From contig RXJH01000013.1 in assembly GCA_003987725.1 (NCBI GenBank), forward strand, positions 100,421 through 164,420: a stretch of DNA of 64,000 bases. Reading direction: 5' to 3'. The notes beneath the pieces were generated by a model that searched no databases, had not been told where the DNA came from, and saw nothing but the letters and a program-made list of their open reading frames with translations. Positions 1-64,000 of this stretch are shown here, piece by piece. The stretch is from Hyphomicrobium sp. Lineage in GTDB: Bacteria > Pseudomonadota > Alphaproteobacteria > Rhizobiales > Hyphomicrobiaceae. Every line of letters begins with the position of its first letter. The stretch's first letter is position 1. A program made the translations under genes and the position numbers.

Positions 1-5
1 GCCTC

Positions 6-452
6 TCAAGCCGGCGCGGAAAGAAGTTTCAGTTCCAAGGTAAGAGTCGCTAGAGCCGTCAGATCATCGTTCTTATCCGTGATCAAATTCAGGGACACGT
101 CCGGCTTGGTTTCGCCTTCGACAGACTTTGCTATTTTTTGCTCGCTCTCCGGCGCCTCATAACGCTGTGCAAGGACGCCCGGTTTGAGCTCGACCGTGGG
201 CTTCGCATTTACGGTCCAAAGCAAAGTGCGCTTCGGAGTTACGGACTTTGCGACGCCCGCATTGGCAAGACTGCCTTGATACGTCTCTTCCAGCCCCGTG
301 TTCTTGTTTCGAAAGACGCAGATGATGGCGGCTTTTGGGGATTGGTCACCAACGGTGCAGATCAAATCACCGACATGTTCGTGTTTCGCGGCCGCCGCCA
401 AGCTTGCGGTCGAGCCGAATGAAAGCGCCAGCGCCAGCATCGCAGTCTTCAT
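6..452 (-). CDS. Secreted DUF992-like protein
   Basis: A 148-residue protein with a clear Sec signal peptide (first ~20 residues, ending near SLAAA). The start is the ATG at 450-452, which follows a GGAGAGG Shine-Dalgarno; a longer open frame upstream has no such site. The mature part has paired cysteines (LICTV and IICVF), then Y-G-S and LLWTV strands, a pattern like the exported DUF992 family of Rhizobiales. That match is from memory of the family and is moderate. An EcfG-type promoter lies 29 bases upstream, so stress induction is likely. Function unknown. Confidence 0.75.
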   Translation of the reverse strand: MKTAMLALALSFGSTASLAAAAKHEHVGDLICTVGDQSPKAAIICVFRNKNTGLEETYQGSLANAGVAKSVTPKRTLLWTVNAKPTVELKPGVLAQRYEAPESEQKIAKSVEGETKPDVSLNLITDKNDDLTALATLTLELKLLSAPA

Positions 453-480
453 TTGTCCTCTCCTTTGGTGATGGAGAGTC

Positions 481-505
481 AACGATCCTGGCATGCCGTC
501 GTTCC
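481..505 (-). promoter_or_regulatory. EcfG-type general stress promoter
   Basis: Read on the minus strand: GGAAC (505-501), 16-base spacer, CGTT (484-481). This equals the alphaproteobacterial EcfG/RpoE2 consensus. Expected transcription start is about 7 bases downstream, giving a short leader before the ATG of the DUF992-like gene at 452. Confidence 0.7.
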
Positions 506-580
506 GAATGATGCAGTATGCAATCAGGCTCCGATTTCCGCAGCCTGACGCCCTTCCATTCCCCACTAAAGCCCCACGGG

Positions 581-865
581 CTAGTCGCAAACCCTGACAC
601 GCTGATACCGCCAGACGCCCTCGTAATCGTCCCAATAGCGGCGGCCGCGTTCCCAGTGGCAATAACCGTAACGCGGGCCATCGTAATAGTAGGCTGGTGG
701 CGGTGGAGGAGGATCGTAGTAGGGCCGTCCTGCGGACCCGATGATGGCTCCGGCAGCAAGCCCACCGAAAACACCGGCAGCGAAGTCGCCACCACCGGCA
801 TGGGCGGGCGCGGCAATAGTTAGGAAGGTGCTAGCCGCAAGCACGCCATGAAGAACGGTTCTCAT
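581..865 (-). CDS. Small secreted glycine-zipper protein
   Basis: A 94-residue protein. The signal peptide (residues 1-24, ending APAHA) is followed by a glycine/alanine-rich stretch (GVFGGLAAGAIIG) like a glycine-zipper, then a run of six prolines, a Tyr-rich segment and a C-terminal Trp/Arg/Tyr-rich tail with two cysteines. The start at 865 is preceded by GGGGAGA. Similar short glycine-zipper envelope proteins are common in Rhizobiales; their role is unknown. Confidence 0.75.
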   Translation of the reverse strand: MRTVLHGVLAASTFLTIAAPAHAGGGDFAAGVFGGLAAGAIIGSAGRPYYDPPPPPPAYYYDGPRYGYCHWERGRRYWDDYEGVWRYQRVRVCD

Positions 866-1089
866 GATGATCTCCCCTCGAAACATCTGTGCAGAGACTG
901 TGGTACGCGTCGGGTGAACGTCGGCTGAACCACGGAGCAAGGCCGTTACTCGAACTTCAGGGAGATTGTGTGGTTGAATTCTGTGGATTTTAAGTGGCTC
1001 CGTCGTCCATACGTTCAACGAGGTCAAGAGCGAAGCAGGCGCTCACGCGATTTTTGATGCCTCAGCTCGGTTATTGCTGGCGATCCGAG

Positions 1090-1440
1090 ATGGAAATTCC
1101 GTTGCTCAATGAGAGCGAGTGGGAGCAGGTTGTTGCATGCGGCACATCTGTGCATGAGATGAAAACTGCACGCGTTGAGCAACGTGCCCTCGATCGTTGC
1201 TTTGAGCAAGACGCGGTTTACGGTGATTGCTTATTCCTTTTGGTCAAAAAGGATTGCCTAGAAAGCGATCCTGAGCGCACTACGTCTCTCACGCCAACGA
1301 CAATAGTTCTTGCCGTCATTGCGCGACGCACAAATGCAGGTTCAGAAATCGATCAGATAGCAACTTTTGTCGATTGCAGATCGCGGGCTTTGGATGCAGT
1401 CTTTGGAACGAGGTCCATTACAGCCGCGTTCAACGGTTGA
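1090..1440 (+). CDS. Hypothetical protein, 116 aa
   Basis: Starts at the ATG giving MEIPLLNESEWEQV. The frame stays open upstream to 994, but that part looks non-coding. No signal peptide or membrane segment. Acidic N-terminus and several cysteines; no recognised family. An EcfG-type promoter for the next gene lies inside its last 40 bases, and its stop codon falls inside a 19-base tandem duplication. A weak GAGATG-type context precedes the start, so the exact N-terminus is uncertain. Confidence 0.6.
   Translation: MEIPLLNESEWEQVVACGTSVHEMKTARVEQRALDRCFEQDAVYGDCLFLLVKKDCLESDPERTTSLTPTTIVLAVIARRTNAGSEIDQIATFVDCRSRALDAVFGTRSITAAFNG
1405..1430 (+). promoter_or_regulatory. EcfG-type promoter upstream of fdsD
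   Basis: GGAAC (1405-1409), 17-base spacer, CGTT (1427-1430), an exact consensus match. It sits within the 3' end of the preceding gene and about 55 bases before the fdsD start, so the leader would begin near 1438, at the first copy of the tandem repeat. Confidence 0.65.
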
Positions 1441-1473
1441 TGTCTTAGAGAACAGTTGATGTCTTAGAGAACA
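1436..1473 (+). repeat. Perfect 19-bp tandem duplication
   Basis: The 19-base unit GTTGATGTCTTAGAGAACA occurs twice head to tail (1436-1454 and 1455-1473) with no mismatch. The first copy contains the stop of the preceding gene; both fall in the predicted leader of fdsD. Confidence 0.9.
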
Positions 1474-1483
1474 AAGGTGCTCC

Positions 1484-1792
1484 ATGGAAAGAGCCCATCT
1501 GGTTCAAATGGCCAATCAGATCACCGAGTACTTCGAGGTTTATCCGAAGTCCGAGGCTCTGGATGGCATCGCCAAGCACATCCACAATACGTGGGAGCGG
1601 CGAATGCGCGATGCCATGAAGGGTATAATCGATGCGGGCGGAGAGGGGCTGAAGCCGCTTTTCCTCGAGGCCATGCAGCACTACTTCAAGGGACCGAAAT
1701 CCGATGGACGGCGAGTGATCGTCGATCCGCGCAAGAAGGCACCGGAGGGAGCCCAGCCGAGTTTTGCCGACGGCGGCGGAGACGCTGGCTGA
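1484..1792 (+). CDS. fdsD: Formate dehydrogenase delta subunit (FdsD family), orphan
   Basis: A 102-residue protein. Residues 5-66 match the FdsD family pattern: LVQMANQI near the start, then IAKHIHNTWERRMRD and the conserved AGGEGL followed by PL. FdsD is a small accessory subunit of NAD-dependent molybdenum formate dehydrogenases, normally encoded after fdsGBA; no fdsGBA genes are in this window. The C-terminal ~35 residues are a charged, glycine-rich tail. The ATG at 1484 lies downstream of AAAGGTG. Expression is probably under the EcfG promoter at 1405-1430. The family assignment is from motif recognition; the role without its partners nearby is inferred to be in trans. Confidence 0.8.
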   Translation: MERAHLVQMANQITEYFEVYPKSEALDGIAKHIHNTWERRMRDAMKGIIDAGGEGLKPLFLEAMQHYFKGPKSDGRRVIVDPRKKAPEGAQPSFADGGGDAG

Positions 1793-1817
1793 TTTCGAAA
1801 GTGCACACCTCGCTTCG

Positions 1818-3191
1818 TCATGTGTCCGAAGGGATGACGCGAGCGTCGTGAAGTGTTGCGCTCGATTGGCGACGGCTGGCCTCGATGCCAGCGGCGAAGA
1901 CGGCGATCAGCAATGACGCGGCGACCGAGGGCCAGACGAAGCGGTATTCCTGGGATTGGATGAGAAGCATCAGGCTTGCGCAGTTCAATCCGGCGGGCAG
2001 CCAGGACACCCATAAAATCCGTTCGGCAACGATCATCAGTCTTACCGTCGCGATCAGGCCAACGAGTAGATAAAGGGCCGGCCGGTTGAATGGACCCTTG
2101 CCGTTGAAATATCGGCCGTGAAACCAGCGTAGCCAATTGGCGAGACCGGGAATTTTCGATTGCGTGGTGAGCTTGAGTTGCGCCGCTAGTGCGTTCTGCG
2201 TGATTTCGAGCGGAGGGTCCGCGATCTGCTGGTGTGACCGCGCCCAGGGCCGCCAGAACAGCTCCGTCATGCAAAGCTCCTGCTGCAGCGTAAGAAGGGG
2301 ATGCTGAATGGCTAACGCGGCTGCGGTTGCAAAGACCTTGTTCGGTTCGATGGCATCGTGCGAAACGCGCGGATCATCAAAGTAGAACGGAACGATACTC
2401 CCGCAGGGGACAGACTTCCACGCCTCGGCGGGCGCGATGGCGAGGATCGCCTGTTCCTGCTCGGGCGAAAGGTGCGCATCGGAGCGGACCATCGCCGCAA
2501 GCATGGGCAGCGCGATGATGCTGCGCAGTTGAGCAGATTGCGGCGTTGCGGAGAGGGCCGTTAGAAGCAGCGTCTTCGACAGGATGAATGCCACGATCTG
2601 GACGGCGGCAAGCGCGGCGGCGGGCACGCGTGCTGGCCGCGCGGCGACGGAGAGAACCAGAAAAACCCCGGCCGCCACGATGACACCGTTGTGGCGAAGC
2701 AGGACGAGTACAATTCCCGCAGCCCCCATGGCCACCCACACCGAGACCGGCAGGATGAAATTGAAGCGCACGCCCCGGATACAGAGAGCGGTCAAGGCGA
2801 TGAGCGCCGTCGCAAAGGGCACATCCTTCCACAGTGTGGTGACTGTGAGGAAGTTCGGAGGGAACAGCGGAAACAGGACGGCAGCCGCCATCAGGATCGG
2901 GAGAGCCACGCCCCAGCGGCGCAACTCCGTCAGGAAGTAGCCGGTTGCCAGTGCGAAGAGAGTGTAGTGCGCGAAGACCACGAAGGCCGGACTGGGTACG
3001 ACGCGATAAAACACCCAATTCAATAGAGTGCCGCTGACCGGATGCGTATCGTCAAAGTCCCAAGTCAGCAGTTGCTGCCATTGGTCAAGTGAGTCCGGCG
3101 ACATCTGCGCCGGCCAAAACGCCAAGTGCACAACGAGATAGATCAAGATGCTGGGGACCGCGAAAGCGATCGAGGAACTGATGGTCCGCAA
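1818..3191 (-). CDS. Multi-pass membrane protein, GT-C-like
   Basis: A 457-residue integral membrane protein with roughly ten hydrophobic segments. After the first segment (residues 10-30) comes a loop with SPDSLDQWQQ and a DTHP motif near residues 48-51, followed by more membrane helices. An acidic motif in the first loop plus a downstream D-x-HP is typical of GT-C fold lipid-linked-sugar glycosyltransferases and of the DUF6020-type proteins. Substrate unknown. It is monocistronic and converges on fdsD; its stop lies about 25 bases from the fdsD stop. Confidence 0.65.
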   Translation of the reverse strand: MRTISSSIAFAVPSILIYLVVHLAFWPAQMSPDSLDQWQQLLTWDFDDTHPVSGTLLNWVFYRVVPSPAFVVFAHYTLFALATGYFLTELRRWGVALPILMAAAVLFPLFPPNFLTVTTLWKDVPFATALIALTALCIRGVRFNFILPVSVWVAMGAAGIVLVLLRHNGVIVAAGVFLVLSVAARPARVPAAALAAVQIVAFILSKTLLLTALSATPQSAQLRSIIALPMLAAMVRSDAHLSPEQEQAILAIAPAEAWKSVPCGSIVPFYFDDPRVSHDAIEPNKVFATAAALAIQHPLLTLQQELCMTELFWRPWARSHQQIADPPLEITQNALAAQLKLTTQSKIPGLANWLRWFHGRYFNGKGPFNRPALYLLVGLIATVRLMIVAERILWVSWLPAGLNCASLMLLIQSQEYRFVWPSVAASLLIAVFAAGIEASRRQSSATLHDARVIPSDT

Positions 3192-3410
3192 TGTCGAGAG
3201 CCCCCGAAAAACGAGGTGTCCAATGCGGCGCTTGCCGACCCGGCACGTTAGCGCGGCTTGGGCAATCCCAGTGCGCCGAGCTTATCGCCGCTCGCGCTCC
3301 TGTTCGAGAAAAACTCCAGTGAATTGGGGGGAAATATTTCGCGTCGTTTGCGACCGGGCTTTTATTCACATCGAGACTTTTGCGAAGCCTTGGGCGACGC
3401 GAAAGCGGAA

Positions 3411-3440
3411 ACCGCAGCCGGCGTCTGATCCGGCTGCGGT
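3411..3440 (-). terminator. Hairpin terminator of the 53-aa membrane gene
   Basis: An 11-bp perfect stem (ACCGCAGCCGG with CCGGCTGCGGT) around an 8-base loop, eight bases past the stop of the small gene at 3449. On the minus strand it is followed by a weak T-rich stretch (TTTCCGCTTT). Confidence 0.55.
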
Positions 3441-3448
3441 CTGTCATT

Positions 3449-3610
3449 CTAGTGTCTAAGAACGTGCACGATCACGAGCAATTCAACGCTTGCGACCATT
3501 CCCAGTAGCCAAATTAATAGCAGCCGGGCGCCGAGCTTCTCTTCGAGTTCCTTTTCGCGCTTTGAAACCGCTGAATGCGGAGCGGCGAAAGCTTGGTCTG
3601 AGTCATCCAT
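3449..3610 (-). CDS. Small membrane protein, 53 aa
   Basis: A short frame starting MDDSDQAFAAPHS. An amphipathic charged stretch (KREKELEEKLGARL) is followed by one strong transmembrane helix (LLIWLLGMVASVELLVIVHV) and a short basic end. A second in-frame ATG lies at 3622 (adds MELQ). No strong Shine-Dalgarno precedes either start. A perfect hairpin follows the stop, supporting a real transcription unit. Family not recognised; probably an inner-membrane small protein. Confidence 0.6.
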   Translation of the reverse strand: MDDSDQAFAAPHSAVSKREKELEEKLGARLLLIWLLGMVASVELLVIVHVLRH

Positions 3611-3705
3611 TTGAAGTTCCATTGTTGCATGCCGCAGCCAAGCCTCGCCCCGGAGGCGACGCTTGATGCATTTGCGGCGTTAGAATGATGATGAGTTGAA
3701 GCGGC

Positions 3706-4065
3706 TCAGCCGAAAGGCGGCGCCCGCGGATCATTCGACGATTGAGCGAGATGATACGAGCCCGGCCCATAAGCGTGCCGAACCCACGTCAAAAATTCAC
3801 TGGGAAGCTCTAGCTCAGCCGCATAGCCGCCGGTCGCGTTTGCGGACTCATGACCGTTCGATCCAGCATCCGATTTGATGAAGGATTGAAAATTCGAAAC
3901 GATCTGAAGCCGTGAAGGCGCAACGAAACTCTCGTCCTTCGTCCCCCAAGTCGAGACGTGCGGAGGCTCAACGTCGGGAAAGCTCGACGCGACGTTCGGA
4001 GCCTGGCTCGCCGCGAGAGCAAAGCACGCCCAAATCAGAATTCGTAGCAGCGACGAGAAGGACAT
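3706..4065 (-). CDS. Secreted hypothetical protein
   Basis: A 119-residue protein. The N-terminus MSFSSLLRILIWACFALAAS reads as a signal peptide with cleavage near SQA; the rest is polar without cysteines. A TTG 15 bases upstream (4080) could also start it, but the ATG places the signal peptide at the N-terminus. Weak ribosome site. No family recognised. Confidence 0.5.
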   Translation of the reverse strand: MSFSSLLRILIWACFALAASQAPNVASSFPDVEPPHVSTWGTKDESFVAPSRLQIVSNFQSFIKSDAGSNGHESANATGGYAAELELPSEFLTWVRHAYGPGSYHLAQSSNDPRAPPFG

Positions 4066-4353
4066 ACGCGCTTCTATCAAACATCACGCGACGTATCCAG
4101 TTTGCGACGCGATTTTCTTCGTTCGATCCCTCGCGATACTGCCAGTGTCTGGGCAAGTGCGACTTTATGCTTGAACCTATAACGCTGCGACGAAGAGATC
4201 GCGAGAGGCGCAGAAACGCCTTTCGAAGTCTGGTCCCAATCCAATTTGGATCGAGGCTTCTGGTTGATATGAACCGGCAGTGTCGGGCGTTGCCGCGCAC
4301 ACTCCCGCGACCGAGATCTGAATCACACGCATTGCGACGGGCTCATGTAACGA

Positions 4354-4569
4354 TCAATGCTTAGTGCCGTGCATTGCGAGATGAGCTTTTGCCGCTTCTT
4401 CGTGATGTTCTTTTGCGTGGATATGATGCGCCTCTGCTAAATGGGCGTGATGCGCAGCTTTTTCGTGCTGGCCTGCTTGGTGCTGCTTGGCAGCTTCCTT
4501 GTGGTGCTGGGCGGCCTGCTCGTGATGCTCGGCTGCTTTTTGGTGATGTTCGTGAGGTTTCTGAGCCAT
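4354..4569 (-). CDS. His/Ala-rich repeat protein
   Basis: A 71-residue protein built of repeats of the type HH-x-x-AA-x-HH (EHHEQAAQHHKEAAKQH and so on): about one quarter histidine, with alternating Ala and Glu/Lys/Gln. It should be a continuous amphipathic helix with histidine faces, so metal binding is plausible. No signal peptide, therefore probably cytoplasmic. AAGGA stands ten bases before the ATG. Similar His-rich short proteins occur across Proteobacteria; no proven function is known to me. Confidence 0.8.
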   Translation of the reverse strand: MAQKPHEHHQKAAEHHEQAAQHHKEAAKQHQAGQHEKAAHHAHLAEAHHIHAKEHHEEAAKAHLAMHGTKH

Positions 4570-4823
4570 TTTTTGAGTATCCTTCTTCCAATCAAAAATG
4601 TCTCTCTAACCCACAAACGATAAGCTCGGTTTGTAATGGTTGGTCGCTTTTGATCATATGCATTTGGCCTATGTCTTTCGGATAATACTTGCGTATTCGG
4701 GACTGCGCACCGACGACAAATGTAATTGTCGCGTCGCAATAGCGCGCAATGAACTTCGCCTGGAAAGTTAAAATAAGAGAGATTGTGTTTGCAGATGGCC
4801 AGAGAGACATTCCGAGATCTGCG

Positions 4824-5351
4824 TTACCAATGCCACCACGAGCATTGAAGGAGCGGGCTTCCGTCTGCGGGTCTCCTGTTCGGAGGACTGCCTCTTGGGA
4901 TCCGCATGCGATCCCAAAACTCCGACGGCCGAACCAGCCAAACGCGCGTTTCCATACGAAGCCGCTCGATGAGCTTGCCATCGCAGGTCAACAACGCCCC
5001 GACGCCAGCCTGTTCGCACTCGGCAATGATTTTCCCGTCGCTCGCACCTACCCGATAGGAAACCAGTTCCTCCGCGCGCTCAGCCACGAGGTCTTCCTGG
5101 GGCGAAGGCTGGACCTCGGAAACATGGATCATAGCCCAGGCAATGTGGGTATCGCGTTTCGCGTGATTGGGTATGGCCTCGTATTCGACTTTGACTGTGG
5201 GCACCAAACGGAAACTGGCCTCAGGCGGCATCCAAAGAAATATTCGGACCAGGGCAAGCTTCTCTTCAGCTAATCGTCCCGATGGTTGCTCCGGGGCGGC
5301 GTTCATCGCCTCGATCCAATAGGTGAACGCATTGGCGTCCAGCGCGAGCAT
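4824..5351 (-). CDS. PIN-domain protein (putative RNase toxin)
   Basis: About 175 residues from the ATG giving MLALDANAFTYWIEAMN. It has the PIN pattern of an N-terminal Asp in a short hydrophobic strand (LALDAN), a central acidic region, and a late D-x-K-I-I-A-E-C-E segment with ALLTCDGKLIERL, which would supply the remaining metal-binding acids. PIN proteins are Mg-dependent ribonucleases, often toxins of VapBC-type pairs. The frame is open to 5420, overlapping the candidate partner upstream. The C-terminal ~35 residues are Arg/Pro/Trp-rich and atypical. Confidence 0.65.
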   Translation of the reverse strand: MLALDANAFTYWIEAMNAAPEQPSGRLAEEKLALVRIFLWMPPEASFRLVPTVKVEYEAIPNHAKRDTHIAWAMIHVSEVQPSPQEDLVAERAEELVSYRVGASDGKIIAECEQAGVGALLTCDGKLIERLRMETRVWLVRPSEFWDRMRIPRGSPPNRRPADGSPLLQCSWWHW

Positions 5352-5385
5352 CCACCGATCCGAACCCACGATTGACTGTCTCCAG

Positions 5386-5550
5386 CTATTCGTCTCGTGC
5401 AGCGCCCCGGAGCAGATCATGGAGCAACGGGCCGGCCGCCTCGCCTCGAGTGCGGTCGATCGTCAATTCCCTGCCCTTCCGAATGTATCGATATATCGCG
5501 TCGGATCGTTCCTGACATCTGTTCAGCGTCGGCGGAAGAGACTTCGACAT
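5386..5550 (-). CDS. Candidate antitoxin-like small ORF upstream of PIN gene
   Basis: A 54-codon frame starting MSKSLPPTLNRCQERSD and ending 34 bases before the PIN gene ATG, in the same direction; a GAGGG lies about 12 bases before its start. The middle (AIYRYIRKGRELTIDRTRGE) could be a helix-strand segment. No antitoxin family is recognised, so the call rests on position, size and orientation only. Confidence 0.3.
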   Translation of the reverse strand: MSKSLPPTLNRCQERSDAIYRYIRKGRELTIDRTRGEAAGPLLHDLLRGAARDE

Positions 5551-5619
5551 TCGGCGAACAGCCCTCGACTTGAAGGATCGCCCTGTGGCAGACACAGAGT
5601 CTCGGTGATCGGAGGTCCA

Positions 5620-5736
5620 ATGCATCGCCACGCCAAACTCTTCGCCATCGCTTGCATCCTCGTCGCCATTGGGTTCGTGGCCGGCCGGTACGTCATGTAC
5701 AATCAAGTCGCGCACTACGACGCCACACATCCATGA
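5620..5736 (+). CDS. Small membrane protein, 38 aa
   Basis: Starts MHRHAKLFAIACILV with a perfect GGAGG four bases before the ATG. One transmembrane helix (LFAIACILVAIGFVAGRYVM) and a short polar His/Asp-containing tail. Single-span small proteins of this kind are often missed by annotation. No family recognised. Confidence 0.5.
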   Translation: MHRHAKLFAIACILVAIGFVAGRYVMYNQVAHYDATHP

Positions 5737-5884
5737 TCCGCTGATACGTCCACCGGGCCAAACTCGGACGCTCCATTCGCAGAGTTTGCATTTCTGCTGT
5801 TCGATCCGCGGTTTCGGCCGCCGTGATCATGTCCATTCGTAGGCGGGCGAGTAGCGCCACCACGATGTTCTCGATCGAACTCAC
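5693..5884 (-). CDS. Possible small helical ORF (GTG start)
   Basis: A 63-codon frame from a GTG (IENIVVALLARLRMDMITAA...), helical and rich in Met/Arg/Glu. A better ribosome site (GAAAGGTGAC) precedes an ATG at 5915 in another frame, whose second half turns low-complexity; a one-base shift would join MNKTWSRENICE to the GTG frame. It overlaps the opposite-strand small gene at 5620-5736 by 44 bases. Weak support. Confidence 0.25.
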   Translation of the reverse strand: MSSIENIVVALLARLRMDMITAAETADRTAEMQTLRMERPSLARWTYQRIMDVWRRSARLDCT

Positions 5885-6001
5885 AGATATTTTCGCGGCT
5901 CCACGTTTTATTCATTGTCACCTTTCGAGCCGCCGATAGATTGACCTCAAGGGACTGCGGAAATCCCGCTCCTGAAGCCGCGAGGCTTAGAGGTACCCGA
6001 C

Positions 6002-6334
6002 ATGGGAAGCTACAGAGCAATCGTCATAGTCGAGCGCTCGACCAATCACCCAATGCGGTTCTGCGATACGCGCCGTAAGAGAAGCGGCAGCGCCTACGTC
6101 TTCGGATCATACGGACAGGCACTCGCCTTCGTACGGGAAACGAAGGTCAATTCTGTCGTTATCGAGTTCGACGTCGAAAAGGAAACCTTGGACTTCTGCG
6201 ACGCAGTCAAAGCCCTCAAGGTTCCGATCGTTGTTTCGGCCGGCAGTTTAGAGCCTCACGACCTAACGCAGTATGGGATGGACGGAGCCCAGGTCATCTA
6301 TCCCGCGGGCGCCTTCCAACGAAAGGCGTCTTGA
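6002..6334 (+). CDS. Atypical receiver-like protein
   Basis: A 110-residue protein whose secondary-structure order resembles a response-regulator receiver: beta strand RAIVIVERS, a helix with ALAFVRE, strand SVVIEFD, helix TLDFCDAVKAL, strand VPIVVSAG. The usual acidic pair after strand 1, the central phospho-Asp and the late Lys are not clearly present, so phosphorylation is doubtful. GAGG stands eight bases before the ATG. A solitary pseudo-receiver is the best reading; family assignment is inference. Confidence 0.6.
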   Translation: MGSYRAIVIVERSTNHPMRFCDTRRKRSGSAYVFGSYGQALAFVRETKVNSVVIEFDVEKETLDFCDAVKALKVPIVVSAGSLEPHDLTQYGMDGAQVIYPAGAFQRKAS

Positions 6335-6355
6335 GGCCGGCTCAGGCGTTCGCGG

Positions 6356-6559
6356 TTACGACTTCCCGTTTGGTTTGGAGCCGCCCGGCCGGTCTCCAAG
6401 CGTGCGCCTGATCGCGTCGAGCGCAACTTTGGAGGCGGCGAGATGTCGGCGCGTTCGTTCCGAGCTAGCGTTCATGCGCTCGGCAAATGACAAGGCCTGC
6501 TTGTCTCTGATGTCTTTCGAGATTCGGAAATCGACCCAGATGACATTGTCCCGAAACAT
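6356..6559 (-). CDS. Hypothetical protein, 67 aa
   Basis: Starts MFRDNVIWVDFRISKDIRD and continues into a charged helix (QALSFAERMNASSERTRRH). Soluble, no signal peptide. The frame extends upstream to 6694, but that part contains no better start context. It converges on the receiver-like gene with a 21-base gap. No family recognised. Confidence 0.5.
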   Translation of the reverse strand: MFRDNVIWVDFRISKDIRDKQALSFAERMNASSERTRRHLAASKVALDAIRRTLGDRPGGSKPNGKS

Positions 6560-6820
6560 GGCAAGGCGGCCCTTCAACGCTGTGCTCTGAACGGGACGTG
6601 CAATCAGCGTGCCTCGGCATGGATCTATCGAATCCTCCGAGGTAGAGGAACGAACGGCGTGTACCGAATAGATGAGTTCTCGCGCTCCACCCAAGCTCCT
6701 TCTGTCACGGTGCTCAGGGCGATTATTAATCTCTATGAATTAACGTCGTTCGGCTGGGGATCATCCCACGTCTTCGACCCGCATGCTGCGTCGGTCGGTG
6801 GTTTCATCAGGGGCCGTTCG

Positions 6821-7402
6821 ATGAAGAGTGTCTTTCTTTCCGTTCTGTCGTCGTTTTTGATTTGGGCAATCTTTCCGCTCGCGGCGTTAGCCGACCCGAT
6901 CGACGTCTCGACAATCAGTTGTGAGAGATTGGTTTCGGCCTATGAAGCGAAGACGCCGAGCGACCTGTCATTCGTCAACGGCATTCTGAATTGGATGGGC
7001 GGATATCACGCAACCGCCGAACAGGGCACAGTCGTTGATTGGGACAAACTATCTGACGCCTTCAATAAGACAGTCGTATTTTGCTCCGAACATCCGGGAA
7101 TCGGCGTGCTATCGGCGAGCGAAAAGTTCATGGGCGACAATATCGACGACGCGAGCCCTCAAAGCTACGACCTGGCAATCGTCACGTGCGAAACTGTTTT
7201 GACGAACAAAGACGTGATCAAGAACATCGGTGACACCTTCATGTGGCTCGCCGGCTATCACGCTAGCTACAACAACGGCTCGACGATTCTGGATATCGAG
7301 AAATTCGTCAAGCAAACGAGTGACATCGCCGAATATTGCGAGGCCAATCCCAAGGCCAGCTTGGTGACGGCGGCCGAGAAATTCATGGGTGAAAACGACT
7401 AG
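6821..7402 (+). CDS. Tandem HdeA/HdeB-like periplasmic protein
   Basis: A 193-residue protein: signal peptide (MKSVFLSVLSSFLIWA to ALA), then two HdeA-like units. Unit 1 (~residues 28-110) has C-ERLVSAY, LNWMGGYHAT, VVFC, then ASEKFMGDN; unit 2 (~120-193) repeats C-ETVLTNKD, FMWLAGYHAS, AEYC, then AAEKFMGEND. Each keeps two cysteines that would form the HdeA disulfide and the W-x-x-GY core. HdeA family proteins are periplasmic acid-activated chaperones of ~90 residues, so two copies in one chain is unusual. A strong terminator follows the stop. Start chosen for the signal peptide; the frame is open further upstream. Confidence 0.75.
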   Translation: MKSVFLSVLSSFLIWAIFPLAALADPIDVSTISCERLVSAYEAKTPSDLSFVNGILNWMGGYHATAEQGTVVDWDKLSDAFNKTVVFCSEHPGIGVLSASEKFMGDNIDDASPQSYDLAIVTCETVLTNKDVIKNIGDTFMWLAGYHASYNNGSTILDIEKFVKQTSDIAEYCEANPKASLVTAAEKFMGEND

Positions 7403-7422
7403 ATCTTAAATCTGCGATCGCA

Positions 7423-7459
7423 AGGCACAGGAGCGGGTTGTCCGCTCCTATGCCTTTTT
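7423..7459 (+). terminator. Rho-independent terminator after HdeA-like gene
   Basis: Stem AGGCA-x-AGGAGCGG paired with CCGCTCCT-x-TGCCT (13 pairs, one mismatch), 5-base loop, then TTTT. Confidence 0.9.
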
Positions 7460-7851
7460 GACGGGACGCAGATTCGACGTGCCGGGAAATGCGTGGCGAA
7501 GCCGTCATTGCATCTGCGAAGCCAACGTCGGAGGAACTGTCATTCCGCGATTGCGAAAAAGACCGGCGTAAAAGCTATCGAAACGCCCATGAGCCCTCTG
7601 CTATTGCGCCATTGATGGGTGAGCCGCAAAACGGCTTTCAAATACTTCGGGCACCGATTATTGGCCCGCCAATGGGAGAGCGCCAATCCGATAAAGTTTT
7701 CTGGTGCCCTCGCAATCCGGAATTAACGACCGTACTCACCTTACGAAACTGTATGTCAAATCGGCCAATTCGTTCATCTATGCGACAGGCGAAGCACCCT
7801 ATGACAGGGGCCAACGTCGAAGGGACGTTTCAAAATAGTAGGAGCCCAAAA
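7460..7851. other. Intergenic stretch
   Basis: About 390 bases between the HdeA terminator and the His/Lys-rich gene. The plus strand stays open in one frame but lacks coding character. It presumably holds the promoter of the next gene, though I see no clear consensus. Confidence 0.4.
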
Positions 7852-8139
7852 ATGAAGACCGCTATGACAGTGGCCCTGGCCGCAGTCGCGATGATGCTTG
7901 GCGCAGGCGTCGCGAGCGCAGCCGACAAGCCGGTGAAGCATGTGCATCACAGCCATCATCACCAGGCCCATGCGACGCATAAGTCGACGAAGCACTATGC
8001 CGCAAAGCCTACCCACAAGCACATCGCCTCGAAGCATACTCACAAGCACGTCGCTTCGAAGCACACCAAGAAGCATTATGCGTCGAAGCATACGCACAAG
8101 AAGCTTGTTTCGAAGCGCACGCACAAGCCTGTCGCTTAA
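7852..8139 (+). CDS. Secreted His/Lys-rich repeat protein
   Basis: A 95-residue protein: signal peptide (MKTAMTVALAAVAMMLGAG to ASAAD), then a His-rich segment (HVHHSHHHQAHATH) and a run of ~8-residue repeats of the form SKHTHKHVA / SKHTKKHYA. Highly basic and His-rich, it should bind metals or polyanions in the periplasm. AGGAGC precedes the ATG at the usual distance. Comparable to the cytoplasmic His-rich protein at 4354-4569 in composition only. Function unknown. Confidence 0.75.
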   Translation: MKTAMTVALAAVAMMLGAGVASAADKPVKHVHHSHHHQAHATHKSTKHYAAKPTHKHIASKHTHKHVASKHTKKHYASKHTHKKLVSKRTHKPVA

Positions 8140-8226
8140 CGGTGATGATGAGGTGAGCGGTGCACGCCTCTCACCTCAACCTTTCCAACGCGCGCATGGT
8201 GCCGAACGACTTCGGCCGCCGCCAAA

Positions 8227-8532
8227 TCAGCAACCGAGACGCTGCATACAAAGGCCGTACCGGCGACCGTCGGTACCCCATTGGTCGAAGCATGCGTGAC
8301 GGGCCTCGCGACAGCGATTGGCATTGGGATCAGGGGGAGGGGGATTGCCCGCGATGGCTTCCCACGGCACGTCGACGAAGACGCCGACATCCGGCCCAAA
8401 TCCGCCGCCACCGTGGCCGTGCGTCTGCTGGACAAGTGAGCTTTCTGTCGATCGGGCCATTCCGGCGGGAGCTGCCGCCACGCCGCCTGCGATAGTTGCG
8501 CAAGCGACAAGGGCGATTGCAATAGTCTTCAC
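8227..8532 (-). CDS. Small secreted cysteine-containing protein
   Basis: A 101-residue protein starting at a GTG (8532) preceded by GGAGAGAG; the N-terminus (VKTIAIALVACATIAGG) is a signal peptide. A HGHGGGGFG segment and a five-proline run lead into a C-terminal domain with four cysteines (CREARHACFDQWG, then LCMQRLGC), probably two disulfides. No family recognised. Confidence 0.65.
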   Translation of the reverse strand: MKTIAIALVACATIAGGVAAAPAGMARSTESSLVQQTHGHGGGGFGPDVGVFVDVPWEAIAGNPPPPDPNANRCREARHACFDQWGTDGRRYGLCMQRLGC

Positions 8533-8703
8533 TGTCTCTCTCCGAATGAAAATGGCTGCGAGCCGCCACCGTCGGCGAGTTTGACTGGCAGTGATTATAA
8601 ATCGCTGTGCGTGGCGGAGAGCTTTCGCGCACGGTTTCAGAGACAAGAACGAGCGCTCCAAAAAGAGACGGAGGCTCGCTCTTCGCCGGTAATTGAGCGG
8701 GCG

Positions 8704-8961
8704 CTAATCCCGCGCGCTTTGAAGGATCGCGTCGCTCAGCATCTGCGATAGACCGATCAGCTCGTGCAGGCCCGTTTTGTCATCCTGCAAAATTCCGAGA
8801 GTGACGTTCTGACCGTCGGCATCGACGCTTGCGTAGCAAATTGCTTTCAGCTCGCCGCATTCGGCGCGGGCCAGAAGCTCTTTCAGTCCAGCGATAATCC
8901 GCTGCTTTTCTTCCAACTCTTTCTTTGCGCGCTCGCCACTCAGAAGAACCAGCTTTCCCAT
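8704..8961 (-). CDS. Hypothetical protein, 85 aa
   Basis: Starts MGKLVLLSGERAKKELEEK. A charged N-terminal helix is followed by alternating strand/helix (AICYASVDADGQNVTLGIL) and a C-terminal helix. Soluble, one domain, no signal. Good coding composition; GGTGAG lies before the start. Family not recognised. Confidence 0.6.
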   Translation of the reverse strand: MGKLVLLSGERAKKELEEKQRIIAGLKELLARAECGELKAICYASVDADGQNVTLGILQDDKTGLHELIGLSQMLSDAILQSARD

Positions 8962-9544
8962 CGGCTCACCTTCCGCATCAGCAACAGAAGTTCAGACGAA
9001 AGCCATGCTGGCACGCGTCGGGGCCGGCCGTCTTCAGTTCTCCAGGCGTTGCGCCCGGTTTTAGGAGCGCTAGACGTTGGTTGCTAAGGCAAGTGTTACA
9101 CGGCGGACTCGCAGGCCTTCGTCCGTTGCCTGGTTTTCGATGACCCCCAAACGAATTCTGTCCACTTTCGCAGCAGATGGCGGCACGCGAAATTCGCCAT
9201 GCTCCGAGATCTCACTAGATCCGATCGAAGGGTCTCGTCGATGTGCGGAAATTCGGCGCACACGTTCGCGCGTCATCTCAATGTCATTGGCGAACCTCAT
9301 CGCGCCGTCTCAATCCTTTTAGGCGCTGTCGACGAACGCGATGAAGCCGCCAACAGACGCAAGCGATCCGGCATCAGGATTGCCCAACGGCTGCCACGTG
9401 CGTCGCCCAGAATTTCTGACGCGATTCGGGACCAAACCCTATGTATCGGCCCTAGCGCAGTCCCGGAGTGCATGGGGGATGGGCATTCAGACACGTTGCC
9501 ACCACGGGCGTATCGCACTATCGATCGGGGGAAACGGAGGCAAA
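8962..9544. other. Intergenic stretch with weak ORF
   Basis: About 580 bases. A 76-codon minus-strand frame (9070-9300, MRFANDIEMTRERVRR) is open but lacks a good ribosome site or family match, and a similar-length plus frame overlaps it, so neither is called. No terminator or consensus promoter recognised. Confidence 0.35.
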
Positions 9545-9805
9545 ATGAAAACGAGTCTTATACTTGTGACTGTTGCGGCGCTCTTCGCCTCGCCCGTCCA
9601 GGCGCAAACGCGCCTTCGTTCGCCAACGCTGACGAAGCCAGCCGCGCCGATGGTCAGAATCCCGCCGTCGAGCCTTCCCGATACCGGCGCGACCGGGCCC
9701 GCTCCATCATCCACAACGTCGACGTATCCGGCCCCGATCAAGCAGAACTACGATCCGTTCTTCACCGATCCGACGCAGCGGAACCCGTATCTTCGCAACA
9801 GGTAG
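9545..9805 (+). CDS. Small secreted Pro/Thr-rich protein
   Basis: An 86-residue protein with signal peptide (MKTSLILVTVAALFASPVQA), then a Pro/Thr/Ser-rich, probably unstructured body and a basic end (PYLRNR). GGAGG stands six bases before the ATG. No family recognised. Confidence 0.65.
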   Translation: MKTSLILVTVAALFASPVQAQTRLRSPTLTKPAAPMVRIPPSSLPDTGATGPAPSSTTSTYPAPIKQNYDPFFTDPTQRNPYLRNR

Positions 9806-10011
9806 TTTCTCGCGTCGAATTCGTAAGTTCGATCCGAATTTTTCGCATCCGCACGCTTCGTTTTTCGGGCAGCCGCGTGCAGGGCGCACACGCGCTGGGA
9901 GAAAGTTCCCTCGTCATTTGATGTCTCTGACGGAACGCTCAGACGCCACGCTCGTGTCTGCGTGATGCGATCCATCGAGACGCCGTCTGCCATAGCGCCG
10001 CACGTAATCGG

Positions 10012-10036
10012 GGAACGATTCAAGTACCGCTACGTT
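10012..10036 (+). promoter_or_regulatory. EcfG-type promoter of the glycosyltransferase operon
   Basis: GGAAC (10012-10016), 16-base spacer, CGTT (10033-10036): exact consensus. It lies 30 bases before the ATG of the GT4 gene, leaving room for the GGAAGG ribosome site at about 10052. Confidence 0.75.
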
Positions 10037-10066
10037 AAACTTTCCGACCACGGGAAGGACGTACGC

Positions 10067-11155
10067 ATGAAGATTGCACAGGTCGCGCCCTTGATTGAGA
10101 GCGTTCCGCCCAAACTTTACGGGGGAACAGAGCGCGTTGTTTCATATCTTACTGAAGAACTCGTCGCTCAAGGTCATGATGTAACGCTCTTTGCGAGCGG
10201 AGATTCCACAACTTCAGCAAAACTCGTTCCGTGCTGTGAGCAATCCCTAAGATCCAATCCCGCGGTACGCGATCCAATTCCTTACTACATGATGATGGTC
10301 GACAAGATCCGGCGCATGGCCTCGGCCTTCGACATCATCCACTTTCACATCGATCAGTTCCAGTTTCCCGTCTTTCGCACAGTCGCTCAAAAGACGTTGA
10401 CCACGCTCCACGGGCGTCAAGACCTTCCGGATCTCCAGCTGCTCTATAGCGCCTTCCCCGAGATGAGCTTGGTTTCGATTTCGGATTCGCAGCGAGAGCC
10501 CATCCCCTATGCAAAATTTGCGGGAACAGTCTATCATGGCCTGCCGCAGGCGCTGCACCGTCCGACGTTCGATCCGCGCGGCGGCTATCTCGCGTTCCTC
10601 GGCCGCATTTCGCCTGAAAAGCGGCTCGACCGCGCCATTGAAATCGCGCGCGCCACGGGCTTCCCGTTAAAAATCGCGGCCAAGGTCGATGCGGTCGACG
10701 TCGAATATTTCGATGAAAAAATTAAACCTCTGCTTCAAGGCGACGGTATTCACTTCGTCGGTGAAATCAGCGACCGCGAGAAGGCAAAATTTTTAGGAGA
10801 GGCTTCGGCCCTGCTTTTCCCGATCGACTGGCCGGAACCTTTCGGCATGGTCATGATTGAGGCAATGGCATGCGGAACCCCTGTTCTTGCATTCGATCAC
10901 GGCTCCGTCAGAGAGGTTATCGACGAGGGCATAACCGGCTTCATTGTAGATAACGTCGAAAACGCCATCGCCGCGCTACCGGGCGTCCTGGCGCTCGACC
11001 GCGTACGAATTCGCGAGCGGTTCGACGAAAGATTTACGTCGGCATCGATGGCGAAAGCTTACGTTGCGCTCTATGCGCGGAATTTTGCGACGGCGAGCCG
11101 CGTGCCGGCATCTCGTATCGAAGAAATCACCTCCCACGAAACTCTCGTCAATTGA
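10067..11155 (+). CDS. GT4-family glycosyltransferase
   Basis: A 362-residue GT-B glycosyltransferase. N-terminal PPKLYGGTERVVSYLTEEL is the glycine-rich loop of GT4 acceptor domains; the C-terminal domain has FLGRISPEKRLDRAIEIA, then FPIDWPEPFGMVMIEAMACG containing the EPFG-x3-IEAMA nucleotide-sugar site. The start is set by GGAAGGAC just before the ATG; a longer frame runs through the promoter. It is followed 74 bases later by a glycogen-debranching-type enzyme, so an alpha-glucan or other compatible-solute/polysaccharide role is plausible but unproven. Likely EcfG-controlled. Confidence 0.9.
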   Translation: MKIAQVAPLIESVPPKLYGGTERVVSYLTEELVAQGHDVTLFASGDSTTSAKLVPCCEQSLRSNPAVRDPIPYYMMMVDKIRRMASAFDIIHFHIDQFQFPVFRTVAQKTLTTLHGRQDLPDLQLLYSAFPEMSLVSISDSQREPIPYAKFAGTVYHGLPQALHRPTFDPRGGYLAFLGRISPEKRLDRAIEIARATGFPLKIAAKVDAVDVEYFDEKIKPLLQGDGIHFVGEISDREKAKFLGEASALLFPIDWPEPFGMVMIEAMACGTPVLAFDHGSVREVIDEGITGFIVDNVENAIAALPGVLALDRVRIRERFDERFTSASMAKAYVALYARNFATASRVPASRIEEITSHETLVN

Positions 11156-11229
11156 CGCGGTGGCAGCCGCCCTCGAAAGCGTCTAATATTCAGCTTGGCG
11201 CGATAATTTTTTGAACGGAGTTTTTTGAG

Positions 11230-13413
11230 ATGGCAGTCGCGCCATCCCGGCCACCAGATCATTCTCCCGAGCACGAGCCTGAGCGGATACACGCTGAGGC
11301 TGACAGCTCTCCGCGTGCTCATGAGACGCTGAAGCATGACGACGCGTTCGTCGTCGTCGATACCCATGGCGACATTGGCGCCTTCGGCAATCACGCGGAC
11401 GGCTTCTTTTATAACGATACGCGGTACCTATCTCGTCTCGAGATGCTGATAGCGAGACGTCCGCCATTGCTTCTCGGCTCGACGCTCGGCCGGCAGGATC
11501 TCCAGCTCTGCGCCGATCTGACGAATACCGACATTTACTCGAACGGCGCCCTTTGGCTGCACAAGGACGTCGTCCACGTTTTCAGAACGACCTATGTCCG
11601 TGACGCCAGCTTGCGCCAGCGGCTGGTCTTCACCAACCATTCGAACGTCGATCTCTATCTGCCTGTCACGATCTTCTTCGATGCCGATTTCTTGGACATC
11701 TTTGAGGTGCGGGGCATGCGCCGCGAGAAGCGTGGAACGGTTCGCAGGCACGTGGAATCTCCGCATTCCGTCGGGTTTGCATATTCGGGTCTGGATCGAG
11801 TCATCCGCCAAACCACTGTCCATATCGATCCCGAGCCCGTCACCTTGAAGGAGACGTCGGCGTTCTTTCGTCTACATCTTCCCGCTAAGGGATCGCAGCG
11901 CGTCTACGTAACATCCGTGGCGGCCGGCGACCGCGCGAAGGTCCCATGCACGCACTACGTCAAAGGATTGCTGGACGCGCAACGTCACCTGCGCCGTTCG
12001 CAGCGCCAGGCAACCAGTATCGAGGTTTCGCATCCCGATCTCGATAGCGTGCTGAAGCGCTCTCTAGCGGATCTGAGATTGTTGATCACCGAGACACCCG
12101 ACGGACCTTATCCCTACGCGGGTACACCTTGGTATTCGACGACCTTTGGCCGCGACGCGCTGATAACGGCACTGCAAGTCCTCTGGCTTGATCCGAGTAT
12201 CGCCCGCGGCGTCCTTCGACGCCTCGCCCGATATCAGGCGCAATCGCACGACGCCGACGCGGACGCCCAGCCGGGCAAAATTCTTCACGAAATGCGCAGC
12301 GGCGAGATGGCGGCGCTGCGTGAAATTCCCTTTGGCCTTTATTACGGCAGTGTCGATTCGACGCCGCTTTTCGTCGTTTTGGCTGGAGCCTATATCGAGG
12401 CGACCGAAGACAAGGAATTCCACCGCGAAATTTGGCCGGCGATCCTCAAAGCGCTGGAATGGATAGACGGTCCCGGCGATCCGGACGGTGACGGCTTTGT
12501 CGAATACGCGCGCGAAACGGAAAACGGATTGTCGAACCAGGGATGGAAGGACAGTCACGACGCAATTTTCAATAGGGATGGCACTCTCGCTGAGGGGCCG
12601 CTCGCGCTGGTCGAAGTGCAAGGCTATGTGTACGAGGCGAAGAACGCAGCGGCGCGCATGGCCAGGATGCAGGGCGATGACAATCTGGCCCTCCGCCTAC
12701 AGGATGAAGCGGCAGCGCTCCAGAAGAGGTTCGAAGAGAAGTTTTGGTCGCCCGAGATCGGCACATATGCTTTGGCGCTTGATGGCCGAAAGAGACGCCT
12801 CGACGTGCGATCGAGCAACGCCGGCCATGCGCTGAGTTCGGGCATCGCCGATTCAGAACGGGCGATGCGCGTCATCGAGCAGATGGTGTCGCCGGCTTTC
12901 TTCTCAGGTTGGGGCATCAGAACGATCGCGAGTTCCGAGGCGCGATACAACCCGATGTCTTACCACAATGGCTCAATCTGGCCCCACGATAACGCGATGA
13001 TTGGCGCAGGCTTCGCGCGCTACGGACGATCGGATCAGATCGAAACCGTCTTTAACGGCTTGCTCGATGCTGCGCTGAACATGTCGCAAAGGCGATTACC
13101 CGAGCTGTTCTGCGGCTTTCGTCGCCGTGCAGGGCGCGCGCCTATTCTTTATCCGGTTGCTTGTTCGCCGCAAGCTTGGGCGAGCGGCTCGATGCTCCAT
13201 CTCTTGAAATCGCTGATGGGCCTCAAAATCGATGGCGCTGCCCGTACCATCACACTGAGTGCTCCGTATTTGCCTGAGCGCGTCGGCGAAGTGACGGTTC
13301 GCAATATACGGGCGGGCGCGGGCTCTGCTGGCTTCACTTTGCGCCGGAAGAACGGCGGCGTGTCGATCGATGTCACGGACTGCAGTGACGGTGCCAAAGT
13401 CGTGCTGGCCTAA
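11230..13413 (+). CDS. Amylo-alpha-1,6-glucosidase (glycogen debranching type)
   Basis: A 727-residue protein. N-terminal domain (residues ~30-260, FVVVDTHGDIG, GFFYNDTRYLSRLE) matches the glycogen-debranching N-terminal module; the C-terminal (alpha/alpha)6-barrel carries TFGRDALITALQ, LSNQGWKDSHDA and SIWPHDNAMIGAGFARYG, typical of GDE_C/GH15-like enzymes with acidic catalytic residues. Hydrolyses alpha-1,6 branches in alpha-glucans; substrate not proven. Cytoplasmic (no signal). GGAG precedes the ATG by about ten bases. Co-directional with the GT4 gene and ending seven bases from the convergent ABC exporter. Confidence 0.88.
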   Translation: MAVAPSRPPDHSPEHEPERIHAEADSSPRAHETLKHDDAFVVVDTHGDIGAFGNHADGFFYNDTRYLSRLEMLIARRPPLLLGSTLGRQDLQLCADLTNTDIYSNGALWLHKDVVHVFRTTYVRDASLRQRLVFTNHSNVDLYLPVTIFFDADFLDIFEVRGMRREKRGTVRRHVESPHSVGFAYSGLDRVIRQTTVHIDPEPVTLKETSAFFRLHLPAKGSQRVYVTSVAAGDRAKVPCTHYVKGLLDAQRHLRRSQRQATSIEVSHPDLDSVLKRSLADLRLLITETPDGPYPYAGTPWYSTTFGRDALITALQVLWLDPSIARGVLRRLARYQAQSHDADADAQPGKILHEMRSGEMAALREIPFGLYYGSVDSTPLFVVLAGAYIEATEDKEFHREIWPAILKALEWIDGPGDPDGDGFVEYARETENGLSNQGWKDSHDAIFNRDGTLAEGPLALVEVQGYVYEAKNAAARMARMQGDDNLALRLQDEAAALQKRFEEKFWSPEIGTYALALDGRKRRLDVRSSNAGHALSSGIADSERAMRVIEQMVSPAFFSGWGIRTIASSEARYNPMSYHNGSIWPHDNAMIGAGFARYGRSDQIETVFNGLLDAALNMSQRRLPELFCGFRRRAGRAPILYPVACSPQAWASGSMLHLLKSLMGLKIDGAARTITLSAPYLPERVGEVTVRNIRAGAGSAGFTLRRKNGGVSIDVTDCSDGAKVVLA

Positions 13414-13420
13414 GACCTCG

Positions 13421-15196
13421 TTACGCCGCCGCCGATTTCAGACGACGGACTTCGAGATCGACGAGCGATTTGTACGCGCCCGCCTTGCTGATCAGGGTTT
13501 CTGGCGTGTCGTCTTGCACCACCTCGCCGTTCTGAATGACGATGATGCGGTCGAAGTTGCGAAGCGTCGACAGGCGGTGGGCAATCGCGATCACTGTTCT
13601 CCCGCGCATGAGCGTCGTGAGGGCTTCTCTGATCAACTCCTCGGAATGGCTATCGAGTGCGGAGGTTGCTTCATCGAGAAGAAGAATGGGCGCGTTTTTC
13701 AAAAAGGCCCGCGCGATCGCGACCCGCTGCCGTTGACCGCCCGAGAGTTTGGCGCCCCGATCGCCGACGATGGTATCGAGCCCGTCAGGCAACTGCTCGA
13801 TGAAGCTCAGGCAGCGCGCCATCCGGGCCGCCGCCATCACATCGTCATCGCTGGCGTCTGGCCGCCCATAACGAATGTTCTCCCGGAGCGTTCGATGGAA
13901 GAGGCTGACGTCCTGCGGCACGACCGCGATCGCCCTTCTCAAGGAATCGTCCGGCAGCAGGGCGCCGACTTCGCCGTCGATGAGAATGGCGCCCGATTGA
14001 ACGTCGTAGAACCGCTGGATGAGGGAAAAGAGCGTGGATTTGCCCGCCCCCGAGGGACCGACGATTCCGACCCGCGTTCCGGGTTCGATCTTGAAACTCA
14101 ACGACGAGAAGACTTGCTTGCCGTCGGGATAGGCGAAGCTGACGTCGCGGAATTCTAGGGCGCCTCGTGCTGCAGCTATGCGCTTCGCTGACGAAATGGT
14201 GGGTAAAGCATGCGGCGTAAGGAGCGTCTTCAACGCTTCGGAAAAGCGCGCCAGGTGTTGCGTCACATCGACGAGCGCCACCGCAAGATCGCGCGTGGCG
14301 CTCAAAATGGAAATGCCGAGCGTCGAAACGAGGACGACATCGCCGGCCGTTGCTTCCCCTCGCTGCCAAAGCAAGATCGACCAGGCGAGCACGCAGCATG
14401 TCAGCACGGCCGTCGTAGCGGCGTGAATAATCCGAAGGCGCTCAAGAAAATACAGGCTCTTTTTGCGGGCGCGCACTTCACGGCTGATGACGCCGCCGAG
14501 CCGGCGATGCTCGCTTCGCATCCGTCCGAAGGCTTTCACGACTGAGATATTTGAAATGACATCGATCATGTCGCCGTCGACGTTCGCCGCTTCGCGAGCG
14601 TATCCGTGATGCAGCGGCGTGCCACGCGCCGCCCAGTAGAACATGAAAACGACGACGACCCCGACCACTCCCGTCAGCGTCAACGCCATCGCCACGCTGA
14701 CCGTCGTCAAATAGATGATCGAAACGACCGTCGCGATGAGCGGAGGCATGGCGTTGAAAGTAACCATGGTCTCGGTCGTGTAGAGCGCGTTGGCGGTGGC
14801 GGTGATCCGGCTGGTGAGCGCTCCCGGAGCCTGTCCTTGGAAAAAGCTCGGAGCGTGTCCGGTCAAATGCCGGAAGAGTTTCCGCCGCACGCGTCCGGAA
14901 ACGCCCGTGAACGTCGAATGGCCGATCCACGCGGCGAGCCGCCATGAGAGATTATCGGCCGCGATAAATCCGATGAGCAGCGCGAAAGCGAACCAAACTG
15001 ACCCGTGTCGCGAAGGATCCGATAGCGCGTCCACCAGCTTCTTCAAACCGTATTGGGTGGAAACCGAAAAGGTGACGGCGGCGATGACCGACAGCAGGAT
15101 GGCGAGATGCCCCCACCGGTAGCCGCCCAAGATTGCGATGATAAAGCGGTATGGGTGCTTTGCAAAAGTCGACAAGTCGCTCGTCAAGTTACGCAT
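13421..15196 (-). CDS. ABC exporter, fused permease/ATPase
   Basis: A 591-residue half-transporter of the MsbA/ATM1 type. About six transmembrane helices in residues 20-310, then the ATPase: Walker A GPSGAGKST, signature LSGGQRQRVAIARA, Walker B ILLLDEATSALD and H-loop IAIAHRLST. It would dimerise in the inner membrane and export a lipid, glycan or peptide; the substrate is unknown. Monocistronic and convergent with the debranching enzyme, with no strong promoter consensus seen upstream. Confidence 0.9.
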   Translation of the reverse strand: MRNLTSDLSTFAKHPYRFIIAILGGYRWGHLAILLSVIAAVTFSVSTQYGLKKLVDALSDPSRHGSVWFAFALLIGFIAADNLSWRLAAWIGHSTFTGVSGRVRRKLFRHLTGHAPSFFQGQAPGALTSRITATANALYTTETMVTFNAMPPLIATVVSIIYLTTVSVAMALTLTGVVGVVVVFMFYWAARGTPLHHGYAREAANVDGDMIDVISNISVVKAFGRMRSEHRRLGGVISREVRARKKSLYFLERLRIIHAATTAVLTCCVLAWSILLWQRGEATAGDVVLVSTLGISILSATRDLAVALVDVTQHLARFSEALKTLLTPHALPTISSAKRIAAARGALEFRDVSFAYPDGKQVFSSLSFKIEPGTRVGIVGPSGAGKSTLFSLIQRFYDVQSGAILIDGEVGALLPDDSLRRAIAVVPQDVSLFHRTLRENIRYGRPDASDDDVMAAARMARCLSFIEQLPDGLDTIVGDRGAKLSGGQRQRVAIARAFLKNAPILLLDEATSALDSHSEELIREALTTLMRGRTVIAIAHRLSTLRNFDRIIVIQNGEVVQDDTPETLISKAGAYKSLVDLEVRRLKSAAA

Positions 15197-15422
15197 CCCT
15201 CAAGACTGGCACTTCGATTCGCCACCGGTCGGTCGATCTCGAATGTCGAAAAATTCCGCAGTCAGCGGACGGTTTCGCAATATAATCCTGCGCTTTCGCA
15301 TTTCATTAAACGCTGCCGATGGGGCAATCAGGCAACGAAGAGACTGCGACCGGTTAACTCAGCATGCTGCTCCCGACTGCCAGGAATGCTTCCCGCTCGA
15401 GGTTACAGCTCAGTCCCGGTTT

Positions 15423-15447
15423 GGAACCGTGATTCGTCTGCTTGGTT
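15423..15447 (+). promoter_or_regulatory. EcfG-like promoter (one mismatch)
   Basis: GGAAC (15423-15427), 16-base spacer, GGTT (15444-15447) in place of CGTT; fits the looser GGAAC-N18-TT form. It lies 35 bases before the ATG of the next gene, the right distance for a short leader. Confidence 0.45.
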
Positions 15448-15481
15448 CCTACGTGATGACGGGTAAGCAGGATTGAAGACC

Positions 15482-16072
15482 ATGGCGAAAATTTTAGTTG
15501 CCCTCTCAGCAGGTCTCATCGTTGGCGTCTCGTCGGCTGCGATGGCTCAACAGGTCAGCACGCCGTCCGCGCCCTCCGGCGCGTCGCCGGCCACGACAAT
15601 CAGTCCGCTGACCCCGACGCCCAATACCTCACCGCTGACGGTGGCGCCGGCGAACGGCGTCCTCACAAACCAATCGAGTTCGGAAGTGCCGGCAATTGTG
15701 AACCCATCGCCGACCGAGACCATCAGGTTGGACTCGGCGGCAGCGAGCGCGCAGGCGCTTCAGATCGATCCGAACAGTTCGAATGTCTCGATTTTGAGCG
15801 CGGATATAGTAACGACACCACAGACGGCAACGGGCGTTTCGCTCAACGCAATACTTGCGCCAGCCACAACATCTGCGGTGCCCGCTCCATCCGCCAACTC
15901 GCCGAGCTTTTATCCTGCCATCATTGGCGAGCCGGCCTCTACCGCAACCTTCCTCTCGAATTTTGGGGGCACGACATCGACGACTGGGCTGGCTTCTATC
16001 GGCGCACTGGAAAGATCTTCTTCCGCCGGCAGCTCATCGACGCCGACCGCTCGGATAACCAGCAGACGTTAG
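15482..16072 (+). CDS. Secreted low-complexity Ser/Thr/Pro/Ala protein
   Basis: A 196-residue protein with signal peptide (MAKILVALSAGLIVGVSSAA to AMAQ) and a body of Ser, Thr, Ala and Pro with almost no charged or aromatic residues, so probably disordered and surface or periplasmic. AGGA stands nine bases before the ATG; a TTG at 15473 is a less likely start. No family recognised. Possibly EcfG-driven. Confidence 0.6.
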   Translation: MAKILVALSAGLIVGVSSAAMAQQVSTPSAPSGASPATTISPLTPTPNTSPLTVAPANGVLTNQSSSEVPAIVNPSPTETIRLDSAAASAQALQIDPNSSNVSILSADIVTTPQTATGVSLNAILAPATTSAVPAPSANSPSFYPAIIGEPASTATFLSNFGGTTSTTGLASIGALERSSSAGSSSTPTARITSRR

Positions 16073-16127
16073 CGGATTGCATTATGACTGCGCTGGTTCG
16101 ACGCAAGAAAGAGGAGCACGGTTGGAC

Positions 16128-16152
16128 GGAACAACTAGGCCAGGGCGTCGTT
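16128..16152 (+). promoter_or_regulatory. EcfG-type promoter upstream of DUF763 pair
   Basis: GGAAC (16128-16132), 16-base spacer, CGTT (16149-16152): exact consensus. It precedes the small gene at 16248 and the DUF763 gene at 16414, which overlap each other. Confidence 0.65.
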
Positions 16153-16247
16153 GACTGTGCGCAGGTGGCTAGGGCCGGAAGTGTTTGAGGAATCAGATAC
16201 TTCGGAATCGCCCGTGCATATCCCGAAAATTTTAGAGGAAACGGTGC

Positions 16248-16448
16248 ATGAATCTACGCGAATTCACGCGGCGGGCGCGCGCGTCCCGGTTGGACAGGAA
16301 GGCAAAATTTGAAAAGGCCTTCGAGCGTGCACGGCGCGATCTGCAGCTGACCGAAGATACGTCGCTGTGGTCGCGTCCTCCGACTCATCATACGTTCATC
16401 GGAGGTAGTTCTGATGGAGCCGATGGCACGACGTACAGGCAGCGCTGA
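16248..16448 (+). CDS. Small basic protein upstream of DUF763 gene
   Basis: A 66-residue frame. Residues 1-33 form a very basic helix (FTRRARASRLDRKAKFEK); the tail is polar. AGAGGAA lies before the ATG. The last 35 bases overlap the DUF763 start in another frame, suggesting coupling if both are real. No family recognised. Confidence 0.4.
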   Translation: MNLREFTRRARASRLDRKAKFEKAFERARRDLQLTEDTSLWSRPPTHHTFIGGSSDGADGTTYRQR

Positions 16449-17691
16449 TCTTCCGCTTCATGGCGGCCACGTTCCTGCGTGGCTGTCGGCCCGCATGGCA
16501 ACGCTCGGCGCGGTCATATGTCAGGCAATCGTAGAAGAATACGGTCGGGACGAATTGTTGGCCCGCCTTGCCCATCCTTTCTCGTTCCAGTCGTTTGGCT
16601 CCGTGATGGGTATGGACTGGCATTCATCCGGCGTCACGACCAGCGTCATCGGCGCGCTGAAACGGGGATTGCGCCCCCTGCAGGATGAGCTTGGGGTTTA
16701 TGTTTGCGGCGGTCGCGGCAAGCAATCGCGTCAGACGCCGCAGGAGTTGAGCATCGTAGGTGAACGCGCAGGCGTTGACGCTGACGGATTGACAAGGACG
16801 AGCCGCCTCGTCGCCAAGGTCGACAGCGCCGCCGTACAGGATGGCTTCGATCTCTATCTTCACGGCTTCTTCGTTACGCGCGAAGGACACTGGACCGTCG
16901 TTCAGCAAGGCATGAACACGGAGAAACGGCAGGCTCGCCGTTACCATTGGTATTCGCAGTCACGATCCAATTTCATCGATGAACCCCATACGGCAATTGA
17001 CGGGCCGGGCCAGGGGGAAATCGTCAACCTTACGGACCGCCGGGCCGAGGCTTCGCGAGCGGCACAACTCGATCTGCTTTCGACCTTGGGTCCTGATAAG
17101 ATCGTCGCGGAATTGCTGGCGGACGCACAACCTCACTCCGAGTCTGGGCAGCAACTTTCGTTGCCTCATCTTGCGATGCCCGCGCACCACGAGGTTCGCG
17201 CGAGCGACGTCTTCATGCGCCGCCTTCATGGAACGCTCGCCGCTGCCGCCGAGCAGGGCCCCAAAGATTTTCCCGATTTGCTGCTGACGCCGGGCGTTGG
17301 CGCAAGAACCGTTCAATCGCTTGCTATGGTCGCGGAAGTTCTGCACGGCGCGCCCTACCGGTTCCAGGATCCGGCGCGGTTTTCCTTGGCACACGGTGGC
17401 AAGGACCGGCACCCCTATCCGGTGCCGACGAAAGTTTACGACGAAACGATCAGGGTTCTGATGTCGGCTGTGCAAAAGGCTAAGCTTGGAAAAAGCGAAA
17501 CGCTTGCAGCGCTGAAACGATTGGATGAGCAGGCAAGACAGCTGGAACGCACCGCCGACGGCCCGTCCTTCGATGACTTCGTCGCTCAGGAACTCGACAA
17601 TTCATCGTTCCTTGGTGGCCGCTCGGTCTTCGGCTGGGAAAATTCGCCGCCGCCAATGCCTGCGACGAAGAAGAAGCGTGGCGCCGCCTAA
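16414..17691 (+). CDS. DUF763 family protein
   Basis: A 425-residue protein. The N-terminus RRTGSADLPLHGGHVPAWL and later VMGMDWHSSGVTTSVIGALK are hallmarks of DUF763, a family of unknown function in archaea and bacteria. Near residue 290 is LLLTPGVGARTVQSLA, which reads as a helix-hairpin-helix, followed by the family's GGKDRHPYPVP motif; this hints at nucleic-acid contact. GGAGG stands eight bases before the ATG. Probably EcfG-controlled with the small gene upstream. A Lys/Arg-rich tail ends the protein. Confidence 0.88.
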   Translation: MEPMARRTGSADLPLHGGHVPAWLSARMATLGAVICQAIVEEYGRDELLARLAHPFSFQSFGSVMGMDWHSSGVTTSVIGALKRGLRPLQDELGVYVCGGRGKQSRQTPQELSIVGERAGVDADGLTRTSRLVAKVDSAAVQDGFDLYLHGFFVTREGHWTVVQQGMNTEKRQARRYHWYSQSRSNFIDEPHTAIDGPGQGEIVNLTDRRAEASRAAQLDLLSTLGPDKIVAELLADAQPHSESGQQLSLPHLAMPAHHEVRASDVFMRRLHGTLAAAAEQGPKDFPDLLLTPGVGARTVQSLAMVAEVLHGAPYRFQDPARFSLAHGGKDRHPYPVPTKVYDETIRVLMSAVQKAKLGKSETLAALKRLDEQARQLERTADGPSFDDFVAQELDNSSFLGGRSVFGWENSPPPMPATKKKRGAA

Positions 17692-17794
17692 AGCAATTCC
17701 AGCAAAAGTGCGCAGCAGTTTTGCGTCCGGAATTGCGTCAAAACAAAAGGCTAGAGCGTTTTCGCGATTCAGAGAACAAACGGAAACGCTCTAG
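17692..17794. repeat. Dispersed palindromic repeat, two hairpins
   Basis: Hairpin A: GCAATTCC (17693-17700) pairs with GGAATTGC (17729-17736), with an inner GCAAAA/TTTTGC pair. Hairpin B: CTAGAGCGTTT (17751-17761) pairs with AAACGCTCTAG (17784-17794), 11 bp perfect. The layout matches the short intergenic palindromes scattered in many Rhizobiales genomes. It fills the gap between two convergent genes; hairpin B contains the stop codon of the Nudix gene. Confidence 0.75.
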
Positions 17795-18204
17795 CGCTTG
17801 CGCCGGCCGTCGAGACCGGCGATGAGCGTCTTCAGCCCGGGCTCCCGCACCTTTCTGACGGCTTCGTCCTGGGGAAACCAAACACGCGTCCGCACGTCCT
17901 GTTCGCGCCAGCGCTTCCGTTGCTTCTTCACCCACAGAACGTAGCAATCAACGGTGAGCACACGTGTCTCTTCCAGCATGATCTTGCGATAGCGGTAGCT
18001 GCCAATCGGTTCGCCGGAAATCTTTCCGGTGACGCCCCCCTCCTGCTTGGCCTCGCGCGCCGCGGCTGCCGGATCGTTCAACCGCTTTGAAGGCCAACCT
18101 TTCGGAATGACCCATCGTCCCGTTTCTCTGGATGAGACGAGAAGGACCTCCAGTCCATCGCGCGTCTTCCGCAGGGGCAGGGCTCCAACCTGTCGAATTG
18201 TCAT
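17791..18204 (-). CDS. Nudix hydrolase
   Basis: A 137-residue Nudix protein. The core VIPKGWPSKRLNDPAAAARE leads into AKQEGGV; the RE-x3-E-x-G-V metal site is present though the first Glu of the textbook box is replaced, as in the diphosphoinositol/diadenosine-polyphosphate-like KGWP subgroup. It probably hydrolyses a nucleoside diphosphate derivative. Its stop lies inside the dispersed palindrome shared with the convergent DUF763 gene. Confidence 0.85.
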   Translation of the reverse strand: MTIRQVGALPLRKTRDGLEVLLVSSRETGRWVIPKGWPSKRLNDPAAAAREAKQEGGVTGKISGEPIGSYRYRKIMLEETRVLTVDCYVLWVKKQRKRWREQDVRTRVWFPQDEAVRKVREPGLKTLIAGLDGRRKR

Positions 18205-18288
18205 AAATTGTCTTCCAGTCGCGCACGTAAGGCCAGATCGCTCATTATCATCGTTTTGAAAGAACGGCTTATTGTTTTAAGGCTGCCA

Positions 18289-18314
18289 GGAACCTTCCTC
18301 TTTTGGGATCCGTT
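18289..18314 (+). promoter_or_regulatory. EcfG-type promoter
   Basis: GGAAC (18289-18293), 17-base spacer, CGTT (18311-18314): exact consensus. The small membrane gene starts 33 bases downstream, after a GGAGG ribosome site. Confidence 0.75.
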
Positions 18315-18346
18315 ACTTTTTCAAACCGATACTGGAGGAAGCAGAA

Positions 18347-18610
18347 ATGGCTATCTATACCGACCCTCAAACGGGTCAGCGAAGGGAAGTTGACGACCTT
18401 TCCCGCTCGACGACAAGCTCATCGTCAATTGGCATTGTCGCATTGTTAATCGCGTTGGCGCTTATCGGCTGGTATTTCTATGGCCGCGTCAGCCCGACCG
18501 TCGATCGGACGAATACAGGCGCTTCGACTGTTACTGAACCCGTAACATCGCCGTCTTCGCCGAACGCCAGCCCGACGCATCCCGCGCCTTCGCCAAATCC
18601 GGGGCCCTAA
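18347..18610 (+). CDS. Small single-span membrane protein
   Basis: An 87-residue protein: short polar N-terminus with Ser/Thr run, one transmembrane helix (IGIVALLIALALIGWYFYG), and a Thr/Ser/Pro-rich tail predicted outside the membrane. GGAGGAAGC precedes the ATG. Directly downstream of an exact EcfG-type promoter. No family recognised. Confidence 0.75.
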   Translation: MAIYTDPQTGQRREVDDLSRSTTSSSSIGIVALLIALALIGWYFYGRVSPTVDRTNTGASTVTEPVTSPSSPNASPTHPAPSPNPGP

Positions 18611-18650
18611 CCAAGGGATGCAATACATATGAATTGGTTCCACGGGCAAC

Positions 18651-18675
18651 AAAAAGCCCCGCGCAATGGCGGGCG
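18651..18675 (-). terminator. Probable minus-strand terminator
   Basis: On the minus strand GCCCGC and GCGGGGC form a short GC stem (one bulge) followed by TTTTTG, 30 bases past the stop of the gene at 18705. Confidence 0.4.
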
Positions 18676-18704
18676 TTACGGCTCAAACGTAGGACGGAGA
18701 GGCT

Positions 18705-18890
18705 TTACTCAGCGCTCTTGGCGAGCCCGGCGAGATGCGCCTCGGCCTCTTCGATCGCTTCCTTGAGATCAGGATGAGCGTCCGCGATGTACTGAGCGCA
18801 CAAAGCCGCGAGATGTTCCTCCCAGTCTTTCTTGGGGGCGAACGGGCTGGGCGGGTCGATGAGATACGTACTAGAGCTTGTGTAAGACAA
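18705..18890 (-). CDS. Small acidic protein, 61 aa (TTG start)
   Basis: Soluble, acidic and helical: KKDWEEHLAALCAQYIADAHPDLKEAIEEAEAHL. The only start in frame is a TTG that overlaps the preceding gene by 20 bases, so it is either translationally coupled or the two frames are one gene split by a frameshift. No family recognised. Confidence 0.5.
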   Translation of the reverse strand: MSYTSSSTYLIDPPSPFAPKKDWEEHLAALCAQYIADAHPDLKEAIEEAEAHLAGLAKSAE

Positions 18891-19077
18891 TGTCGTTTAT
18901 CGTGTTTTCGATCGGATCAGCATAGCGCTTTGCCACTCCGGCTGTCTCCCCATCCAGGGAAAATCCGTACTCGACCCACCCCATCTTATCCATGACAAGC
19001 AACGCTACGTGATTGGTAATCGCATTCGCATCATCTGCCGAAAGCTGACCAGATTTGATAGCCGACTGCCCTCGCAA
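18871..19077 (-). CDS. Small protein, 68 aa (TTG start)
   Basis: Starts at TTG near an AGGAG that is too close for ideal use; later Met codons exist (residues 29 and 32). The chain has helical KSGQLSADDANAITNHVALL, then GETAGVAKRYADPIENTIND. Soluble. It ends 20 bases inside the next co-directional gene. No family recognised. Confidence 0.45.
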   Translation of the reverse strand: MRGQSAIKSGQLSADDANAITNHVALLVMDKMGWVEYGFSLDGETAGVAKRYADPIENTINDIVLHKL

Positions 19078-19176
19078 TCTCCTAGGCGTGGCTCAAGCGT
19101 AAGCTGGACGATACGCATTGTCCGGTCGTGTTTGGAGCGAGGCTTGGCCGTCGCACCGGCCTAACGGTCAAATCTG

Positions 19177-19383
19177 CTATTTTGACTTCACCCGCTCTTT
19201 TGCTTTTTCAGAAAGCTTTTCGACGAGGTCTTTGTCGATAAGAGGGGGGCGGCGATCGACGGGTCGCACGGGTTCGTCAGGCATCCGGTCAACCGCAATC
19301 GGATCGCTTCCCGGAAACGTCTCCTTCAGAGCTTCATCGAGTTCCTTATCGACCTGAGCCTTCGGCTTCTCGCTCGTACCCAT
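19177..19383 (-). CDS. Small charged protein with ETFPGSDP motif
   Basis: A 68-residue soluble protein. Residues 10-35 carry VDKELDEALKETFPGSDPIA, a motif seen in many short uncharacterised proteobacterial proteins (consensus DEALxETFPASDP). The rest is Lys/Glu/Pro-rich. GGAG precedes the ATG by seven bases. An exact EcfG-type promoter sits about 80 bases upstream, fitting a stress role. Confidence 0.7.
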   Translation of the reverse strand: MGTSEKPKAQVDKELDEALKETFPGSDPIAVDRMPDEPVRPVDRRPPLIDKDLVEKLSEKAKERVKSK

Positions 19384-19461
19384 GGGCTTCTCCAAAACGG
19401 GGTTCTCCAAAACGCCCGCGTGATCGGCACTTGCCGCGCATCCGCAAGTGCATCGGGCTTG

Positions 19462-19487
19462 AACGCGCGCCAGGAACGCAAGGTTCC
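19462..19487 (-). promoter_or_regulatory. EcfG-type promoter
   Basis: On the minus strand GGAAC (19487-19483), 17-base spacer, CGTT (19465-19462): exact consensus, driving the ETFPGSDP-motif gene. Confidence 0.7.
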
Positions 19488-19589
19488 GATAGGCACACGG
19501 ACAATTGACGATAGATTCTTGAGCGCGACGGCTGGAAAGCCGGTACATAAGGGCGGCGGATTTCGCACATGTGTCGGTCGGAGGCCGAA

Positions 19590-19805
19590 ATGGACAGATT
19601 GCTCCAAAACCCAGGCTTCAGGTTTCACTTCCTGGCCTACGTGCTCGTCAACGTAGGCCTTTTGATCATAAATCTTTTGAACCCGCAGACGATCTGGTTC
19701 TACTGGGTGCTCATTGGCTGGGGCATCGGTCTCGCCGCCCATGCCTATTCTGTTTGGCACGCACCCGCTCGCCCAGTGAGACCTGTGCGGCCCATTCGCA
19801 GGTGA
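19590..19805 (+). CDS. 2TM-domain small membrane protein
   Basis: A 71-residue protein: MDRLLQNPGFRFHFLAY, first helix (VLVNVGLLIINLL), short loop NPQTIW, second helix (FYWVLIGWGIGLAAHAYSVW), then a basic Pro/Arg tail. This matches the 2TM domain family, whose function is unknown. GGAGG stands five bases before the ATG; an upstream ATG at 19569 is less likely. Confidence 0.75.
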   Translation: MDRLLQNPGFRFHFLAYVLVNVGLLIINLLNPQTIWFYWVLIGWGIGLAAHAYSVWHAPARPVRPVRPIRR

Positions 19806-19834
19806 GCTGCTACGAAGCCGCCTAGACCTCGCTG

Positions 19835-19861
19835 CCGAGGGGAATAGCGAGTGCCCCTCGG
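19835..19861. terminator. GC-rich hairpin, possible terminator
   Basis: An 8-bp perfect stem CCGAGGGG/CCCCTCGG with an 11-base loop, 30 bases past the 2TM gene; no T-run follows, so termination is uncertain. Confidence 0.3.
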
Positions 19862-19967
19862 AAAGCTGAGCAAGGCTAAGCGGGCGGCCGCCATCCGGGC
19901 GAAATCGCGCAGATTTCGCGACCAGGACGGAGTGGCAATCCCGCGGCGGTCGCGCTAGAAGCGGCGC

Positions 19968-21860
19968 ATGCATTCATCTTCCTCAAAGATCGTGGGGACG
20001 GCCGAGTCGGCCCCCTCCCAAGCAAGCTCTGCCAGGCCGGCCTCGCCAAGTCTCGCTGAAGGTTTCGTCCTGCTCGACAACAGCACGAGCCTCCAAGCTG
20101 TATCGAAGCTGTTCGAGAAGCCCGTCGAGATCATCCGCGCCGACGCCCCCGAAGACGTCGAAGCCGCGCTGGCGGCCCTGCAGGCTGGGATCGCCCGTGG
20201 CTTGCACGCAGCCGGATTTTTCTCCTACGAGCTTGGCTATCTGCTCGAGCCGAAGCTGACGCATCTTTTGCCCGAACGGCGTAAAGTGCCGTTCCTCTGG
20301 TTCGGCCTTTATACTGCGCCACGCGAAATGACGGGCGGCGAGGTGCAGGGCTGGTTGACTGAAGAGGCGATCGGAAATCCGACACTCGGCGAGCTTGCCC
20401 ACAGCTGGGACAGCGTTTCCTATTTGAAGCGCTTCGAAGAAGTCCAAAAGAACATTCGCAGCGGCGACATCTACCAGCTCAATCTGACCTTCAAGGCGAA
20501 GTTCAATCTCCAAGGCTCTCCGCTCGCCCTCTACCGCGACCTGCGGCTGAAACAGCGCGTCGCCTATGCGGGTCTCGTCGACACCGGAGACGTCACCATC
20601 CTCTCGGCCTCGCCCGAGCTCTTTATCGACTTGCACGATCGCGTCATTGAGACCCGCCCCATGAAGGGAACAGCGCCGCGCGCCGGCACGCCCGAAGGCG
20701 AGGCTGAGGTGCGCCACGGCCTTTCCACCGACATCAAAAATCGCGCCGAAAATCTGATGATCGTCGATTTGATGCGCAATGACCTCGGGCGCATTGCCGA
20801 CCTCGGGTCGGTGACCGTGACGGATCTCTTCACGATCGAGACCTTCAAGACCCTGCATCAGATGACGTCGGGCGTGCGCGCCCATCTGAAGGAGGGCGTC
20901 GGCATTCGGGATATTCTGAAAGCCATCTTCCCGCCTGGCTCCATCACGGGTGCGCCAAAAATCCGGGCGATGGAACTGATCCGCGAGTTGGAAACCGAAC
21001 CTCGTGGTGTCTATTGCGGAGCCATCGGAAATTTCTCACCCGACGGTTCGGCTCAGTTCAACGTCGTCATCCGAACGGCTGTGATCGATCGCAAGGGCGC
21101 GGGCGAGATGGGCATCGGCTCCGGCATCGTCGCCGACTCCGACGGTCCGAAAGAATACGCCGAGTGCCTCCTCAAAATGAAATTCCTGACCGACCCTGTT
21201 CGCCGGTTCGAGCTGATTGAGACGATGCTCTATGTGCCGGGGGATGGCGTGTGGCTCAGGGGCTATCATCTGGCCCGGCTGGCGGCGTCGGCGGCATACT
21301 TCGGATACGTCTACGACGCCGCGAAGGTGCGCGACGCGATCGACAAGGCAATCGCCAGTGACTCGGAAAAGCGCCTTCGCGTGCGATTGCTTCTCGACGA
21401 GGATGGAGCCGTCACCGCGACCGCAACGCAGCAACCGGAAACCGCGGCCGATGCCGTCATGCGCTACGTCATCTCCGACACGCGCGTAAACAGCGGCGAT
21501 CTGTTCCTGTACCACAAGACCACACGCCGCGAGCTTTATGACCGGGAGTGGAAACACTACTCCGAAACGCTCGGCGCCGACGAGGTGATCTATCTGAATG
21601 AGAATGGAGAACTCGCCGAAGGCAGCCGAACGACGATCTTTGTCGAGCGCGACGGCAAACTCCTGACGCCACGGCTCGCAGCCGGACTGCTGCCCGGTAC
21701 GCTGCGGGCCGCGCTCATCGACAAGGGAAGAGCGGTCGAAGCCGCGCTGACGATCGAAGACGTCAACGCGGCCAGCGCGATTTATCTCGGGAATTCTGTG
21801 CGCGGGCTAATCCGCGCCGAACCTTTGGTGCCGCGCCTATTGGGCGACAACCGGCACTAG
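19968..21860 (+). CDS. pabB: Aminodeoxychorismate synthase I fused to class IV aminotransferase (PabBC)
   Basis: A 630-residue fusion. Residues ~60-405 are the chorismate-binding PabB part: SGDIYQLNLTFKAKF, ASPELFIDL, TRPMKGTAPR, NRAENLMIVDLMRND and IVADSDGPKEYAECL. Residues ~410-625 are a class IV PLP enzyme like aminodeoxychorismate lyase (PabC), with LIETMLYV, RGYHLARLAASA, HKTTRRELYD (likely PLP lysine) and LAEGSRTTIFV. Together they turn chorismate plus ammonia into p-aminobenzoate for folate; the glutaminase PabA is not in the window. Such fusions are known in Proteobacteria. Confidence 0.92.
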   Translation: MHSSSSKIVGTAESAPSQASSARPASPSLAEGFVLLDNSTSLQAVSKLFEKPVEIIRADAPEDVEAALAALQAGIARGLHAAGFFSYELGYLLEPKLTHLLPERRKVPFLWFGLYTAPREMTGGEVQGWLTEEAIGNPTLGELAHSWDSVSYLKRFEEVQKNIRSGDIYQLNLTFKAKFNLQGSPLALYRDLRLKQRVAYAGLVDTGDVTILSASPELFIDLHDRVIETRPMKGTAPRAGTPEGEAEVRHGLSTDIKNRAENLMIVDLMRNDLGRIADLGSVTVTDLFTIETFKTLHQMTSGVRAHLKEGVGIRDILKAIFPPGSITGAPKIRAMELIRELETEPRGVYCGAIGNFSPDGSAQFNVVIRTAVIDRKGAGEMGIGSGIVADSDGPKEYAECLLKMKFLTDPVRRFELIETMLYVPGDGVWLRGYHLARLAASAAYFGYVYDAAKVRDAIDKAIASDSEKRLRVRLLLDEDGAVTATATQQPETAADAVMRYVISDTRVNSGDLFLYHKTTRRELYDREWKHYSETLGADEVIYLNENGELAEGSRTTIFVERDGKLLTPRLAAGLLPGTLRAALIDKGRAVEAALTIEDVNAASAIYLGNSVRGLIRAEPLVPRLLGDNRH

Positions 21861-22070
21861 GAGCGGTCGGTTTCCAGCAGGGATCTGCGTAACGGGGCTT
21901 AGCGTCTTGACCGAAGTCTTCGTCTCTTGACGCGAAGCGATGGCGGTCGCCGCAAGAGCCGCCAACGTCAACGCAAGCGCGGTGATAATGGCTTTCGATG
22001 AAAGCCGTGCGCGGCGTGCAAAGACCTGAGGAATCTCTTTCGACATGCCCTGTTCGATACTCAGCAGCAT
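21837..22070 (-). CDS. Small single-span membrane protein
   Basis: 77 residues from the ATG at 22070 (a second ATG at 22046 is possible). A basic stretch (ARRARLSSK) and one helix (AIITALALTLAALAATAIA), with the tail outside. Its 3' end overlaps the pabBC end by 24 bases on the opposite strand. No family recognised. Confidence 0.5.
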   Translation of the reverse strand: MLLSIEQGMSKEIPQVFARRARLSSKAIITALALTLAALAATAIASRQETKTSVKTLSPVTQIPAGNRPLLVPVVAQ

Positions 22071-22190
22071 GACGACGCTCTAGTCCGCTCGATGCCGCGC
22101 GACACCTGCGCACATAGTAAACGGACGGTCTCACGAAAACGAAAAATTGCAACGAGCTCCGCTGAAAAAAGGATCACTCCGCGCGTCGCC

Positions 22191-22367
22191 TCACATCCCG
22201 CGAACCATGCAGCCGAGCATAAGGATCATGTACGAGACGAGCATGGCCCAAGATTCATTTCCCGTTAGCCAAGGGATCTCTGCACCGAAGAACTTCGACA
22301 TCAGAACGACCACCGTCAGGATCACTGAAAGCATAAAAGTTACAATGCCTGGCGCCTTCAAACCCAT
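22191..22367 (-). CDS. Small two-span membrane protein
   Basis: 58 residues from the ATG giving MGLKAPGIVTFMLSVIL, preceded by GGGAG at eight bases. Two hydrophobic helices (VTFMLSVILTVVVLMSKFF and WAMLVSYMILMLGCMV) separated by GAEIPWLTGNES. Short proteins of this shape are conserved in Rhizobiales; function unknown. Confidence 0.7.
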   Translation of the reverse strand: MGLKAPGIVTFMLSVILTVVVLMSKFFGAEIPWLTGNESWAMLVSYMILMLGCMVRGM

Positions 22368-22524
22368 GTCGTGCACTCCCTGCTCGGCTCTCAATCGAAC
22401 GCGCATATCATCCCCCCTTGGTCTCATGGGTTCGCAATCGCGAATCTTTATAGCAGGCGGCAAAGCCCGTTGAGCCGATGCGCGGCCGATTGCATGTGGA
22501 AAGCTTTAGGCGGTGCCGATTTGC

Positions 22525-24345
22525 CTAAGTGCGCTGGGTGGGGCTGGCGGGTGCGCCGGAGATGCGCCTCGGACGAAACAACCGGGCGAGCCAGGCCAGC
22601 AAAATCAAGCCGATAAGACCGGCCCCCACGATCGCTTGCGGATGTTTATCCCAGAGCAGCAGCGGCGCCACCCGGCCATCCCAGACGAGCTTGATGTCGT
22701 CCCCCAGCACCTTGGTGGAATACCCAGCCGCCGGCGCGAGCATCATGTCGGCCGCGGCTCCTTGATCGCTGCTAGCGATGATGCGCTCGCGGACCCGGCG
22801 CGATGCCAGGACCTGCATCTTGGCGGGATCGGCGGAGACGGCCCGCAAGACTTTCTCACGCGGCCCCGGCTTCAATCCTGAGAGGTAGCCGGCGAGCGCC
22901 CGAAGCTCATCCTCGGAAAGTGATCTGAGGAGGCTGTCGAGATCGCTCGAGCCAAGCGTGAACAGCATCTCGCGCGCATCCGGAGGGACGCTCGCAATCC
23001 GAATGATCGCGATCCGGTCGTTGAGCGCCAGAATTCGGTCGAGGGAAGCCCGAGTGAGATCCTTCGGCGATATCCGCTTATGCAACTCGTAGTCGGTCAC
23101 CTTTCCGAGCTGATCGCCCGCCAGCGCCGACCAGTCGAGCCCGGCACCGACCGACTTCAGGTCGCGCGCGATTTCGAGTCCCTTCTCCGGCATCAGGTGA
23201 ACGGCGGTGTTCAGCGAGCCGTCCTGCAGACGGTTCAGAATGGCCGGCTCGCCTTCAGAGGCGACCAGGATCGACACCACCTCGTCGAGCCGCGGCAGGG
23301 CATCTGGCTTCACACCGTCGAGGAATTTTCGGAATTCGCCGTTCTCGTCCGCAATCCTCAGAACGAGTGCATGCGCCCGCCGAAACGTTTGCCAGACATT
23401 GATGACATTGTCCGCGGCGGCGTTCGCGATCTCCGCAACGTGTTCGTTCATCTGATCACGAAGCGTATTGGCGAGTTCTTCGCGAACCTTGTCCTTTGTC
23501 GCCGGCGCCTTCATTTCGGTGGCGATGATCGGCAGCACGCCGTTGCGGAAGTCCCAGAGATCCTTAGCGATAAGGACAAGGCCGACGCCGCCTGCCACGA
23601 CCGATACCAGCCGGGACAGCACACTGCCGACGATGCGCTGGCCCACGCGCTCCGCGAGATTGGCAAGCTGACGCCGCACGATCAGGATCGTCGCGCCGGC
23701 AAGCCCGCCGCTCGACTCCTTCAGCACCGAACCGGCCGATACGCCGCTTGTGCCCTTGTTGGGATCAACGACGACGCCTTTGCTCGCGTCGCTGGCCAGA
23801 GCATCGGCGACGGCGCTTCCATAACGGGGGCCGACATAGGCTTTGAGACAGTCGAGGAGGGGCCCAGTCGCGTCGGAGCTGGCGAATTCGATCGATTTGC
23901 CGACTTCGGTCGCAACACCGGTCGCCAGATCCTCGATCCCGGCTTTCACCGCATCCGAGCGATAAACCCGCTCGGCGACCGCCGTGGCCAGCTGTTGGGA
24001 CTTTTCACTGTCGGCCAGTGATTGAAGCCGCTCCGACCAGCTCGTCTCGTTCGTTATCTCCGCAACCGCTATATCGACGCGGCTGTCGATGATCTGGTCG
24101 AGATTCCGCTGCCGCCACTGGTCGGCAACTAACGCCTTGTAATCGATAGATTTTGTGCCGTTTTTTATCGCCTCTGTCGCGATCCCGGCGACGGCGGCTC
24201 TCAGCGCGGCGTCGTCCTTGGCTTGGCAGGCCTCATAATCCGCCCGGCTGATGGGCTCGGCAACGGCAATCCGCAGTGGGATCTGGCACAATATCATCGC
24301 TGTAACGGTCAACAGCGAAACGGGCAGACGCAAGGAAACGGTCAC
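22525..24345 (-). CDS. Large exported membrane-anchored protein of unknown function
   Basis: A 606-residue protein. Residues 1-29 form a signal peptide. The body is mostly helical and charged, with a hydrophobic segment near residues 240-262 (VVAGGVGLVLIAKDLWDF) and a C-terminal transmembrane helix (AIVGAGLIGLILLAWLARLF) followed by a basic cytoplasmic end. The long middle region has repeated helical motifs such as LPRLDEVVSILVASEGEP and SEDELRALAGYLSGLK. One cysteine pair lies near residues 39 and 168. Stands alone between unrelated genes. I do not recognise the family. Confidence 0.75.
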   Translation of the reverse strand: MTVSLRLPVSLLTVTAMILCQIPLRIAVAEPISRADYEACQAKDDAALRAAVAGIATEAIKNGTKSIDYKALVADQWRQRNLDQIIDSRVDIAVAEITNETSWSERLQSLADSEKSQQLATAVAERVYRSDAVKAGIEDLATGVATEVGKSIEFASSDATGPLLDCLKAYVGPRYGSAVADALASDASKGVVVDPNKGTSGVSAGSVLKESSGGLAGATILIVRRQLANLAERVGQRIVGSVLSRLVSVVAGGVGLVLIAKDLWDFRNGVLPIIATEMKAPATKDKVREELANTLRDQMNEHVAEIANAAADNVINVWQTFRRAHALVLRIADENGEFRKFLDGVKPDALPRLDEVVSILVASEGEPAILNRLQDGSLNTAVHLMPEKGLEIARDLKSVGAGLDWSALAGDQLGKVTDYELHKRISPKDLTRASLDRILALNDRIAIIRIASVPPDAREMLFTLGSSDLDSLLRSLSEDELRALAGYLSGLKPGPREKVLRAVSADPAKMQVLASRRVRERIIASSDQGAAADMMLAPAAGYSTKVLGDDIKLVWDGRVAPLLLWDKHPQAIVGAGLIGLILLAWLARLFRPRRISGAPASPTQRT

Positions 24346-24827
24346 TTCAGCTCAGTCCCAGGCCGATCCTACCGGTGGGCTTCCGCGGGACGCGGCCGGT
24401 AACGCCGGTTTAAGTATAAAGCATCGATTACGTGGGAACAGTGTCTAGAAGCTCAGGGTTGCTGGATAATCATCTGCTCCAGCTGGTTTACGCGTCCCCA
24501 TTCTCGAAAATACCGATCTCGAAGGAGACTGTATCCTGAAGAACCCAAGTTTCCCCCAGGAAGGCGTAGCCTTGTGCCGCAATGCGGTAACATTTTCGCG
24601 GCAAACGGCGGCGCGGCATGAAGTCCACCTTAACCAATCGTCAGTATCCGAAGGTCAAAACCTATGGAGTTTTCAGCTACTTCGTAATACCTTCACAAAC
24701 CAAATCTGAGCTGAGGGTATCTGCAAAATAGCTCAAATACGCGGCGACGCGACAAAGTTGCGTTGGCATCTGAAACAACCCCGTCGTATTAGCGTCCCAC
24801 AGGGTAATAACGAGTTCAACGTAGGTA
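24346..24827. other. Intergenic stretch, possible leader or small RNA
   Basis: About 480 bases with no convincing ORF. An EcfG-like element (GGAAC 24435-24439, 17 bases, GGTT 24457-24460) points to the plus strand 370 bases before the hydrolase, too far for an ordinary leader. No hairpin terminator seen before 24827. Confidence 0.4.
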
Positions 24828-25718
24828 ATGAAAAACCAAGAAAAATTTCAGCCTCCTCGCGGAAGCGTTTACATTCCCGGCGGGAAATCGGGGGTTTTGC
24901 TGGTTCATTCATTGGGCGGCTCGCCGCTTGAGATGAAAGCTGTCGCGCACGCTCTCTCCCGTAAGGGTCTGACGGTCTATTGCCCCGTCGTTCCGGGCCT
25001 CACCTTTGGCACCGACGTTTCCGGACTTTCCACCTGGCAGGACTGGTACAAGTCGGTCTCCGACGCGTTCGATCACCTGCGCAGCGTTTGTGACAACGTC
25101 ATTATCGGTGGCGCTTCGGCCGGCTCGATCCTGGCCTTGAGGCTCGCCGCCTATCGTCAAGACCAAGCCTGCGGCGTGATGCTTTACGCCCCGACGCTCG
25201 CAGTTAATGGCTGGGCCATTCCGAAGGCGATCAAGCTCTTCCATCTCGTCACGGACAAGTGGACGGCCCGCCTTTTCAAATTCCGGACACCGGCGCCCTA
25301 CGGCATCAAGGATGAGCGCGTACGCAATTTCGCGCTCGATTCGATGCGCGGCAGCGATAACATGCCGTCCGACATCACCGAGCGCGGTGGCGGCACCGTC
25401 TACGAATTCTTCTGCCTCGTGCGCAACGTCCGGCCGATGCTGCCGCTCGTGAAGCTCCACACGCTGATCTTCCATCCGCGCCACGACGACCAGAGCGACA
25501 TCAAGAATACGATGGCGCTCCAGCGTCAGCTCGGCGGCATGGTCGAAGTTTCAGTTCTCGACGACAGCTATCACTTGGTCACGCTCGATCGCCAGCGCGG
25601 CTACGTCGTCGAACGGACGATGGAATTCGTCGACCGCTTGCTGGCCCGACAGGCCGACAAGGTCGCGGTTCAAAAGCCCGCTTCGACCGGTTCGAAGCAG
25701 TTGGGGGCGGCTGAGTAA
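24828..25718 (+). CDS. Alpha/beta hydrolase, carboxylesterase type
   Basis: A 296-residue alpha/beta-hydrolase. GVLLVHSLGGSP forms the oxyanion loop, IIGGASAGS the nucleophile elbow (Ser in G-x-S-x-G), FHPRHDDQSD near residue 220 the acid, and DDSYHLVTLD the catalytic His. Closest in pattern to monoacylglycerol lipase/Est30-type carboxylesterases. No signal peptide. A ~30-residue Lys/Ala/Gln tail follows. Strong terminator downstream. Confidence 0.85.
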   Translation: MKNQEKFQPPRGSVYIPGGKSGVLLVHSLGGSPLEMKAVAHALSRKGLTVYCPVVPGLTFGTDVSGLSTWQDWYKSVSDAFDHLRSVCDNVIIGGASAGSILALRLAAYRQDQACGVMLYAPTLAVNGWAIPKAIKLFHLVTDKWTARLFKFRTPAPYGIKDERVRNFALDSMRGSDNMPSDITERGGGTVYEFFCLVRNVRPMLPLVKLHTLIFHPRHDDQSDIKNTMALQRQLGGMVEVSVLDDSYHLVTLDRQRGYVVERTMEFVDRLLARQADKVAVQKPASTGSKQLGAAE

Positions 25719-25766
25719 CAGCCGCCGCCTTCCGGCATTCTTTTCTTTATGTGGCGCTATCGCAGA

Positions 25767-25803
25767 AAGGCGGCCCCAACTGAGGTTGGCGCCGCCTTTT
25801 TTC
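25767..25803 (+). terminator. Rho-independent terminator
   Basis: A 12-bp stem GGCGGCCCCAAC / GTTGGCGCCGCC with one mismatch and a TGAG loop, followed by TTTTTT. Shared gap with the convergent DUF2147 gene. Confidence 0.9.
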
Positions 25804-25824
25804 TGTATTGGAATTCGGTTTCGG

Positions 25825-26514
25825 TTAGTTCGAAGCAACCGGCTGCTGGGGTTGGGGCTGAGGCTGCGTCGCGACCGCCTTGTCCGGAGCCTTCTTCTTT
25901 TTGTGCGTCGTCGTCGCCGCGACGTTCGTGGCAGCGGGTTTGGCCGCGCCTGCAGCGGTCTTGCTCGGCTTCTTTGTGGCGCCGGCCGCCTCCTTCTTCA
26001 CGGGACCAGGAGCTGCGGCCGCATCAGGAGCACAGGACGGCAAATCAGCCGGAGCGCGCGTCCAGATAAAAGATTTGCCCAAAAAGCGCATGCCCTTGTA
26101 GCCGGTCACCTTGAGCGTATCGGCATCAATGAGATCGAGGGCGACGTCGTAGGATTTGCCTTCCTTGGGATCGTAAACCCAGCCGTTGTCGAAACCGCCG
26201 CCGGAGAGCTGTACAAGATCGCCCAGAACCGGTAACCCGCAGATCGGACGGCTGCGCTGGGACGCATCGGGATTGTATCTGTCGACCTTGGGTTGGCCGT
26301 CGCTCATCGGCTCTTGCAGCCAGTAGATCTTGCCGCACAGCGTCGTCGGCGTGCAGATCTCGATCTTGACGGCGCCTTTTCCGGTGTCGTCATACCAGAC
26401 GCCAACCTCTTTCGGATCGGCAGCAGCCGGGGCAGGGCCGATGGTAGCACCGAGCAAGCAGGTGGCGACTGCGAGAGTGGCAGCTGAAGAATTAGCAATA
26501 TTGAAGCTACGCAT
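25825..26514 (-). CDS. DUF2147 secreted protein with Ala/Lys/Pro tail
   Basis: 229 residues from the ATG giving MRSFNIANSSAATLA. A signal peptide is followed by a DUF2147 domain (VGVWYDDTGKGAVKIEIC, LCGKIYWL, GLPVLGDL, GFDNGWVYDPKEGKSY, LKVTGYKGMRFLGKSFIW), a periplasmic beta-barrel-like fold of unknown function. The last ~65 residues are a low-complexity Ala/Lys/Thr/Gln-Pro tail. The frame is open upstream to 26577 but the chosen ATG keeps the signal peptide. Confidence 0.85.
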   Translation of the reverse strand: MRSFNIANSSAATLAVATCLLGATIGPAPAAADPKEVGVWYDDTGKGAVKIEICTPTTLCGKIYWLQEPMSDGQPKVDRYNPDASQRSRPICGLPVLGDLVQLSGGGFDNGWVYDPKEGKSYDVALDLIDADTLKVTGYKGMRFLGKSFIWTRAPADLPSCAPDAAAAPGPVKKEAAGATKKPSKTAAGAAKPAATNVAATTTHKKKKAPDKAVATQPQPQPQQPVASN

Positions 26515-26807
26515 GACAATAAACCGCAGATGAAAACTCAACTTTAGTACTCCTATGCCCCGAAAGCGGCAAAACATTGGAACTTATTTGTTAAACGGTC
26601 GCTAAGGCTTTCGGAGAAATCGTCTCGACACCGACGATCAACCTTTATTGCCGTCCGAAGCGGAACGTGACGCGGGACGTTTTGGCGTTTGGCTGTGGTC
26701 GTAGCGAGACAATAGAGCTATATGACCCTGCATAAGGCGCGCGGAGTTCGCGCCATCTGCAGGCCCCAAGGCCCAATAGAAACCCCTCTGAGAGATCCGG
26801 CAGATAC

Positions 26808-27938
26808 ATGGTTTTTACTCTCGCGCTTCGTAATTTGTTGCACGATCGAGTTCGTTTGGCGGTTACGCTTATCGGTATTCTTTTCTCTATCGTCCTCGTG
26901 GCTGTGCAACTCGGTCTATACCTCGGGTCGAGCCGGATGATCACGGCCAATATTGCCCGCTCGAATGCCGATCTCATAGTAACGACCTTCGGCGCCAAAA
27001 GCTTCGAGGACGGCGGCCTTTTGTTGGGCGATCGGGAACGTCACCAAGCCCTGGCGACGCCGGGCGTGGAAAGCGTCGTGCCGCTGGTCGTCGCTTTCGC
27101 AGAATGGCGGAAGCCCGAGGGCGGCTCCTCGCGCGTGGTTCTGATTGGCTCCGATGCGGACGATCAGGGCCTCCTTCCGTGGGGCCTCATTCAAGGGACT
27201 GTGGAAGACATCAAGGCGCCTGACGCCATCGCCGTCGATAGTACTTATTTGAGCGAACTCGGCATCAACGGCGTCGGTGACACCGCGCAGGCCGGTGGCG
27301 GCCGCGTCAAGATCCGTGCACTGACGGAAGGCATCCGCTCCTTCACGCAATCGCCCTATGCCTACACAACGCTCAACCGCGCTCGCCAGTTGCTCGGCGC
27401 CGACGACGACAAATCGACCTTTCTGCTAGTGAAGCTGGCGCCAGGGGCGAACATCACCGCAGTGCAGAAAGATCTCGCCCATCGCCTCGATTCAGCTGAC
27501 GTGCTGACCAAGGACGAATTCGAAAGCCGCAGCCTCAAGCAATGGCTGTTCCGCACGGGCGCGGGCTTGGCGCTGATCGGCGGCGCGATCCTCGGCAGCC
27601 TCGTCGGAACCGTCATCGTCGCTCAGACGCTGTACTCGAGCACAAAGGATCACATTCACGAATTTGCAACGCTCCGCGCGCTCGGATCGTCAAGAGGCTA
27701 CATTTACAAGGTAATTCTGGCTCAGGCCGGCCTGAGCGCAATCATGGGTTACGTGCTCGGCATGGCAATTGCCTTATTGATACTTTACTTCAGTAGGAAT
27801 TCGTCGTTGCCGTTGGTGATGACGCCGGGCCTGGCATTCTGGCTTTTCGCGCTGACGCTGTTCATGTGTGCGATCTCGGCGCTCTCGGCCATCGTCAAGG
27901 TCACGAAGATAGATCCGGCTACGGTGTTTGCGAGATGA
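26808..27938 (+). CDS. devC: DevC-type ABC exporter permease (FtsX fold)
   Basis: A 376-residue permease. An N-terminal helix (VTLIGILFSIVLVAVQLGLY), a large periplasmic domain (residues ~50-260), then three C-terminal helices typical of FtsX/MacB permeases (GGAILGSLVGTVIVAQT, MGYVLGMAIALLILYF, FWLFALTLFMCAISALSA). First gene of a three-gene operon with its ATPase and adaptor; the next start overlaps its stop (ATGA). DevABC exporters move glycolipids or other envelope compounds via TolC; the substrate here is unknown. Confidence 0.88.
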   Translation: MVFTLALRNLLHDRVRLAVTLIGILFSIVLVAVQLGLYLGSSRMITANIARSNADLIVTTFGAKSFEDGGLLLGDRERHQALATPGVESVVPLVVAFAEWRKPEGGSSRVVLIGSDADDQGLLPWGLIQGTVEDIKAPDAIAVDSTYLSELGINGVGDTAQAGGGRVKIRALTEGIRSFTQSPYAYTTLNRARQLLGADDDKSTFLLVKLAPGANITAVQKDLAHRLDSADVLTKDEFESRSLKQWLFRTGAGLALIGGAILGSLVGTVIVAQTLYSSTKDHIHEFATLRALGSSRGYIYKVILAQAGLSAIMGYVLGMAIALLILYFSRNSSLPLVMTPGLAFWLFALTLFMCAISALSAIVKVTKIDPATVFAR

Positions 27939-28687
27939 CAACGACCCCCGTCATGCAAGCGGAAAATATCGTCAAGGAGCTTGGCGCCGGTGCCGGCCTG
28001 GTGGTCGCTGTCAAAGGCGTCTCGCTGGAACTGGTCCCCGGAGAGCTGACGCTGCTGATGGGGCCTTCGGGCTCCGGCAAAACCACGCTTCTCTCGATTC
28101 TTGGCTGCATCATGAAGCCGACGTCGGGGAGCATCCGCATCGCCGATACGAAGATCGACGGCCTGTCCGCCGAAGAGCTGGCCAAGGTGCGCCGGGAACA
28201 CCTCGGGTTCATTTTTCAATCCTACAACCTGTTCCCGACGTTGAATGCCATCGAGAACGTTCGCATCGCTCTCGACGTCAGAGGCGTCAAAGGTTTCGCT
28301 GCGACGAGCCGCTCCGAAGAAGTTCTGCGTGAAGTCGGTCTTGGCCACCGCCTGACCAACTATCCGCGCAACCTGTCAGGCGGCGAACAGCAGCGTGTTG
28401 CGGTCGCTCGCGCGATCGCAAGTTCACCTTCGATCGTGCTCGCCGACGAGCCGACCGCCGCTCTCGACAGCGAGAACGGACATGCGGTGATGGCGCTGCT
28501 GTCGCGCATTGCCAAGGAACAGCATCGCAGCGTGCTTGCGGTTACGCACGACCCGCGAACCTTGGGCTACGCCGATCGCGTCGTACGCATCGAAGACGGA
28601 AGAATTGTCGGTGAAGAGCGCCGGCCGGAAGGCATAGATTCCCCCGAAATTACGGATTTGACGAAGAGGCGAAAGCTGCATGCTTAA
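27935..28687 (+). CDS. devA: DevA-type ABC exporter ATPase
   Basis: 250 residues from the ATG that overlaps the devC stop. Walker A GPSGSGKTT, Q-loop FIFQSYNLF, signature LSGGEQQRVAVARA, Walker B IVLADEPTAALD and H-loop AVTHDPR: the MacB/LolD class of energising subunits. Its last 8 bases overlap the adaptor gene start. Confidence 0.92.
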   Translation: MTTTPVMQAENIVKELGAGAGLVVAVKGVSLELVPGELTLLMGPSGSGKTTLLSILGCIMKPTSGSIRIADTKIDGLSAEELAKVRREHLGFIFQSYNLFPTLNAIENVRIALDVRGVKGFAATSRSEEVLREVGLGHRLTNYPRNLSGGEQQRVAVARAIASSPSIVLADEPTAALDSENGHAVMALLSRIAKEQHRSVLAVTHDPRTLGYADRVVRIEDGRIVGEERRPEGIDSPEITDLTKRRKLHA

Positions 28688-29783
28688 GAAGATTGATCCC
28701 ACGGTCTCGGCCATTCTCGCCGCCGGCGCCCTGGCGTTGCTGGGTGGCTTTGCTTTCAACACCCTGACCCATAGCGAGACCATGTTTTCGAGTGTGGCAG
28801 GCACAGCGCATGCCGACACGACGGCCCAGACGGCGCAATGGGCGGCATCCGCCACCGCGCGCGTAGAGCCGAAGGACGGCGAAGTCCGTATTGCCAGCGA
28901 AGTCGGCGGCAAGATCGACGAAGTCCTCGCCAACACCAACGATCAAGTGAAAGCCGGCGATCTCCTGATCCGCCTCGAGGACGCCGATTATTACAACAAG
29001 ATCGCTGCGGCGTCCGCCGAAGCCAGCGTTCGCGAACGTGAGCGCAGCGAAGAAGCGGCAACCGGTCCAGCTCTCGATCGCCGCAACGCCGAAGACGCCG
29101 TCGCTAAAGCGCAACGTAACGTCTTCGCCGCCCATGAGGCTTTCGACACGGCATTCCGCGCGCAGAAAACCGCCAAAGGCGATGCTGATGCGGTCGACAA
29201 GGCCCGCAAGGATCTCGCCGACAAAGTCGACGCCTTGGCAGCTGCAAAGACCAAGCTTGCGCAAGTCAACGCTCAGCCGAACATGCCGCTGCAGCAGCGC
29301 TTGGAATCATCGCTGGCTCTCGCCCGTTCGGATCTGACTTCGGCCGAACTCGCACTGGAGCGCACGCGTATCCGCGCCCCGGCTGACGGCACCGTTCTGA
29401 ACGTACTGGCGCGCGTTGGTGAAACCGCGGTTCCCTCACCCGAAAGCGCCGTCGTGGTCTTCGGCGACATGTCGAGCCTTCGCCTCCGCGCGGAAGTCGA
29501 AGAGCGTGACGCCGCAAGAGTTCACGTCGGCCAGCGCGTGGTCGTGAAGGCAGACGCTTTCCCCGACAAGACGTTCGAAGGCACCGTCACATCGATTTCG
29601 CAGTCATTGGCCGCGCCGCGGATTGCAACCCGCGGTCCGCGTCGTCCGAACGATGTCGAAGTCGTCGAAGTCATGGTTTCGCTCGACGATCATCCGCCGC
29701 TCTTCACCGGCATGCGCGTCGACACCTTCTTCAAGCTCGACAATCAGGCCGCGAACGCATCGAGCGGCACGAAAACAAACTGA
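28680..29783 (+). CDS. devB: DevB-type membrane fusion (adaptor) protein
   Basis: A 367-residue HlyD-family adaptor. N-terminal membrane anchor (ILAAGALALLGGFAF), biotinyl-lipoyl halves (ASEVGGKIDEVLANTNDQV and RIRAPADGTVLNVLARVGE), a coiled-coil hairpin (residues ~100-210) and a beta-barrel end. It bridges the DevCA pump to an outer-membrane channel, which is not encoded here. Strong terminator follows. Confidence 0.88.
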   Translation: MLKKIDPTVSAILAAGALALLGGFAFNTLTHSETMFSSVAGTAHADTTAQTAQWAASATARVEPKDGEVRIASEVGGKIDEVLANTNDQVKAGDLLIRLEDADYYNKIAAASAEASVRERERSEEAATGPALDRRNAEDAVAKAQRNVFAAHEAFDTAFRAQKTAKGDADAVDKARKDLADKVDALAAAKTKLAQVNAQPNMPLQQRLESSLALARSDLTSAELALERTRIRAPADGTVLNVLARVGETAVPSPESAVVVFGDMSSLRLRAEVEERDAARVHVGQRVVVKADAFPDKTFEGTVTSISQSLAAPRIATRGPRRPNDVEVVEVMVSLDDHPPLFTGMRVDTFFKLDNQAANASSGTKTN

Positions 29784-29804
29784 TCAGTTTGTCCTGACAG
29801 AATA

Positions 29805-29838
29805 AAGGGCGTCCGTGGTAGCCACGGGCGCCCTTTTT
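29805..29838 (+). terminator. Terminator of the devCAB-like operon
   Basis: A 12-bp stem GGGCGTCCGTGG / CCACGGGCGCCC (one G-T wobble), 3-base loop, then TTTTT. Confidence 0.9.
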
Positions 29839-29870
29839 CATGATTGCGAACGCGTTCGGAAGGGGAGGTT

Positions 29871-31037
29871 TCAGGCCGCCGCCCGCGCCGTGGCATCGAT
29901 CTGAGCCGTCAGCCGCGGATCGAGCCCGAGCTGCTGAGCGAGCGACCCCAAAAATTGCTCTTCCGCCGGAGAATTGTCCGCAACAGCCATACGCGCCGCT
30001 GCGTAAAGCTGGATGGCTTCCTGGGGCGTTTGCACTGACTTCGCCAGCTCTTCGATGGTATGCGGATGATTGAGCTCGTTCGCCAGGAAGGTCTCGGATT
30101 CACGATCGAGGCCTGCCTCTTTGATTCCGGTCATGATCTTCGCTTGCTCGGCCGGATCGATGCGCCCATCGGCGAAGGCTGCCGCGATCATCGCTTGCAG
30201 ATAATGGACTGCCGCATCATTCGTCATCGCCGCGGCTTCATAGCCTGAGCCAGTCGGGGGCGGTTCGGCCGATATCGCGGCTTGGGTCGTCTGAGGCTTT
30301 TCGACATTGGTCGTTCCGGCCGAGTCGGAAAGCAAAGGCTTCCCTTGCTCGTAGTTTTGAATGGCCTTGTAGGCGAGACCGCCGAGCATCGCGAGGGCTC
30401 CGAGCTTCGCTGCGCCGGTCGCGACCGACCGGCCCGTCTGCGTTCCGAGCAAGAGACCACCAAGCCCACCGGCGGCGGCGGTCGATGCGTAAGGATTGTT
30501 TTGAATAAGGCCTTTTAGCTTTTCGAGCATCTCGCTCGTTTGCGGATCCGAAGTGAGCCGTCCGAGAGCATCGCTCGCGCCGGTCTGTTGGCCGATGCGC
30601 TCCGAACCCTCCTTGACGCCTTGCGTCGCCTGCGCGAGCACCCGGCTCAGGATGTCCCCGATACTGCCGCCGCCACTGCCGGATACCGAGCCGCCGGCTT
30701 CGCTGAGCTTGTCTCTGATTTGAGCGAGGATGTTCGCGAAATCCGGGGAGGAACTTGGCGTGCCCTGTCCGGGCTGGGATGAGACGCCTGCAGGCGATTT
30801 TGTTTGTGCTTGCGACAGGCTTTGGCTGATCTGGTGCAGGATATCGCCAACTCCGCCGCCGCCACTTCCGCTTTGTGCGCCTTGAGTTCCGCCTCCGGCA
30901 TTCCGAAGAATATCATTCAAAATATCTCCAATGCTGCCGCCGGGCGGGTTGGCGCCATTCGGTTGTCCTGGAGTTGAAGAGCCCGCGGGCGCTGCGCCGC
31001 GAACAATATTTTCGAGCATGGATTTGGCGTCGAACAT
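29871..31037 (-). CDS. DUF533 / TerB-like protein
   Basis: A 388-residue protein. The first ~180 residues are glycine/serine-rich repeats with recurring IGDIL/VGDIL motifs (GGSIGDILNDILRNAGGG and others). A hydrophobic stretch (STAAAGGLGGLLLG) precedes the DUF533 region, residues ~265-385, which is helical and TerB-like (IAAAFADGRIDPAEQAKIM). Likely membrane associated; function unknown. Related to YebE of enterobacteria. Confidence 0.82.
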   Translation of the reverse strand: MFDAKSMLENIVRGAAPAGSSTPGQPNGANPPGGSIGDILNDILRNAGGGTQGAQSGSGGGGVGDILHQISQSLSQAQTKSPAGVSSQPGQGTPSSSPDFANILAQIRDKLSEAGGSVSGSGGGSIGDILSRVLAQATQGVKEGSERIGQQTGASDALGRLTSDPQTSEMLEKLKGLIQNNPYASTAAAGGLGGLLLGTQTGRSVATGAAKLGALAMLGGLAYKAIQNYEQGKPLLSDSAGTTNVEKPQTTQAAISAEPPPTGSGYEAAAMTNDAAVHYLQAMIAAAFADGRIDPAEQAKIMTGIKEAGLDRESETFLANELNHPHTIEELAKSVQTPQEAIQLYAAARMAVADNSPAEEQFLGSLAQQLGLDPRLTAQIDATARAAA

Positions 31038-31128
31038 AGCGGGGGTTCCTTCTGTTTCAACCGCACGGCTGAAACGTAGGCACGCACCCGGTCATGCACA
31101 ATCCGGCGCCTGAACAATCCTTTCGGAA

Positions 31129-34100
31129 TTATTCCGCCGCGAGCGGCAACGGACGATGGCTCTCGGCACCCGACGAACTGCCCGGCGCCGATTGCGGCTC
31201 GGCAGGTGGCTCGTCGCGAGGGCCGATGAAGCGGCCGAAAATGCGCTGCATGACATTGCTGAGGCCGTCCATCACGGTAAAGAAGGACGGTACGAACACC
31301 AGCGACAGCATCGTTGAAACCAACAGGCCGCCGATGACCGCGATCGCCATGGGCGCCCGGAATTCGCCGCCATCTCCGAGTGCAAATGCGCTGGGCAGCA
31401 TGCCGGCGGCCATCGCGAGCGTCGTCATCACGATGGGCCGCGCGCGCTTGCGGCCGGCATCGAGAAGAGCTTCGCGGCGGTCGACGCCTCTGGCAATCTC
31501 CTCAATCGCGAAATCGACGAGCATGATCGCGTTCTTGGTCACGATGCCCATGAGCATGAGCAACCCGATGTAGACCGGCATGCTGATCGAATTGTCGGTA
31601 ACGAGAAGGCTGAGCGCCACGCCGCCACCGGACAACGGCAGCGAGATGAGGATCGTCAGCGGCTGCGTCACGCTGCCGAACAGCAGAACCAGAAGGCCGA
31701 ACACGATCAGGATTCCGGTACCCATCGCCGTGATGAATCCATTCGCGACCTCGTCCTGGATCTCAGCGTCGCCCGATGGCTGCAGGCTGACCGACGGTGG
31801 CAGCTTCTGTTCGTCGATGACTTGGAGGAAGCGTTCGCGCGCGACGCTCAGAGGCACCCCGCGGTCGAGATCGACACCGATCACGGCACGCCGTTCGCGA
31901 TCAAAGCGTTCGATCGACGAAGGGCCGCGCCCAAACTCCACACTTGCCACTGCCGTGAGCGGAATGGCCTTGCCGGCGCTGTTCGTCAGCCGCAGTTGCT
32001 CGATTTGCTTGAGATCAGTGCGTGTCGTCTCTTCGAGTTGGACGCGGATCGGGATCTGCCGGTCGCCGACTGTAAACTTCGCGAGGTTGAAGCCTGCGTC
32101 GCCGATCGTCGCCACGCGAATGGCTTCCGAAATCTGATCCGGAGCGACGCCGAGGCGCGCCGCAACATCGAGGCGCGGAACGATGCGGATTTCGGGACGC
32201 TCCGTCGATCCGGACGCGGCTACGTTGCGGAATCCCGGAACGCTGCGCATGGCGCCTTCGACCTTGCCGATCGCGGCGTTGAGATCGTCGCCGCTGCGCG
32301 ACAGCATCGTGAACGAAAGCTCCCGTTCGCCGCGTTCATTCACGTACCACGCGCGCGTGTCGGGGATGTCAGCAAGCTTCGCCGCGATGATCGACTTCAA
32401 TTGCTTTTGCGTCAGCTTGCGCGCGGTCTTCGGCACAAGCTGTACGAAGAGTGCCGCACGTCGGACTTCGAGTTGCCCGGTCGGGCTCGTGCCGCCAAGA
32501 ACGAAGACTTGGGCAACCTCGGGGATCGTGCGCAGCACCTTCACCATCTGGTCGGTCCTGTCACGCGTCAGGTCGAGCTGCGTGCCTGGCGGCATCTCGA
32601 CGGATACGACGACGCGCGAGGTGTCTTCATCGGGCAGAAAACCCGTCGGCAGTAAAACCGTCGCATAGAGAGACGCGATCACGAGCCCGACGCCGCCAAG
32701 GACCGTTAGATACGGATGACGCAATGTCATCGACAAAAGGCGCGTATATGCGCGCATGATGAAGCCGTCGGCGTGGGGCTTTTCCGGTACCGGGCGCATG
32801 AAATAGGCGGCGAGCATCGGCGTGATGAGGCGCGCGACGAGCAGCGAAATCAGAACGGCGACGGCGACCGTCAAGCCGAACTGCCTGAAATACTGACCCG
32901 CAACGCCGCCCATGAACGAGACCGGCGCGAAAATCGCGACGATCGTCAGCGTGATCGCGATAACGGCGAGCCCGATCTCGTCCGCGGCTTCAAGCGCCGC
33001 GCGATAGGGTGATTTGCCCATATGCATGTGGCGCACGATGTTCTCGATTTCGACGATCGCGTCGTCAACGAGAATACCAGTTGCGAGCGTAATGCCGAGC
33101 AGACTGACGAGATTGAGAGAAAATCCAAGCGCGCTCATTGCCCAGAACGTCGGGATCGCCGCGAGCGGCAGCGCGATCGCCGTAATGACCGTTGCGCGCC
33201 AGTTTCGCAAGAAAACGAACACGACGAAGACAGCCAGCGCCGCCCCCTCCATCAGCGTTTCCATCGCAGATTCGTAGTTGCCGCGCGTATAGGAAACGGC
33301 ATCGTCGATCTTCGTCAACTTGACGTCGGGGTATTCGGTTTCGAGATTTTTCAGCGTCACGTTGACGGCGTCAGATACCGAAAGCTCGCTCGTTCCCTTG
33401 GTGCGGAAGACGGAGAATGAAACGACGGGCTGACCGTTGAGACGCCCGAAAGAGCGCTGCTCGCTGGCATCGTCGATGACGTGGCCGAGATCCCTGAGGC
33501 GCACTTCGCGGCCGCCCGCGAGGGTGATCTTTGCGTCGGACAGGGCTTCGACCTGCCGCGCACCGGCAAGGGTGCGGATCGCCTGCTCCTGGTTGCCGAC
33601 TTCGCCACGACCCGAACCAAGATCGACGTTGGTGGCGCGCACTTGGGCGTTCACCTGCGCTGCGGTGATGCCGTAGGCAAGAAGCTTGTCGGGATCGAGA
33701 TTGATGCGAATTTCTCTATCGACGCCCCCATAGCGCTCGACGCGGCCGACGCCTTTCGTCGCCTGCAGCCTGCGCTTGATGATATCGTCGACATGCCACG
33801 AGAGTTCTTCGAGCGTCATGCCGGGCGATGTCGCCGCAAATGATAGAATCGCCTGACCTTCGACATCGATGCGCTCGGTCACCGGTTCGTCGATTGTCCG
33901 CGGCAAGTCTCCGCGCACCTTCGCGACCGCGTCCTTCACGTCATTCAAGGCGCGGTCGGTATTCGTTTCGAGCCGAAACTCGATCAGTGTCAGCGACTGG
34001 CCATCGGTCAGCGTCGAGGTGATATGCTTGACGCCGGTGATGTTCGCGACAGCGTCCTCGACGACCTTCGTCACTTGCGTTTCGAGTTCGGCAGGCGCTG

Positions 34101-34266
34101 CACCAGACTGCGTGATCTTCACCGAGACGAGTGGCACGTCGATGTTGGGAAAGCGCGTGACGGGCAGCGATTTGAAGCTCAGCGTGCCGAGCAGCATCAG
34201 CACCGCGAAGAGCACGATCGATGGCACAGGCCGGCGTATCGACCAGGCGGAAATATTGATGCGCAT
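31129..34266 (-). CDS. RND multidrug efflux permease (AcrB/MexF type)
   Basis: A 1045-residue inner-membrane proton antiporter with 12 helices and two large periplasmic loops. TM4 has TGILVDDAIVEIENI with the two proton-relay Asp residues; TM10 has MGIVTKNAIMLVDFA with the relay Lys. It exports drugs or other amphiphiles through an outer-membrane channel not present here. Its ATG shares one base with the adaptor stop (TAATG), so the two are coupled. Last gene of tetR-adaptor-RND. Confidence 0.93.
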   Translation of the reverse strand: MRINISAWSIRRPVPSIVLFAVLMLLGTLSFKSLPVTRFPNIDVPLVSVKITQSGAAPAELETQVTKVVEDAVANITGVKHITSTLTDGQSLTLIEFRLETNTDRALNDVKDAVAKVRGDLPRTIDEPVTERIDVEGQAILSFAATSPGMTLEELSWHVDDIIKRRLQATKGVGRVERYGGVDREIRINLDPDKLLAYGITAAQVNAQVRATNVDLGSGRGEVGNQEQAIRTLAGARQVEALSDAKITLAGGREVRLRDLGHVIDDASEQRSFGRLNGQPVVSFSVFRTKGTSELSVSDAVNVTLKNLETEYPDVKLTKIDDAVSYTRGNYESAMETLMEGAALAVFVVFVFLRNWRATVITAIALPLAAIPTFWAMSALGFSLNLVSLLGITLATGILVDDAIVEIENIVRHMHMGKSPYRAALEAADEIGLAVIAITLTIVAIFAPVSFMGGVAGQYFRQFGLTVAVAVLISLLVARLITPMLAAYFMRPVPEKPHADGFIMRAYTRLLSMTLRHPYLTVLGGVGLVIASLYATVLLPTGFLPDEDTSRVVVSVEMPPGTQLDLTRDRTDQMVKVLRTIPEVAQVFVLGGTSPTGQLEVRRAALFVQLVPKTARKLTQKQLKSIIAAKLADIPDTRAWYVNERGERELSFTMLSRSGDDLNAAIGKVEGAMRSVPGFRNVAASGSTERPEIRIVPRLDVAARLGVAPDQISEAIRVATIGDAGFNLAKFTVGDRQIPIRVQLEETTRTDLKQIEQLRLTNSAGKAIPLTAVASVEFGRGPSSIERFDRERRAVIGVDLDRGVPLSVARERFLQVIDEQKLPPSVSLQPSGDAEIQDEVANGFITAMGTGILIVFGLLVLLFGSVTQPLTILISLPLSGGGVALSLLVTDNSISMPVYIGLLMLMGIVTKNAIMLVDFAIEEIARGVDRREALLDAGRKRARPIVMTTLAMAAGMLPSAFALGDGGEFRAPMAIAVIGGLLVSTMLSLVFVPSFFTVMDGLSNVMQRIFGRFIGPRDEPPAEPQSAPGSSSGAESHRPLPLAAE

Positions 34267-35480
34267 TACTTCGCCTCGCTCAGCCGCGGCTCGGGCAAGA
34301 CCGGACGCACGACGTCGCCGTCGCGTAGAAACGTCCCCGCGCGCGTAACGACCAGATCGCCGTCTTGGACGCCGCTTTTGATCTCGACGAGATCGCCGGC
34401 GACCAGGCCCACCGAAACCGTATGTTTTTGAACCGTGTCGTTCTTGACGACCTGCACGGAGGCCAATCCTTGATCGAAGGTGACGGCTGATGACGGAACG
34501 GCAAGGCCACGGCTCGAGTCGGTTTCGATGCGTCCGCGCGCATACGAGCCGATCCTGAGCGCCGGATTGACACCGAGGAAGATTTTCACGCGACCAAGCC
34601 GCGTCGCCTTATCGACTTCAGGTGAGACGAGGCGGACCGTTCCTTCGAAGTCGCCGTTTTGGGGCACGGTCACGATCGCCTTTTGCCCGACCTTGACCTT
34701 CTTCAATTCCGTTTCGACGATTTCGGCGTCGAGTTCGATTTCGCCGTTCTGGATGATGCGGAACATCGGCTCGCCGGCCGTCGAAGCCATGCCGCCGATG
34801 CGTCCCATGCGCCGGCTGATGACACCGTCGGCGGGTGCGGTCACATCGGTATTATTCCGGCGCCACAAGAGCTCCCGTCGTTGCGCCTCGACTTGGGCCT
34901 TTTCGGCTTTCGCGGCCGTCAGCCCGTCGCGGGCCGCGAGGAGTTGAGCCGCAGTCGTATGCGCCGCGCTCTCGCGCTGATCGTAGGTCGAGCCGGAGAG
35001 ATATCCCGATTGCTTCAAGGGCACCGCGCGTTCGAATTGCGCAGTTGCCTCTTTGGACTGCGCTTCCGACTGAACGATCTGACTCTCGGCTTGCGCGATC
35101 GCGGCATCCGACCGCGCCAGATTGGCATTGTTCTGCGCAAGTTGCGCGTCGAGCTGTTCGGCAACGAGGCGTGCGAGAACCTGACCCTTTTTGACTTTGT
35201 CGCCTTCGTCCGCGAGAAGCTCGAGAACGCGCAGGCCATCGACCTCCGGCGAGACGAGGATTTCCTCGCGCGGGACGAGCGATCCTGAGACGGCGGCGGT
35301 TTCGACGAAATTTTCGATCCCGACCTTCGACACGGTGACCGAAGGAGCAGCGACGGGTTTTGCGGCTTCGAGCCTCTCGCCCTGAACTTCGGCCGTGTGC
35401 TTCTTCACGACGTAGAGGTATCCGCCTCCGGCCGCCGCGCCTACAGCCAAAAGGCCAAAGATAAATTTTCTAAGACTCAT
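34266..35480 (-). CDS. RND efflux periplasmic adaptor
   Basis: A 404-residue membrane fusion protein: N-terminal anchor (FIFGLLAVGAAAGGGYLY), lipoyl half-motifs (VSPEVDGLRVLELLADEGD and VTAPADGVISRRMGRIG), an alpha-hairpin (residues ~100-200), and the beta-barrel domain. Links the RND pump to a TolC-like channel. Overlaps the tetR stop by four bases. Confidence 0.9.
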   Translation of the reverse strand: MSLRKFIFGLLAVGAAAGGGYLYVVKKHTAEVQGERLEAAKPVAAPSVTVSKVGIENFVETAAVSGSLVPREEILVSPEVDGLRVLELLADEGDKVKKGQVLARLVAEQLDAQLAQNNANLARSDAAIAQAESQIVQSEAQSKEATAQFERAVPLKQSGYLSGSTYDQRESAAHTTAAQLLAARDGLTAAKAEKAQVEAQRRELLWRRNNTDVTAPADGVISRRMGRIGGMASTAGEPMFRIIQNGEIELDAEIVETELKKVKVGQKAIVTVPQNGDFEGTVRLVSPEVDKATRLGRVKIFLGVNPALRIGSYARGRIETDSSRGLAVPSSAVTFDQGLASVQVVKNDTVQKHTVSVGLVAGDLVEIKSGVQDGDLVVTRAGTFLRDGDVVRPVLPEPRLSEAK

Positions 35481-36148
35481 CGGCGCCCCCCGCGTGCGGA
35501 AACCTTCGCGCGGGATACTTTGTGTTCCGCCGGCGTCCGTTCAACCGTCCCCCGTTTAACTGGATTGAGCAGACTGCCGATGAGGTCGATGACCACAGGG
35601 AGAACGGATCTCATGTCGGCGTCAGGATAAATGGCACGGCGCCAGAACATTCCGTCGCCAACGATATTGAAGACATTCACGAGTGTCTGGATGTCGGTCC
35701 GCGGCGCGATGCGCCCCTCGTCTTGAAGACGACGGAACAAAGCTTCGAAGTTGTCCGAGCAGAATTTCTCGACGCCGAGGAAGATTTCGGCGATGCGCGG
35801 ATTGCGTGTCGCCTCGATGCCCATCTCGACGGCGAAACGCTGCCTCTCGCGTCCCTCCTCGATGAAGTAATGCTCGCCGATTGCGCCGAGTGCCTCGAGA
35901 AAATCCGGCGCGGCCGCCAGCGCGGCGAAACGTTCGGCGAATTCCGCGCGGTCGCGTTCGCAAAGCCCCGCGATGAGCGCTTCCTTGCTGTCGAAATAGA
36001 CGTAGAGGGCGCCAGGACTGACGTCCGCCTCCCGGCAGATCGTCTGCATCGTCGTGGCGTGAAACCCGCCGTTGGAAAAGCATCGGAGCGCCGCGTCGAG
36101 AATGTGCTCTCGCCGTGCGCGTTGGGTGTCTGGCTTGAGCTTCGGCAT
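35477..36148 (-). CDS. TetR-family regulator of the RND operon
   Basis: A 223-residue regulator. The N-terminal helix-turn-helix is REHILDAALRCFSNGGFHATTMQTICREADVSPGALYVYF (read in parts), the standard TetR HTH; the C-terminal ~150 residues are the ligand-binding helical domain. First gene of the operon, so it should repress its own operon and respond to the pump substrate. The operator would lie in 36149-36340. Confidence 0.92.
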   Translation of the reverse strand: MPKLKPDTQRARREHILDAALRCFSNGGFHATTMQTICREADVSPGALYVYFDSKEALIAGLCERDRAEFAERFAALAAAPDFLEALGAIGEHYFIEEGRERQRFAVEMGIEATRNPRIAEIFLGVEKFCSDNFEALFRRLQDEGRIAPRTDIQTLVNVFNIVGDGMFWRRAIYPDADMRSVLPVVIDLIGSLLNPVKRGTVERTPAEHKVSRAKVSARGGRR

Positions 36149-36340
36149 CGCTCCGATCGTCCGTGTGCAAGCAAGGTTAAAAACGAATGGGCGTTCTGCT
36201 TGATGGACGATTGCGGAGAGGTCAAGGCGAATAGTTGTTCGTTTTGCAAAAAATTCGGAGAAGGCCGGCCTAGTGGCAGATACAGCTCAGGCCTGTCCGA
36301 GAGGGGCAGGAAAGGGCGCGCCGATCGCCTCAATGATTTT

Positions 36341-36382
36341 GAAAAAAGAGGAGCAGTAGGTCCCGCAGCCCACCGCTCCTCT
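36341..36382 (-). terminator. Strong minus-strand terminator
   Basis: Minus-strand reading: a 14-bp stem (AGAGGAGC pairs fully, then six more pairs with two G-U), an 8-base loop (CTGCGGGA), then six T. It lies upstream of tetR and must end a transcript coming from 36388 or further right. Confidence 0.8.
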
Positions 36383-36387
36383 CTCAA

Positions 36388-36641
36388 CCGCCCGAGCCTG
36401 AGGCCGGGCGGATTCCATGAATCTTGCGAAATCGAGAAGCGCTAAGCAGGTGCAGGCCGAATGGCCGCCGCGTGCGCTCGCAAGATCGATTTATGTTCTC
36501 GAAGGAGTCATTCGCCTCATATCGGGCGCGCCTCTAAGTGCTAATCCGAAACACCGACAACAACAATGAATGCACAATTCTTGAGTAATTCGTTCGTCAT
36601 CTAGAATGGGTCCCTTCGGCAATCTGTCTTGCGAAAGGGAC
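36388..36641 (-). ncRNA. Candidate structured small RNA or long 3' UTR
   Basis: Between the gene ending at 36767 and the terminator at 36341 there is no ORF, but two more hairpins occur on the same strand: 36610-36641 (13 pairs, one mismatch, 6-base loop) and 36388-36411 (CCGCCCG/CGGGCGG with an inner GCC/GGC). Three stems ending in a U-run are what a trans-acting or housekeeping small RNA would look like. No Rfam family is claimed; a long 3' UTR is the alternative. Confidence 0.35.
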
Positions 36642-36766
36642 GTACCTCATCCCCCTCCTATAGCGCACTTTCAGGGAGCCGAATTCTCAAATCGCCGAAA
36701 TGTTTCCTAATTGACCATGACGAAATACGATCCGTCGCAAGGTGAGTTTGAAATGCCTCACGCCGA

Positions 36767-37075
36767 TCAAGGTGAACAGGGCGTGCCGGTGAAAATGCAT
36801 AAGCTGTTGGCCGGTCCCGTAAGGCAACGCTCTTCGGTATTTTGCGCCCGCGCCCAATTTGCGAAGTTCGGCCCGAGCCCAGGAGTGGCCCGCACCTTCG
36901 CGCGCCAATTCGCCCTCGCCTTTGTTTTTGCGAGCCAGACGTAGCGAGCTTCTTCGCCGCGCGCGACGACCGGCGACGAGGCGCAGGTATCGGCGACCAC
37001 ACGCATTGAAAAGGCCGCGAGGAAGAGCAATGTGAGCGAGAGAGCCGAAGTCTTTAAGAGTACCGTCCTCATCAT
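36767..37075 (-). CDS. Secreted cysteine-containing protein, 102 aa
   Basis: Starts MMRTVLLKTSALSLTLLFLA, a signal peptide, then a mature part with WLAKTKARANWRAKVRAT, a NWARA helix and four cysteines (DTCASSP, ERCLTGP, LCIFTG, PCSP). The K-T-K-A-R-A-N-W-R-A-K-V pattern occurs in many small exported Rhizobiales proteins of unknown role. GGGGA precedes the double ATG. Confidence 0.7.
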   Translation of the reverse strand: MMRTVLLKTSALSLTLLFLAAFSMRVVADTCASSPVVARGEEARYVWLAKTKARANWRAKVRATPGLGPNFANWARAQNTEERCLTGPANSLCIFTGTPCSP

Positions 37076-37125
37076 TTTTCCCCGAAGCCCCGCCGCCCGT
37101 AGAAGCTCAAGCATCGCAAACGCTA

Positions 37126-37971
37126 TTAATACTGAAAGAGCACGTTGACGTTTCCGTAAGCCGAGGGCGCCGCCGTGGACCATTCGTCGATCCGCCACAG
37201 TCCGCCACCCGCGAGCGATATCTCGCCGCCGCTCCATTCGTAACGCGTGAAAAGACCCGCACGTCCATTCCAGGCGTTGCTGCCCGTTTCGATATTCTTG
37301 TCATAGCGAAGTTCCGGACCAATCGATAGCGCCGGCAGCAGGCGCCAGCCCGAACGCCATCGGGCGGCGGATTCATTGCGCGCCGTTGAATAGCTGAGGT
37401 CGAGCGACGACCAGGAATCCGCGTCGAGCGTGAGCCACAATTCTAAAGCGCCTTTGACGCCGAATTCGGTGCCATCGTCATCATTGTTCGGATCGCGCTT
37501 GAGATGGTGCTCGGACGACATCGATGCCCCGGCAAACGCCTTCGCGGTCAGTCGGCCGAGCTGAAGATGATATCCGAGAAGAACCTCGGCGTAGGAATGC
37601 GCGACCTCGAAGCGTTGCGCGGTCCGCCCCTCCTCGTCGCAACGGACAATCTCGCAATTCGCATGCGGAGGGGCGCTGTCGTAACTGTAGCGGCCATATC
37701 CGCCGCCAACGCGCAATCGCCAGCCGTCGCTGTAGATATCGGCGCTCCGAAGCGCGAACGTCATTCCGGAATAGGCGAGCCACTGATCGTTCGCAGCGTC
37801 GACTCCGGTGACGACTTCGCGCCAGCCATATTTTTCCTGAACCCAATCGGTCGGGGGATCACTCGTCTGCGCTGATGCCGATCCGGATAGAAACACCTGC
37901 ACAACCGCGATGACCAATCCGGCCACAGCGGAGAGCAGGCCCCACCTCCGGCACTCCCCAAAACGCAACAT
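37126..37971 (-). CDS. bcsS: Cellulose biosynthesis protein BcsS-like
   Basis: A 281-residue outer-membrane-type protein. Signal peptide ends near ASAQ; then YSGMTFALRS, repeated amphipathic beta strands (RVGGGYGRYSYD, EVLLGYHLQLG, GWRLLPALSIGPE) and the C-terminal SAYGNVNVLFQY ending in an aromatic residue, as in outer-membrane beta-barrels. The pattern matches the BcsS family of alphaproteobacteria. No bcsA/bcsB are nearby, so a cellulose role here is inference. Confidence 0.7.
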   Translation of the reverse strand: MLRFGECRRWGLLSAVAGLVIAVVQVFLSGSASAQTSDPPTDWVQEKYGWREVVTGVDAANDQWLAYSGMTFALRSADIYSDGWRLRVGGGYGRYSYDSAPPHANCEIVRCDEEGRTAQRFEVAHSYAEVLLGYHLQLGRLTAKAFAGASMSSEHHLKRDPNNDDDGTEFGVKGALELWLTLDADSWSSLDLSYSTARNESAARWRSGWRLLPALSIGPELRYDKNIETGSNAWNGRAGLFTRYEWSGGEISLAGGGLWRIDEWSTAAPSAYGNVNVLFQY

Positions 37972-38215
37972 TGAACGCAGACGCGCTTAAAATACATGTA
38001 TTAACCAAGCTGAACATAACGCTGAATGGAATGAGCGGCGTCAAGAAGAACGCAAGATGAACCAAGCAAAGTCTTTTGGTTCAATCAGAAATAATAAAAA
38101 TTTACGATTGTATAACTATGGTTGCGTAAGGTTCGATCTTCAGTTCACTGACAATATTTCTGGCATTGAGTGACAAGCCCATCCAGGGCCGTGTGTAAAA
38201 ATACATTGAAGGGCC

Positions 38216-38353
38216 CTACCGCTCCCCATGGTTGCGGTCGAGCCAGTCAGACCACCCGGCTAAAATTACTATCCCGACGAACAGAACAATGAGGACAATC
38301 CACAACGTCAGCCACCAGGGATGAACGCCCGCAAAGGCGACAACTTCAGCCAA
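38216..38353 (-). CDS. Small single-span membrane protein, 45 aa
   Basis: Starts at a TTG with GGGGGA six bases before it: AEVVAFAGVHPWW, then a strong transmembrane helix (LTLWIVLIVLFVGIVILAGW) and a polar end SDWLDRNHGER. The combination of ribosome site, helix and charged tail supports a real small gene. No family recognised. Confidence 0.55.
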   Translation of the reverse strand: MAEVVAFAGVHPWWLTLWIVLIVLFVGIVILAGWSDWLDRNHGER

Positions 38354-38711
38354 TTCAATTCCCCCACGCGGAACGCATCCGCAACGTCAGTAGACGGAGC
38401 ATGCTCTAATTTACATTCTGATGTCATGATGAGCATGATGCGTTTGCTCTACGCGGCGCCGCATTTCCCGCTCGATTGCATTTGATCTGAGTCATGGAAC
38501 TGAAGTGAACGCAGTGTACGATCCTCACCAGATCGCAGAGATTGCAATTGCGCCCTTGAATGGATTGCCGGAGCACGCATCTGTGAACTGCAGCCTGTGG
38601 GCTGCCGTGATACTGACCCACAATTAGCCCAAGTCAGAGTTATTGGCGCAGAAGCAATAAAAGTTGGCCGTCGAAGGCCGCAGCATATTTTGTGTCTGGG
38701 AGGACGCAGCA
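38354..38711. other. Intergenic stretch
   Basis: About 360 bases between the small membrane gene and the phasin-like gene; presumably holds both divergent promoters. No clear consensus element seen. Confidence 0.4.
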
Positions 38712-39134
38712 ATGGCATATGAAGAGGGCGCGCGTAGTACGAATACTTCGCTCTACTACCAATTCTATCAACAAGCCTTTGAAATGGTCGACGCCACATC
38801 GATGTTCTGGCAGCCGTTTCTGAAAGCTGCTGGCCGGACACAGCTCGAGGTCGCAAGTCTGCAAGCACGCCAAGCCCAGGCATTCGTGCATTGGGCGCAT
38901 CGAATGATGCAACCGGCGACACCGGTCGACGTCTGCACCGCGCATGCCGAGTTCTGGGCGAAGATCACAGGCCAGTATATAGAGACGGTTCCGCGCGTCG
39001 CTGCAGCCGTGGAAAAGGCGGCCGAGGCCGTCACGCCGACCGTGCTGCCGCTACCGCCCAAACAGAAGAGAGACGGCTTGATCCTTCTGGACCGGCAGAG
39101 CTCCGGTGAACTGACCGAGCGCAGGGTCGCCTGA
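38712..39134 (+). CDS. Phasin-like protein
   Basis: 140 residues from the ATG giving MAYEEGARSTNTSLYY. Helical, amphipathic, no signal: YYQFYQQAFEMVDATSMFW, then VASLQARQAQAFVHWAHRMM and EFWAKITGQYIETVPRVA. This is the shape of the phasin family, which coats polyhydroxyalkanoate granules; the C-terminal ~35 residues (PLPPKQKR...) are low-complexity. GGGAGG precedes the ATG. Phasin is the best reading; other granule- or membrane-associated helical proteins are possible. Confidence 0.65.
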   Translation: MAYEEGARSTNTSLYYQFYQQAFEMVDATSMFWQPFLKAAGRTQLEVASLQARQAQAFVHWAHRMMQPATPVDVCTAHAEFWAKITGQYIETVPRVAAAVEKAAEAVTPTVLPLPPKQKRDGLILLDRQSSGELTERRVA

Positions 39135-39167
39135 CGTTTTGAACGGGTCGATGGGATTGTTTCGATA

Positions 39168-39192
39168 GGCCGATTGGTTAAGCCAATCGGCC
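39168..39192. terminator. Hairpin between convergent genes
   Basis: A perfect 10-bp stem GGCCGATTGG / CCAATCGGCC with a 5-base loop between the phasin-like and IalB stops. Only a short T stretch follows on either strand. Confidence 0.6.
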
Positions 39193-39196
39193 TTCG

Positions 39197-39742
39197 TCAT
39201 TTCAGTTCGCCCAGGGCCTCGCCGAAGCCTTTAAGCGAGATCGGAATGCCGATACCTGCTTCTTCGGTCTGGAAGATGATGAAGATGGCGGTCTTGCCCG
39301 TCTTCAGCTGCTCGATGAGCGGATCCTCGACGACGACCTGCGCGTAACAGGCGAAGCTGTGACACCGCAAGAACGGTGCATGGCCGACATCCTTGTCGTC
39401 GATCTTGAGGCCCAGCCCCGGTGGCAGCAGGACGCCGAGTGGCGCGAAAACCCTGAGCACACGCGTGCCGTTCGAAAATTTCTGGAAATAGACCGTAAGT
39501 CCGATGTTGTTCTTGTCCTCGGCCGTCACGCTTTGGACGAGAGCGCATACCGGGTTCTTTGAACCTGCCGGTGGGTCTTTACAGACGACCTGCCAGTCTC
39601 CGTGCTGCGACTTGACCGTGCCTTCGGGCGCATCAACGGCGAACGCATTGCCGGGTAACGCCAGCATTGCCGTCAGTTGTGCAAATGCGAGAAGCGCGGC
39701 CAGCGGACCCCCGGCCCGCCTCCTATTCCGGATGGCGATCAT
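39197..39742 (-). CDS. ialB: Invasion-associated locus B (IalB) protein
   Basis: 181 residues from the ATG at 39742 (MIAIRNRRRAGGPLA), a signal peptide then the IalB domain: HGDWQVVCKDPP, CALVQSV, VLRVFAPLGVLLPPGL and a late cysteine pair (LRCHSFACYAQV). IalB proteins are exported and widespread in Rhizobiales, including non-pathogens; the molecular role is unclear. The frame stays open upstream but the signal peptide sets this start. Confidence 0.88.
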   Translation of the reverse strand: MIAIRNRRRAGGPLAALLAFAQLTAMLALPGNAFAVDAPEGTVKSQHGDWQVVCKDPPAGSKNPVCALVQSVTAEDKNNIGLTVYFQKFSNGTRVLRVFAPLGVLLPPGLGLKIDDKDVGHAPFLRCHSFACYAQVVVEDPLIEQLKTGKTAIFIIFQTEEAGIGIPISLKGFGEALGELK

Positions 39743-40189
39743 TTTCCACAAATGTATGAGCGGACGGCATCGGCTCCAGAGGCCCGTTTTTTCCGGTGAC
39801 AAAAGATGGTCCTTGCTTTCGCGAGCCGAGCCCAATGGTCAAGCGGCGGAGGAAGAGCGCGCTTCGTCGTCCAGGAATCTGGCCGAATTCTGTCGCCAAC
39901 GGCGCCGTTGCCCTGTGCTGAGGAGAATTGATTCGTCGATCAGGTATAGTGGTTTCGCGAAGAAATGACGCAGAAAGCTTGACTTGAGCGGCACGAACAG
40001 ATTGTGCTCTTTATCAACTCGCCTTAACAAATCGATGAGGCATACGTCCGCAGCGACGGCGGGCCATCCCAGCGTGAAAACTGGGCAACAAATAATCGGG
40101 TATGACACGCCGGCCCGGGGTGTCAGGAAAATGTATCTGGGAGGCTGTCGGTTCAGGGGGATCTGAACCGACGTATTGGGAGCGAAGGA
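39743..40189. other. Intergenic stretch upstream of the cox operon
   Basis: About 450 bases expected to hold the cox operon promoter and that of ialB. No ORF, hairpin or consensus promoter that I can support. Confidence 0.4.
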
Positions 40190-41170
40190 ATGTCGAATAG
40201 GATGTTTGGCGCGGTTGCCATTCTGGCGGCCGCGTGTTTGGCGATTGCCCTCGGGGGGCTGTCGCCTGCCATGGCCGGCCTCGGGCAGCCCACGAATGGC
40301 GAGCTGGGTCTGCAGCTTCCTGCGACTCCGATCATGAGTCAGATCTTCGACCTCTTTCACGTCGTAAATACGATCATCACCGTGGTCGTGTTGTTCGTTC
40401 TCGTTCTGTTGGTCTACGTGATGTACCGCTTCAACGAGAAGCGGAACCCAACCCCGTCCAGAACCTCGCACAACACGATGCTCGAGGTCGCCTGGACCAT
40501 CCTCCCGATCCTCATTCTCGTCGGCATTTCGATCCCCTCGTTCCACCTCCTCTTCAACCAGTACAACTTTCCGAAGCCCGATCTGACGATCAAGGCAACA
40601 GGCAATGCTTGGTTCTGGGAGCATGAATACGTTGACGACAAGGTGACGATCACCTCGAACATCGTCAACGACGAGGATATTCTCCGGGCGAAGATCGGCG
40701 ACGAAGCCTACGACAAGCAGTTCGGTTCGCTTCAGGGCGCCCAGCTTCACAGCGCGCTCTATAACGCTTCAATTCCGCTCTGGAACGAAGAGAAGAAGCT
40801 TCGCCGTTTGACGGTCGATCAGGAGATCGCCGTTCCCGTGAATAAGGTCGTCGACGTCCTGGTGACGTCCAACGACGTCATCCATTCGTGGACGATCCCC
40901 TCGTTCGGCGTGAAGATGCAGGCTGTTCCGGGTCGCGTCGCGGCGACATGGTTCAAGGCCACGAAGATTGGTTCCTATCACGGCCAGTGCGCGGTGCTCT
41001 GCGGCAAGCTGCATTCAGCCATGCCGATCACCGTACGCGTCGTCGATCAACCGGTCTATGATGCCTGGATCGCGGCTGTGAAGGCCAAGGACAAGAAGAA
41101 GGCGCAGCAGATCCTCGACGAGGACACTGCGAGCAAGGTCGATTTTCAGTCGGTGGCTGAGGCGCATTAA
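40190..41170 (+). CDS. coxB: Cytochrome c oxidase subunit II
   Basis: A 326-residue subunit. A cleavable leader (ending AMA), two N-terminal membrane helices (residues ~55-115), then the CuA cupredoxin domain: VIHSWTIPS gives the first His, and GQCAVLCGKLHSAMP gives Cys, Cys, His and Met ligands. Where the family has Cys-Ser-Glu, this protein has Cys-Ala-Val, losing the Glu that also binds the Mg/Mn ion. W-F-W replaces the usual W-Y-W electron-entry cluster. GAAGGA precedes the ATG. First gene of the operon; accepts electrons from cytochrome c in the periplasm. Confidence 0.95.
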   Translation: MSNRMFGAVAILAAACLAIALGGLSPAMAGLGQPTNGELGLQLPATPIMSQIFDLFHVVNTIITVVVLFVLVLLVYVMYRFNEKRNPTPSRTSHNTMLEVAWTILPILILVGISIPSFHLLFNQYNFPKPDLTIKATGNAWFWEHEYVDDKVTITSNIVNDEDILRAKIGDEAYDKQFGSLQGAQLHSALYNASIPLWNEEKKLRRLTVDQEIAVPVNKVVDVLVTSNDVIHSWTIPSFGVKMQAVPGRVAATWFKATKIGSYHGQCAVLCGKLHSAMPITVRVVDQPVYDAWIAAVKAKDKKKAQQILDEDTASKVDFQSVAEAH

Positions 41171-41263
41171 CGGCAGTGAATGATGGCCGGGCAGCCGCTC
41201 GGCCTATCTGACGCTCAACAAAAAAGAAGTTCAGACAAAACTTCCGGGACAAGGGCTTACGAA

Positions 41264-42889
41264 ATGGGAAGCACTGCGCATGCAACGGACGACGGGCACG
41301 ATCACGCCCCGCCGTTTTTCAAACGATGGTTCTTTTCGACGAACCACAAGGACATCGGCACCCTCTACCTGCTGTTCGCGATCTTCGCGGGCTGCATCGG
41401 CGTGTTCCTATCGCTGCTGATGCGCATGGAGCTGCAGGAGCCGGGTCTGCAGTACTTCGCCAATGAAGGTATCTATAACGTCTTCGTTACGGGCCACGGC
41501 CTGATCATGGTCTTCTTCATGGTCATGCCCGCCATGATCGGCGGCTTCGGCAACTGGTTTGTGCCGTTGATGATCGGTGCGCCGGATATGGCGTTCCCGC
41601 GCATGAACAACATCTCGTTCTGGCTGCTGCCTGCAGCGTTCACGCTGTTGCTCATCTCGCTGTTCGTGCCTGGCACGGCAGACGCCGATGGCGTTGGCAC
41701 AGGCTGGATTGTTGTTGCGCCGCTCTCGGGGCGAATTGGACATCCGGGGCCCGCAGTCGATTTCGCTATCCTGTCGCTGCACCTTGCCGGCGCCTCGTCG
41801 ATCCTTGGCGCCATCAACTTCATCACGACGATCTTCAACATGCGCGCTCCGGGCATGACGCTGCATAAAATGCCGCTCTTCGCCTGGTCGGTTCTCGTGA
41901 CTGCGTTCTTGCTGCTTCTGTCGCTTCCGGTTTTGGCCGGCGCCATCACGATGCTGCTGACGGACCGCAACTTCGGAACCACCTTCTATGATCCCGCCGG
42001 CGGCGGCGATCCCCTTCTCTACGCGCATCTCTTCTGGTTCTTCGGTCACCCGGAAGTTTACATTCTCATCCTGCCGGGCTTCGGCATGATCAGCCATATC
42101 GTGTCCACGTTCTCGCGGAAGCCGATCTTCGGTTACCTCGGCATGGCCTACGCGATGGTGGCGATCGGTCTTGTCGGCTTCATCGTCTGGGCTCACCACA
42201 TGTATACGGCGGGCCTCAGCGTCGACACGCAGGCCTACTTCATGTTCGCGACGATGGTCATCGCGGTGCCGACCGGCATCAAGGTGTTCTCCTGGATCGC
42301 GACGATGTGGGGTGGATCTCTCCAGTTCCGCGTGCCCATGCTCTGGGCGCTGGGATTCATCTTCCTCTTCACGGTTGGCGGCGTGACGGGCGTGATGTGC
42401 GCAAACGCGGGCGTCGATCGTTCGCTCCACAACACCTATTACGTCGTGGCGCACTTCCATTACGTGCTGTCACTCGGCGCCGTCTTCTCGATCTTCGCGG
42501 GCTGGTACTACTGGTTCCCGAAAATGTCGGGCTACATGTACAATGAGACGCTGGGCAAGATTCACTTCTGGCTGACGTTCATTGGCGCCAACGTGCTGTT
42601 TTTCCCGCAGCACTTCCTTGGGCTCGCCGGCATGCAGCGCCACTACGCTGACTATCCGGAAGCGTTCACCTATTGGAACCGGGTGTCGTCTGTCGGCTCG
42701 TACATCACGACGTTCGGCTTGGTCGTCTTCCTGTTCGCGATGTTCTACGCCTACTTCATCCGCAAGGAGAAGGCGGCCGGCAACCCGTGGGGCGTTGGAG
42801 CGACGACGCTGGAATGGACGCTGCCGTCACCGCCAGCCTTCCACTCCTACGAAACTCTGCCGCGGATAGCCGCGACGGACCATCACTGA
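41264..42889 (+). CDS. coxA: Cytochrome c oxidase subunit I
   Basis: 541 residues from the ATG giving [14 protein letters not shown] (AAGGG upstream; an earlier frame start at 41180 is less likely). Twelve helices. D-channel [22 protein letters not shown] with the CuB His, Tyr and channel Glu, WAHHMYT with two CuB His, K-channel GIKVFSW and AHFHYVLS with the heme a/a3 His: a normal A-type haem-copper core. Two changes stand out: HNTYY for HDTYY (Mg-binding Asp lost) and GMQRHY for GMPRRY (an Arg at the heme propionates replaced by His). Confidence 0.96.
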
Positions 42890-42977
42890 CGAAAGTTGAG
42901 TGAGCGACGGGGCGAGGCATTCGCCCCGTCGCCATTCCGATTTATTGCAACTGAATTTTTTTGACGGCGCTTGCGAC

Positions 42978-43901
42978 ATGAGCATTCAAAGTGAAGTTGG
43001 CCAAGCCGACCTGACGCTGGAGCCCAGCGTTGGCGATTTCATCCAGCTGATGAAACCGCGGGTAATGACGCTTGTCGTCTTCACGGCGCTCGCTGCGATG
43101 CTGGTAGCGCCGGGTTCGATCAATCCAATTCTCGGCTTCATCGCCATCGTCTCCATCGCCATCGGAGCGGGCGCCTCGGGCGCCCTCAATATGTGGTATG
43201 ACGCCGACATCGATGCGCGCATGGCGCGCACGGCCGCTCGTCCCTTGCCGCGTGGCCGCGTCACGGGTGACGAAGCGCTGAGCTTCGGCGGCGTCTTGAG
43301 TGTTGGTTCTGTCCTGACGCTTGGCGTGTTGGTCAACTGGACCGCCGGTGCGCTGCTGGCCGTTACGATCGGCTTCTATCTGTTCGTCTACACGATGTGG
43401 CTGAAGCGGCGGACGCCCTACAACATCGTTATTGGCGGCGCGGCAGGCGCGTTCCCGCCAATGGTCGGCTGGGCCGCCGTCACGGGCAGCATCAGCCTTG
43501 ATAGCATCCTGCTGTTCCTCATCATCTTCATGTGGACGCCCCCGCACTTCTGGGCGCTCGCACTCTACCGTTGCCGCGATTACGAGCGCGTCGGCGTGCC
43601 GATGCTGCCGGTCGTTGCCGGTCTCCCCGAGACGCGGAAGCAGATCCTTCTCTACTCGATCATCCTCGTACCGCTGGCCGTCGTGCCGTACTTCACCGGT
43701 CTTGGCGGGATTGCCTATCTCGTCTCGTCGGTTGTCCTTGGCGCGGTCTTCCTCGGACTCGCGGTTCGCGTTTACTTCACGACGGAAGGCCGCGAAGCCG
43801 ATACCGCGGCACGCCGGCTTTTCTGGTTTTCGATCCTATATTTGTACGTGCTGTTTGCCGTTCTTTTCAGTGAAGCGATATTCCATCGGTTTTTTGCGTG
43901 A
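42978..43901 (+). CDS. ctaB: Protoheme IX farnesyltransferase (heme O synthase)
   Basis: 307 residues from the ATG giving [13 protein letters not shown] UbiA-family membrane prenyltransferase with about nine helices; the aspartate motif [20 protein letters not shown] binds prenyl diphosphate. Attaches farnesyl to heme B to make heme O, the precursor of heme A for CoxA. Weak ribosome site; next gene starts 8 bases after its stop. Confidence 0.94.
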
Positions 43902-43908
43902 GGCTGTT

Positions 43909-44073
43909 TTGACCAACGATCCCAAATTCCCCCAACGTCTCGATCCGGCCGCGGAGAAAATTCGCCGGCGCCGTTCGATCGCGATCGCGTTGACGCTCGG
44001 CTTTATGGTTTTGGCCTTTTACGTCGCGACCTTCGTCCATCTCGGCGGCAACGTCGCCAAAGGAGTGATGTAG
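43909..44073 (+). CDS. Small CoxF-like membrane protein
   Basis: 54 residues from a TTG with GAGG five bases before: TNDPKFPQRLDPAAEKIRRR, then one helix (SIAIALTLGFMVLAFYVAT) and a short tail. Small single-span proteins between ctaB and ctaG are conserved in alphaproteobacterial cox operons (sometimes called CoxF). It may aid oxidase assembly. Confidence 0.75.
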   Translation: MTNDPKFPQRLDPAAEKIRRRRSIAIALTLGFMVLAFYVATFVHLGGNVAKGVM

Positions 44074-44076
44074 GGC

Positions 44077-44691
44077 ATGGAGAGAGACCAGACCGTGCAG
44101 CAGGATGACGGCACCGCCGACAAGACCGCCCGCCAAAACCGGCGGGTTGTGTTCGGCTGCCTTGCCGCCCTCGCGGTTATGGGTGGGATAACCGCTGCCT
44201 CGCCGACGCTCTACACCATGTTCTGCAAGGCCACCGGTTATGGCGGCACGACGCAGCGCGCGGACAGCAATACCGCAAAGGTGCTCGACCGCACGCTAAC
44301 GGTCCGCTTCGATTCCAACGTTGCTCCCGGCCTTCCGTGGACCTTCGAGCCCGACGTCACGAAGATGGACGTCAAGATCGGCGAGACCGCGCTGGCCTTC
44401 TTTCGCGCCACGAACAATTCCGACAAGCCGGTGAAGGGTCAGGCGATATTCAACGTCGCGCCCGAAGCGTTCGGCTCCTACTTCAACAAGATCGAATGCT
44501 TCTGCTTCAAGGAGCAGACGCTGCAGCCGCACCAGACTGTTGAGATGCCGGTGACCTTCTTTCTAGACCCGAAGCTGGTCGAAGACAGCTCCACCGCGTT
44601 ACAGCCAGAGGTGACGCTGTCCTATTCTTTCTTCCCCGCCGAGCCAAAGGCAGCCGAGGTTGCGCCTCCGCAGCCGAAGAAGGGGGGCTGA
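44077..44691 (+). CDS. ctaG: Cytochrome oxidase copper chaperone CtaG (Cox11)
   Basis: A 204-residue protein starting 3 bases after the preceding stop. One N-terminal helix (VVFGCLAALAVMGGITAAS), then the periplasmic Ig-like Cox11 domain: FDSNVAPGLPWTFEP, GQAIFNVAPEAFGSYFNKI and the copper-binding CFCF motif. Delivers copper to CuB of CoxA. A Pro/Lys tail ends it. Confidence 0.94.
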   Translation: MERDQTVQQDDGTADKTARQNRRVVFGCLAALAVMGGITAASPTLYTMFCKATGYGGTTQRADSNTAKVLDRTLTVRFDSNVAPGLPWTFEPDVTKMDVKIGETALAFFRATNNSDKPVKGQAIFNVAPEAFGSYFNKIECFCFKEQTLQPHQTVEMPVTFFLDPKLVEDSSTALQPEVTLSYSFFPAEPKAAEVAPPQPKKGG

Positions 44692-44815
44692 AACGAGTGC
44701 AGACTGACGAAAACAAGAAAGAAAATCTGCGAACGAGACGGGACGTTGAAACCGCCTCGTCGAAATTTCTATCCAAGCAAGAACGGGCCAGAGCCTGAAG
44801 GGGACGGAGACGGAA

Positions 44816-45754
44816 ATGGCTGATACCCACGCAAAGCATCATGATTATCATCTGGTAAACCCGAGCCCTTGGCCGGTTCTGGCCTCCATCTCAGCGCTCG
44901 TCATGGCGATCGGCGCCATCGCATGGATGCGCACGCACGTCGACGGCGAGGGTGTCCTCGGCGTCAAGGGACCGTGGCTCTTTGCGATCGGCGGCGCCGC
45001 TGTTCTCGCCTCCGCATGGGCATGGTGGATCGACGTTATTCGTGAGGCCAATCAGGGCTTCCAGACGCCGGTCGTTCAGCTTCACCTGCGCTACGGCATG
45101 ATCCTGTTCATCGCCTCGGAAGTGATGTTCTTCGTTGCTTGGTTCTGGGCCTATTTCGATAGCGCGCTCTTCCCGGCTGGCGTCCACGAACTCATGAACA
45201 ATCCTGGGCATCTCGTCGGACTTGTCGCACGTGACGAGCTTTATGGTGGCCACTGGCCGCCGGCAGCGGTCGATCCGACAGCTGCGACCGTTCCGGGCTT
45301 CTTCAAGCACACGTTCAATCCCTGGGGCCTGCCGCTCGTCAACACGCTCATTCTGTTGACCTCGGGCTGCACGGTGACCTGGGCGCACCACGCGCTTCTG
45401 AAGAACGATCGCCGTGGACTGGTCATCGGCCTGATCCTGACGGTTCTCCTCGGCATGACCTTCACGGTTTGCCAGGCCATCGAATACGGCCACGCCGCCT
45501 TCAGCTTCCCAGGCCATAGCTATGGTTCGACGTTCTTCATGGCGACCGGCTTCCACGGCGCGCACGTGATCATCGGCACGATCTTCCTGTTCGTCTGCTT
45601 GATCCGCTCCCTGCGCGGCGCATTCACTCCGCAACAGCATTTCGGCTTCGAGGCGGCTGCCTGGTACTGGCACTTCGTCGACGTCGTCTGGCTGTTCCTG
45701 TTCGCCTGCATCTACGTGTGGGGCGCAGGCCCGATCACAGCCGGAGCCGAATAA
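44816..45754 (+). CDS. coxC: Cytochrome c oxidase subunit III
   Basis: A 312-residue seven-helix subunit: N-terminal HDYHLVNPSPWPVLAS, RYGMILFIASEVMFFVAWFW with the conserved Glu, TVTWAHHALL, SFPGHSYGSTFFMATGFHG with the conserved GFHG motif, and WYWHFVDVVWLFLF. Stabilises the CoxA core and its proton supply. Preceded by a GGGGACGGAGACGG purine-rich leader. Confidence 0.95.
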   Translation: MADTHAKHHDYHLVNPSPWPVLASISALVMAIGAIAWMRTHVDGEGVLGVKGPWLFAIGGAAVLASAWAWWIDVIREANQGFQTPVVQLHLRYGMILFIASEVMFFVAWFWAYFDSALFPAGVHELMNNPGHLVGLVARDELYGGHWPPAAVDPTAATVPGFFKHTFNPWGLPLVNTLILLTSGCTVTWAHHALLKNDRRGLVIGLILTVLLGMTFTVCQAIEYGHAAFSFPGHSYGSTFFMATGFHGAHVIIGTIFLFVCLIRSLRGAFTPQQHFGFEAAAWYWHFVDVVWLFLFACIYVWGAGPITAGAE

Positions 45755-45904
45755 GGCGCTCCGCTAGAAGCCAACGGAACTTTGCAGGAGGCGGCCGAAA
45801 AGCCGCCTCTTGTGTTTAAGGCGCGGCACTATTCAGAGTTGCGCCGCGCGTCCCGCCGGGCCAGGTTCGGCCCGCAAATTGAGCCCTCAGGAATCGAGAT
45901 TGCT

Positions 45905-46279
45905 GTGGTCCAAGCCGCCAGACCCATTTCGCCGCTCGCAACCGCGCTGACGTGCCGGTGTCCGCAGTGCGGCCGGGGCAAGCTCTTCATCAATCTCTTG
46001 AACCTGCGTGATCGCTGCGACGGTTGCGGGCTGGATTACAAATTCATCGACACGGGCGATGGTCCGGCTGTGTTCGCAATCTTCATCCTCGGGTTTCTTT
46101 GCGTCGGCGGTGCGCTTGTCGCCGAATTCAAGTTCGGCGTGCCGTGGTGGATGCACGTACTGCTCTGGGGTATCCTCACTCCGCTCATCGCGGTTTTTCT
46201 CCTGCGCTTTCTCAAGGCGGGATTGATCGCACTGCAATTTAAAAACAAGGCCGAGGAAGGCCGTCTCGCCAAGGAGTGA
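45905..46279 (+). CDS. DUF983 family zinc-ribbon-like membrane protein
   Basis: About 124 residues from a GTG (VVQAARPISPLATAL); the frame is open to a TTG at 45782, which would add 41 residues. Two Cys pairs (CRCPQCGRG, RCDGCGLDY) precede two helices and the NKAEEGRL end, the classic DUF983 plan. Always near cox genes in Rhizobiales; thought to help oxidase biogenesis, not proven. Confidence 0.82.
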   Translation: MVQAARPISPLATALTCRCPQCGRGKLFINLLNLRDRCDGCGLDYKFIDTGDGPAVFAIFILGFLCVGGALVAEFKFGVPWWMHVLLWGILTPLIAVFLLRFLKAGLIALQFKNKAEEGRLAKE

Positions 46280-46281
46280 CT

Positions 46282-47076
46282 ATGTTCGCGCGCTGGCGCG
46301 CCGCAGGTCTGGTCGTCCCTACCATTCTGACGCTGATCACGCTGCCGATCCTTATTGGGCTCGGCAACTGGCAGTGGCATCGGATGGCATGGAAGGAGTC
46401 GTTGATCTCGAAGATCGACGAGCGGCGAACGGCCGATCCTGTCTCGTATCCGGCGGTGCTCGCGGAATACGTCAGGTCCGGCGACGTCGAATACAGGCAT
46501 ATGCGCGTCACCGGCACGTTCGATTATGGCCGCGAACGCCATGTCTATGCGCCGACCACCGCTTCGCAGGGCTGGCATGTCTACACGCTGCTCATTCCAG
46601 AAGGCGGCCTGCCGCCCATTTTCGTCAATCGCGGGTGGGTACCCGACCAGTTGAAGGACCCGTCGAAGCGTGCAGACGGCCAAGTGACGGGCCCGGTGAC
46701 GATCACCGGACTGGTGCGCCTCGGCCATCCCAAGCCCTGGTTTGCCCCCGACAATGACTACGCGGGAAACCGTTGGTACTGGCCCGACCTCGACGCCATG
46801 CAGTGGGGGCCGCAAGGCCCACCGACGCCCCTGCAGTTCAATGCCGAAAAGAGCCAAGCTTACGCGCCCTTCTCGCTCGACGCCGACGCACTGCCCGAAA
46901 CACCGGGCGGCTGGCCAAAGGGTGGCACGACGGAAATCAACATCCCGAACAACCATCTCCAGTACGTCGTTACGTGGTATGGGCTGGCAGCGACGCTCAT
47001 TGTCGTTTTCGCAATCTTTGCTCGGCAGCGACTTGAGAGCGTCAACGGCAAAAAGCTACAACCAAAGGAAGAATGA
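46282..47076 (+). CDS. surf1: Surf1 assembly protein
   Basis: 264 residues from the ATG with AAGGAG five bases before (a GTG two codons earlier is less likely). Two terminal helices (PTILTLITLPILIGLGNWQW and YGLAATLIVVFAIFA) bracket a periplasmic domain with GNWQWHRMAWKE, VNRGWVP and NNHLQYVVTWYGLA, the Surf1/Shy1 signatures. Helps insert heme A into CoxA. Confidence 0.93.
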   Translation: MFARWRAAGLVVPTILTLITLPILIGLGNWQWHRMAWKESLISKIDERRTADPVSYPAVLAEYVRSGDVEYRHMRVTGTFDYGRERHVYAPTTASQGWHVYTLLIPEGGLPPIFVNRGWVPDQLKDPSKRADGQVTGPVTITGLVRLGHPKPWFAPDNDYAGNRWYWPDLDAMQWGPQGPPTPLQFNAEKSQAYAPFSLDADALPETPGGWPKGGTTEINIPNNHLQYVVTWYGLAATLIVVFAIFARQRLESVNGKKLQPKEE

Positions 47077-47160
47077 TTCGAACCGGCTTGGCCGGGCTCG
47101 GTTGTTCGCTGGCGCGGGTCCAATTAGGCTCGCCGGCAGGATCAGGCAAAGAGAATAGAT

Positions 47161-48555
47161 TTGAAATACATCTCAACGCGCGGGGAAGCCGAAAAGCTCG
47201 GGTTCGAGGACATCCTTCTCGCTGGTCTCGCGCGAGACGGCGGCCTCTACCTTCCCGAGAGCTGGCCGGTCCTCACGCCCGATACCATAGCCTCCTTCCC
47301 AAAGAAGTCGTTCGCGGAAATTGCCGTCGATGTCATCAGCCCGTTCACCGGTAATGACATCACGCGCGCTGAACTCGGGCGCATGGCCGAGGAAGCCTAC
47401 GCGACGTTCAACAGCGCCGAGGTCACGCCGCTTCACGCATTGAAGCCGGGCCTGACGATCCTCGAACTCTTTCACGGGCCGACGTTGGCGTTCAAGGACG
47501 TCGCGATGCAACTGCTCGCGCGGCTGATGGATCACGTGCTCGCCAAGCGCGGCGCGCGGGCAACCATTGTCGGCGCGACGTCCGGCGACACGGGCGGCGC
47601 TGCCATCGAGGCGTTCAGGTCGTCGAAGCGCGTCGATGTCGTCATTCTCTTTCCCGAAGGCCGCGTTTCCGATGTGCAGCGGCGCATGATGACGACGCCG
47701 AAGGAAAAGAACGTCCACGCCATCGCCGTCAACGGCACGTTCGACGACTGCCAGGCGCTGGTCAAAGGCATGTTCAACGACCACGCGTTCCGCGACCGGG
47801 TCGAACTGTCGGGTGTCAACTCGATCAATTGGGCGCGCATCGTCGCGCAAGTCACCTATTACTTCTACGCCGCGTCGCGGTTGACGGGCGCGAAAGGCCC
47901 GCTGACCTTCGCGGTGCCGACCGGGAATTTCGGCGATATTTTCGCTGGCTACGTCGCCAAACGGATGGGCCTGCCCGTCGACAAGCTGATTATCGCGTCG
48001 AACGAAAACGACATCCTCCCGCGTGCCGTCGAAACCGGCGTCTACGCGATGCGAGGCGTCGTCCCGACCACGTCGCCATCGATGGATATCCAGGTGTCTT
48101 CGAACTTCGAACGCTATCTGTTCGAGGCGTCGGGCCGCGACTCTGCCCTCGTTCGAAGCCTCATGAATTCGCTCACCGCCAATGGCCGCTTCGAGCTCGG
48201 CAGCCTGTGGCCGGCGCTGAAAGCCGACTTCGCCGCCGTCTCGGCCTCCGAAGCCGACGTCGCGCGCTGCATTCGCACGACTGCCACCGAAACCGGATAT
48301 GTGGTGGACCCGCATACCGCCTGCGCTCTCGTTGCGGCCGAACGGGTGCCCCACGGCGAAATCGTCGTTTTGTCGACGGCCCACCCAGCCAAATTTCCGG
48401 ACGCCATCGAAGCGATCACGGGCAAGACCCCGGCGCTGCCGCGAGGATTTGAACACCTGATGACCGACGCCGAACGGTTCGAGGTCCTGCCGAACGATTT
48501 GCGCGCGATCCAAGACTTCGTCCTGCATCACAGCCGCGTCGCATCGGGGGTGTAG
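47161..48555 (+). CDS. thrC: Threonine synthase
   Basis: A 464-residue PLP enzyme from a TTG start (KYISTRGEAEKLGFEDIL). ELFHGPTLAFKDVAMQ contains the PLP-binding Lys; GATSGDTGGAAIEAF and PTGNFGDIFAGY hold the phosphate. Converts O-phosphohomoserine to threonine; homoserine kinase thrB is 8 kb away in the window. Overlaps or abuts the M16 peptidase start. Confidence 0.95.
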   Translation: MKYISTRGEAEKLGFEDILLAGLARDGGLYLPESWPVLTPDTIASFPKKSFAEIAVDVISPFTGNDITRAELGRMAEEAYATFNSAEVTPLHALKPGLTILELFHGPTLAFKDVAMQLLARLMDHVLAKRGARATIVGATSGDTGGAAIEAFRSSKRVDVVILFPEGRVSDVQRRMMTTPKEKNVHAIAVNGTFDDCQALVKGMFNDHAFRDRVELSGVNSINWARIVAQVTYYFYAASRLTGAKGPLTFAVPTGNFGDIFAGYVAKRMGLPVDKLIIASNENDILPRAVETGVYAMRGVVPTTSPSMDIQVSSNFERYLFEASGRDSALVRSLMNSLTANGRFELGSLWPALKADFAAVSASEADVARCIRTTATETGYVVDPHTACALVAAERVPHGEIVVLSTAHPAKFPDAIEAITGKTPALPRGFEHLMTDAERFEVLPNDLRAIQDFVLHHSRVASGV

Positions 48556-48557
48556 TG

Positions 48558-49859
48558 ATGGCCACCGAACTCACCACGCTTCCGGGTGGTCTCCGCATCG
48601 TTACCCATCGAATGCCGTCCCTCGAGACTGTCTCGCTCGGTGTCTGGGTCGCCGTCGGTGCGCGCCACGAACGCGAGGATCAGCACGGCCTCGCCCATTT
48701 TCTCGAGCACATGGCCTTCAAGGGCACGAAAACGCGCTCCGCCCGCCAGATCGCCGACGAGATCGAAAGCGTGGGCGGCGACCTCAACGCATCGACCGGG
48801 CTCGATACGACCGCCTATTTCGCCCGCGTTTTGAAGGGCGACGAGCCCGTCGCGCTGGAACTCATCGCCGATATTCTGCTGAATTCAAAGTTTGCGACCG
48901 ACGACCTCGACCGCGAACGCGTCGTCATCCAGCAGGAAATTGCTGCCTCTGACGATAACCCCGACGATATGGCCTTCGACCTGATGCAGGGCGTCGCGTT
49001 TCCGGGCCAATCGATCGGCAGGCCGATTCTCGGTACGAAGGCAAGCGTCGGCCGATTTACCGCGGCCGATCTGAGATCGTACCTCGATGAGCACTACATC
49101 CCTGACTCGATTGTGGTTTCGGCTGCCGGCGCAGTCCAGCACAAAGACATCGTTCGCCACGTTGAGGCCCTATTCGGGGGGCTCACTCAGAGGACTCGGG
49201 GGCTCGACAGCGCTGCGCAATATCGGGGCGGCTTCGCAGCGTCGAGCAAGCCCTTCGAGCAGAGTCACGTTCTGATCGGTTTGCCATCGCCTTCGTATCT
49301 GGACCCGGCGTTCTACACGGCGCAGGTGTTCTCGGGATTGTTCGGCGGGGGAATGTCGTCACGGTTGTTTCAGGAGATCAGAGAGGATCGAGGCCTTTGC
49401 TACTCGATCGACTCTTCGATTTGGGGACTGAGGGATACCGGAATGCTGTCCGTGCACGCAGCGACTGGACCTGAGATGGTCGGCGAACTCGCCGACGTCG
49501 TGGTCCAGCAACTCGAAGAGATCGCGGAGACCGGCCCGACGGACGCCGAGCTGCAGCGTTCGAAGGCACAGCTCAAGGCAGGTTTGCTGATGGCGCTCGA
49601 AAGTTCGGCCGTCAATGCCGAACAGATGGCGCGCCAGCTGCTTGCCCAGGGACGTCTCATTCCCGTCGCGGAACTGATCCAGGAAGTCGATGCCGTCGAT
49701 CGCGATCGCATCAAGGCTTTCGCACAAACCCTGACGGAAGAGGCTCCCTCCGTCGCGGTCATTGGCTCGGGCCGGAAATCCAACGGCCAGGCTTCTCGTA
49801 TCGCGGGAAGGTTCACGCCGCGTGGCACGCGGGTGCCCGCCGCCGAAGGAACGAGGTGA
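48558..49859 (+). CDS. M16 family zinc metallopeptidase
   Basis: A 433-residue processing-protease-like M16 enzyme. The inverted zinc motif HFLEHMAFKGT (H-x-x-E-H) and the distal ligand Glu in ELIADILLNSKF-type context are in the N-terminal half; a second domain (HVLIGLPSPSYLDPAFY, GGGMSSRLFQEIRE) completes the clamshell. An alphaproteobacterial ancestor of mitochondrial MPP. Start chosen just after the thrC stop; an overlapping GTG (48555) is possible. Cytoplasmic; substrate unknown. Confidence 0.92.
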   Translation: MATELTTLPGGLRIVTHRMPSLETVSLGVWVAVGARHEREDQHGLAHFLEHMAFKGTKTRSARQIADEIESVGGDLNASTGLDTTAYFARVLKGDEPVALELIADILLNSKFATDDLDRERVVIQQEIAASDDNPDDMAFDLMQGVAFPGQSIGRPILGTKASVGRFTAADLRSYLDEHYIPDSIVVSAAGAVQHKDIVRHVEALFGGLTQRTRGLDSAAQYRGGFAASSKPFEQSHVLIGLPSPSYLDPAFYTAQVFSGLFGGGMSSRLFQEIREDRGLCYSIDSSIWGLRDTGMLSVHAATGPEMVGELADVVVQQLEEIAETGPTDAELQRSKAQLKAGLLMALESSAVNAEQMARQLLAQGRLIPVAELIQEVDAVDRDRIKAFAQTLTEEAPSVAVIGSGRKSNGQASRIAGRFTPRGTRVPAAEGTR

Positions 49860-49865
49860 GACAGA

Positions 49866-50474
49866 GTGGCTTTTCTGCGGTCCATCCGCCCCGATGAAGA
49901 TTTCGAGACTGTCCAGGGCTCGACGCTGACGCTGCGCCAGCCCGTGGCCGCGGATTACGCCGAATGGGCGGAACTCAGGGCCGCCAGCCGGGCCCACCTC
50001 ACCCCCTGGGAGCCGACCTGGGCGCAGGACGATCTGTCCCGCACCATGTTTCGCCGCCGCCTGCGCGCCTACGCCAAGGACGTGCACAACGATGTCTCGT
50101 ATCCGTATTTCATCTTCGAGAATGCGACAGGCGCTTTGATCGGCGGCATTACGCTCTCGAACGTCCGGCGCGGGTCCGCGCAGACGGCATCGCTCGGTTA
50201 CTGGATGGGTGCGAACTACGCAGGCCGGGGCCACATGCGCGCGGCGGTCGGCATGATCCTGCCGATGGCCTTCAATGCGCTGCGGCTGCATCGCATCGAA
50301 GCCGCGATCATGCTCTCCAACTTTGCCTCGATGCGTGTTCTCGAATTCACCGGTTTTCAGCGTGAGGGGCTTGCAGCCTCCTACCTCAAGATCAACGGCC
50401 GGTGGGAAGATCATTTGCTTTATGCGCGGCTCGCTGACGGGCCGGCTCCCGGCGGATCGGAGCGGGGGCGCTGA
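49866..50474 (+). CDS. RimJ/RimL-type GNAT acetyltransferase
   Basis: A 202-residue protein with GTG start. TLTLRQPVAADYAEWAEL begins the GNAT fold; LGYWMGANYAGRGHMRAAV is the acetyl-CoA loop and RIEAAIMLSNFASMRVLEF the RimJ-like helix. Likely N-acetylates a ribosomal or other protein N-terminus; substrate unknown. Its TGA overlaps the ATG of the next gene. Confidence 0.88.
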   Translation: MAFLRSIRPDEDFETVQGSTLTLRQPVAADYAEWAELRAASRAHLTPWEPTWAQDDLSRTMFRRRLRAYAKDVHNDVSYPYFIFENATGALIGGITLSNVRRGSAQTASLGYWMGANYAGRGHMRAAVGMILPMAFNALRLHRIEAAIMLSNFASMRVLEFTGFQREGLAASYLKINGRWEDHLLYARLADGPAPGGSERGR

Positions 50475-53400
50475 TGGGAGCAGGGGGGATGAACCGGGGG
50501 AGATACGCCAGAGCCTGTCTGTCCGCGCTGGGCATGCTGGTGTTGTGCCTGGTGGCGCTTTCCGGACGAGCCGAAGCCCTGACGCCGATCCCCGTACAAG
50601 GCGATCAGGATCGCCTCGAGATCACCACGCTCGGCGAAGCCTACGAAGGCCGCGGCGATAGTCTTCAGGTCGAGACCGCTGCCGGCGCCGACGGCGTCTC
50701 CGGCCGCATGACGGTCCGGGCCTCGGTGCCGGGCACCAGTCCGAACTGGATGGTGTTCGCGCTAACCAACAAGACCGATAAATCGCTCGAACGGCTGCTC
50801 ACCGCCGACCGCTATACGATCGTCGGCTCGGGCACAGTTTGGCCAGACCTCGATGCGCGCCGCATCGAAAGCGTTACACCGTCGGTCGGCTTCGTCCCTG
50901 AGCGCATCAAGAGCGACAAGGCCGACGTCTTCCGCATCACGTTGGAACCGGGCCAGACGATTACCTACGTCGCCGAGCTCGCCGGCGAGCGCTACGCGCG
51001 CATGTATCTTTGGCAGCCGATCGATTACGAAATCAAAAGCCGTGACCGCCAGCTCTTCAACGGCGCGATGCTCGGCCTGACCGGCCTGCTCGCGATCTTT
51101 CTGACGGCGATTTTCGCAGCCAATCACAAACTGATTTTCCCGGCCGCCGCGCTCGTCGCCTGGACGGTGCTGACCTACCTCTGCGTCGATTTCGGTTTCT
51201 TCCACAAGCTGTTCAACCTGCGGCCCGAGGATAACGCCGTCTATCGTGCGGCGGGCGAAGCCGCGATGGCGTCGAGTTTCGTCATCTTCCTCACGACGTT
51301 CCTGCGCCTCGCGCTATGGCACGGCCTCGTTCGGATGATGATCGGCGTCTGGATGGTGGCGCAGCTGACGCTCATCGCCGTCGCAGTCATCGACCCGCGT
51401 CTCGCCGCGACGTTCGCGCGACTCTCCTTCCTGGCCATCGGTGGTGTCGGCGGCCTGTTCACGGTTTTCCTGGCCATGAAAGGCCAGGATCGCGCGCTCT
51501 CGCTCGTGCCGACGTGGCTGCTCTTCCTCGTCTGGATCTTCGCGACGGGAATGACTCTAAGCGGCCGGATGTCGGGCGACGTCGTCGTCGCAAGCCTTGT
51601 TGCAGGCCTCGTTCTCGTCGTCATCCTCATGGGCTTCACGGTAACGCAGTTCGCGTTCCGCTCAGCTGATACCTCGTACGCAGGCGCTCCGTCGGAACTG
51701 CAGGCACGATCGCTGGCCCTTGCCGCATCCGGATCGACCGTTTGGGAATGGAACATCCGCCGCGACGAAATCAAGGTCGGTCCCGAAGTCGAGGTCGCGC
51801 TGTCCTTGATGCCGGGCGAGCTATCGGCCAAGGTCGAGGAATTCCTGAAGCACGTCCATCCGACCGACAAGGAACGCTTCCGCGTCACGCTGATGTCGGC
51901 TCAGGAACGCTCCGGCATCAGGATCAAGAGCGATTTCCGCCTGCGCCATGCCGACAACACCTGGCGCTGGTTCGAGCTCGAGGCGGCGAGTGTGCCGAAC
52001 TCCGACGGCCGCACGTTGCGGTGTGTCGGCCTGTTGCGTGACGTTTCCGACACCAAGCGCGCGCATGAGCGGTTGTTGCACGACGCCGTCCATTGCAGCC
52101 TGACCGGCCTTCCGAACCGCGAGCTGTTTCTCGATCGCCTGAAGGCGGTCATGGTTCGCGCCAAGACCGACAACACCGTGAAGCCCGCGGTGATCTACAT
52201 CGATCTCGACAAATTCAAGAGTGCGAACGCGTCCTTGGGGCTCGTGCGCGGCGATAGCCTGCTGTTGACCGTTGCGCGCCGCCTGCAGCGCCATCTCGGA
52301 CCGCAAGATACGGTCGCGCGTGTCGGTGGCGATCAGTTCGCTCTGCTGTTCACCGGCGAGCGTGAAGCCCGCAATCTTCCGGCGCTCGCCGAACGCGTTC
52401 GCCGCTCGCTCCGCGCGCCAATACCGCTCGCGAACCAGGAAGTCGTGCTGACCGGATCGATGGGCATTGCCCTTTGGGACGGAACGCAGGGTGCCGACGG
52501 CGATCTGCTGAAGGACGCACAGCTCGCAATGTACCGCGCGAAGCAGGCGGGCTCGGATCGAATTGAGGTCTTCGAGCCCGGAATGCGCCGTGACCGTCTG
52601 CTCGACAATGAGGTCGAAGGCGATCTCGCGCGCGCTCTCGAAAAGGGTCAGCTAAGAGTCCTTTATCAGCCGGTCGTCTACCTGCCGACGAAGGAGCTGG
52701 CGGGCTTCGAAGCGCAACTCCGCTGGGAGCATCCGAAGCTTGGGCTGGTAAACCCGCTCGCAGTCATCGCAGACAGTGAAGATACCGAGCTTCTGATCAA
52801 GCTCACGTCGCATCTCCTGCTGCGCGCAGCGAAGGATGTTGCGCGCTGGGTATTGGAGCTGCCGCGTTCCGAGCGGCCACTGTTCGTGACCGTGAATGTC
52901 TCCGGTCGCCAACTCTTCCGGCCCGAGTCGGTGCAGGAAATCCGCCACGTTCTCGGCCGCAACATCGCACCCGTCGGAACGATGCGGCTCGAGATCTCCG
53001 AAAGTCTGCTCATGGATAATCCCGAGCAGGCTGTCGAGGTGCTGAAGCTTTTGAGCGGTTCGGGCGTCGAGCTGACGCTGGACGACTTCGGTACAGGCTT
53101 CTCCTCGCTCGCCTATCTGCACCGCTTTCCGTTCGACACGATCAAGATCTCAGGCGAGCTTATCCGCGGCGGCGGCACGGGCGAAGGCGCGGCGATCGTC
53201 CGCTCGATGGTCGCGTTGGCGCACGAGCTTTCGAAGACGATTGCCTCCGAAGGCGTCGAGCGCGCCGACGAAGCGGCATTCCTGCGTTCGATCGGCTGTG
53301 AATATGCGCAAGGCTATCATTTCGGCGAGCCGATCCCGGACCGTGCCGTCTCGCAGCTTTTGAAAATGGTTCGCCGCTCCGAGCGAAAGATGCAGCCGCG

Positions 53401-54271
53401 CGGGTTCTTCCGGCCGAAGACGAAAAGCCCGGCCAAGGAGATTGCGCAGAAGCCTGCACGCACAATTGCGCCTCCGGCAAAGGCGGCATCGCCCGACGAA
53501 AAGACGGCGCCTCCAGGCAAGCTCGCCGCACAATCGAAGCAGGCCGCGTTGCCGTCGGGATCCGTCGTGCGCCAACGCCAGAAAGCAGCAACGGCACCCG
53601 CCGGCGCCAAGCAGCAAGCGAACGGTGCAGCAGCGGCCCTCGCCCCGCCTCAAAACGGCGGGCCAATGAATGGCGCCCTCAATGGGGCGCACAATGGCGC
53701 AGCACCGGCGCAGACGATCTCTGCTCCGTTCCCGCCGCCAATGCAGCCCCAGGGTCAACCGCAGCAATCGCCCAAGCGTCCACCGTCTCAGCCGCGCCCG
53801 CGCGCGGCGAAGGGACCTGAGGGGGATCCGCTGCCCCATCTTGCTGGCCCCCCCGCGAGCCTGCAGAACGGAAGCCCGCTTCCTCCGCTCATGCAGCAGC
53901 CGAAGGATCGGCCGCCCGAGCCTGCGCAGCCGAATATCGTCTCGCCGCTAGCAGAAGCTTTGGCGCGCGCCAGCGCCACGCCGCCGCCAGCTCCGTCAGC
54001 CCCGCCTGCACCCTCGATCGTACCGGCCTCGTTGAGAAGCGACAGCCCGACTGGAGTGCCGCCTCCGCCGTTGCCTGCCAACGGCGCCGGTTTTCCGTCG
54101 CAACCGTCAACGCAGCCGGATTTTTCGACGCTCCCGCCCTCGATCGCCGCAAGTCTCGCGCGACTGGCCGGAACGCCGCTTCCGACAGGAAGGACGAGCG
54201 GCGGCCCCGCAACGCCCGGCGCGACGGGCGACGAGACGAAAACCCCGAAGGTCAGCTCGGGCAGCGCTTGA
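50474..54271 (+). CDS. Membrane sensor with PAS, GGDEF (degenerate) and EAL domains
   Basis: A 1265-residue protein. Signal peptide; periplasmic beta domain (~35-195); about seven helices (~195-395, 7TM-sensor-like); PAS (~415-530); GGDEF (~535-700) with VGGDQF in place of GGDEF and no RxxD I-site, so cyclase activity is unlikely; EAL (~720-965) with FEAQLRWEHP, VNVSGRQL, LEISESLLM, LDDFGTGFSSLAYL, SEGVE and YAQGYHF, so the metal and catalytic residues are kept and c-di-GMP hydrolysis is plausible. The last ~300 residues are a Pro/Ala/Gln/Ser-rich disordered tail. ATG overlaps the acetyltransferase stop (TGATG). Confidence 0.92.
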   Translation: MGAGGMNRGRYARACLSALGMLVLCLVALSGRAEALTPIPVQGDQDRLEITTLGEAYEGRGDSLQVETAAGADGVSGRMTVRASVPGTSPNWMVFALTNKTDKSLERLLTADRYTIVGSGTVWPDLDARRIESVTPSVGFVPERIKSDKADVFRITLEPGQTITYVAELAGERYARMYLWQPIDYEIKSRDRQLFNGAMLGLTGLLAIFLTAIFAANHKLIFPAAALVAWTVLTYLCVDFGFFHKLFNLRPEDNAVYRAAGEAAMASSFVIFLTTFLRLALWHGLVRMMIGVWMVAQLTLIAVAVIDPRLAATFARLSFLAIGGVGGLFTVFLAMKGQDRALSLVPTWLLFLVWIFATGMTLSGRMSGDVVVASLVAGLVLVVILMGFTVTQFAFRSADTSYAGAPSELQARSLALAASGSTVWEWNIRRDEIKVGPEVEVALSLMPGELSAKVEEFLKHVHPTDKERFRVTLMSAQERSGIRIKSDFRLRHADNTWRWFELEAASVPNSDGRTLRCVGLLRDVSDTKRAHERLLHDAVHCSLTGLPNRELFLDRLKAVMVRAKTDNTVKPAVIYIDLDKFKSANASLGLVRGDSLLLTVARRLQRHLGPQDTVARVGGDQFALLFTGEREARNLPALAERVRRSLRAPIPLANQEVVLTGSMGIALWDGTQGADGDLLKDAQLAMYRAKQAGSDRIEVFEPGMRRDRLLDNEVEGDLARALEKGQLRVLYQPVVYLPTKELAGFEAQLRWEHPKLGLVNPLAVIADSEDTELLIKLTSHLLLRAAKDVARWVLELPRSERPLFVTVNVSGRQLFRPESVQEIRHVLGRNIAPVGTMRLEISESLLMDNPEQAVEVLKLLSGSGVELTLDDFGTGFSSLAYLHRFPFDTIKISGELIRGGGTGEGAAIVRSMVALAHELSKTIASEGVERADEAAFLRSIGCEYAQGYHFGEPIPDRAVSQLLKMVRRSERKMQPRGFFRPKTKSPAKEIAQKPARTIAPPAKAASPDEKTAPPGKLAAQSKQAALPSGSVVRQRQKAATAPAGAKQQANGAAAALAPPQNGGPMNGALNGAHNGAAPAQTISAPFPPPMQPQGQPQQSPKRPPSQPRPRAAKGPEGDPLPHLAGPPASLQNGSPLPPLMQQPKDRPPEPAQPNIVSPLAEALARASATPPPAPSAPPAPSIVPASLRSDSPTGVPPPPLPANGAGFPSQPSTQPDFSTLPPSIAASLARLAGTPLPTGRTSGGPATPGATGDETKTPKVSSGSA

Positions 54272-54300
54272 GAAGGCAAAGGAAAGCCCGGGCAAAATTC

Positions 54301-54918
54301 CTAGGCGTGCCCGGCGTCGCTGACGAGATGTGAGAGATCGATTCCCATTTTCGCCAGCGCGCGGGAATATTTGCTCTCGAGATCCTCGTCGAAGATGAGT
54401 TCGGGATCGGCCGGACAATGCAGCCATCCGTTGGCCTGCAGCTCGGTTTCGAGCTGCCCGGGCGACCAGCCGGCGTAACCAAGCGCCAACAGCGCCCGCG
54501 CTGGACCGCGGCCCTGCGCGATGGCCTTCAGAATATCGATCGTTGCCGTCAGACAGACGCCTGGCTCGATTGCGAGCGTCGAATCCTCGGAAAAATAGTC
54601 GGAGCTGTGCAGCACGAAACCGCGTCCCGTCTCGACCGGACCCCCGACCTGAATGGAAAGCGACAAAACCTCGCTCGTGATCTCGTCGTCGGGGTTGCGC
54701 GCCGAAATACCGAGCCTTTCGAGCAAATCCGGTGCCGTAATGTGGTTGGCCCGCTGATTGATGATGAGGCCCATGGCCCCTTCGGACGAATGGGCGCACA
54801 TGTAAATGACCGAGCGCTGAAATCTGCGGTCCGTCATCGCCGGCATAGCGATGAGAAGCTGTCCCTCGAGCTTGATATCGGGGCCTGTTGCCTGGCCCGT
54901 CGGTCGGTTTACTTTCAT
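54301..54918 (-). CDS. YqgE/AlgH family protein
   Basis: A 205-residue protein from the ATG giving [12 protein letters not shown]; a TTG 45 bases upstream is open but poorer. DUF179 pattern: [49 protein letters not shown] and [18 protein letters not shown]. Usual length for the family; function not established. Convergent with the GGDEF/EAL gene. Confidence 0.9.
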
Positions 54919-55073
54919 ATCGGAGAGACTAACCCCATAGAACCGCCGCGTGAAGACGTCCAAAAGTGCAATAAGGACGCCGCTATAACGTCAGGTTTCG
55001 TTGCGACGTATAATTGGACAGGAACGTGCGGGCAGTGCGCCCGATCCATGAACGAGTATCGAAAGGCGATGTT

Positions 55074-55898
55074 TTGATCAGACTGGCTATAGCGTTTTTG
55101 GTTCTGGGCAGCGCCGCCGCATGGAGCGATCCTGGCCCCGTTACGTCCGATTGGCACGAAGGTTTCAACAACAAGGCCCGGCTTCTGGCCGGAAGCGCCA
55201 CGCGTGATGGAGAGTCGGGGCTTTACGCAGGCGTCGAGGTGGCGATGCCCGACGGATGGAAAACCTATTGGCGTTCGCCGGGAGATGCCGGTGGCGTGCC
55301 GCCGGAATTCGACTGGCAGGGATCGGCCAATCTCGCATCCGCGACCATCCTTTTTCCCGCGCCGCATCGAATGCACGACAAGGCCGGAGACGTCGTCGGC
55401 TACAAGAATGGCGTGTTCTTTCCGGTCTCGGTGAAGCCGGTGGATCCGACCAAGCCCGTTACGCTTCACGCCAAGGTCGCCTACGGGGTCTGCAAGGATA
55501 TCTGCATCCCCGCCGAAGCTGAGCTGCAGCTGGTGATCCCGCCGGGCGTTGGGACTTCCGAAGAGCTGACGAACATTCTCGCCCACGTTCCCGCGACGAA
55601 GCCACGGCCGGGCATAGACCCGACTTTGGCCGGCTGGCATCTCGATCAAAATGCCGGAAAGCCGAAGCTCGTGTTGAACATTGAAAGCGCCGCGCTCCCA
55701 ACAGCCGACGCCTTCGTGGAAGCGCCTGGAGGCCTCTATGTGCCGCTGCCGAAACGCGTAAAGGACGCCTCAGGGAAGGCCGTATTCGAAGTCGATCTGA
55801 CGGACGGGGTCGACGTCAAAGATTTGAAGGGCAAGCCGCTGACGGTCACGATGATTGACGGCAAGGGCCAGTCCGAGACGACGATTACTCTTGAGTAG
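55074..55898 (+). CDS. DsbD N-terminal-like periplasmic protein
   Basis: 274 residues from a TTG whose AAAGGCG lies upstream; it opens with a signal peptide (IRLAIAFLVLGSAAAW). The rest is the DsbD alpha-domain type: VEVAMPDGWKTYWRSPGD, NGVFFPVSVKPVD and the redox pair VAYGVCKDICIPAEA (C-x-x-x-C). It lacks the membrane and thioredoxin domains of full DsbD, so it probably receives electrons from another carrier. Followed by a peroxiredoxin gene in the same direction. Confidence 0.85.
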   Translation: MIRLAIAFLVLGSAAAWSDPGPVTSDWHEGFNNKARLLAGSATRDGESGLYAGVEVAMPDGWKTYWRSPGDAGGVPPEFDWQGSANLASATILFPAPHRMHDKAGDVVGYKNGVFFPVSVKPVDPTKPVTLHAKVAYGVCKDICIPAEAELQLVIPPGVGTSEELTNILAHVPATKPRPGIDPTLAGWHLDQNAGKPKLVLNIESAALPTADAFVEAPGGLYVPLPKRVKDASGKAVFEVDLTDGVDVKDLKGKPLTVTMIDGKGQSETTITLE

Positions 55899-55952
55899 CG
55901 CTTCGCAGCGGCTACATAGGAGCCACCTGGAGAAACGAGCTCAGAGGATGCC

Positions 55953-56450
55953 ATGACGATCAATGTCGGAGATAAGCTGCCGGACGGCAAGTTCACAGTC
56001 ATGGGCGCCGATGGCCCGCAACCCAAATCAGTAAGCGAAATCTTCTCCGGCAAGAAAGTGGCGATTTTCGCCGTTCCTGGCGCATACACGCCAACCTGCA
56101 GCAAAAGCCATATGCCGGGCTTCGTCGACCGCGTCGATGAACTGAAGGCCAAGGGCGTCGACACCATCGCCTGCACGGCGGTGAACGACATCTTCGTGCT
56201 GACAAACTGGGCGAAAGATACCGGCGCGACCGGCAAGATCGAAATGCTGGCGGACGGCTCAGGCGATTTCGCCAAGGCGGTCGGCCTCGAGATCGACCTT
56301 TCGAACTTCGGTCTCGGACTCCGATCGAAGCGCTATGCGATGCTCGTCGATAACGGCGTGGTCAAAGTCCTGAACGTCGAGGACAGCCCGCCCGTCGCGG
56401 AAAAGTCGAGCGCCGCCAACCTCTGCTCGATGATCGACCGCTCACTTTGA
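55953..56450 (+). CDS. Peroxiredoxin (Prx5 type)
   Basis: A 165-residue atypical peroxiredoxin: [15 protein letters not shown] holds the peroxidatic Cys (T-x-x-C), and [15 protein letters not shown] and [14 protein letters not shown] are Prx5-family strands. No clear resolving Cys, except one near the C-terminus (ANLCSM). Reduces peroxides, probably with glutathione or glutaredoxin. AGAGGATGCC precedes the ATG. Last 9 bases overlap rnhA on the other strand. Confidence 0.92.
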
Positions 56451-56927
56451 GTTGTTGGCCGGCGAGACCGGACGGCCCCGCGTCTTGAACGGGGCCATGG
56501 CGATGCGCGCCAGTTCATCGGCGCGCTCGTTTTCCGGATGACCCGCATGGCCCTTCAGCCAATGCCAGACAACATGATGCTTGTTGCGGAGCGCGTCCAG
56601 CTCCTGCCAAAGCTCCGCGTTTTTGACCGGCTTTTTATCGGCAGTCCGCCAACCGTTTTTCTTCCAGCCGTGGATCCACGACATGATGCCGTTGCGGACA
56701 TAGACACTGTCCGTCCAGAGCTCGACGTCGCTCTTCTTCTTGAGCGCTTCGAGTGCTGAAATCGCTGCTTTGAGCTCCATGCGATTGTTCGTCGTCAGCT
56801 CTTCGCCGCCATTGATCTCTTTCCGGTGTTCGCCGGAAATGAGGATCGCGCCCCAGCCGCCGGGCCCCGGATTTCCCGAGCACGCGCCGTCGCTGTAGAT
56901 CAATACTTTTGGTCGTTCGCCGGTCAT
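56442..56927 (-). CDS. rnhA: Ribonuclease HI
   Basis: A 161-residue enzyme. The DEDD catalytic set is visible: Asp in [17 protein letters not shown], Glu in [12 protein letters not shown], Asp in ELWTDSVYV and Asp in ERADELAR, with the [13 protein letters not shown] handle region. Degrades RNA in RNA-DNA hybrids. Last gene of ispH-thrB-rnhA; its start overlaps the thrB stop by four bases. Confidence 0.96.
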
Positions 56928-57895
56928 GAAGTGAGCTGTGCCGTGTATTCGGCGATATCGCCGACCGATTGGTGAAATTTGAGCCGCTGTACGTAGTCGG
57001 CCGGATCCTTGCGCGCGACGAGCGCGTCTTTCGGGGTGTTGAGCCAGTCGTAGCTGCGCGTCAGCAGAAAGCGCATCGCCGCGCCACGGGCAAGCACCGG
57101 CATGGCCGCGCGTTCCGCTTCGCTGAGCGGACGAACGCTGTTGTACCCATCGAGCAGCGCACCGCCCTTCGCAGGGTCGAATTGCGATTTAGCGTCGAAG
57201 CACCACGCGTTGAGGCAGATGGCGACATCGTAGGCGAGCGCATCGTTGCACGCGAAGTAGAAGTCGATAAGGCCCGAAAGCTTGGTGTCGAGGAAGAAGA
57301 CGTTGTCCGGGAAAAGATCGGCGTGAATGATCCCCTGGGCGAGATCCTGCGGCCAAGCGCGTTCGAGATAACGAAGCTCATTCGCGATGAGATCATGAAG
57401 ACCGCCGCAGATCTCTTCGGTTCGCGATGAGAATTTTTCGAAGAGCGGTCTCCACCCGGAGAGACCCAGAGCATTGGCACGCTTCAGCGCAAAGTTTTCG
57501 CCCGCGATGTGCATGCGGGCGAGTGCCTTCCCGAGCTCGAGGACATGGAAAACTTTGGGCCGCTTAGGCCAGACGCCTTCGAGAAACGTGATCAGGGCCG
57601 CCTGCCGTCCCGCAAGCTCGTTCAAAATCTGCCCGTTCTTGTCGCGCACCGGCAGCGGGCAGGTCACGCCGCCCGCAGACAGATGTTCCATCAATCCGAG
57701 AAAGAACGGCAGATCGGCGGGATCGACGCGCTTTTCATAAAGCGTCAGAATCAACGTGCCGTCCGTCGTGTGCACGAGATAGTTGGTGTTCTCGACGCCC
57801 TCGGCAATTCCCTTGAATGAAAGCAGCCGCCCGAGCGCGTATCCATCGATGAAGCGCGCAAGCTCGTCGTCGCTGACTTCGGTATAGACGGCCAT
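56924..57895 (-). CDS. thrB: Homoserine kinase (ThrB2, choline-kinase-like)
   Basis: A 323-residue kinase of the aminoglycoside/choline kinase fold, as is usual in Rhizobiales: [25 protein letters not shown] binds [32 protein letters not shown] gives the catalytic loop and metal Asp. Phosphorylates homoserine for ThrC. Middle gene of the ispH-thrB-rnhA operon. Confidence 0.95.
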
Positions 57896-57916
57896 GTTCC
57901 CGCGCGCTGAATGGAG

Positions 57917-58921
57917 TTAGTGCTGCTGCCCGACGGGAGCGCGCGCGACTCGGACTTCCCGCGGCACATTGAAGATCACGCGCTCCTCGAGCGTCGTGAC
58001 GACGTCGATCGTCACATCATAGCGGCTGCGAAACGCTTCGACCACTTCTTCGACGATGACCTCGGGCGCCGACGCACCGGCGGTAATGCCGATGGTTTCC
58101 GCTCCGGCGAGCTTCTCCCATGGAATGTCCGTCGCGCGCTCGACCAGGAAGGAAAACCGGCAGCCCGCGCGTTCCGCGACTTCGACGAGGCGCAGCGAAT
58201 TCGAGCTTTTCGGGCCGCCGACCACGATCAATCCGTCGATCTGCGGGGCCAAGGCTTTGACCGCGTTCTGCCGGTTGGTCGTCGCGTAGCAGATGTCTTC
58301 TTTGACCGGGCCGCCGATCCCGGGAAAGCGCTCTTTCAGAACGGCAACGATCTCGGCGGTATCGTCAAGCGACAGCGTCGTCTGCGTGACGAAAGCAAGA
58401 TTTTCGGGATCTTTCGGTGTGAATGCCCGCACGTCCTCGACGGATTCGACCAGCGTGATCGCGCCTTCGGGCAATTGTCCGAGCGTGCCCACGACTTCAG
58501 GATGGCCACGGTGCCCGACGAGAATAATTTCCCGGCCCTGCTCATGGTGACGAGCCGTTTCCATATGGACTTTTGAGACGAGCGGGCAGGTCGCGTCGAC
58601 GACGAACATGTTGCGGCCGCGCGCCACCTCAGGAATTGCCTTGCTCACGCCGTGTGCCGAAAAAATCACGGGCTGCGAGGTATCTGGAATCTCATCCAGC
58701 TCCTTCACAAAAACGGCGCCTTTCGCCCTCAGGGAATCAACAACATAACGGTTGTGCACGATTTCATGACGGACGTAGACGGGGGCGCCGAATTTCGTCA
58801 AAGCCTGTTCTACGATTTGAATGGCACGATCGACGCCGGCACAGAAACCGCGCGGGGCAGCGAGTAGGATTTTGAGAGGTGGCTTTTGCACGGTCGCTTC
58901 GGTTTGGTTAAGGCCCGACAT
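57917..58921 (-). CDS. ispH: 4-hydroxy-3-methylbut-2-enyl diphosphate reductase
   Basis: A 334-residue iron-sulfur enzyme, last step of the MEP isoprenoid pathway. Cluster cysteines are in [29 protein letters not shown] and [14 protein letters not shown]; active-site SAHGVSK and TAGASAPE are present. First gene of the ispH-thrB-rnhA unit and divergent from the lipoprotein gene. Confidence 0.96.
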
Positions 58922-59045
58922 GGAAGAAAGACGTCCTTTATACTCGTTCGGCGCGCGTGAAAATGCACTTGGGAACCGAAACTATCGGATGCTACGGTGC
59001 TTTTTAGACAAAACAAGGGGACGGAAGTTTGAACCTTGGGGGACA

Positions 59046-59747
59046 ATGTTGCTCAATTCGGGTTATCGGCATCCTTATAGCAGGGATGTGACTACGGTGC
59101 GCCGTTGTCCTTCGCTGGCCCGGGTGTGCGCCTCCGCTTCGCTTGCTGTCACGCTCGCGGCTCTCGGCGGCTGCGGAATGTCGTCTTTGACGTCAGGTCT
59201 CGGCGGCGGCATGTTCGGCGGCTCGTCTGATAATCCACAGATTTCGTCGGTGTCCGAGGCCCAATTGCTCGACGCCGCCAAATCGAGCGACCCGACGACG
59301 GGCAGCACGTTCGTCGGCGAGGTCGATGCCGGCTGTCCGCGGCTCATCATCGCGCCACACGACAATTACATCACGTTCTACCAGGTCGGCCACGTAGGCG
59401 ATGCGCTTGCTGTCGCGCAGCGTGGCGAGATCACGAAGACGGCCCGCGAGTGCCAGATCGAGCCCGGGCGCGTGACCGTGAAGTACGGCTTTTCCGGCCG
59501 CCTTCTTCTCGGCCCGAAAGGCCAGCCGGGCAACGTGACGCTGCCGATAACGGTCGCCGTCAACGATTCGAAGCGCACCAAAGTCGCGTCGGACAGTGCG
59601 AAGGTTGACGTCAACGTCGGCCTGGACAAGCCGATCAGTTATTTCTCGGCGGTGCGAACGGTAACGTTCCCGATCGCCGAAGGATCGCGGCCCGGCGAAT
59701 ATGAGCTCGTCGTCGGCTTCGACAGCCGGGCGCCGGGCTCCGGCTGA
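59046..59747 (+). CDS. Lipoprotein of unknown function
   Basis: 233 residues from an ATG behind GGGGGACA. A long basic N-region precedes the signal (ASASLAVTLAALGGCG); LGGC is the lipobox. The mature part is beta-rich (CPRLIIAPHDNYITFYQVG, VKYGFSGRLLLGPKG, RTVTFPIAEGSRPGEYELVVGF). Likely anchored in the outer or inner membrane facing the periplasm. Conserved in Rhizobiales; role unknown. Confidence 0.8.
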   Translation: MLLNSGYRHPYSRDVTTVRRCPSLARVCASASLAVTLAALGGCGMSSLTSGLGGGMFGGSSDNPQISSVSEAQLLDAAKSSDPTTGSTFVGEVDAGCPRLIIAPHDNYITFYQVGHVGDALAVAQRGEITKTARECQIEPGRVTVKYGFSGRLLLGPKGQPGNVTLPITVAVNDSKRTKVASDSAKVDVNVGLDKPISYFSAVRTVTFPIAEGSRPGEYELVVGFDSRAPGSG

Positions 59748-59796
59748 GGTAAGTTTCGGGCGCGGTACTTATCGAACTCTGCGAATCCGACACAAC

Positions 59797-59828
59797 AAAA
59801 AAGGCCAAGCGCGAAGCTTGGCCTTTTT
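59797..59828. terminator. Bidirectional terminator
   Basis: A 10-bp stem AAGGCCAAGC / GCTTGGCCTT, 5-base loop, with T5 on the plus side and an A-tract (T on the minus side) before it. It ends the lipoprotein gene and the atp operon, which converge here. Confidence 0.9.
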
Positions 59829-59851
59829 GATTTCGGATTGTCCGCAGCTCG

Positions 59852-60343
59852 TTAGTTGAGCTTGCCCCGAAGGTCGCTGATCGAGCTCGCAACCAGCGAT
59901 TCGCCAGTCGCGCCACCGGCACGGGTCTTCAGGATCTCATGCGCGGCTGCGATCGCAGTTTCCACAGCCGTCGAACGGACTTCGCTCAAAGCCTGAGTTT
60001 CGGCGCGTGCAATCTTCTCTTCGGCGATCTTCGAGCGTCTCTCGAGACTCTCGACGAGAGCCTTGCGCGAGTCGGACGCAAGTGCCTCAGCTTCGCGCTT
60101 GGCCTGCTCGATGATCGACTTGGCTTCGTTCTCGGCTTCGCGGGCCTTGCGCTGGTAGTCAGCGAGCAGGGCCTGAGCCTCTTCGCGCAACTTCCGCGCC
60201 TCGTCGAGTTCCCGGCGGATTGCATCCGCGCGATCGTCAAGCGACTTCGTAACGATCGCGGGAACGCGATAGTAAAGCACCACCGCCACGAAGACGACGA
60301 AGGAGAGAGCAACCCAGAAAAGCGGATCGTTTGGATCGAACAT
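59852..60343 (-). CDS. atpF: ATP synthase F0 subunit b
   Basis: A 163-residue subunit: N-terminal helix (PLFWVALSFVVFVAVVLYY) then a long Ala/Glu/Arg coiled coil (RKLREEAQALLADYQRKARE...). Forms the peripheral stalk with b'. Last gene of the F0 operon atpI-B-E-F'-F, ten bases after the b' gene. Confidence 0.95.
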   Translation of the reverse strand: MFDPNDPLFWVALSFVVFVAVVLYYRVPAIVTKSLDDRADAIRRELDEARKLREEAQALLADYQRKAREAENEAKSIIEQAKREAEALASDSRKALVESLERRSKIAEEKIARAETQALSEVRSTAVETAIAAAHEILKTRAGGATGESLVASSISDLRGKLN

Positions 60344-60353
60344 CTCTAAATCC

Positions 60354-60932
60354 TCACTCGCCCGCTACCGGGCGCAGCACCTTCTTCACGTCATCGGGCG
60401 TAACGCTCTGACCGATGAGCTTCTCGACGACAGCTTTCGCCGTATCCGTCGCGATTTCGCCGATCGCCGAAGTCGCCTTCGACTTCGTGGCGGCGATACG
60501 CTTATCGGCTTCACGAAGTTTCGCGGCGATCTGATCGTCGACGCGATGACGCTCCGTTTCCGTTTCGGCCGCGAGCTTTTCGCGCGTTTCCTTGGCAATG
60601 CCAGAAGCATTGGAACGCGCGTCGGCAAGCGCCTTTTCGTAGTCGGCAAGCGCTTTGTCGGTTTCAGCCTTCAGGCGCGACGCGGCGTCAAGATCGCGCT
60701 TGATACGGTCGCGACGCTCTTCGAGAACCTCTCCGACGCGCGGAAGCGCAATCTTCGACATCACGAAAAGCAGCGTCACGAACGTCACCGCAAGCCAGAA
60801 GAGCTGTGGCGCGAAGTGATGCGTGTTGAGCTGCGGCAAGCCGACTGATTCGTGCGGCATGGCGCCGTTTTCAGCGACTATCTCGGCCGCCTGAGCGGCG
60901 GCCGTTAGCAGCAGGGTCGTGCCGGCAAACAT
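60354..60932 (-). CDS. atpG: ATP synthase F0 subunit b'
   Basis: A 192-residue b-type subunit with a longer, signal-like N-region (MFAGTTLLLTAAAQAAE), a membrane helix (QLFWLAVTFVTLLFVMSKIAL) and a coiled coil (VLEERRDRIKRDLDAASRLK...). Two different b subunits are normal in alphaproteobacteria and phototrophs. Often named atpF2 or atpG. Confidence 0.93.
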   Translation of the reverse strand: MFAGTTLLLTAAAQAAEIVAENGAMPHESVGLPQLNTHHFAPQLFWLAVTFVTLLFVMSKIALPRVGEVLEERRDRIKRDLDAASRLKAETDKALADYEKALADARSNASGIAKETREKLAAETETERHRVDDQIAAKLREADKRIAATKSKATSAIGEIATDTAKAVVEKLIGQSVTPDDVKKVLRPVAGE

Positions 60933-60979
60933 AGTAGCCTCCGGTTGCTTGGGCGTAACTTGGTCTTACGAGCCCAGTC

Positions 60980-61204
60980 TCAACCGTAAAGAATGATGAG
61001 TGCGATCAGAAGACCGAAAAGGCCCGTTGCTTCAGCAAGAGCGAAGCCGATCAGCAGGTTGGTGAACTGGCCGGGTGCAGCCGACGGATTGCGCATCGCG
61101 CCGGAGAGGTAGTTGCCGAAGATGTTGCCGATGCCGACGCCGGCGCCGATCAGAGCCGAGCAGGCAAGGCCCGCACCGATCATCTTTGCTGCTGCGAGTT
61201 CCAT
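60980..61204 (-). CDS. atpE: ATP synthase F0 subunit c
   Basis: A 74-residue hairpin: first helix with the GAGVGIGNIFG glycine motif, polar loop RNPSA, second helix with the proton-carrying Glu in GFALAEATGLFG. Forms the c-ring. GGGAGAC stands before the ATG. Confidence 0.97.
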   Translation of the reverse strand: MELAAAKMIGAGLACSALIGAGVGIGNIFGNYLSGAMRNPSAAPGQFTNLLIGFALAEATGLFGLLIALIILYG

Positions 61205-61268
61205 TTCAAAGTCTCCCTTTGCTTCGCTTTTTGCGTTGGAATTCCGAAAGTCCGTTAACCGGACCCGA

Positions 61269-62018
61269 TCAGTGGTGCATGTTCACGGCATCGTTGACGT
61301 AGATGCAGGTGAGCACGGTGAAGATGAGGGCCTGAAGGAAGGCCACCAGCAACTCGAGGCCGGTGAAGGCAACCATGAAGCCGGCGGGCGCGATCTTGCC
61401 CCACCAGGGAAGCATCACGGCAAAGCCGGCGAAAACCTTGAGCATCGTGTGGCCCGCCATCATGTTGGCGAAGAGACGCACCGAGTGGCTGACCGGACGG
61501 ATGAAGTAGGAGATGAGCTCGATCGGCACGATGACGGGCATCAGCCAGAGCGGCACGCCCGACGGCACGAAGAGCTTCAGATAGCCGAAGCCATGCTTCC
61601 AGAAACCGATGAACGTCGCCGTGAGCCAGACCATGGCGGCCAGCGCGAAGGTGACGATGATGTGGCTGGTGACGGTGAAGTTGCCGGGGATGAGGCCGAT
61701 AACGTTCAACACCAGAATGAAGATGAAGATCGAGAACACCCACGGGAAGTACTTCATTCCCTCTTCGCCGAGGTTCTCTTTGACCATACCGGCGATGTAT
61801 TCGTAAACGATCTCTGCGAGCGATTGGATGCGCGTCGGCACGAGCGAGCGGCCGTTCATCGCGTAAATCATGAAGCCGGAAATGAGAAGGAGCGCCACGA
61901 TCATCATCAGCGATGAGTTCGTGAACGAGATATCATGACCTAGAAAATTGAGATCCCAGATCTTCCGGATCTCGAACTGTTCCATCGGACTGTGATGTCC
62001 GGCACCTTCAGCGGCCAA
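61269..62018 (-). CDS. atpB: ATP synthase F0 subunit a
   Basis: A 249-residue subunit with six helices; the essential Arg lies in HSVRLFANMMAGH. It starts at a TTG whose strong GGGGG ribosome site is five bases upstream, so this unusual start is credible. Second gene of the F0 operon. Confidence 0.94.
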   Translation of the reverse strand: MAAEGAGHHSPMEQFEIRKIWDLNFLGHDISFTNSSLMMIVALLLISGFMIYAMNGRSLVPTRIQSLAEIVYEYIAGMVKENLGEEGMKYFPWVFSIFIFILVLNVIGLIPGNFTVTSHIIVTFALAAMVWLTATFIGFWKHGFGYLKLFVPSGVPLWLMPVIVPIELISYFIRPVSHSVRLFANMMAGHTMLKVFAGFAVMLPWWGKIAPAGFMVAFTGLELLVAFLQALIFTVLTCIYVNDAVNMHH

Positions 62019-62035
62019 GGTAACCCCCTAGTGTC

Positions 62036-62446
62036 TCATTCCCCGTCGTCATCTTTGACGGACGGTGCCGCTCTTTGTAGCGGCTCATTTTCTGCCTGCG
62101 CCCTTTGAGCGGCGCGGACAACATTCAGAAGACCCGCCGCAAAGCCTATGATCACGAGAAGGATCATCAACCACGGCGCCGTGCCGAATTGCCTGTCGAG
62201 TGCCCATCCAAGCCCTCCGCCGACGACAACACCGACAACGAGCTCAGCAGCAAACTTGAAGGCCGTTCCATAGGCGGACTGCTGAGATCCGCCCGTCGCC
62301 GACCCGACCTTCACCCGTTCCGCTTTCCTTGCTTGGAGCGCATCGAGCTTTTGGCCGATTTCTGCCGACCGCTGGCGAATTGCTTCGCGGTCTTCCGGGC
62401 TAATTTCACCGCCTTCCGGACGCTGACCCTTGCCATCGGCTGACAT
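62036..62446 (-). CDS. atpI: ATP synthase protein I
   Basis: A 136-residue protein: charged N-terminal helix (EDREAIRQRSAEIGQKLDAL), then two helices (FAAELVVGVVVGGGLGWAL and WLMILLVIIGFAAGLLNVV) and an acidic tail. AtpI aids c-ring assembly and Mg transport. First gene of the operon; no consensus promoter recognised upstream. Confidence 0.9.
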   Translation of the reverse strand: MSADGKGQRPEGGEISPEDREAIRQRSAEIGQKLDALQARKAERVKVGSATGGSQQSAYGTAFKFAAELVVGVVVGGGLGWALDRQFGTAPWLMILLVIIGFAAGLLNVVRAAQRAQAENEPLQRAAPSVKDDDGE

Positions 62447-62611
62447 GGCTCAATCCATCCAGAACACGAGGAAAACCGGCCTCTCAGGGAGATCGACGGC
62501 GCGGACCATAGATTTGGGGTCTGGGGGTGTCAAGGAATTGGGCATAATCATCTCCATCCCCAGGGTACGGCTAAACCGCGCAGGGATTGTCGCGCCTTTT
62601 TTGCGTGTGCG

Positions 62612-62649
62612 ACGCAAAATAAAGAAGCCTTCCCGGAATCGGGAAGGCT
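62612..62649 (-). terminator. Terminator of the Pro-rich membrane gene
   Basis: On the minus strand: perfect 10-bp stem AGCCTTCCCG / CGGGAAGGCT, 4-base loop, then TTCTTTATTTT. It lies 30 bases past the stop at 62679 and upstream of atpI. Confidence 0.85.
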
Positions 62650-62678
62650 CAGTGATCAAACGGTATTTTTTTATCAAT

Positions 62679-62990
62679 TTAGGGAGTGGAAGGCGTCTGC
62701 TGGCCGGCTGGATTGGTTGAGCCAGGCGCTGCCTCAGGTGCCGCGGCTGGTGGGGTTGCGGGAGGGCTTTGCGGAGCCGGGCTCTGCTGCCCGAGTTTGC
62801 CGCCCGAGGAGTAGTCCATGCCCGTTGGCGTTGTTTGCCAGAAGCTTGCAACCAAGACGACACCGACCGCTACTGCGAGCGCCATCGACGCCAGCAAAAC
62901 CCGAAAGTTCATTTTGCGCGGCGACGCCTGCCGGGCTTCCGTTGGTTCGATGGTCGAACGTCGTGCGCGCGGATCATTCGGTGGTTGCAT
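62679..62990 (-). CDS. Small membrane protein with Pro/Ala tail
   Basis: 103 residues from the ATG giving MQPPNDPRARRSTIE, with GGAGA seven bases before. Basic cytoplasmic N-region, one helix (VLLASMALAVAVGVVLVASF) and a Pro/Ala/Gln-rich periplasmic tail. No family recognised. Lies between smc and the atp operon, same strand as both. Confidence 0.7.
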   Translation of the reverse strand: MQPPNDPRARRSTIEPTEARQASPRKMNFRVLLASMALAVAVGVVLVASFWQTTPTGMDYSSGGKLGQQSPAPQSPPATPPAAAPEAAPGSTNPAGQQTPSTP

Positions 62991-63100
62991 TGGGCGGTCT
63001 CCTTTCTCCAGGAAAGCGAAACGTGTGCCCAGGACACCGGTTCCCGAGAAGTTAACCCTCGCGGCGGCATAAGCCGAATAATACAAATAACTATCGTTAG

Positions 63101-64000
63101 TTAGCTCGCTTCGCGGAAGCTTTGCGCCGTCTGCAAGTCCACCGAAACCAGCTGCGATACGCCTTTTTCGGCCATCGTGACGCCGAACAGCCGGTTCATC
63201 CGCGCCATCGTCATCGGATGGTGCGTGATGACGAGGAACCGCGTCGCGGTCTCCGTCGACATCTGCTCCATGAGCCGGCAGAAGCGGTCGACGTTGGCGT
63301 CGTCGAGCGGCGCGTCGACTTCGTCGAGAACGCAGATCGGCGAGGGGTTCGTCAGGAACACGGCGAAGATCAGCGACAAGGCTGTCAGCGTCTGCTCGCC
63401 GCCCGAGAGCAGCGATAGCGTCGCCGGCTTTTTGCCGGGCGGCTTGGCGACAATTTCGAGCCCGCCCTCGAGGGGGTCCTCCGGACTCTCGATCATTTCG
63501 AGCCGCGCTTCCCCGCCGCCGAAGAGATGCGTGAACAGCCGCTCGAAATGGGCGTTCACGGTCGCGAACGCTTCATCCAATCGCGATTTCCCTTCGCGAT
63601 TGAGCTGCTGAATGGCGCCCCTGAGCTTCGCAATGGCCTGCTCGAGATCGTCGCGTTCGGCAACGAGGCTTTCGAGCTGTTTGGAAACCTCGGCGAGATC
63701 GTCGTCCGCCTGCAGGTTGACGCCGCCGAGACGCTCCCGGTCGGCCTTGAGCCGAGTCAAATGCCGTTCGACGTCGGCTAGGGCCGGAATGGCAGACGCC
63801 TCGGGAAGCTCGGCGAGCGAGAGGCAGGCTTCCGGCGCAACCTCAAACGTCTCCCGGATATGCCGCGCCGCCTCCTGGCGCTTGTGCCGCGCGTTTTCGA
63901 GCCGCGTCTCGATACGCGCGTTGGCTTCCCGCGCCGCCGACACTTCCGACTGGATAGTGCGAAGTGCTTCGGTTGCGGCCCGGATCGCGTTCTCTGCGGA
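63101..64000 (-). CDS. smc: Chromosome segregation protein SMC, C-terminal part
   Basis: The last 299 residues of SMC; the gene continues past the window end. The visible part has the end of the coiled coil (LTRLKADRERLGGVNLQAD), then the C-lobe of the head: signature LSGGEQTLTALSLIFAVF and Walker B ICVLDEVDAPLDDANVDRF. Condenses and segregates the chromosome with ScpAB. Confidence 0.94.
   Translation of the reverse strand, partial: SAENAIRAATEALRTIQSEVSAAREANARIETRLENARHKRQEAARHIRETFEVAPEACLSLAELPEASAIPALADVERHLTRLKADRERLGGVNLQADDDLAEVSKQLESLVAERDDLEQAIAKLRGAIQQLNREGKSRLDEAFATVNAHFERLFTHLFGGGEARLEMIESPEDPLEGGLEIVAKPPGKKPATLSLLSGGEQTLTALSLIFAVFLTNPSPICVLDEVDAPLDDANVDRFCRLMEQMSTETATRFLVITHHPMTMARMNRLFGVTMAEKGVSQLVSVDLQTAQSFREAS

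Follow-up and report, generated by a model that had tools for sequence, protein, structure and literature searches.

Six GGAAC-N16/17-CGTT sites clustered in the first 20 kb of the 64-kb stretch of Hyphomicrobium DNA analyzed here (the window), and probably a seventh near its end, very likely serve as promoters for EcfG, the sigma factor of the general stress response. This reading is based on the findings that the sites cluster, lie between genes and share a motif that also precedes nepR, phyR and genes encoding Ku, LigD and CsbD, and that the boxes are kept in relatives while the spacers between them change.

A pattern scan of the 64-kb window returned the six sites at exactly the coordinates and on the strands reported in the first-pass annotation, together with a seventh strict site that it had missed. 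The frame following the seventh site (62679-62990, minus strand, 103 aa) was weakly scored by the gene finder. The seven strict sites compare with a mean of 1.45 and a maximum of 5 in 100 dinucleotide shuffles, none of which contained at least seven, and the earlier estimate of about one chance match per 64 kb was close to the shuffled mean. Each of the six sites is followed by an ATG on the proper strand, as had been claimed, at the distances listed in Table 1; that for site 3 assumes a glycosyltransferase start at ATG 10067, as a start at GTG 9962 would place the site within the gene. Both near matches in the first-pass annotation were also present, GGAAC-N16-GGTT at 15423 and GGAAC-N17-GGTT at 24435, the latter being treated as a chance occurrence with only short frames before the ATG at 24828. 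With a position matrix built from 31 sites lying outside the window, 10 matches of at least 14 bits were obtained within it; eight fall in the first 20 kb, two of these coming from the palindrome described below. Weaker matrix sites showed no excess over random sequence, either at 9.5 bits (44 in the window versus a mean of 36 and a maximum of 43) or at 11 bits (26 versus 23), a result that speaks against the EcfG reading; no further targets are claimed from the matrix. No Rfam match at gathering scores was obtained in the window, L330, L035 or L036.

Table 1. Genes and candidate promoter sites of the window.
Feature	Position	Strand	Remarks
DUF992-like protein, signal-like N-terminus, 148 aa	6..452	-	Pfam PF06186, 30 bits, cut-off 22.7
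Site 1, candidate EcfG-type promoter (N16)	481..505	-	28 bp before ATG of DUF992-like gene
Site 2, candidate EcfG-type promoter (N17)	1405..1430	+	53 bp before ATG of FdsD-like gene
FdsD-like protein, 102 aa, outside fds operon	1484..1792	+	Pfam PF11390, E 3.8e-21
Site 3, candidate EcfG-type promoter (N16)	10012..10036	+	30 bp before ATG 10067
GT4-type glycosyltransferase, 362 aa	10067..11155	+	Pfam PF00534
Debranching-type glycoside hydrolase (GDE_N_bis, MGH1-like, GDE_C)	11230..13413	+	Pfam
ABC transporter, left of palindromic box	13421..15196	-	Pfam; gap to box 228 bp
27-bp palindromic box	15423..15449	both	GGAAC-N16-GGTT: + 15423-15447, - 15425-15449
Pro/Ser/Thr-rich protein, signal-like N-terminus, 196 aa	15482..16072	+	right of palindromic box; gap to box 34 bp
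Site 4, candidate EcfG-type promoter (N16)	16128..16152	+	95 bp before ATG of 66-aa gene
66-aa conserved protein	16248..16448	+	overlaps DUF763 gene
DUF763 protein	16414..17691	+	Pfam PF05559, E 4.4e-121
Site 5, candidate EcfG-type promoter (N17)	18289..18314	+	32 bp before ATG of 87-aa gene
87-aa protein, one likely membrane helix	18347..18610	+	paralogues exist
68-aa conserved charged protein	19177..19383	-	
Site 6, candidate EcfG-type promoter (N17)	19462..19487	-	78 bp before ATG of 68-aa gene
Seventh strict site, candidate promoter	63020..63044	-	29 bp before ATG 62990; beyond the 20 kb

The first-pass annotation had described the cluster as mostly unknown genes, which holds for the small proteins but not for the glycosyltransferase, debranching-type enzyme, FdsD-like protein, DUF763 protein and ABC transporter, all named by Pfam. 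The Pro/Ser/Thr-rich protein and the 66-aa protein had no Pfam match, and the 87-aa and 68-aa proteins had none in Pfam or NCBIfam. The 66-aa protein is 67-85% identical in five relatives and the Pro/Ser/Thr-rich protein 39-76% in five, with a further three at 35-42%. Gene order and spacing indicate that the glycosyltransferase and the debranching-type glycoside hydrolase probably share an operon. No large formate dehydrogenase subunit was found in positions 1-26000 of the window or in the 15.5 kb before it, and the genome's own fds operon carries a separate FdsD (L329 8259-8501).

The regulators of an EcfG system are encoded in the genome. Pfam searches identified NepR (L035 5807-6046), PhyR with its receiver domain (L035 6295-7098) and an EcfG-like sigma factor (L035 5286-5810), the last with sigma-70 r2/r4 and PhyR_sigma2 models that are general and not specific for EcfG. 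A second EcfG-like sigma factor (L036 3152-3712), assigned with sigma and PhyR_sigma2 models likewise not specific for EcfG, and a second PhyR (L036 3839-4645) were also found, such that both EcfG-like genes stand beside phyR genes. L036 further encodes two kinases named by Pfam, one of HisKA_2 type at 6012-7553 and an HWE kinase at 8116-10134. Strict motifs stand ahead of nepR-ecfG and phyR, at L035 6132-6156(-) and 6163-6188(+), an arrangement consistent with autoregulation. The two EcfG-like genes, a further ECF sigma gene (C5:241873) and the two EcfG factors with partly distinct regulons described for R. etli in excerpts of PMC3892343 raise the alternative that the boxes are read mainly by another sigma factor with a similar motif, or are divided between the two EcfG-like factors. 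This alternative is considered unlikely, since the motif is that given for EcfG in excerpts of reports on R. etli (GGAAC-N16-CGTT, PMC3892343) and S. melonis (GGAAC-N17-20-GTT, PMC6599016) and stands ahead of nepR and phyR in this genome. The EcfG control proposed in the first-pass annotation is thus well supported by the encoded NepR, EcfG-like and PhyR proteins, the motifs before nepR and phyR, and conservation across the genus.

The strict motif occurs 106 times in the 4.25-Mb assembly and the reversed pattern 105 times; since the total is not raised over the control, many of the 106 matches must have arisen by chance. The positions of the matches differ from those of the control. Among sampled places, 20 of 30 for the motif and 2 of 20 for the control were intergenic as judged by a simple in-house gene finder that missed some genes, and 13 versus 0 lay within 300 bp before a start on the same strand, the 30 being the first listed in contig order with the C3 clusters included. 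With two-strand palindromes (two) merged, 18 of 28 distinct places were intergenic (Fisher P 0.00025). Motif places elsewhere precede genes for Ku, LigD, two CsbD proteins, PRC-barrel and DUF1328 proteins and cytochrome c.

The sites are also clustered. Among the matches listed (100 of the 106 motif and 100 of the 105 control places, two-strand pairs merged), 43 of 95 motif sites had a neighbor within 5 kb, whereas the reversed control gave 15 of 97 and simulation a mean of 19.3. A Poisson estimate from the genome total gives 0.47 sites expected in the stretch and P of about 1e-5 for at least six, for a stretch chosen after the sites had been seen; when 96 sites were placed uniformly in a simulation, 0.6% of runs had a 19-kb stretch that reached six. 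No site was present in the 15.5 kb directly before the window, nor did one appear there when any base was allowed at the first -10 position. A denser cluster among the matches listed is found elsewhere, with seven sites in 10 kb at C5:350869-360790, and another cluster has five in 10 kb at C3:249676-259504. The stress-regulon island proposed in the first-pass annotation is therefore only partly borne out: the 20 kb shows enrichment, yet the regulon is genome-wide and has several such clusters, of which this is not the densest.

Conservation of the boxes before orthologues was evaluated up to 400 bp upstream, with a separate inspection of site 4 in three genomes (G010, G014 and G016); loci L085, L086, L089 and L090 probably represent the G015, G001, G014 and G016 genomes, and each was counted once. 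Conservation is wide for sites 3, 4 and 5 and partial for sites 1, 2 and 6. In H. facile (L086), sites 3 and 6 are strict, sites 4 and 5 have TGTT, and the palindrome described below is also present. Site 3 was strict in 10 of 15 other loci with spacers that vary widely, a further two having AGTT, two distant loci (57% identical) lacking the site and one being a fragment. Site 4 was retained in 10 of 12 other genomes (first -10 base free in 5) and none was found in G017 and G004. Measured from the DUF763 start, NGTT is located between -283 and -287 in five loci and a strict site at about -400 in two, while in G010, G014 and G016 a strict site precedes the 66-aa gene by about 98 bp; the distance to this gene is thus kept, and the gene is conserved in its own right. 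For site 5, 21 of 29 other loci, most of them weakly similar paralogues, have boxes between -51 and -61; of the remainder, five could not be placed and three have a strict site further off. Weighing against the EcfG reading is the lower retention of the other three: site 1 was strict in two of four other loci (one of the remaining two a fragment match), only five of the 29 further FdsD-like loci are preceded by GGAAC-N17-NGTT (one strict), and site 6 was strict in 6 of 13 loci, with one -35 mismatch in four and no site in three. No large formate dehydrogenase subunit was detected near the four loci checked of the five FdsD-like loci bearing site 2.

The targets do not stay together in relatives as expected for a fixed genomic island. 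The DUF992-like gene in G015 and G020 is on a different contig from the rest of the block with its site kept, results indicating that the gene moved together with its promoter and that the block is not a fixed unit. The glycosyltransferase and DUF763 genes are far apart or on separate contigs in G010, G014 and G016. That the cluster arose by chance, from a short motif recurring in a G+C-rich genome, could be argued from the near-equal totals of motif and reversed pattern and from the 10 of 30 sampled sites inside called genes. This is highly improbable given that all six sites precede start codons in the correct direction, that clustering exceeds both control and simulation, and that boxes before orthologues, those of site 3 most clearly, are kept as spacers change.

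At 15423, the near match forms a palindromic box with the sequence GGAACCGTGATTCGTCTGCTTGGTTCC. Each strand carries a candidate EcfG-type promoter, whose -35 overlaps the -10 of the opposite strand. The palindrome was kept in 9 of 10 genomes examined. It is present in G000 (the genome of the window), G015, G018, G001, G003, G020 and G007, with 1 of 60 flanking columns invariant on the left and 9 of 60 on the right; the G007 core differs and is one base longer. In G010 and G014, where the ABC gene is located elsewhere and another frame occupies the far side, a palindrome still precedes the gene for the secreted-type Pro/Ser/Thr-rich protein, and G016 has a one-way site only. Speaking against two-way firing, the palindrome is present at six of 13 ABC orthologue loci and absent from five, with a one-way site at L265 and the remaining locus cut off.

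Since GGAAC...NGTTCC is self-complementary, one box of 27-28 bp could comprise two opposed stress promoters kept at a few Hyphomicrobium loci, a tentative reading that we place just short of an even chance. We hold it about equally probable that the box is the operator of a dimeric regulator, or a one-way promoter with the following bases conserved for another reason. The half-sites would lie about two helical turns apart, as suits an operator, and the bases conserved after GTT at the box, in 9 of 10 genomes, are CCTA and not CC alone. The palindrome persists in the two genomes with the ABC gene elsewhere, and in the window the ABC gene stands 228 bp away. Palindromes in general are not above the reversed control, numbering 11 versus 12 in this genome and 153 versus 175 in 22 genomes. 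Opposed promoters are favored by the length of 27 or 28 bp among orthologues, in keeping with a sigma factor spacer of 16 or 17, by the retention of NGTT at promoter spacing on both strands, and by CC following GTT at the box in 9 of 10 genomes compared to 0 of 29 promoters at sites 3, 5 and 6 (own genome in both counts). By hand count, CC follows 6 of 48 intergenic centers, estimated to be about the expectation from composition.

Ten of the 11 palindromes in this genome are outside called genes, as is general for EcfG sites, and one of these 10 (L331) lies between divergent called genes, the gene at 15482 having escaped the finder. Another palindrome, at L330 2139-2165, is flanked on one side, 35 bp away, by a 72-aa frame that looks coding, as the closest pair differs by 9 silent and 2 replacing codon changes; on the other side a 55-aa frame was not coding-like (0 silent versus 18 replacing), and a 24-aa frame is nearer. 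Three relatives have such a box with a BrkB-family gene to one side and an acyl-CoA dehydrogenase gene to the other. If the box does comprise opposed promoters, one EcfG box would serve two divergent genes and RNA polymerase would be made to choose direction.

By analogy with studied Alphaproteobacteria, a stress-sensing kinase would lead to phosphorylated PhyR, which would remove the anti-sigma factor NepR from EcfG, and the freed EcfG would bind and transcribe from GGAAC-N16/17-NGTT. Targets induced by stress in the 20 kb would then be the DUF992-like and FdsD-like genes, the putative glycosyltransferase/debranching-enzyme and 66-aa/DUF763 operons, and the genes for two small proteins, with the box at 15423 serving the secreted-type protein and, in the other direction, perhaps the ABC transporter. 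Judging from protein families, the glycosyltransferase and debranching-type enzyme may function in the handling of sugar polymers or solutes, and the secreted and small membrane proteins, perhaps with the transporter, in a change of the cell envelope. The FdsD-like protein may serve to adjust formate oxidation, which suggests a link between the stress response and this protein, and so perhaps formate oxidation, in a genus known for methylotrophy. The results provide a conserved and testable list of stress-response targets for Hyphomicrobium.

The system itself is already known with respect to motif, regulators and part of the targets, the palindromic box being one possible new detail. In the open-access literature searched, the titles and opening lines of abstracts contained nothing on a two-way EcfG box, an EcfG genomic island, EcfG with formate dehydrogenase or a PhyR/NepR palindrome, and Hyphomicrobium appeared alongside the EcfG general stress response only in the reference list of one paper. 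The motif, the regulator set and the several copies of EcfG and PhyR resemble the EcfG/PhyR/NepR systems of R. etli, S. melonis and M. extorquens as described in excerpts of PMC3892343, PMC6599016 and PMC4814048. The targets are also similar, with Ku and PRC-barrel genes and adjoining glycosyltransferase and glycosidase genes being EcfG-dependent in S. melonis according to excerpts of PMC6599016. Unlike the published systems, the Hyphomicrobium regulon is deduced from sequence alone and shows strong local clustering of sites; suggested new targets are the FdsD-like, DUF763 and 66-aa proteins and the 87-aa family. In the two-way promoters of E. coli described in excerpts of PMC12825309, a single -10 element is shared or straddled by both directions, and the near-symmetrical DNA of the box could similarly engage RNA polymerase both ways. 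The Hyphomicrobium box differs in being of ECF type, with each -35 (GGAAC) overlapping the other's -10 (GTT) in place of a shared -10, and its two-way activity is putative; it may work like a bidirectional promoter without being of the shared -10 type, which, if the box fires both ways, would offer an ECF sigma factor a simple route to the co-regulation of divergent genes.

Palindromic boxes, in which an EcfG-type promoter on each strand has its -35 element overlapping the -10 element of the other, were located at further loci of the source genome (G000) and its relatives. The box at L330, found in at least six genomes as judged by core similarity, is flanked on one side by a coding-like 72-aa frame and on the opposite side by a short, very conserved stretch. 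The box at L368 lies between genes for a BrkB-family protein and an acyl-CoA dehydrogenase, an arrangement also present in the same-genus genomes G001 and G003. Both boxes of L043 precede a single small secreted-type gene, and the matching loci in two relatives likewise contain two palindromes each.

Further features noted (plain coordinates, window)
Feature	Position	Remark
Palindromic box	L330 2139-2165 (G000 C7:168638)	second such box
Palindromic box	L368 1514-1541 (G018 C3:3946613)	
Two palindromic boxes	L043 2218-2641 (G000 C10:26717-27140)	~400 bp between them
Large hybrid kinase	L035 2-5050	~10 HAMP domains; adjoins ecfG
Seventh strict site	63020-63044	29 bp upstream of 103-aa frame
103-aa frame	62679-62990	weak gene-finder score
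Protein with two HdeA/HdeB-type stretches	6821-7402	in block holding EcfG-type sites
Small repetitive His/Lys-rich proteins	4354-4569; 7852-8139	

A strict EcfG site of its own lies upstream of the hybrid kinase, 35 bp from the start. The 103-aa frame has a single likely membrane helix and ends in a Pro-rich tail, a build resembling that of the 87-aa protein downstream of site 5. No strict EcfG site was found upstream of the HdeA/HdeB-type gene; the name of the family denotes acid stress. Both His/Lys-rich proteins are kept in relatives.

The interval separating site 2 from the FdsD-like gene holds a 19-bp unit twice, head to tail (1436-1473). The distance from site to gene is shorter by 19 bp in the nearest relative (L056), as would be expected if it carried a single copy of the unit.
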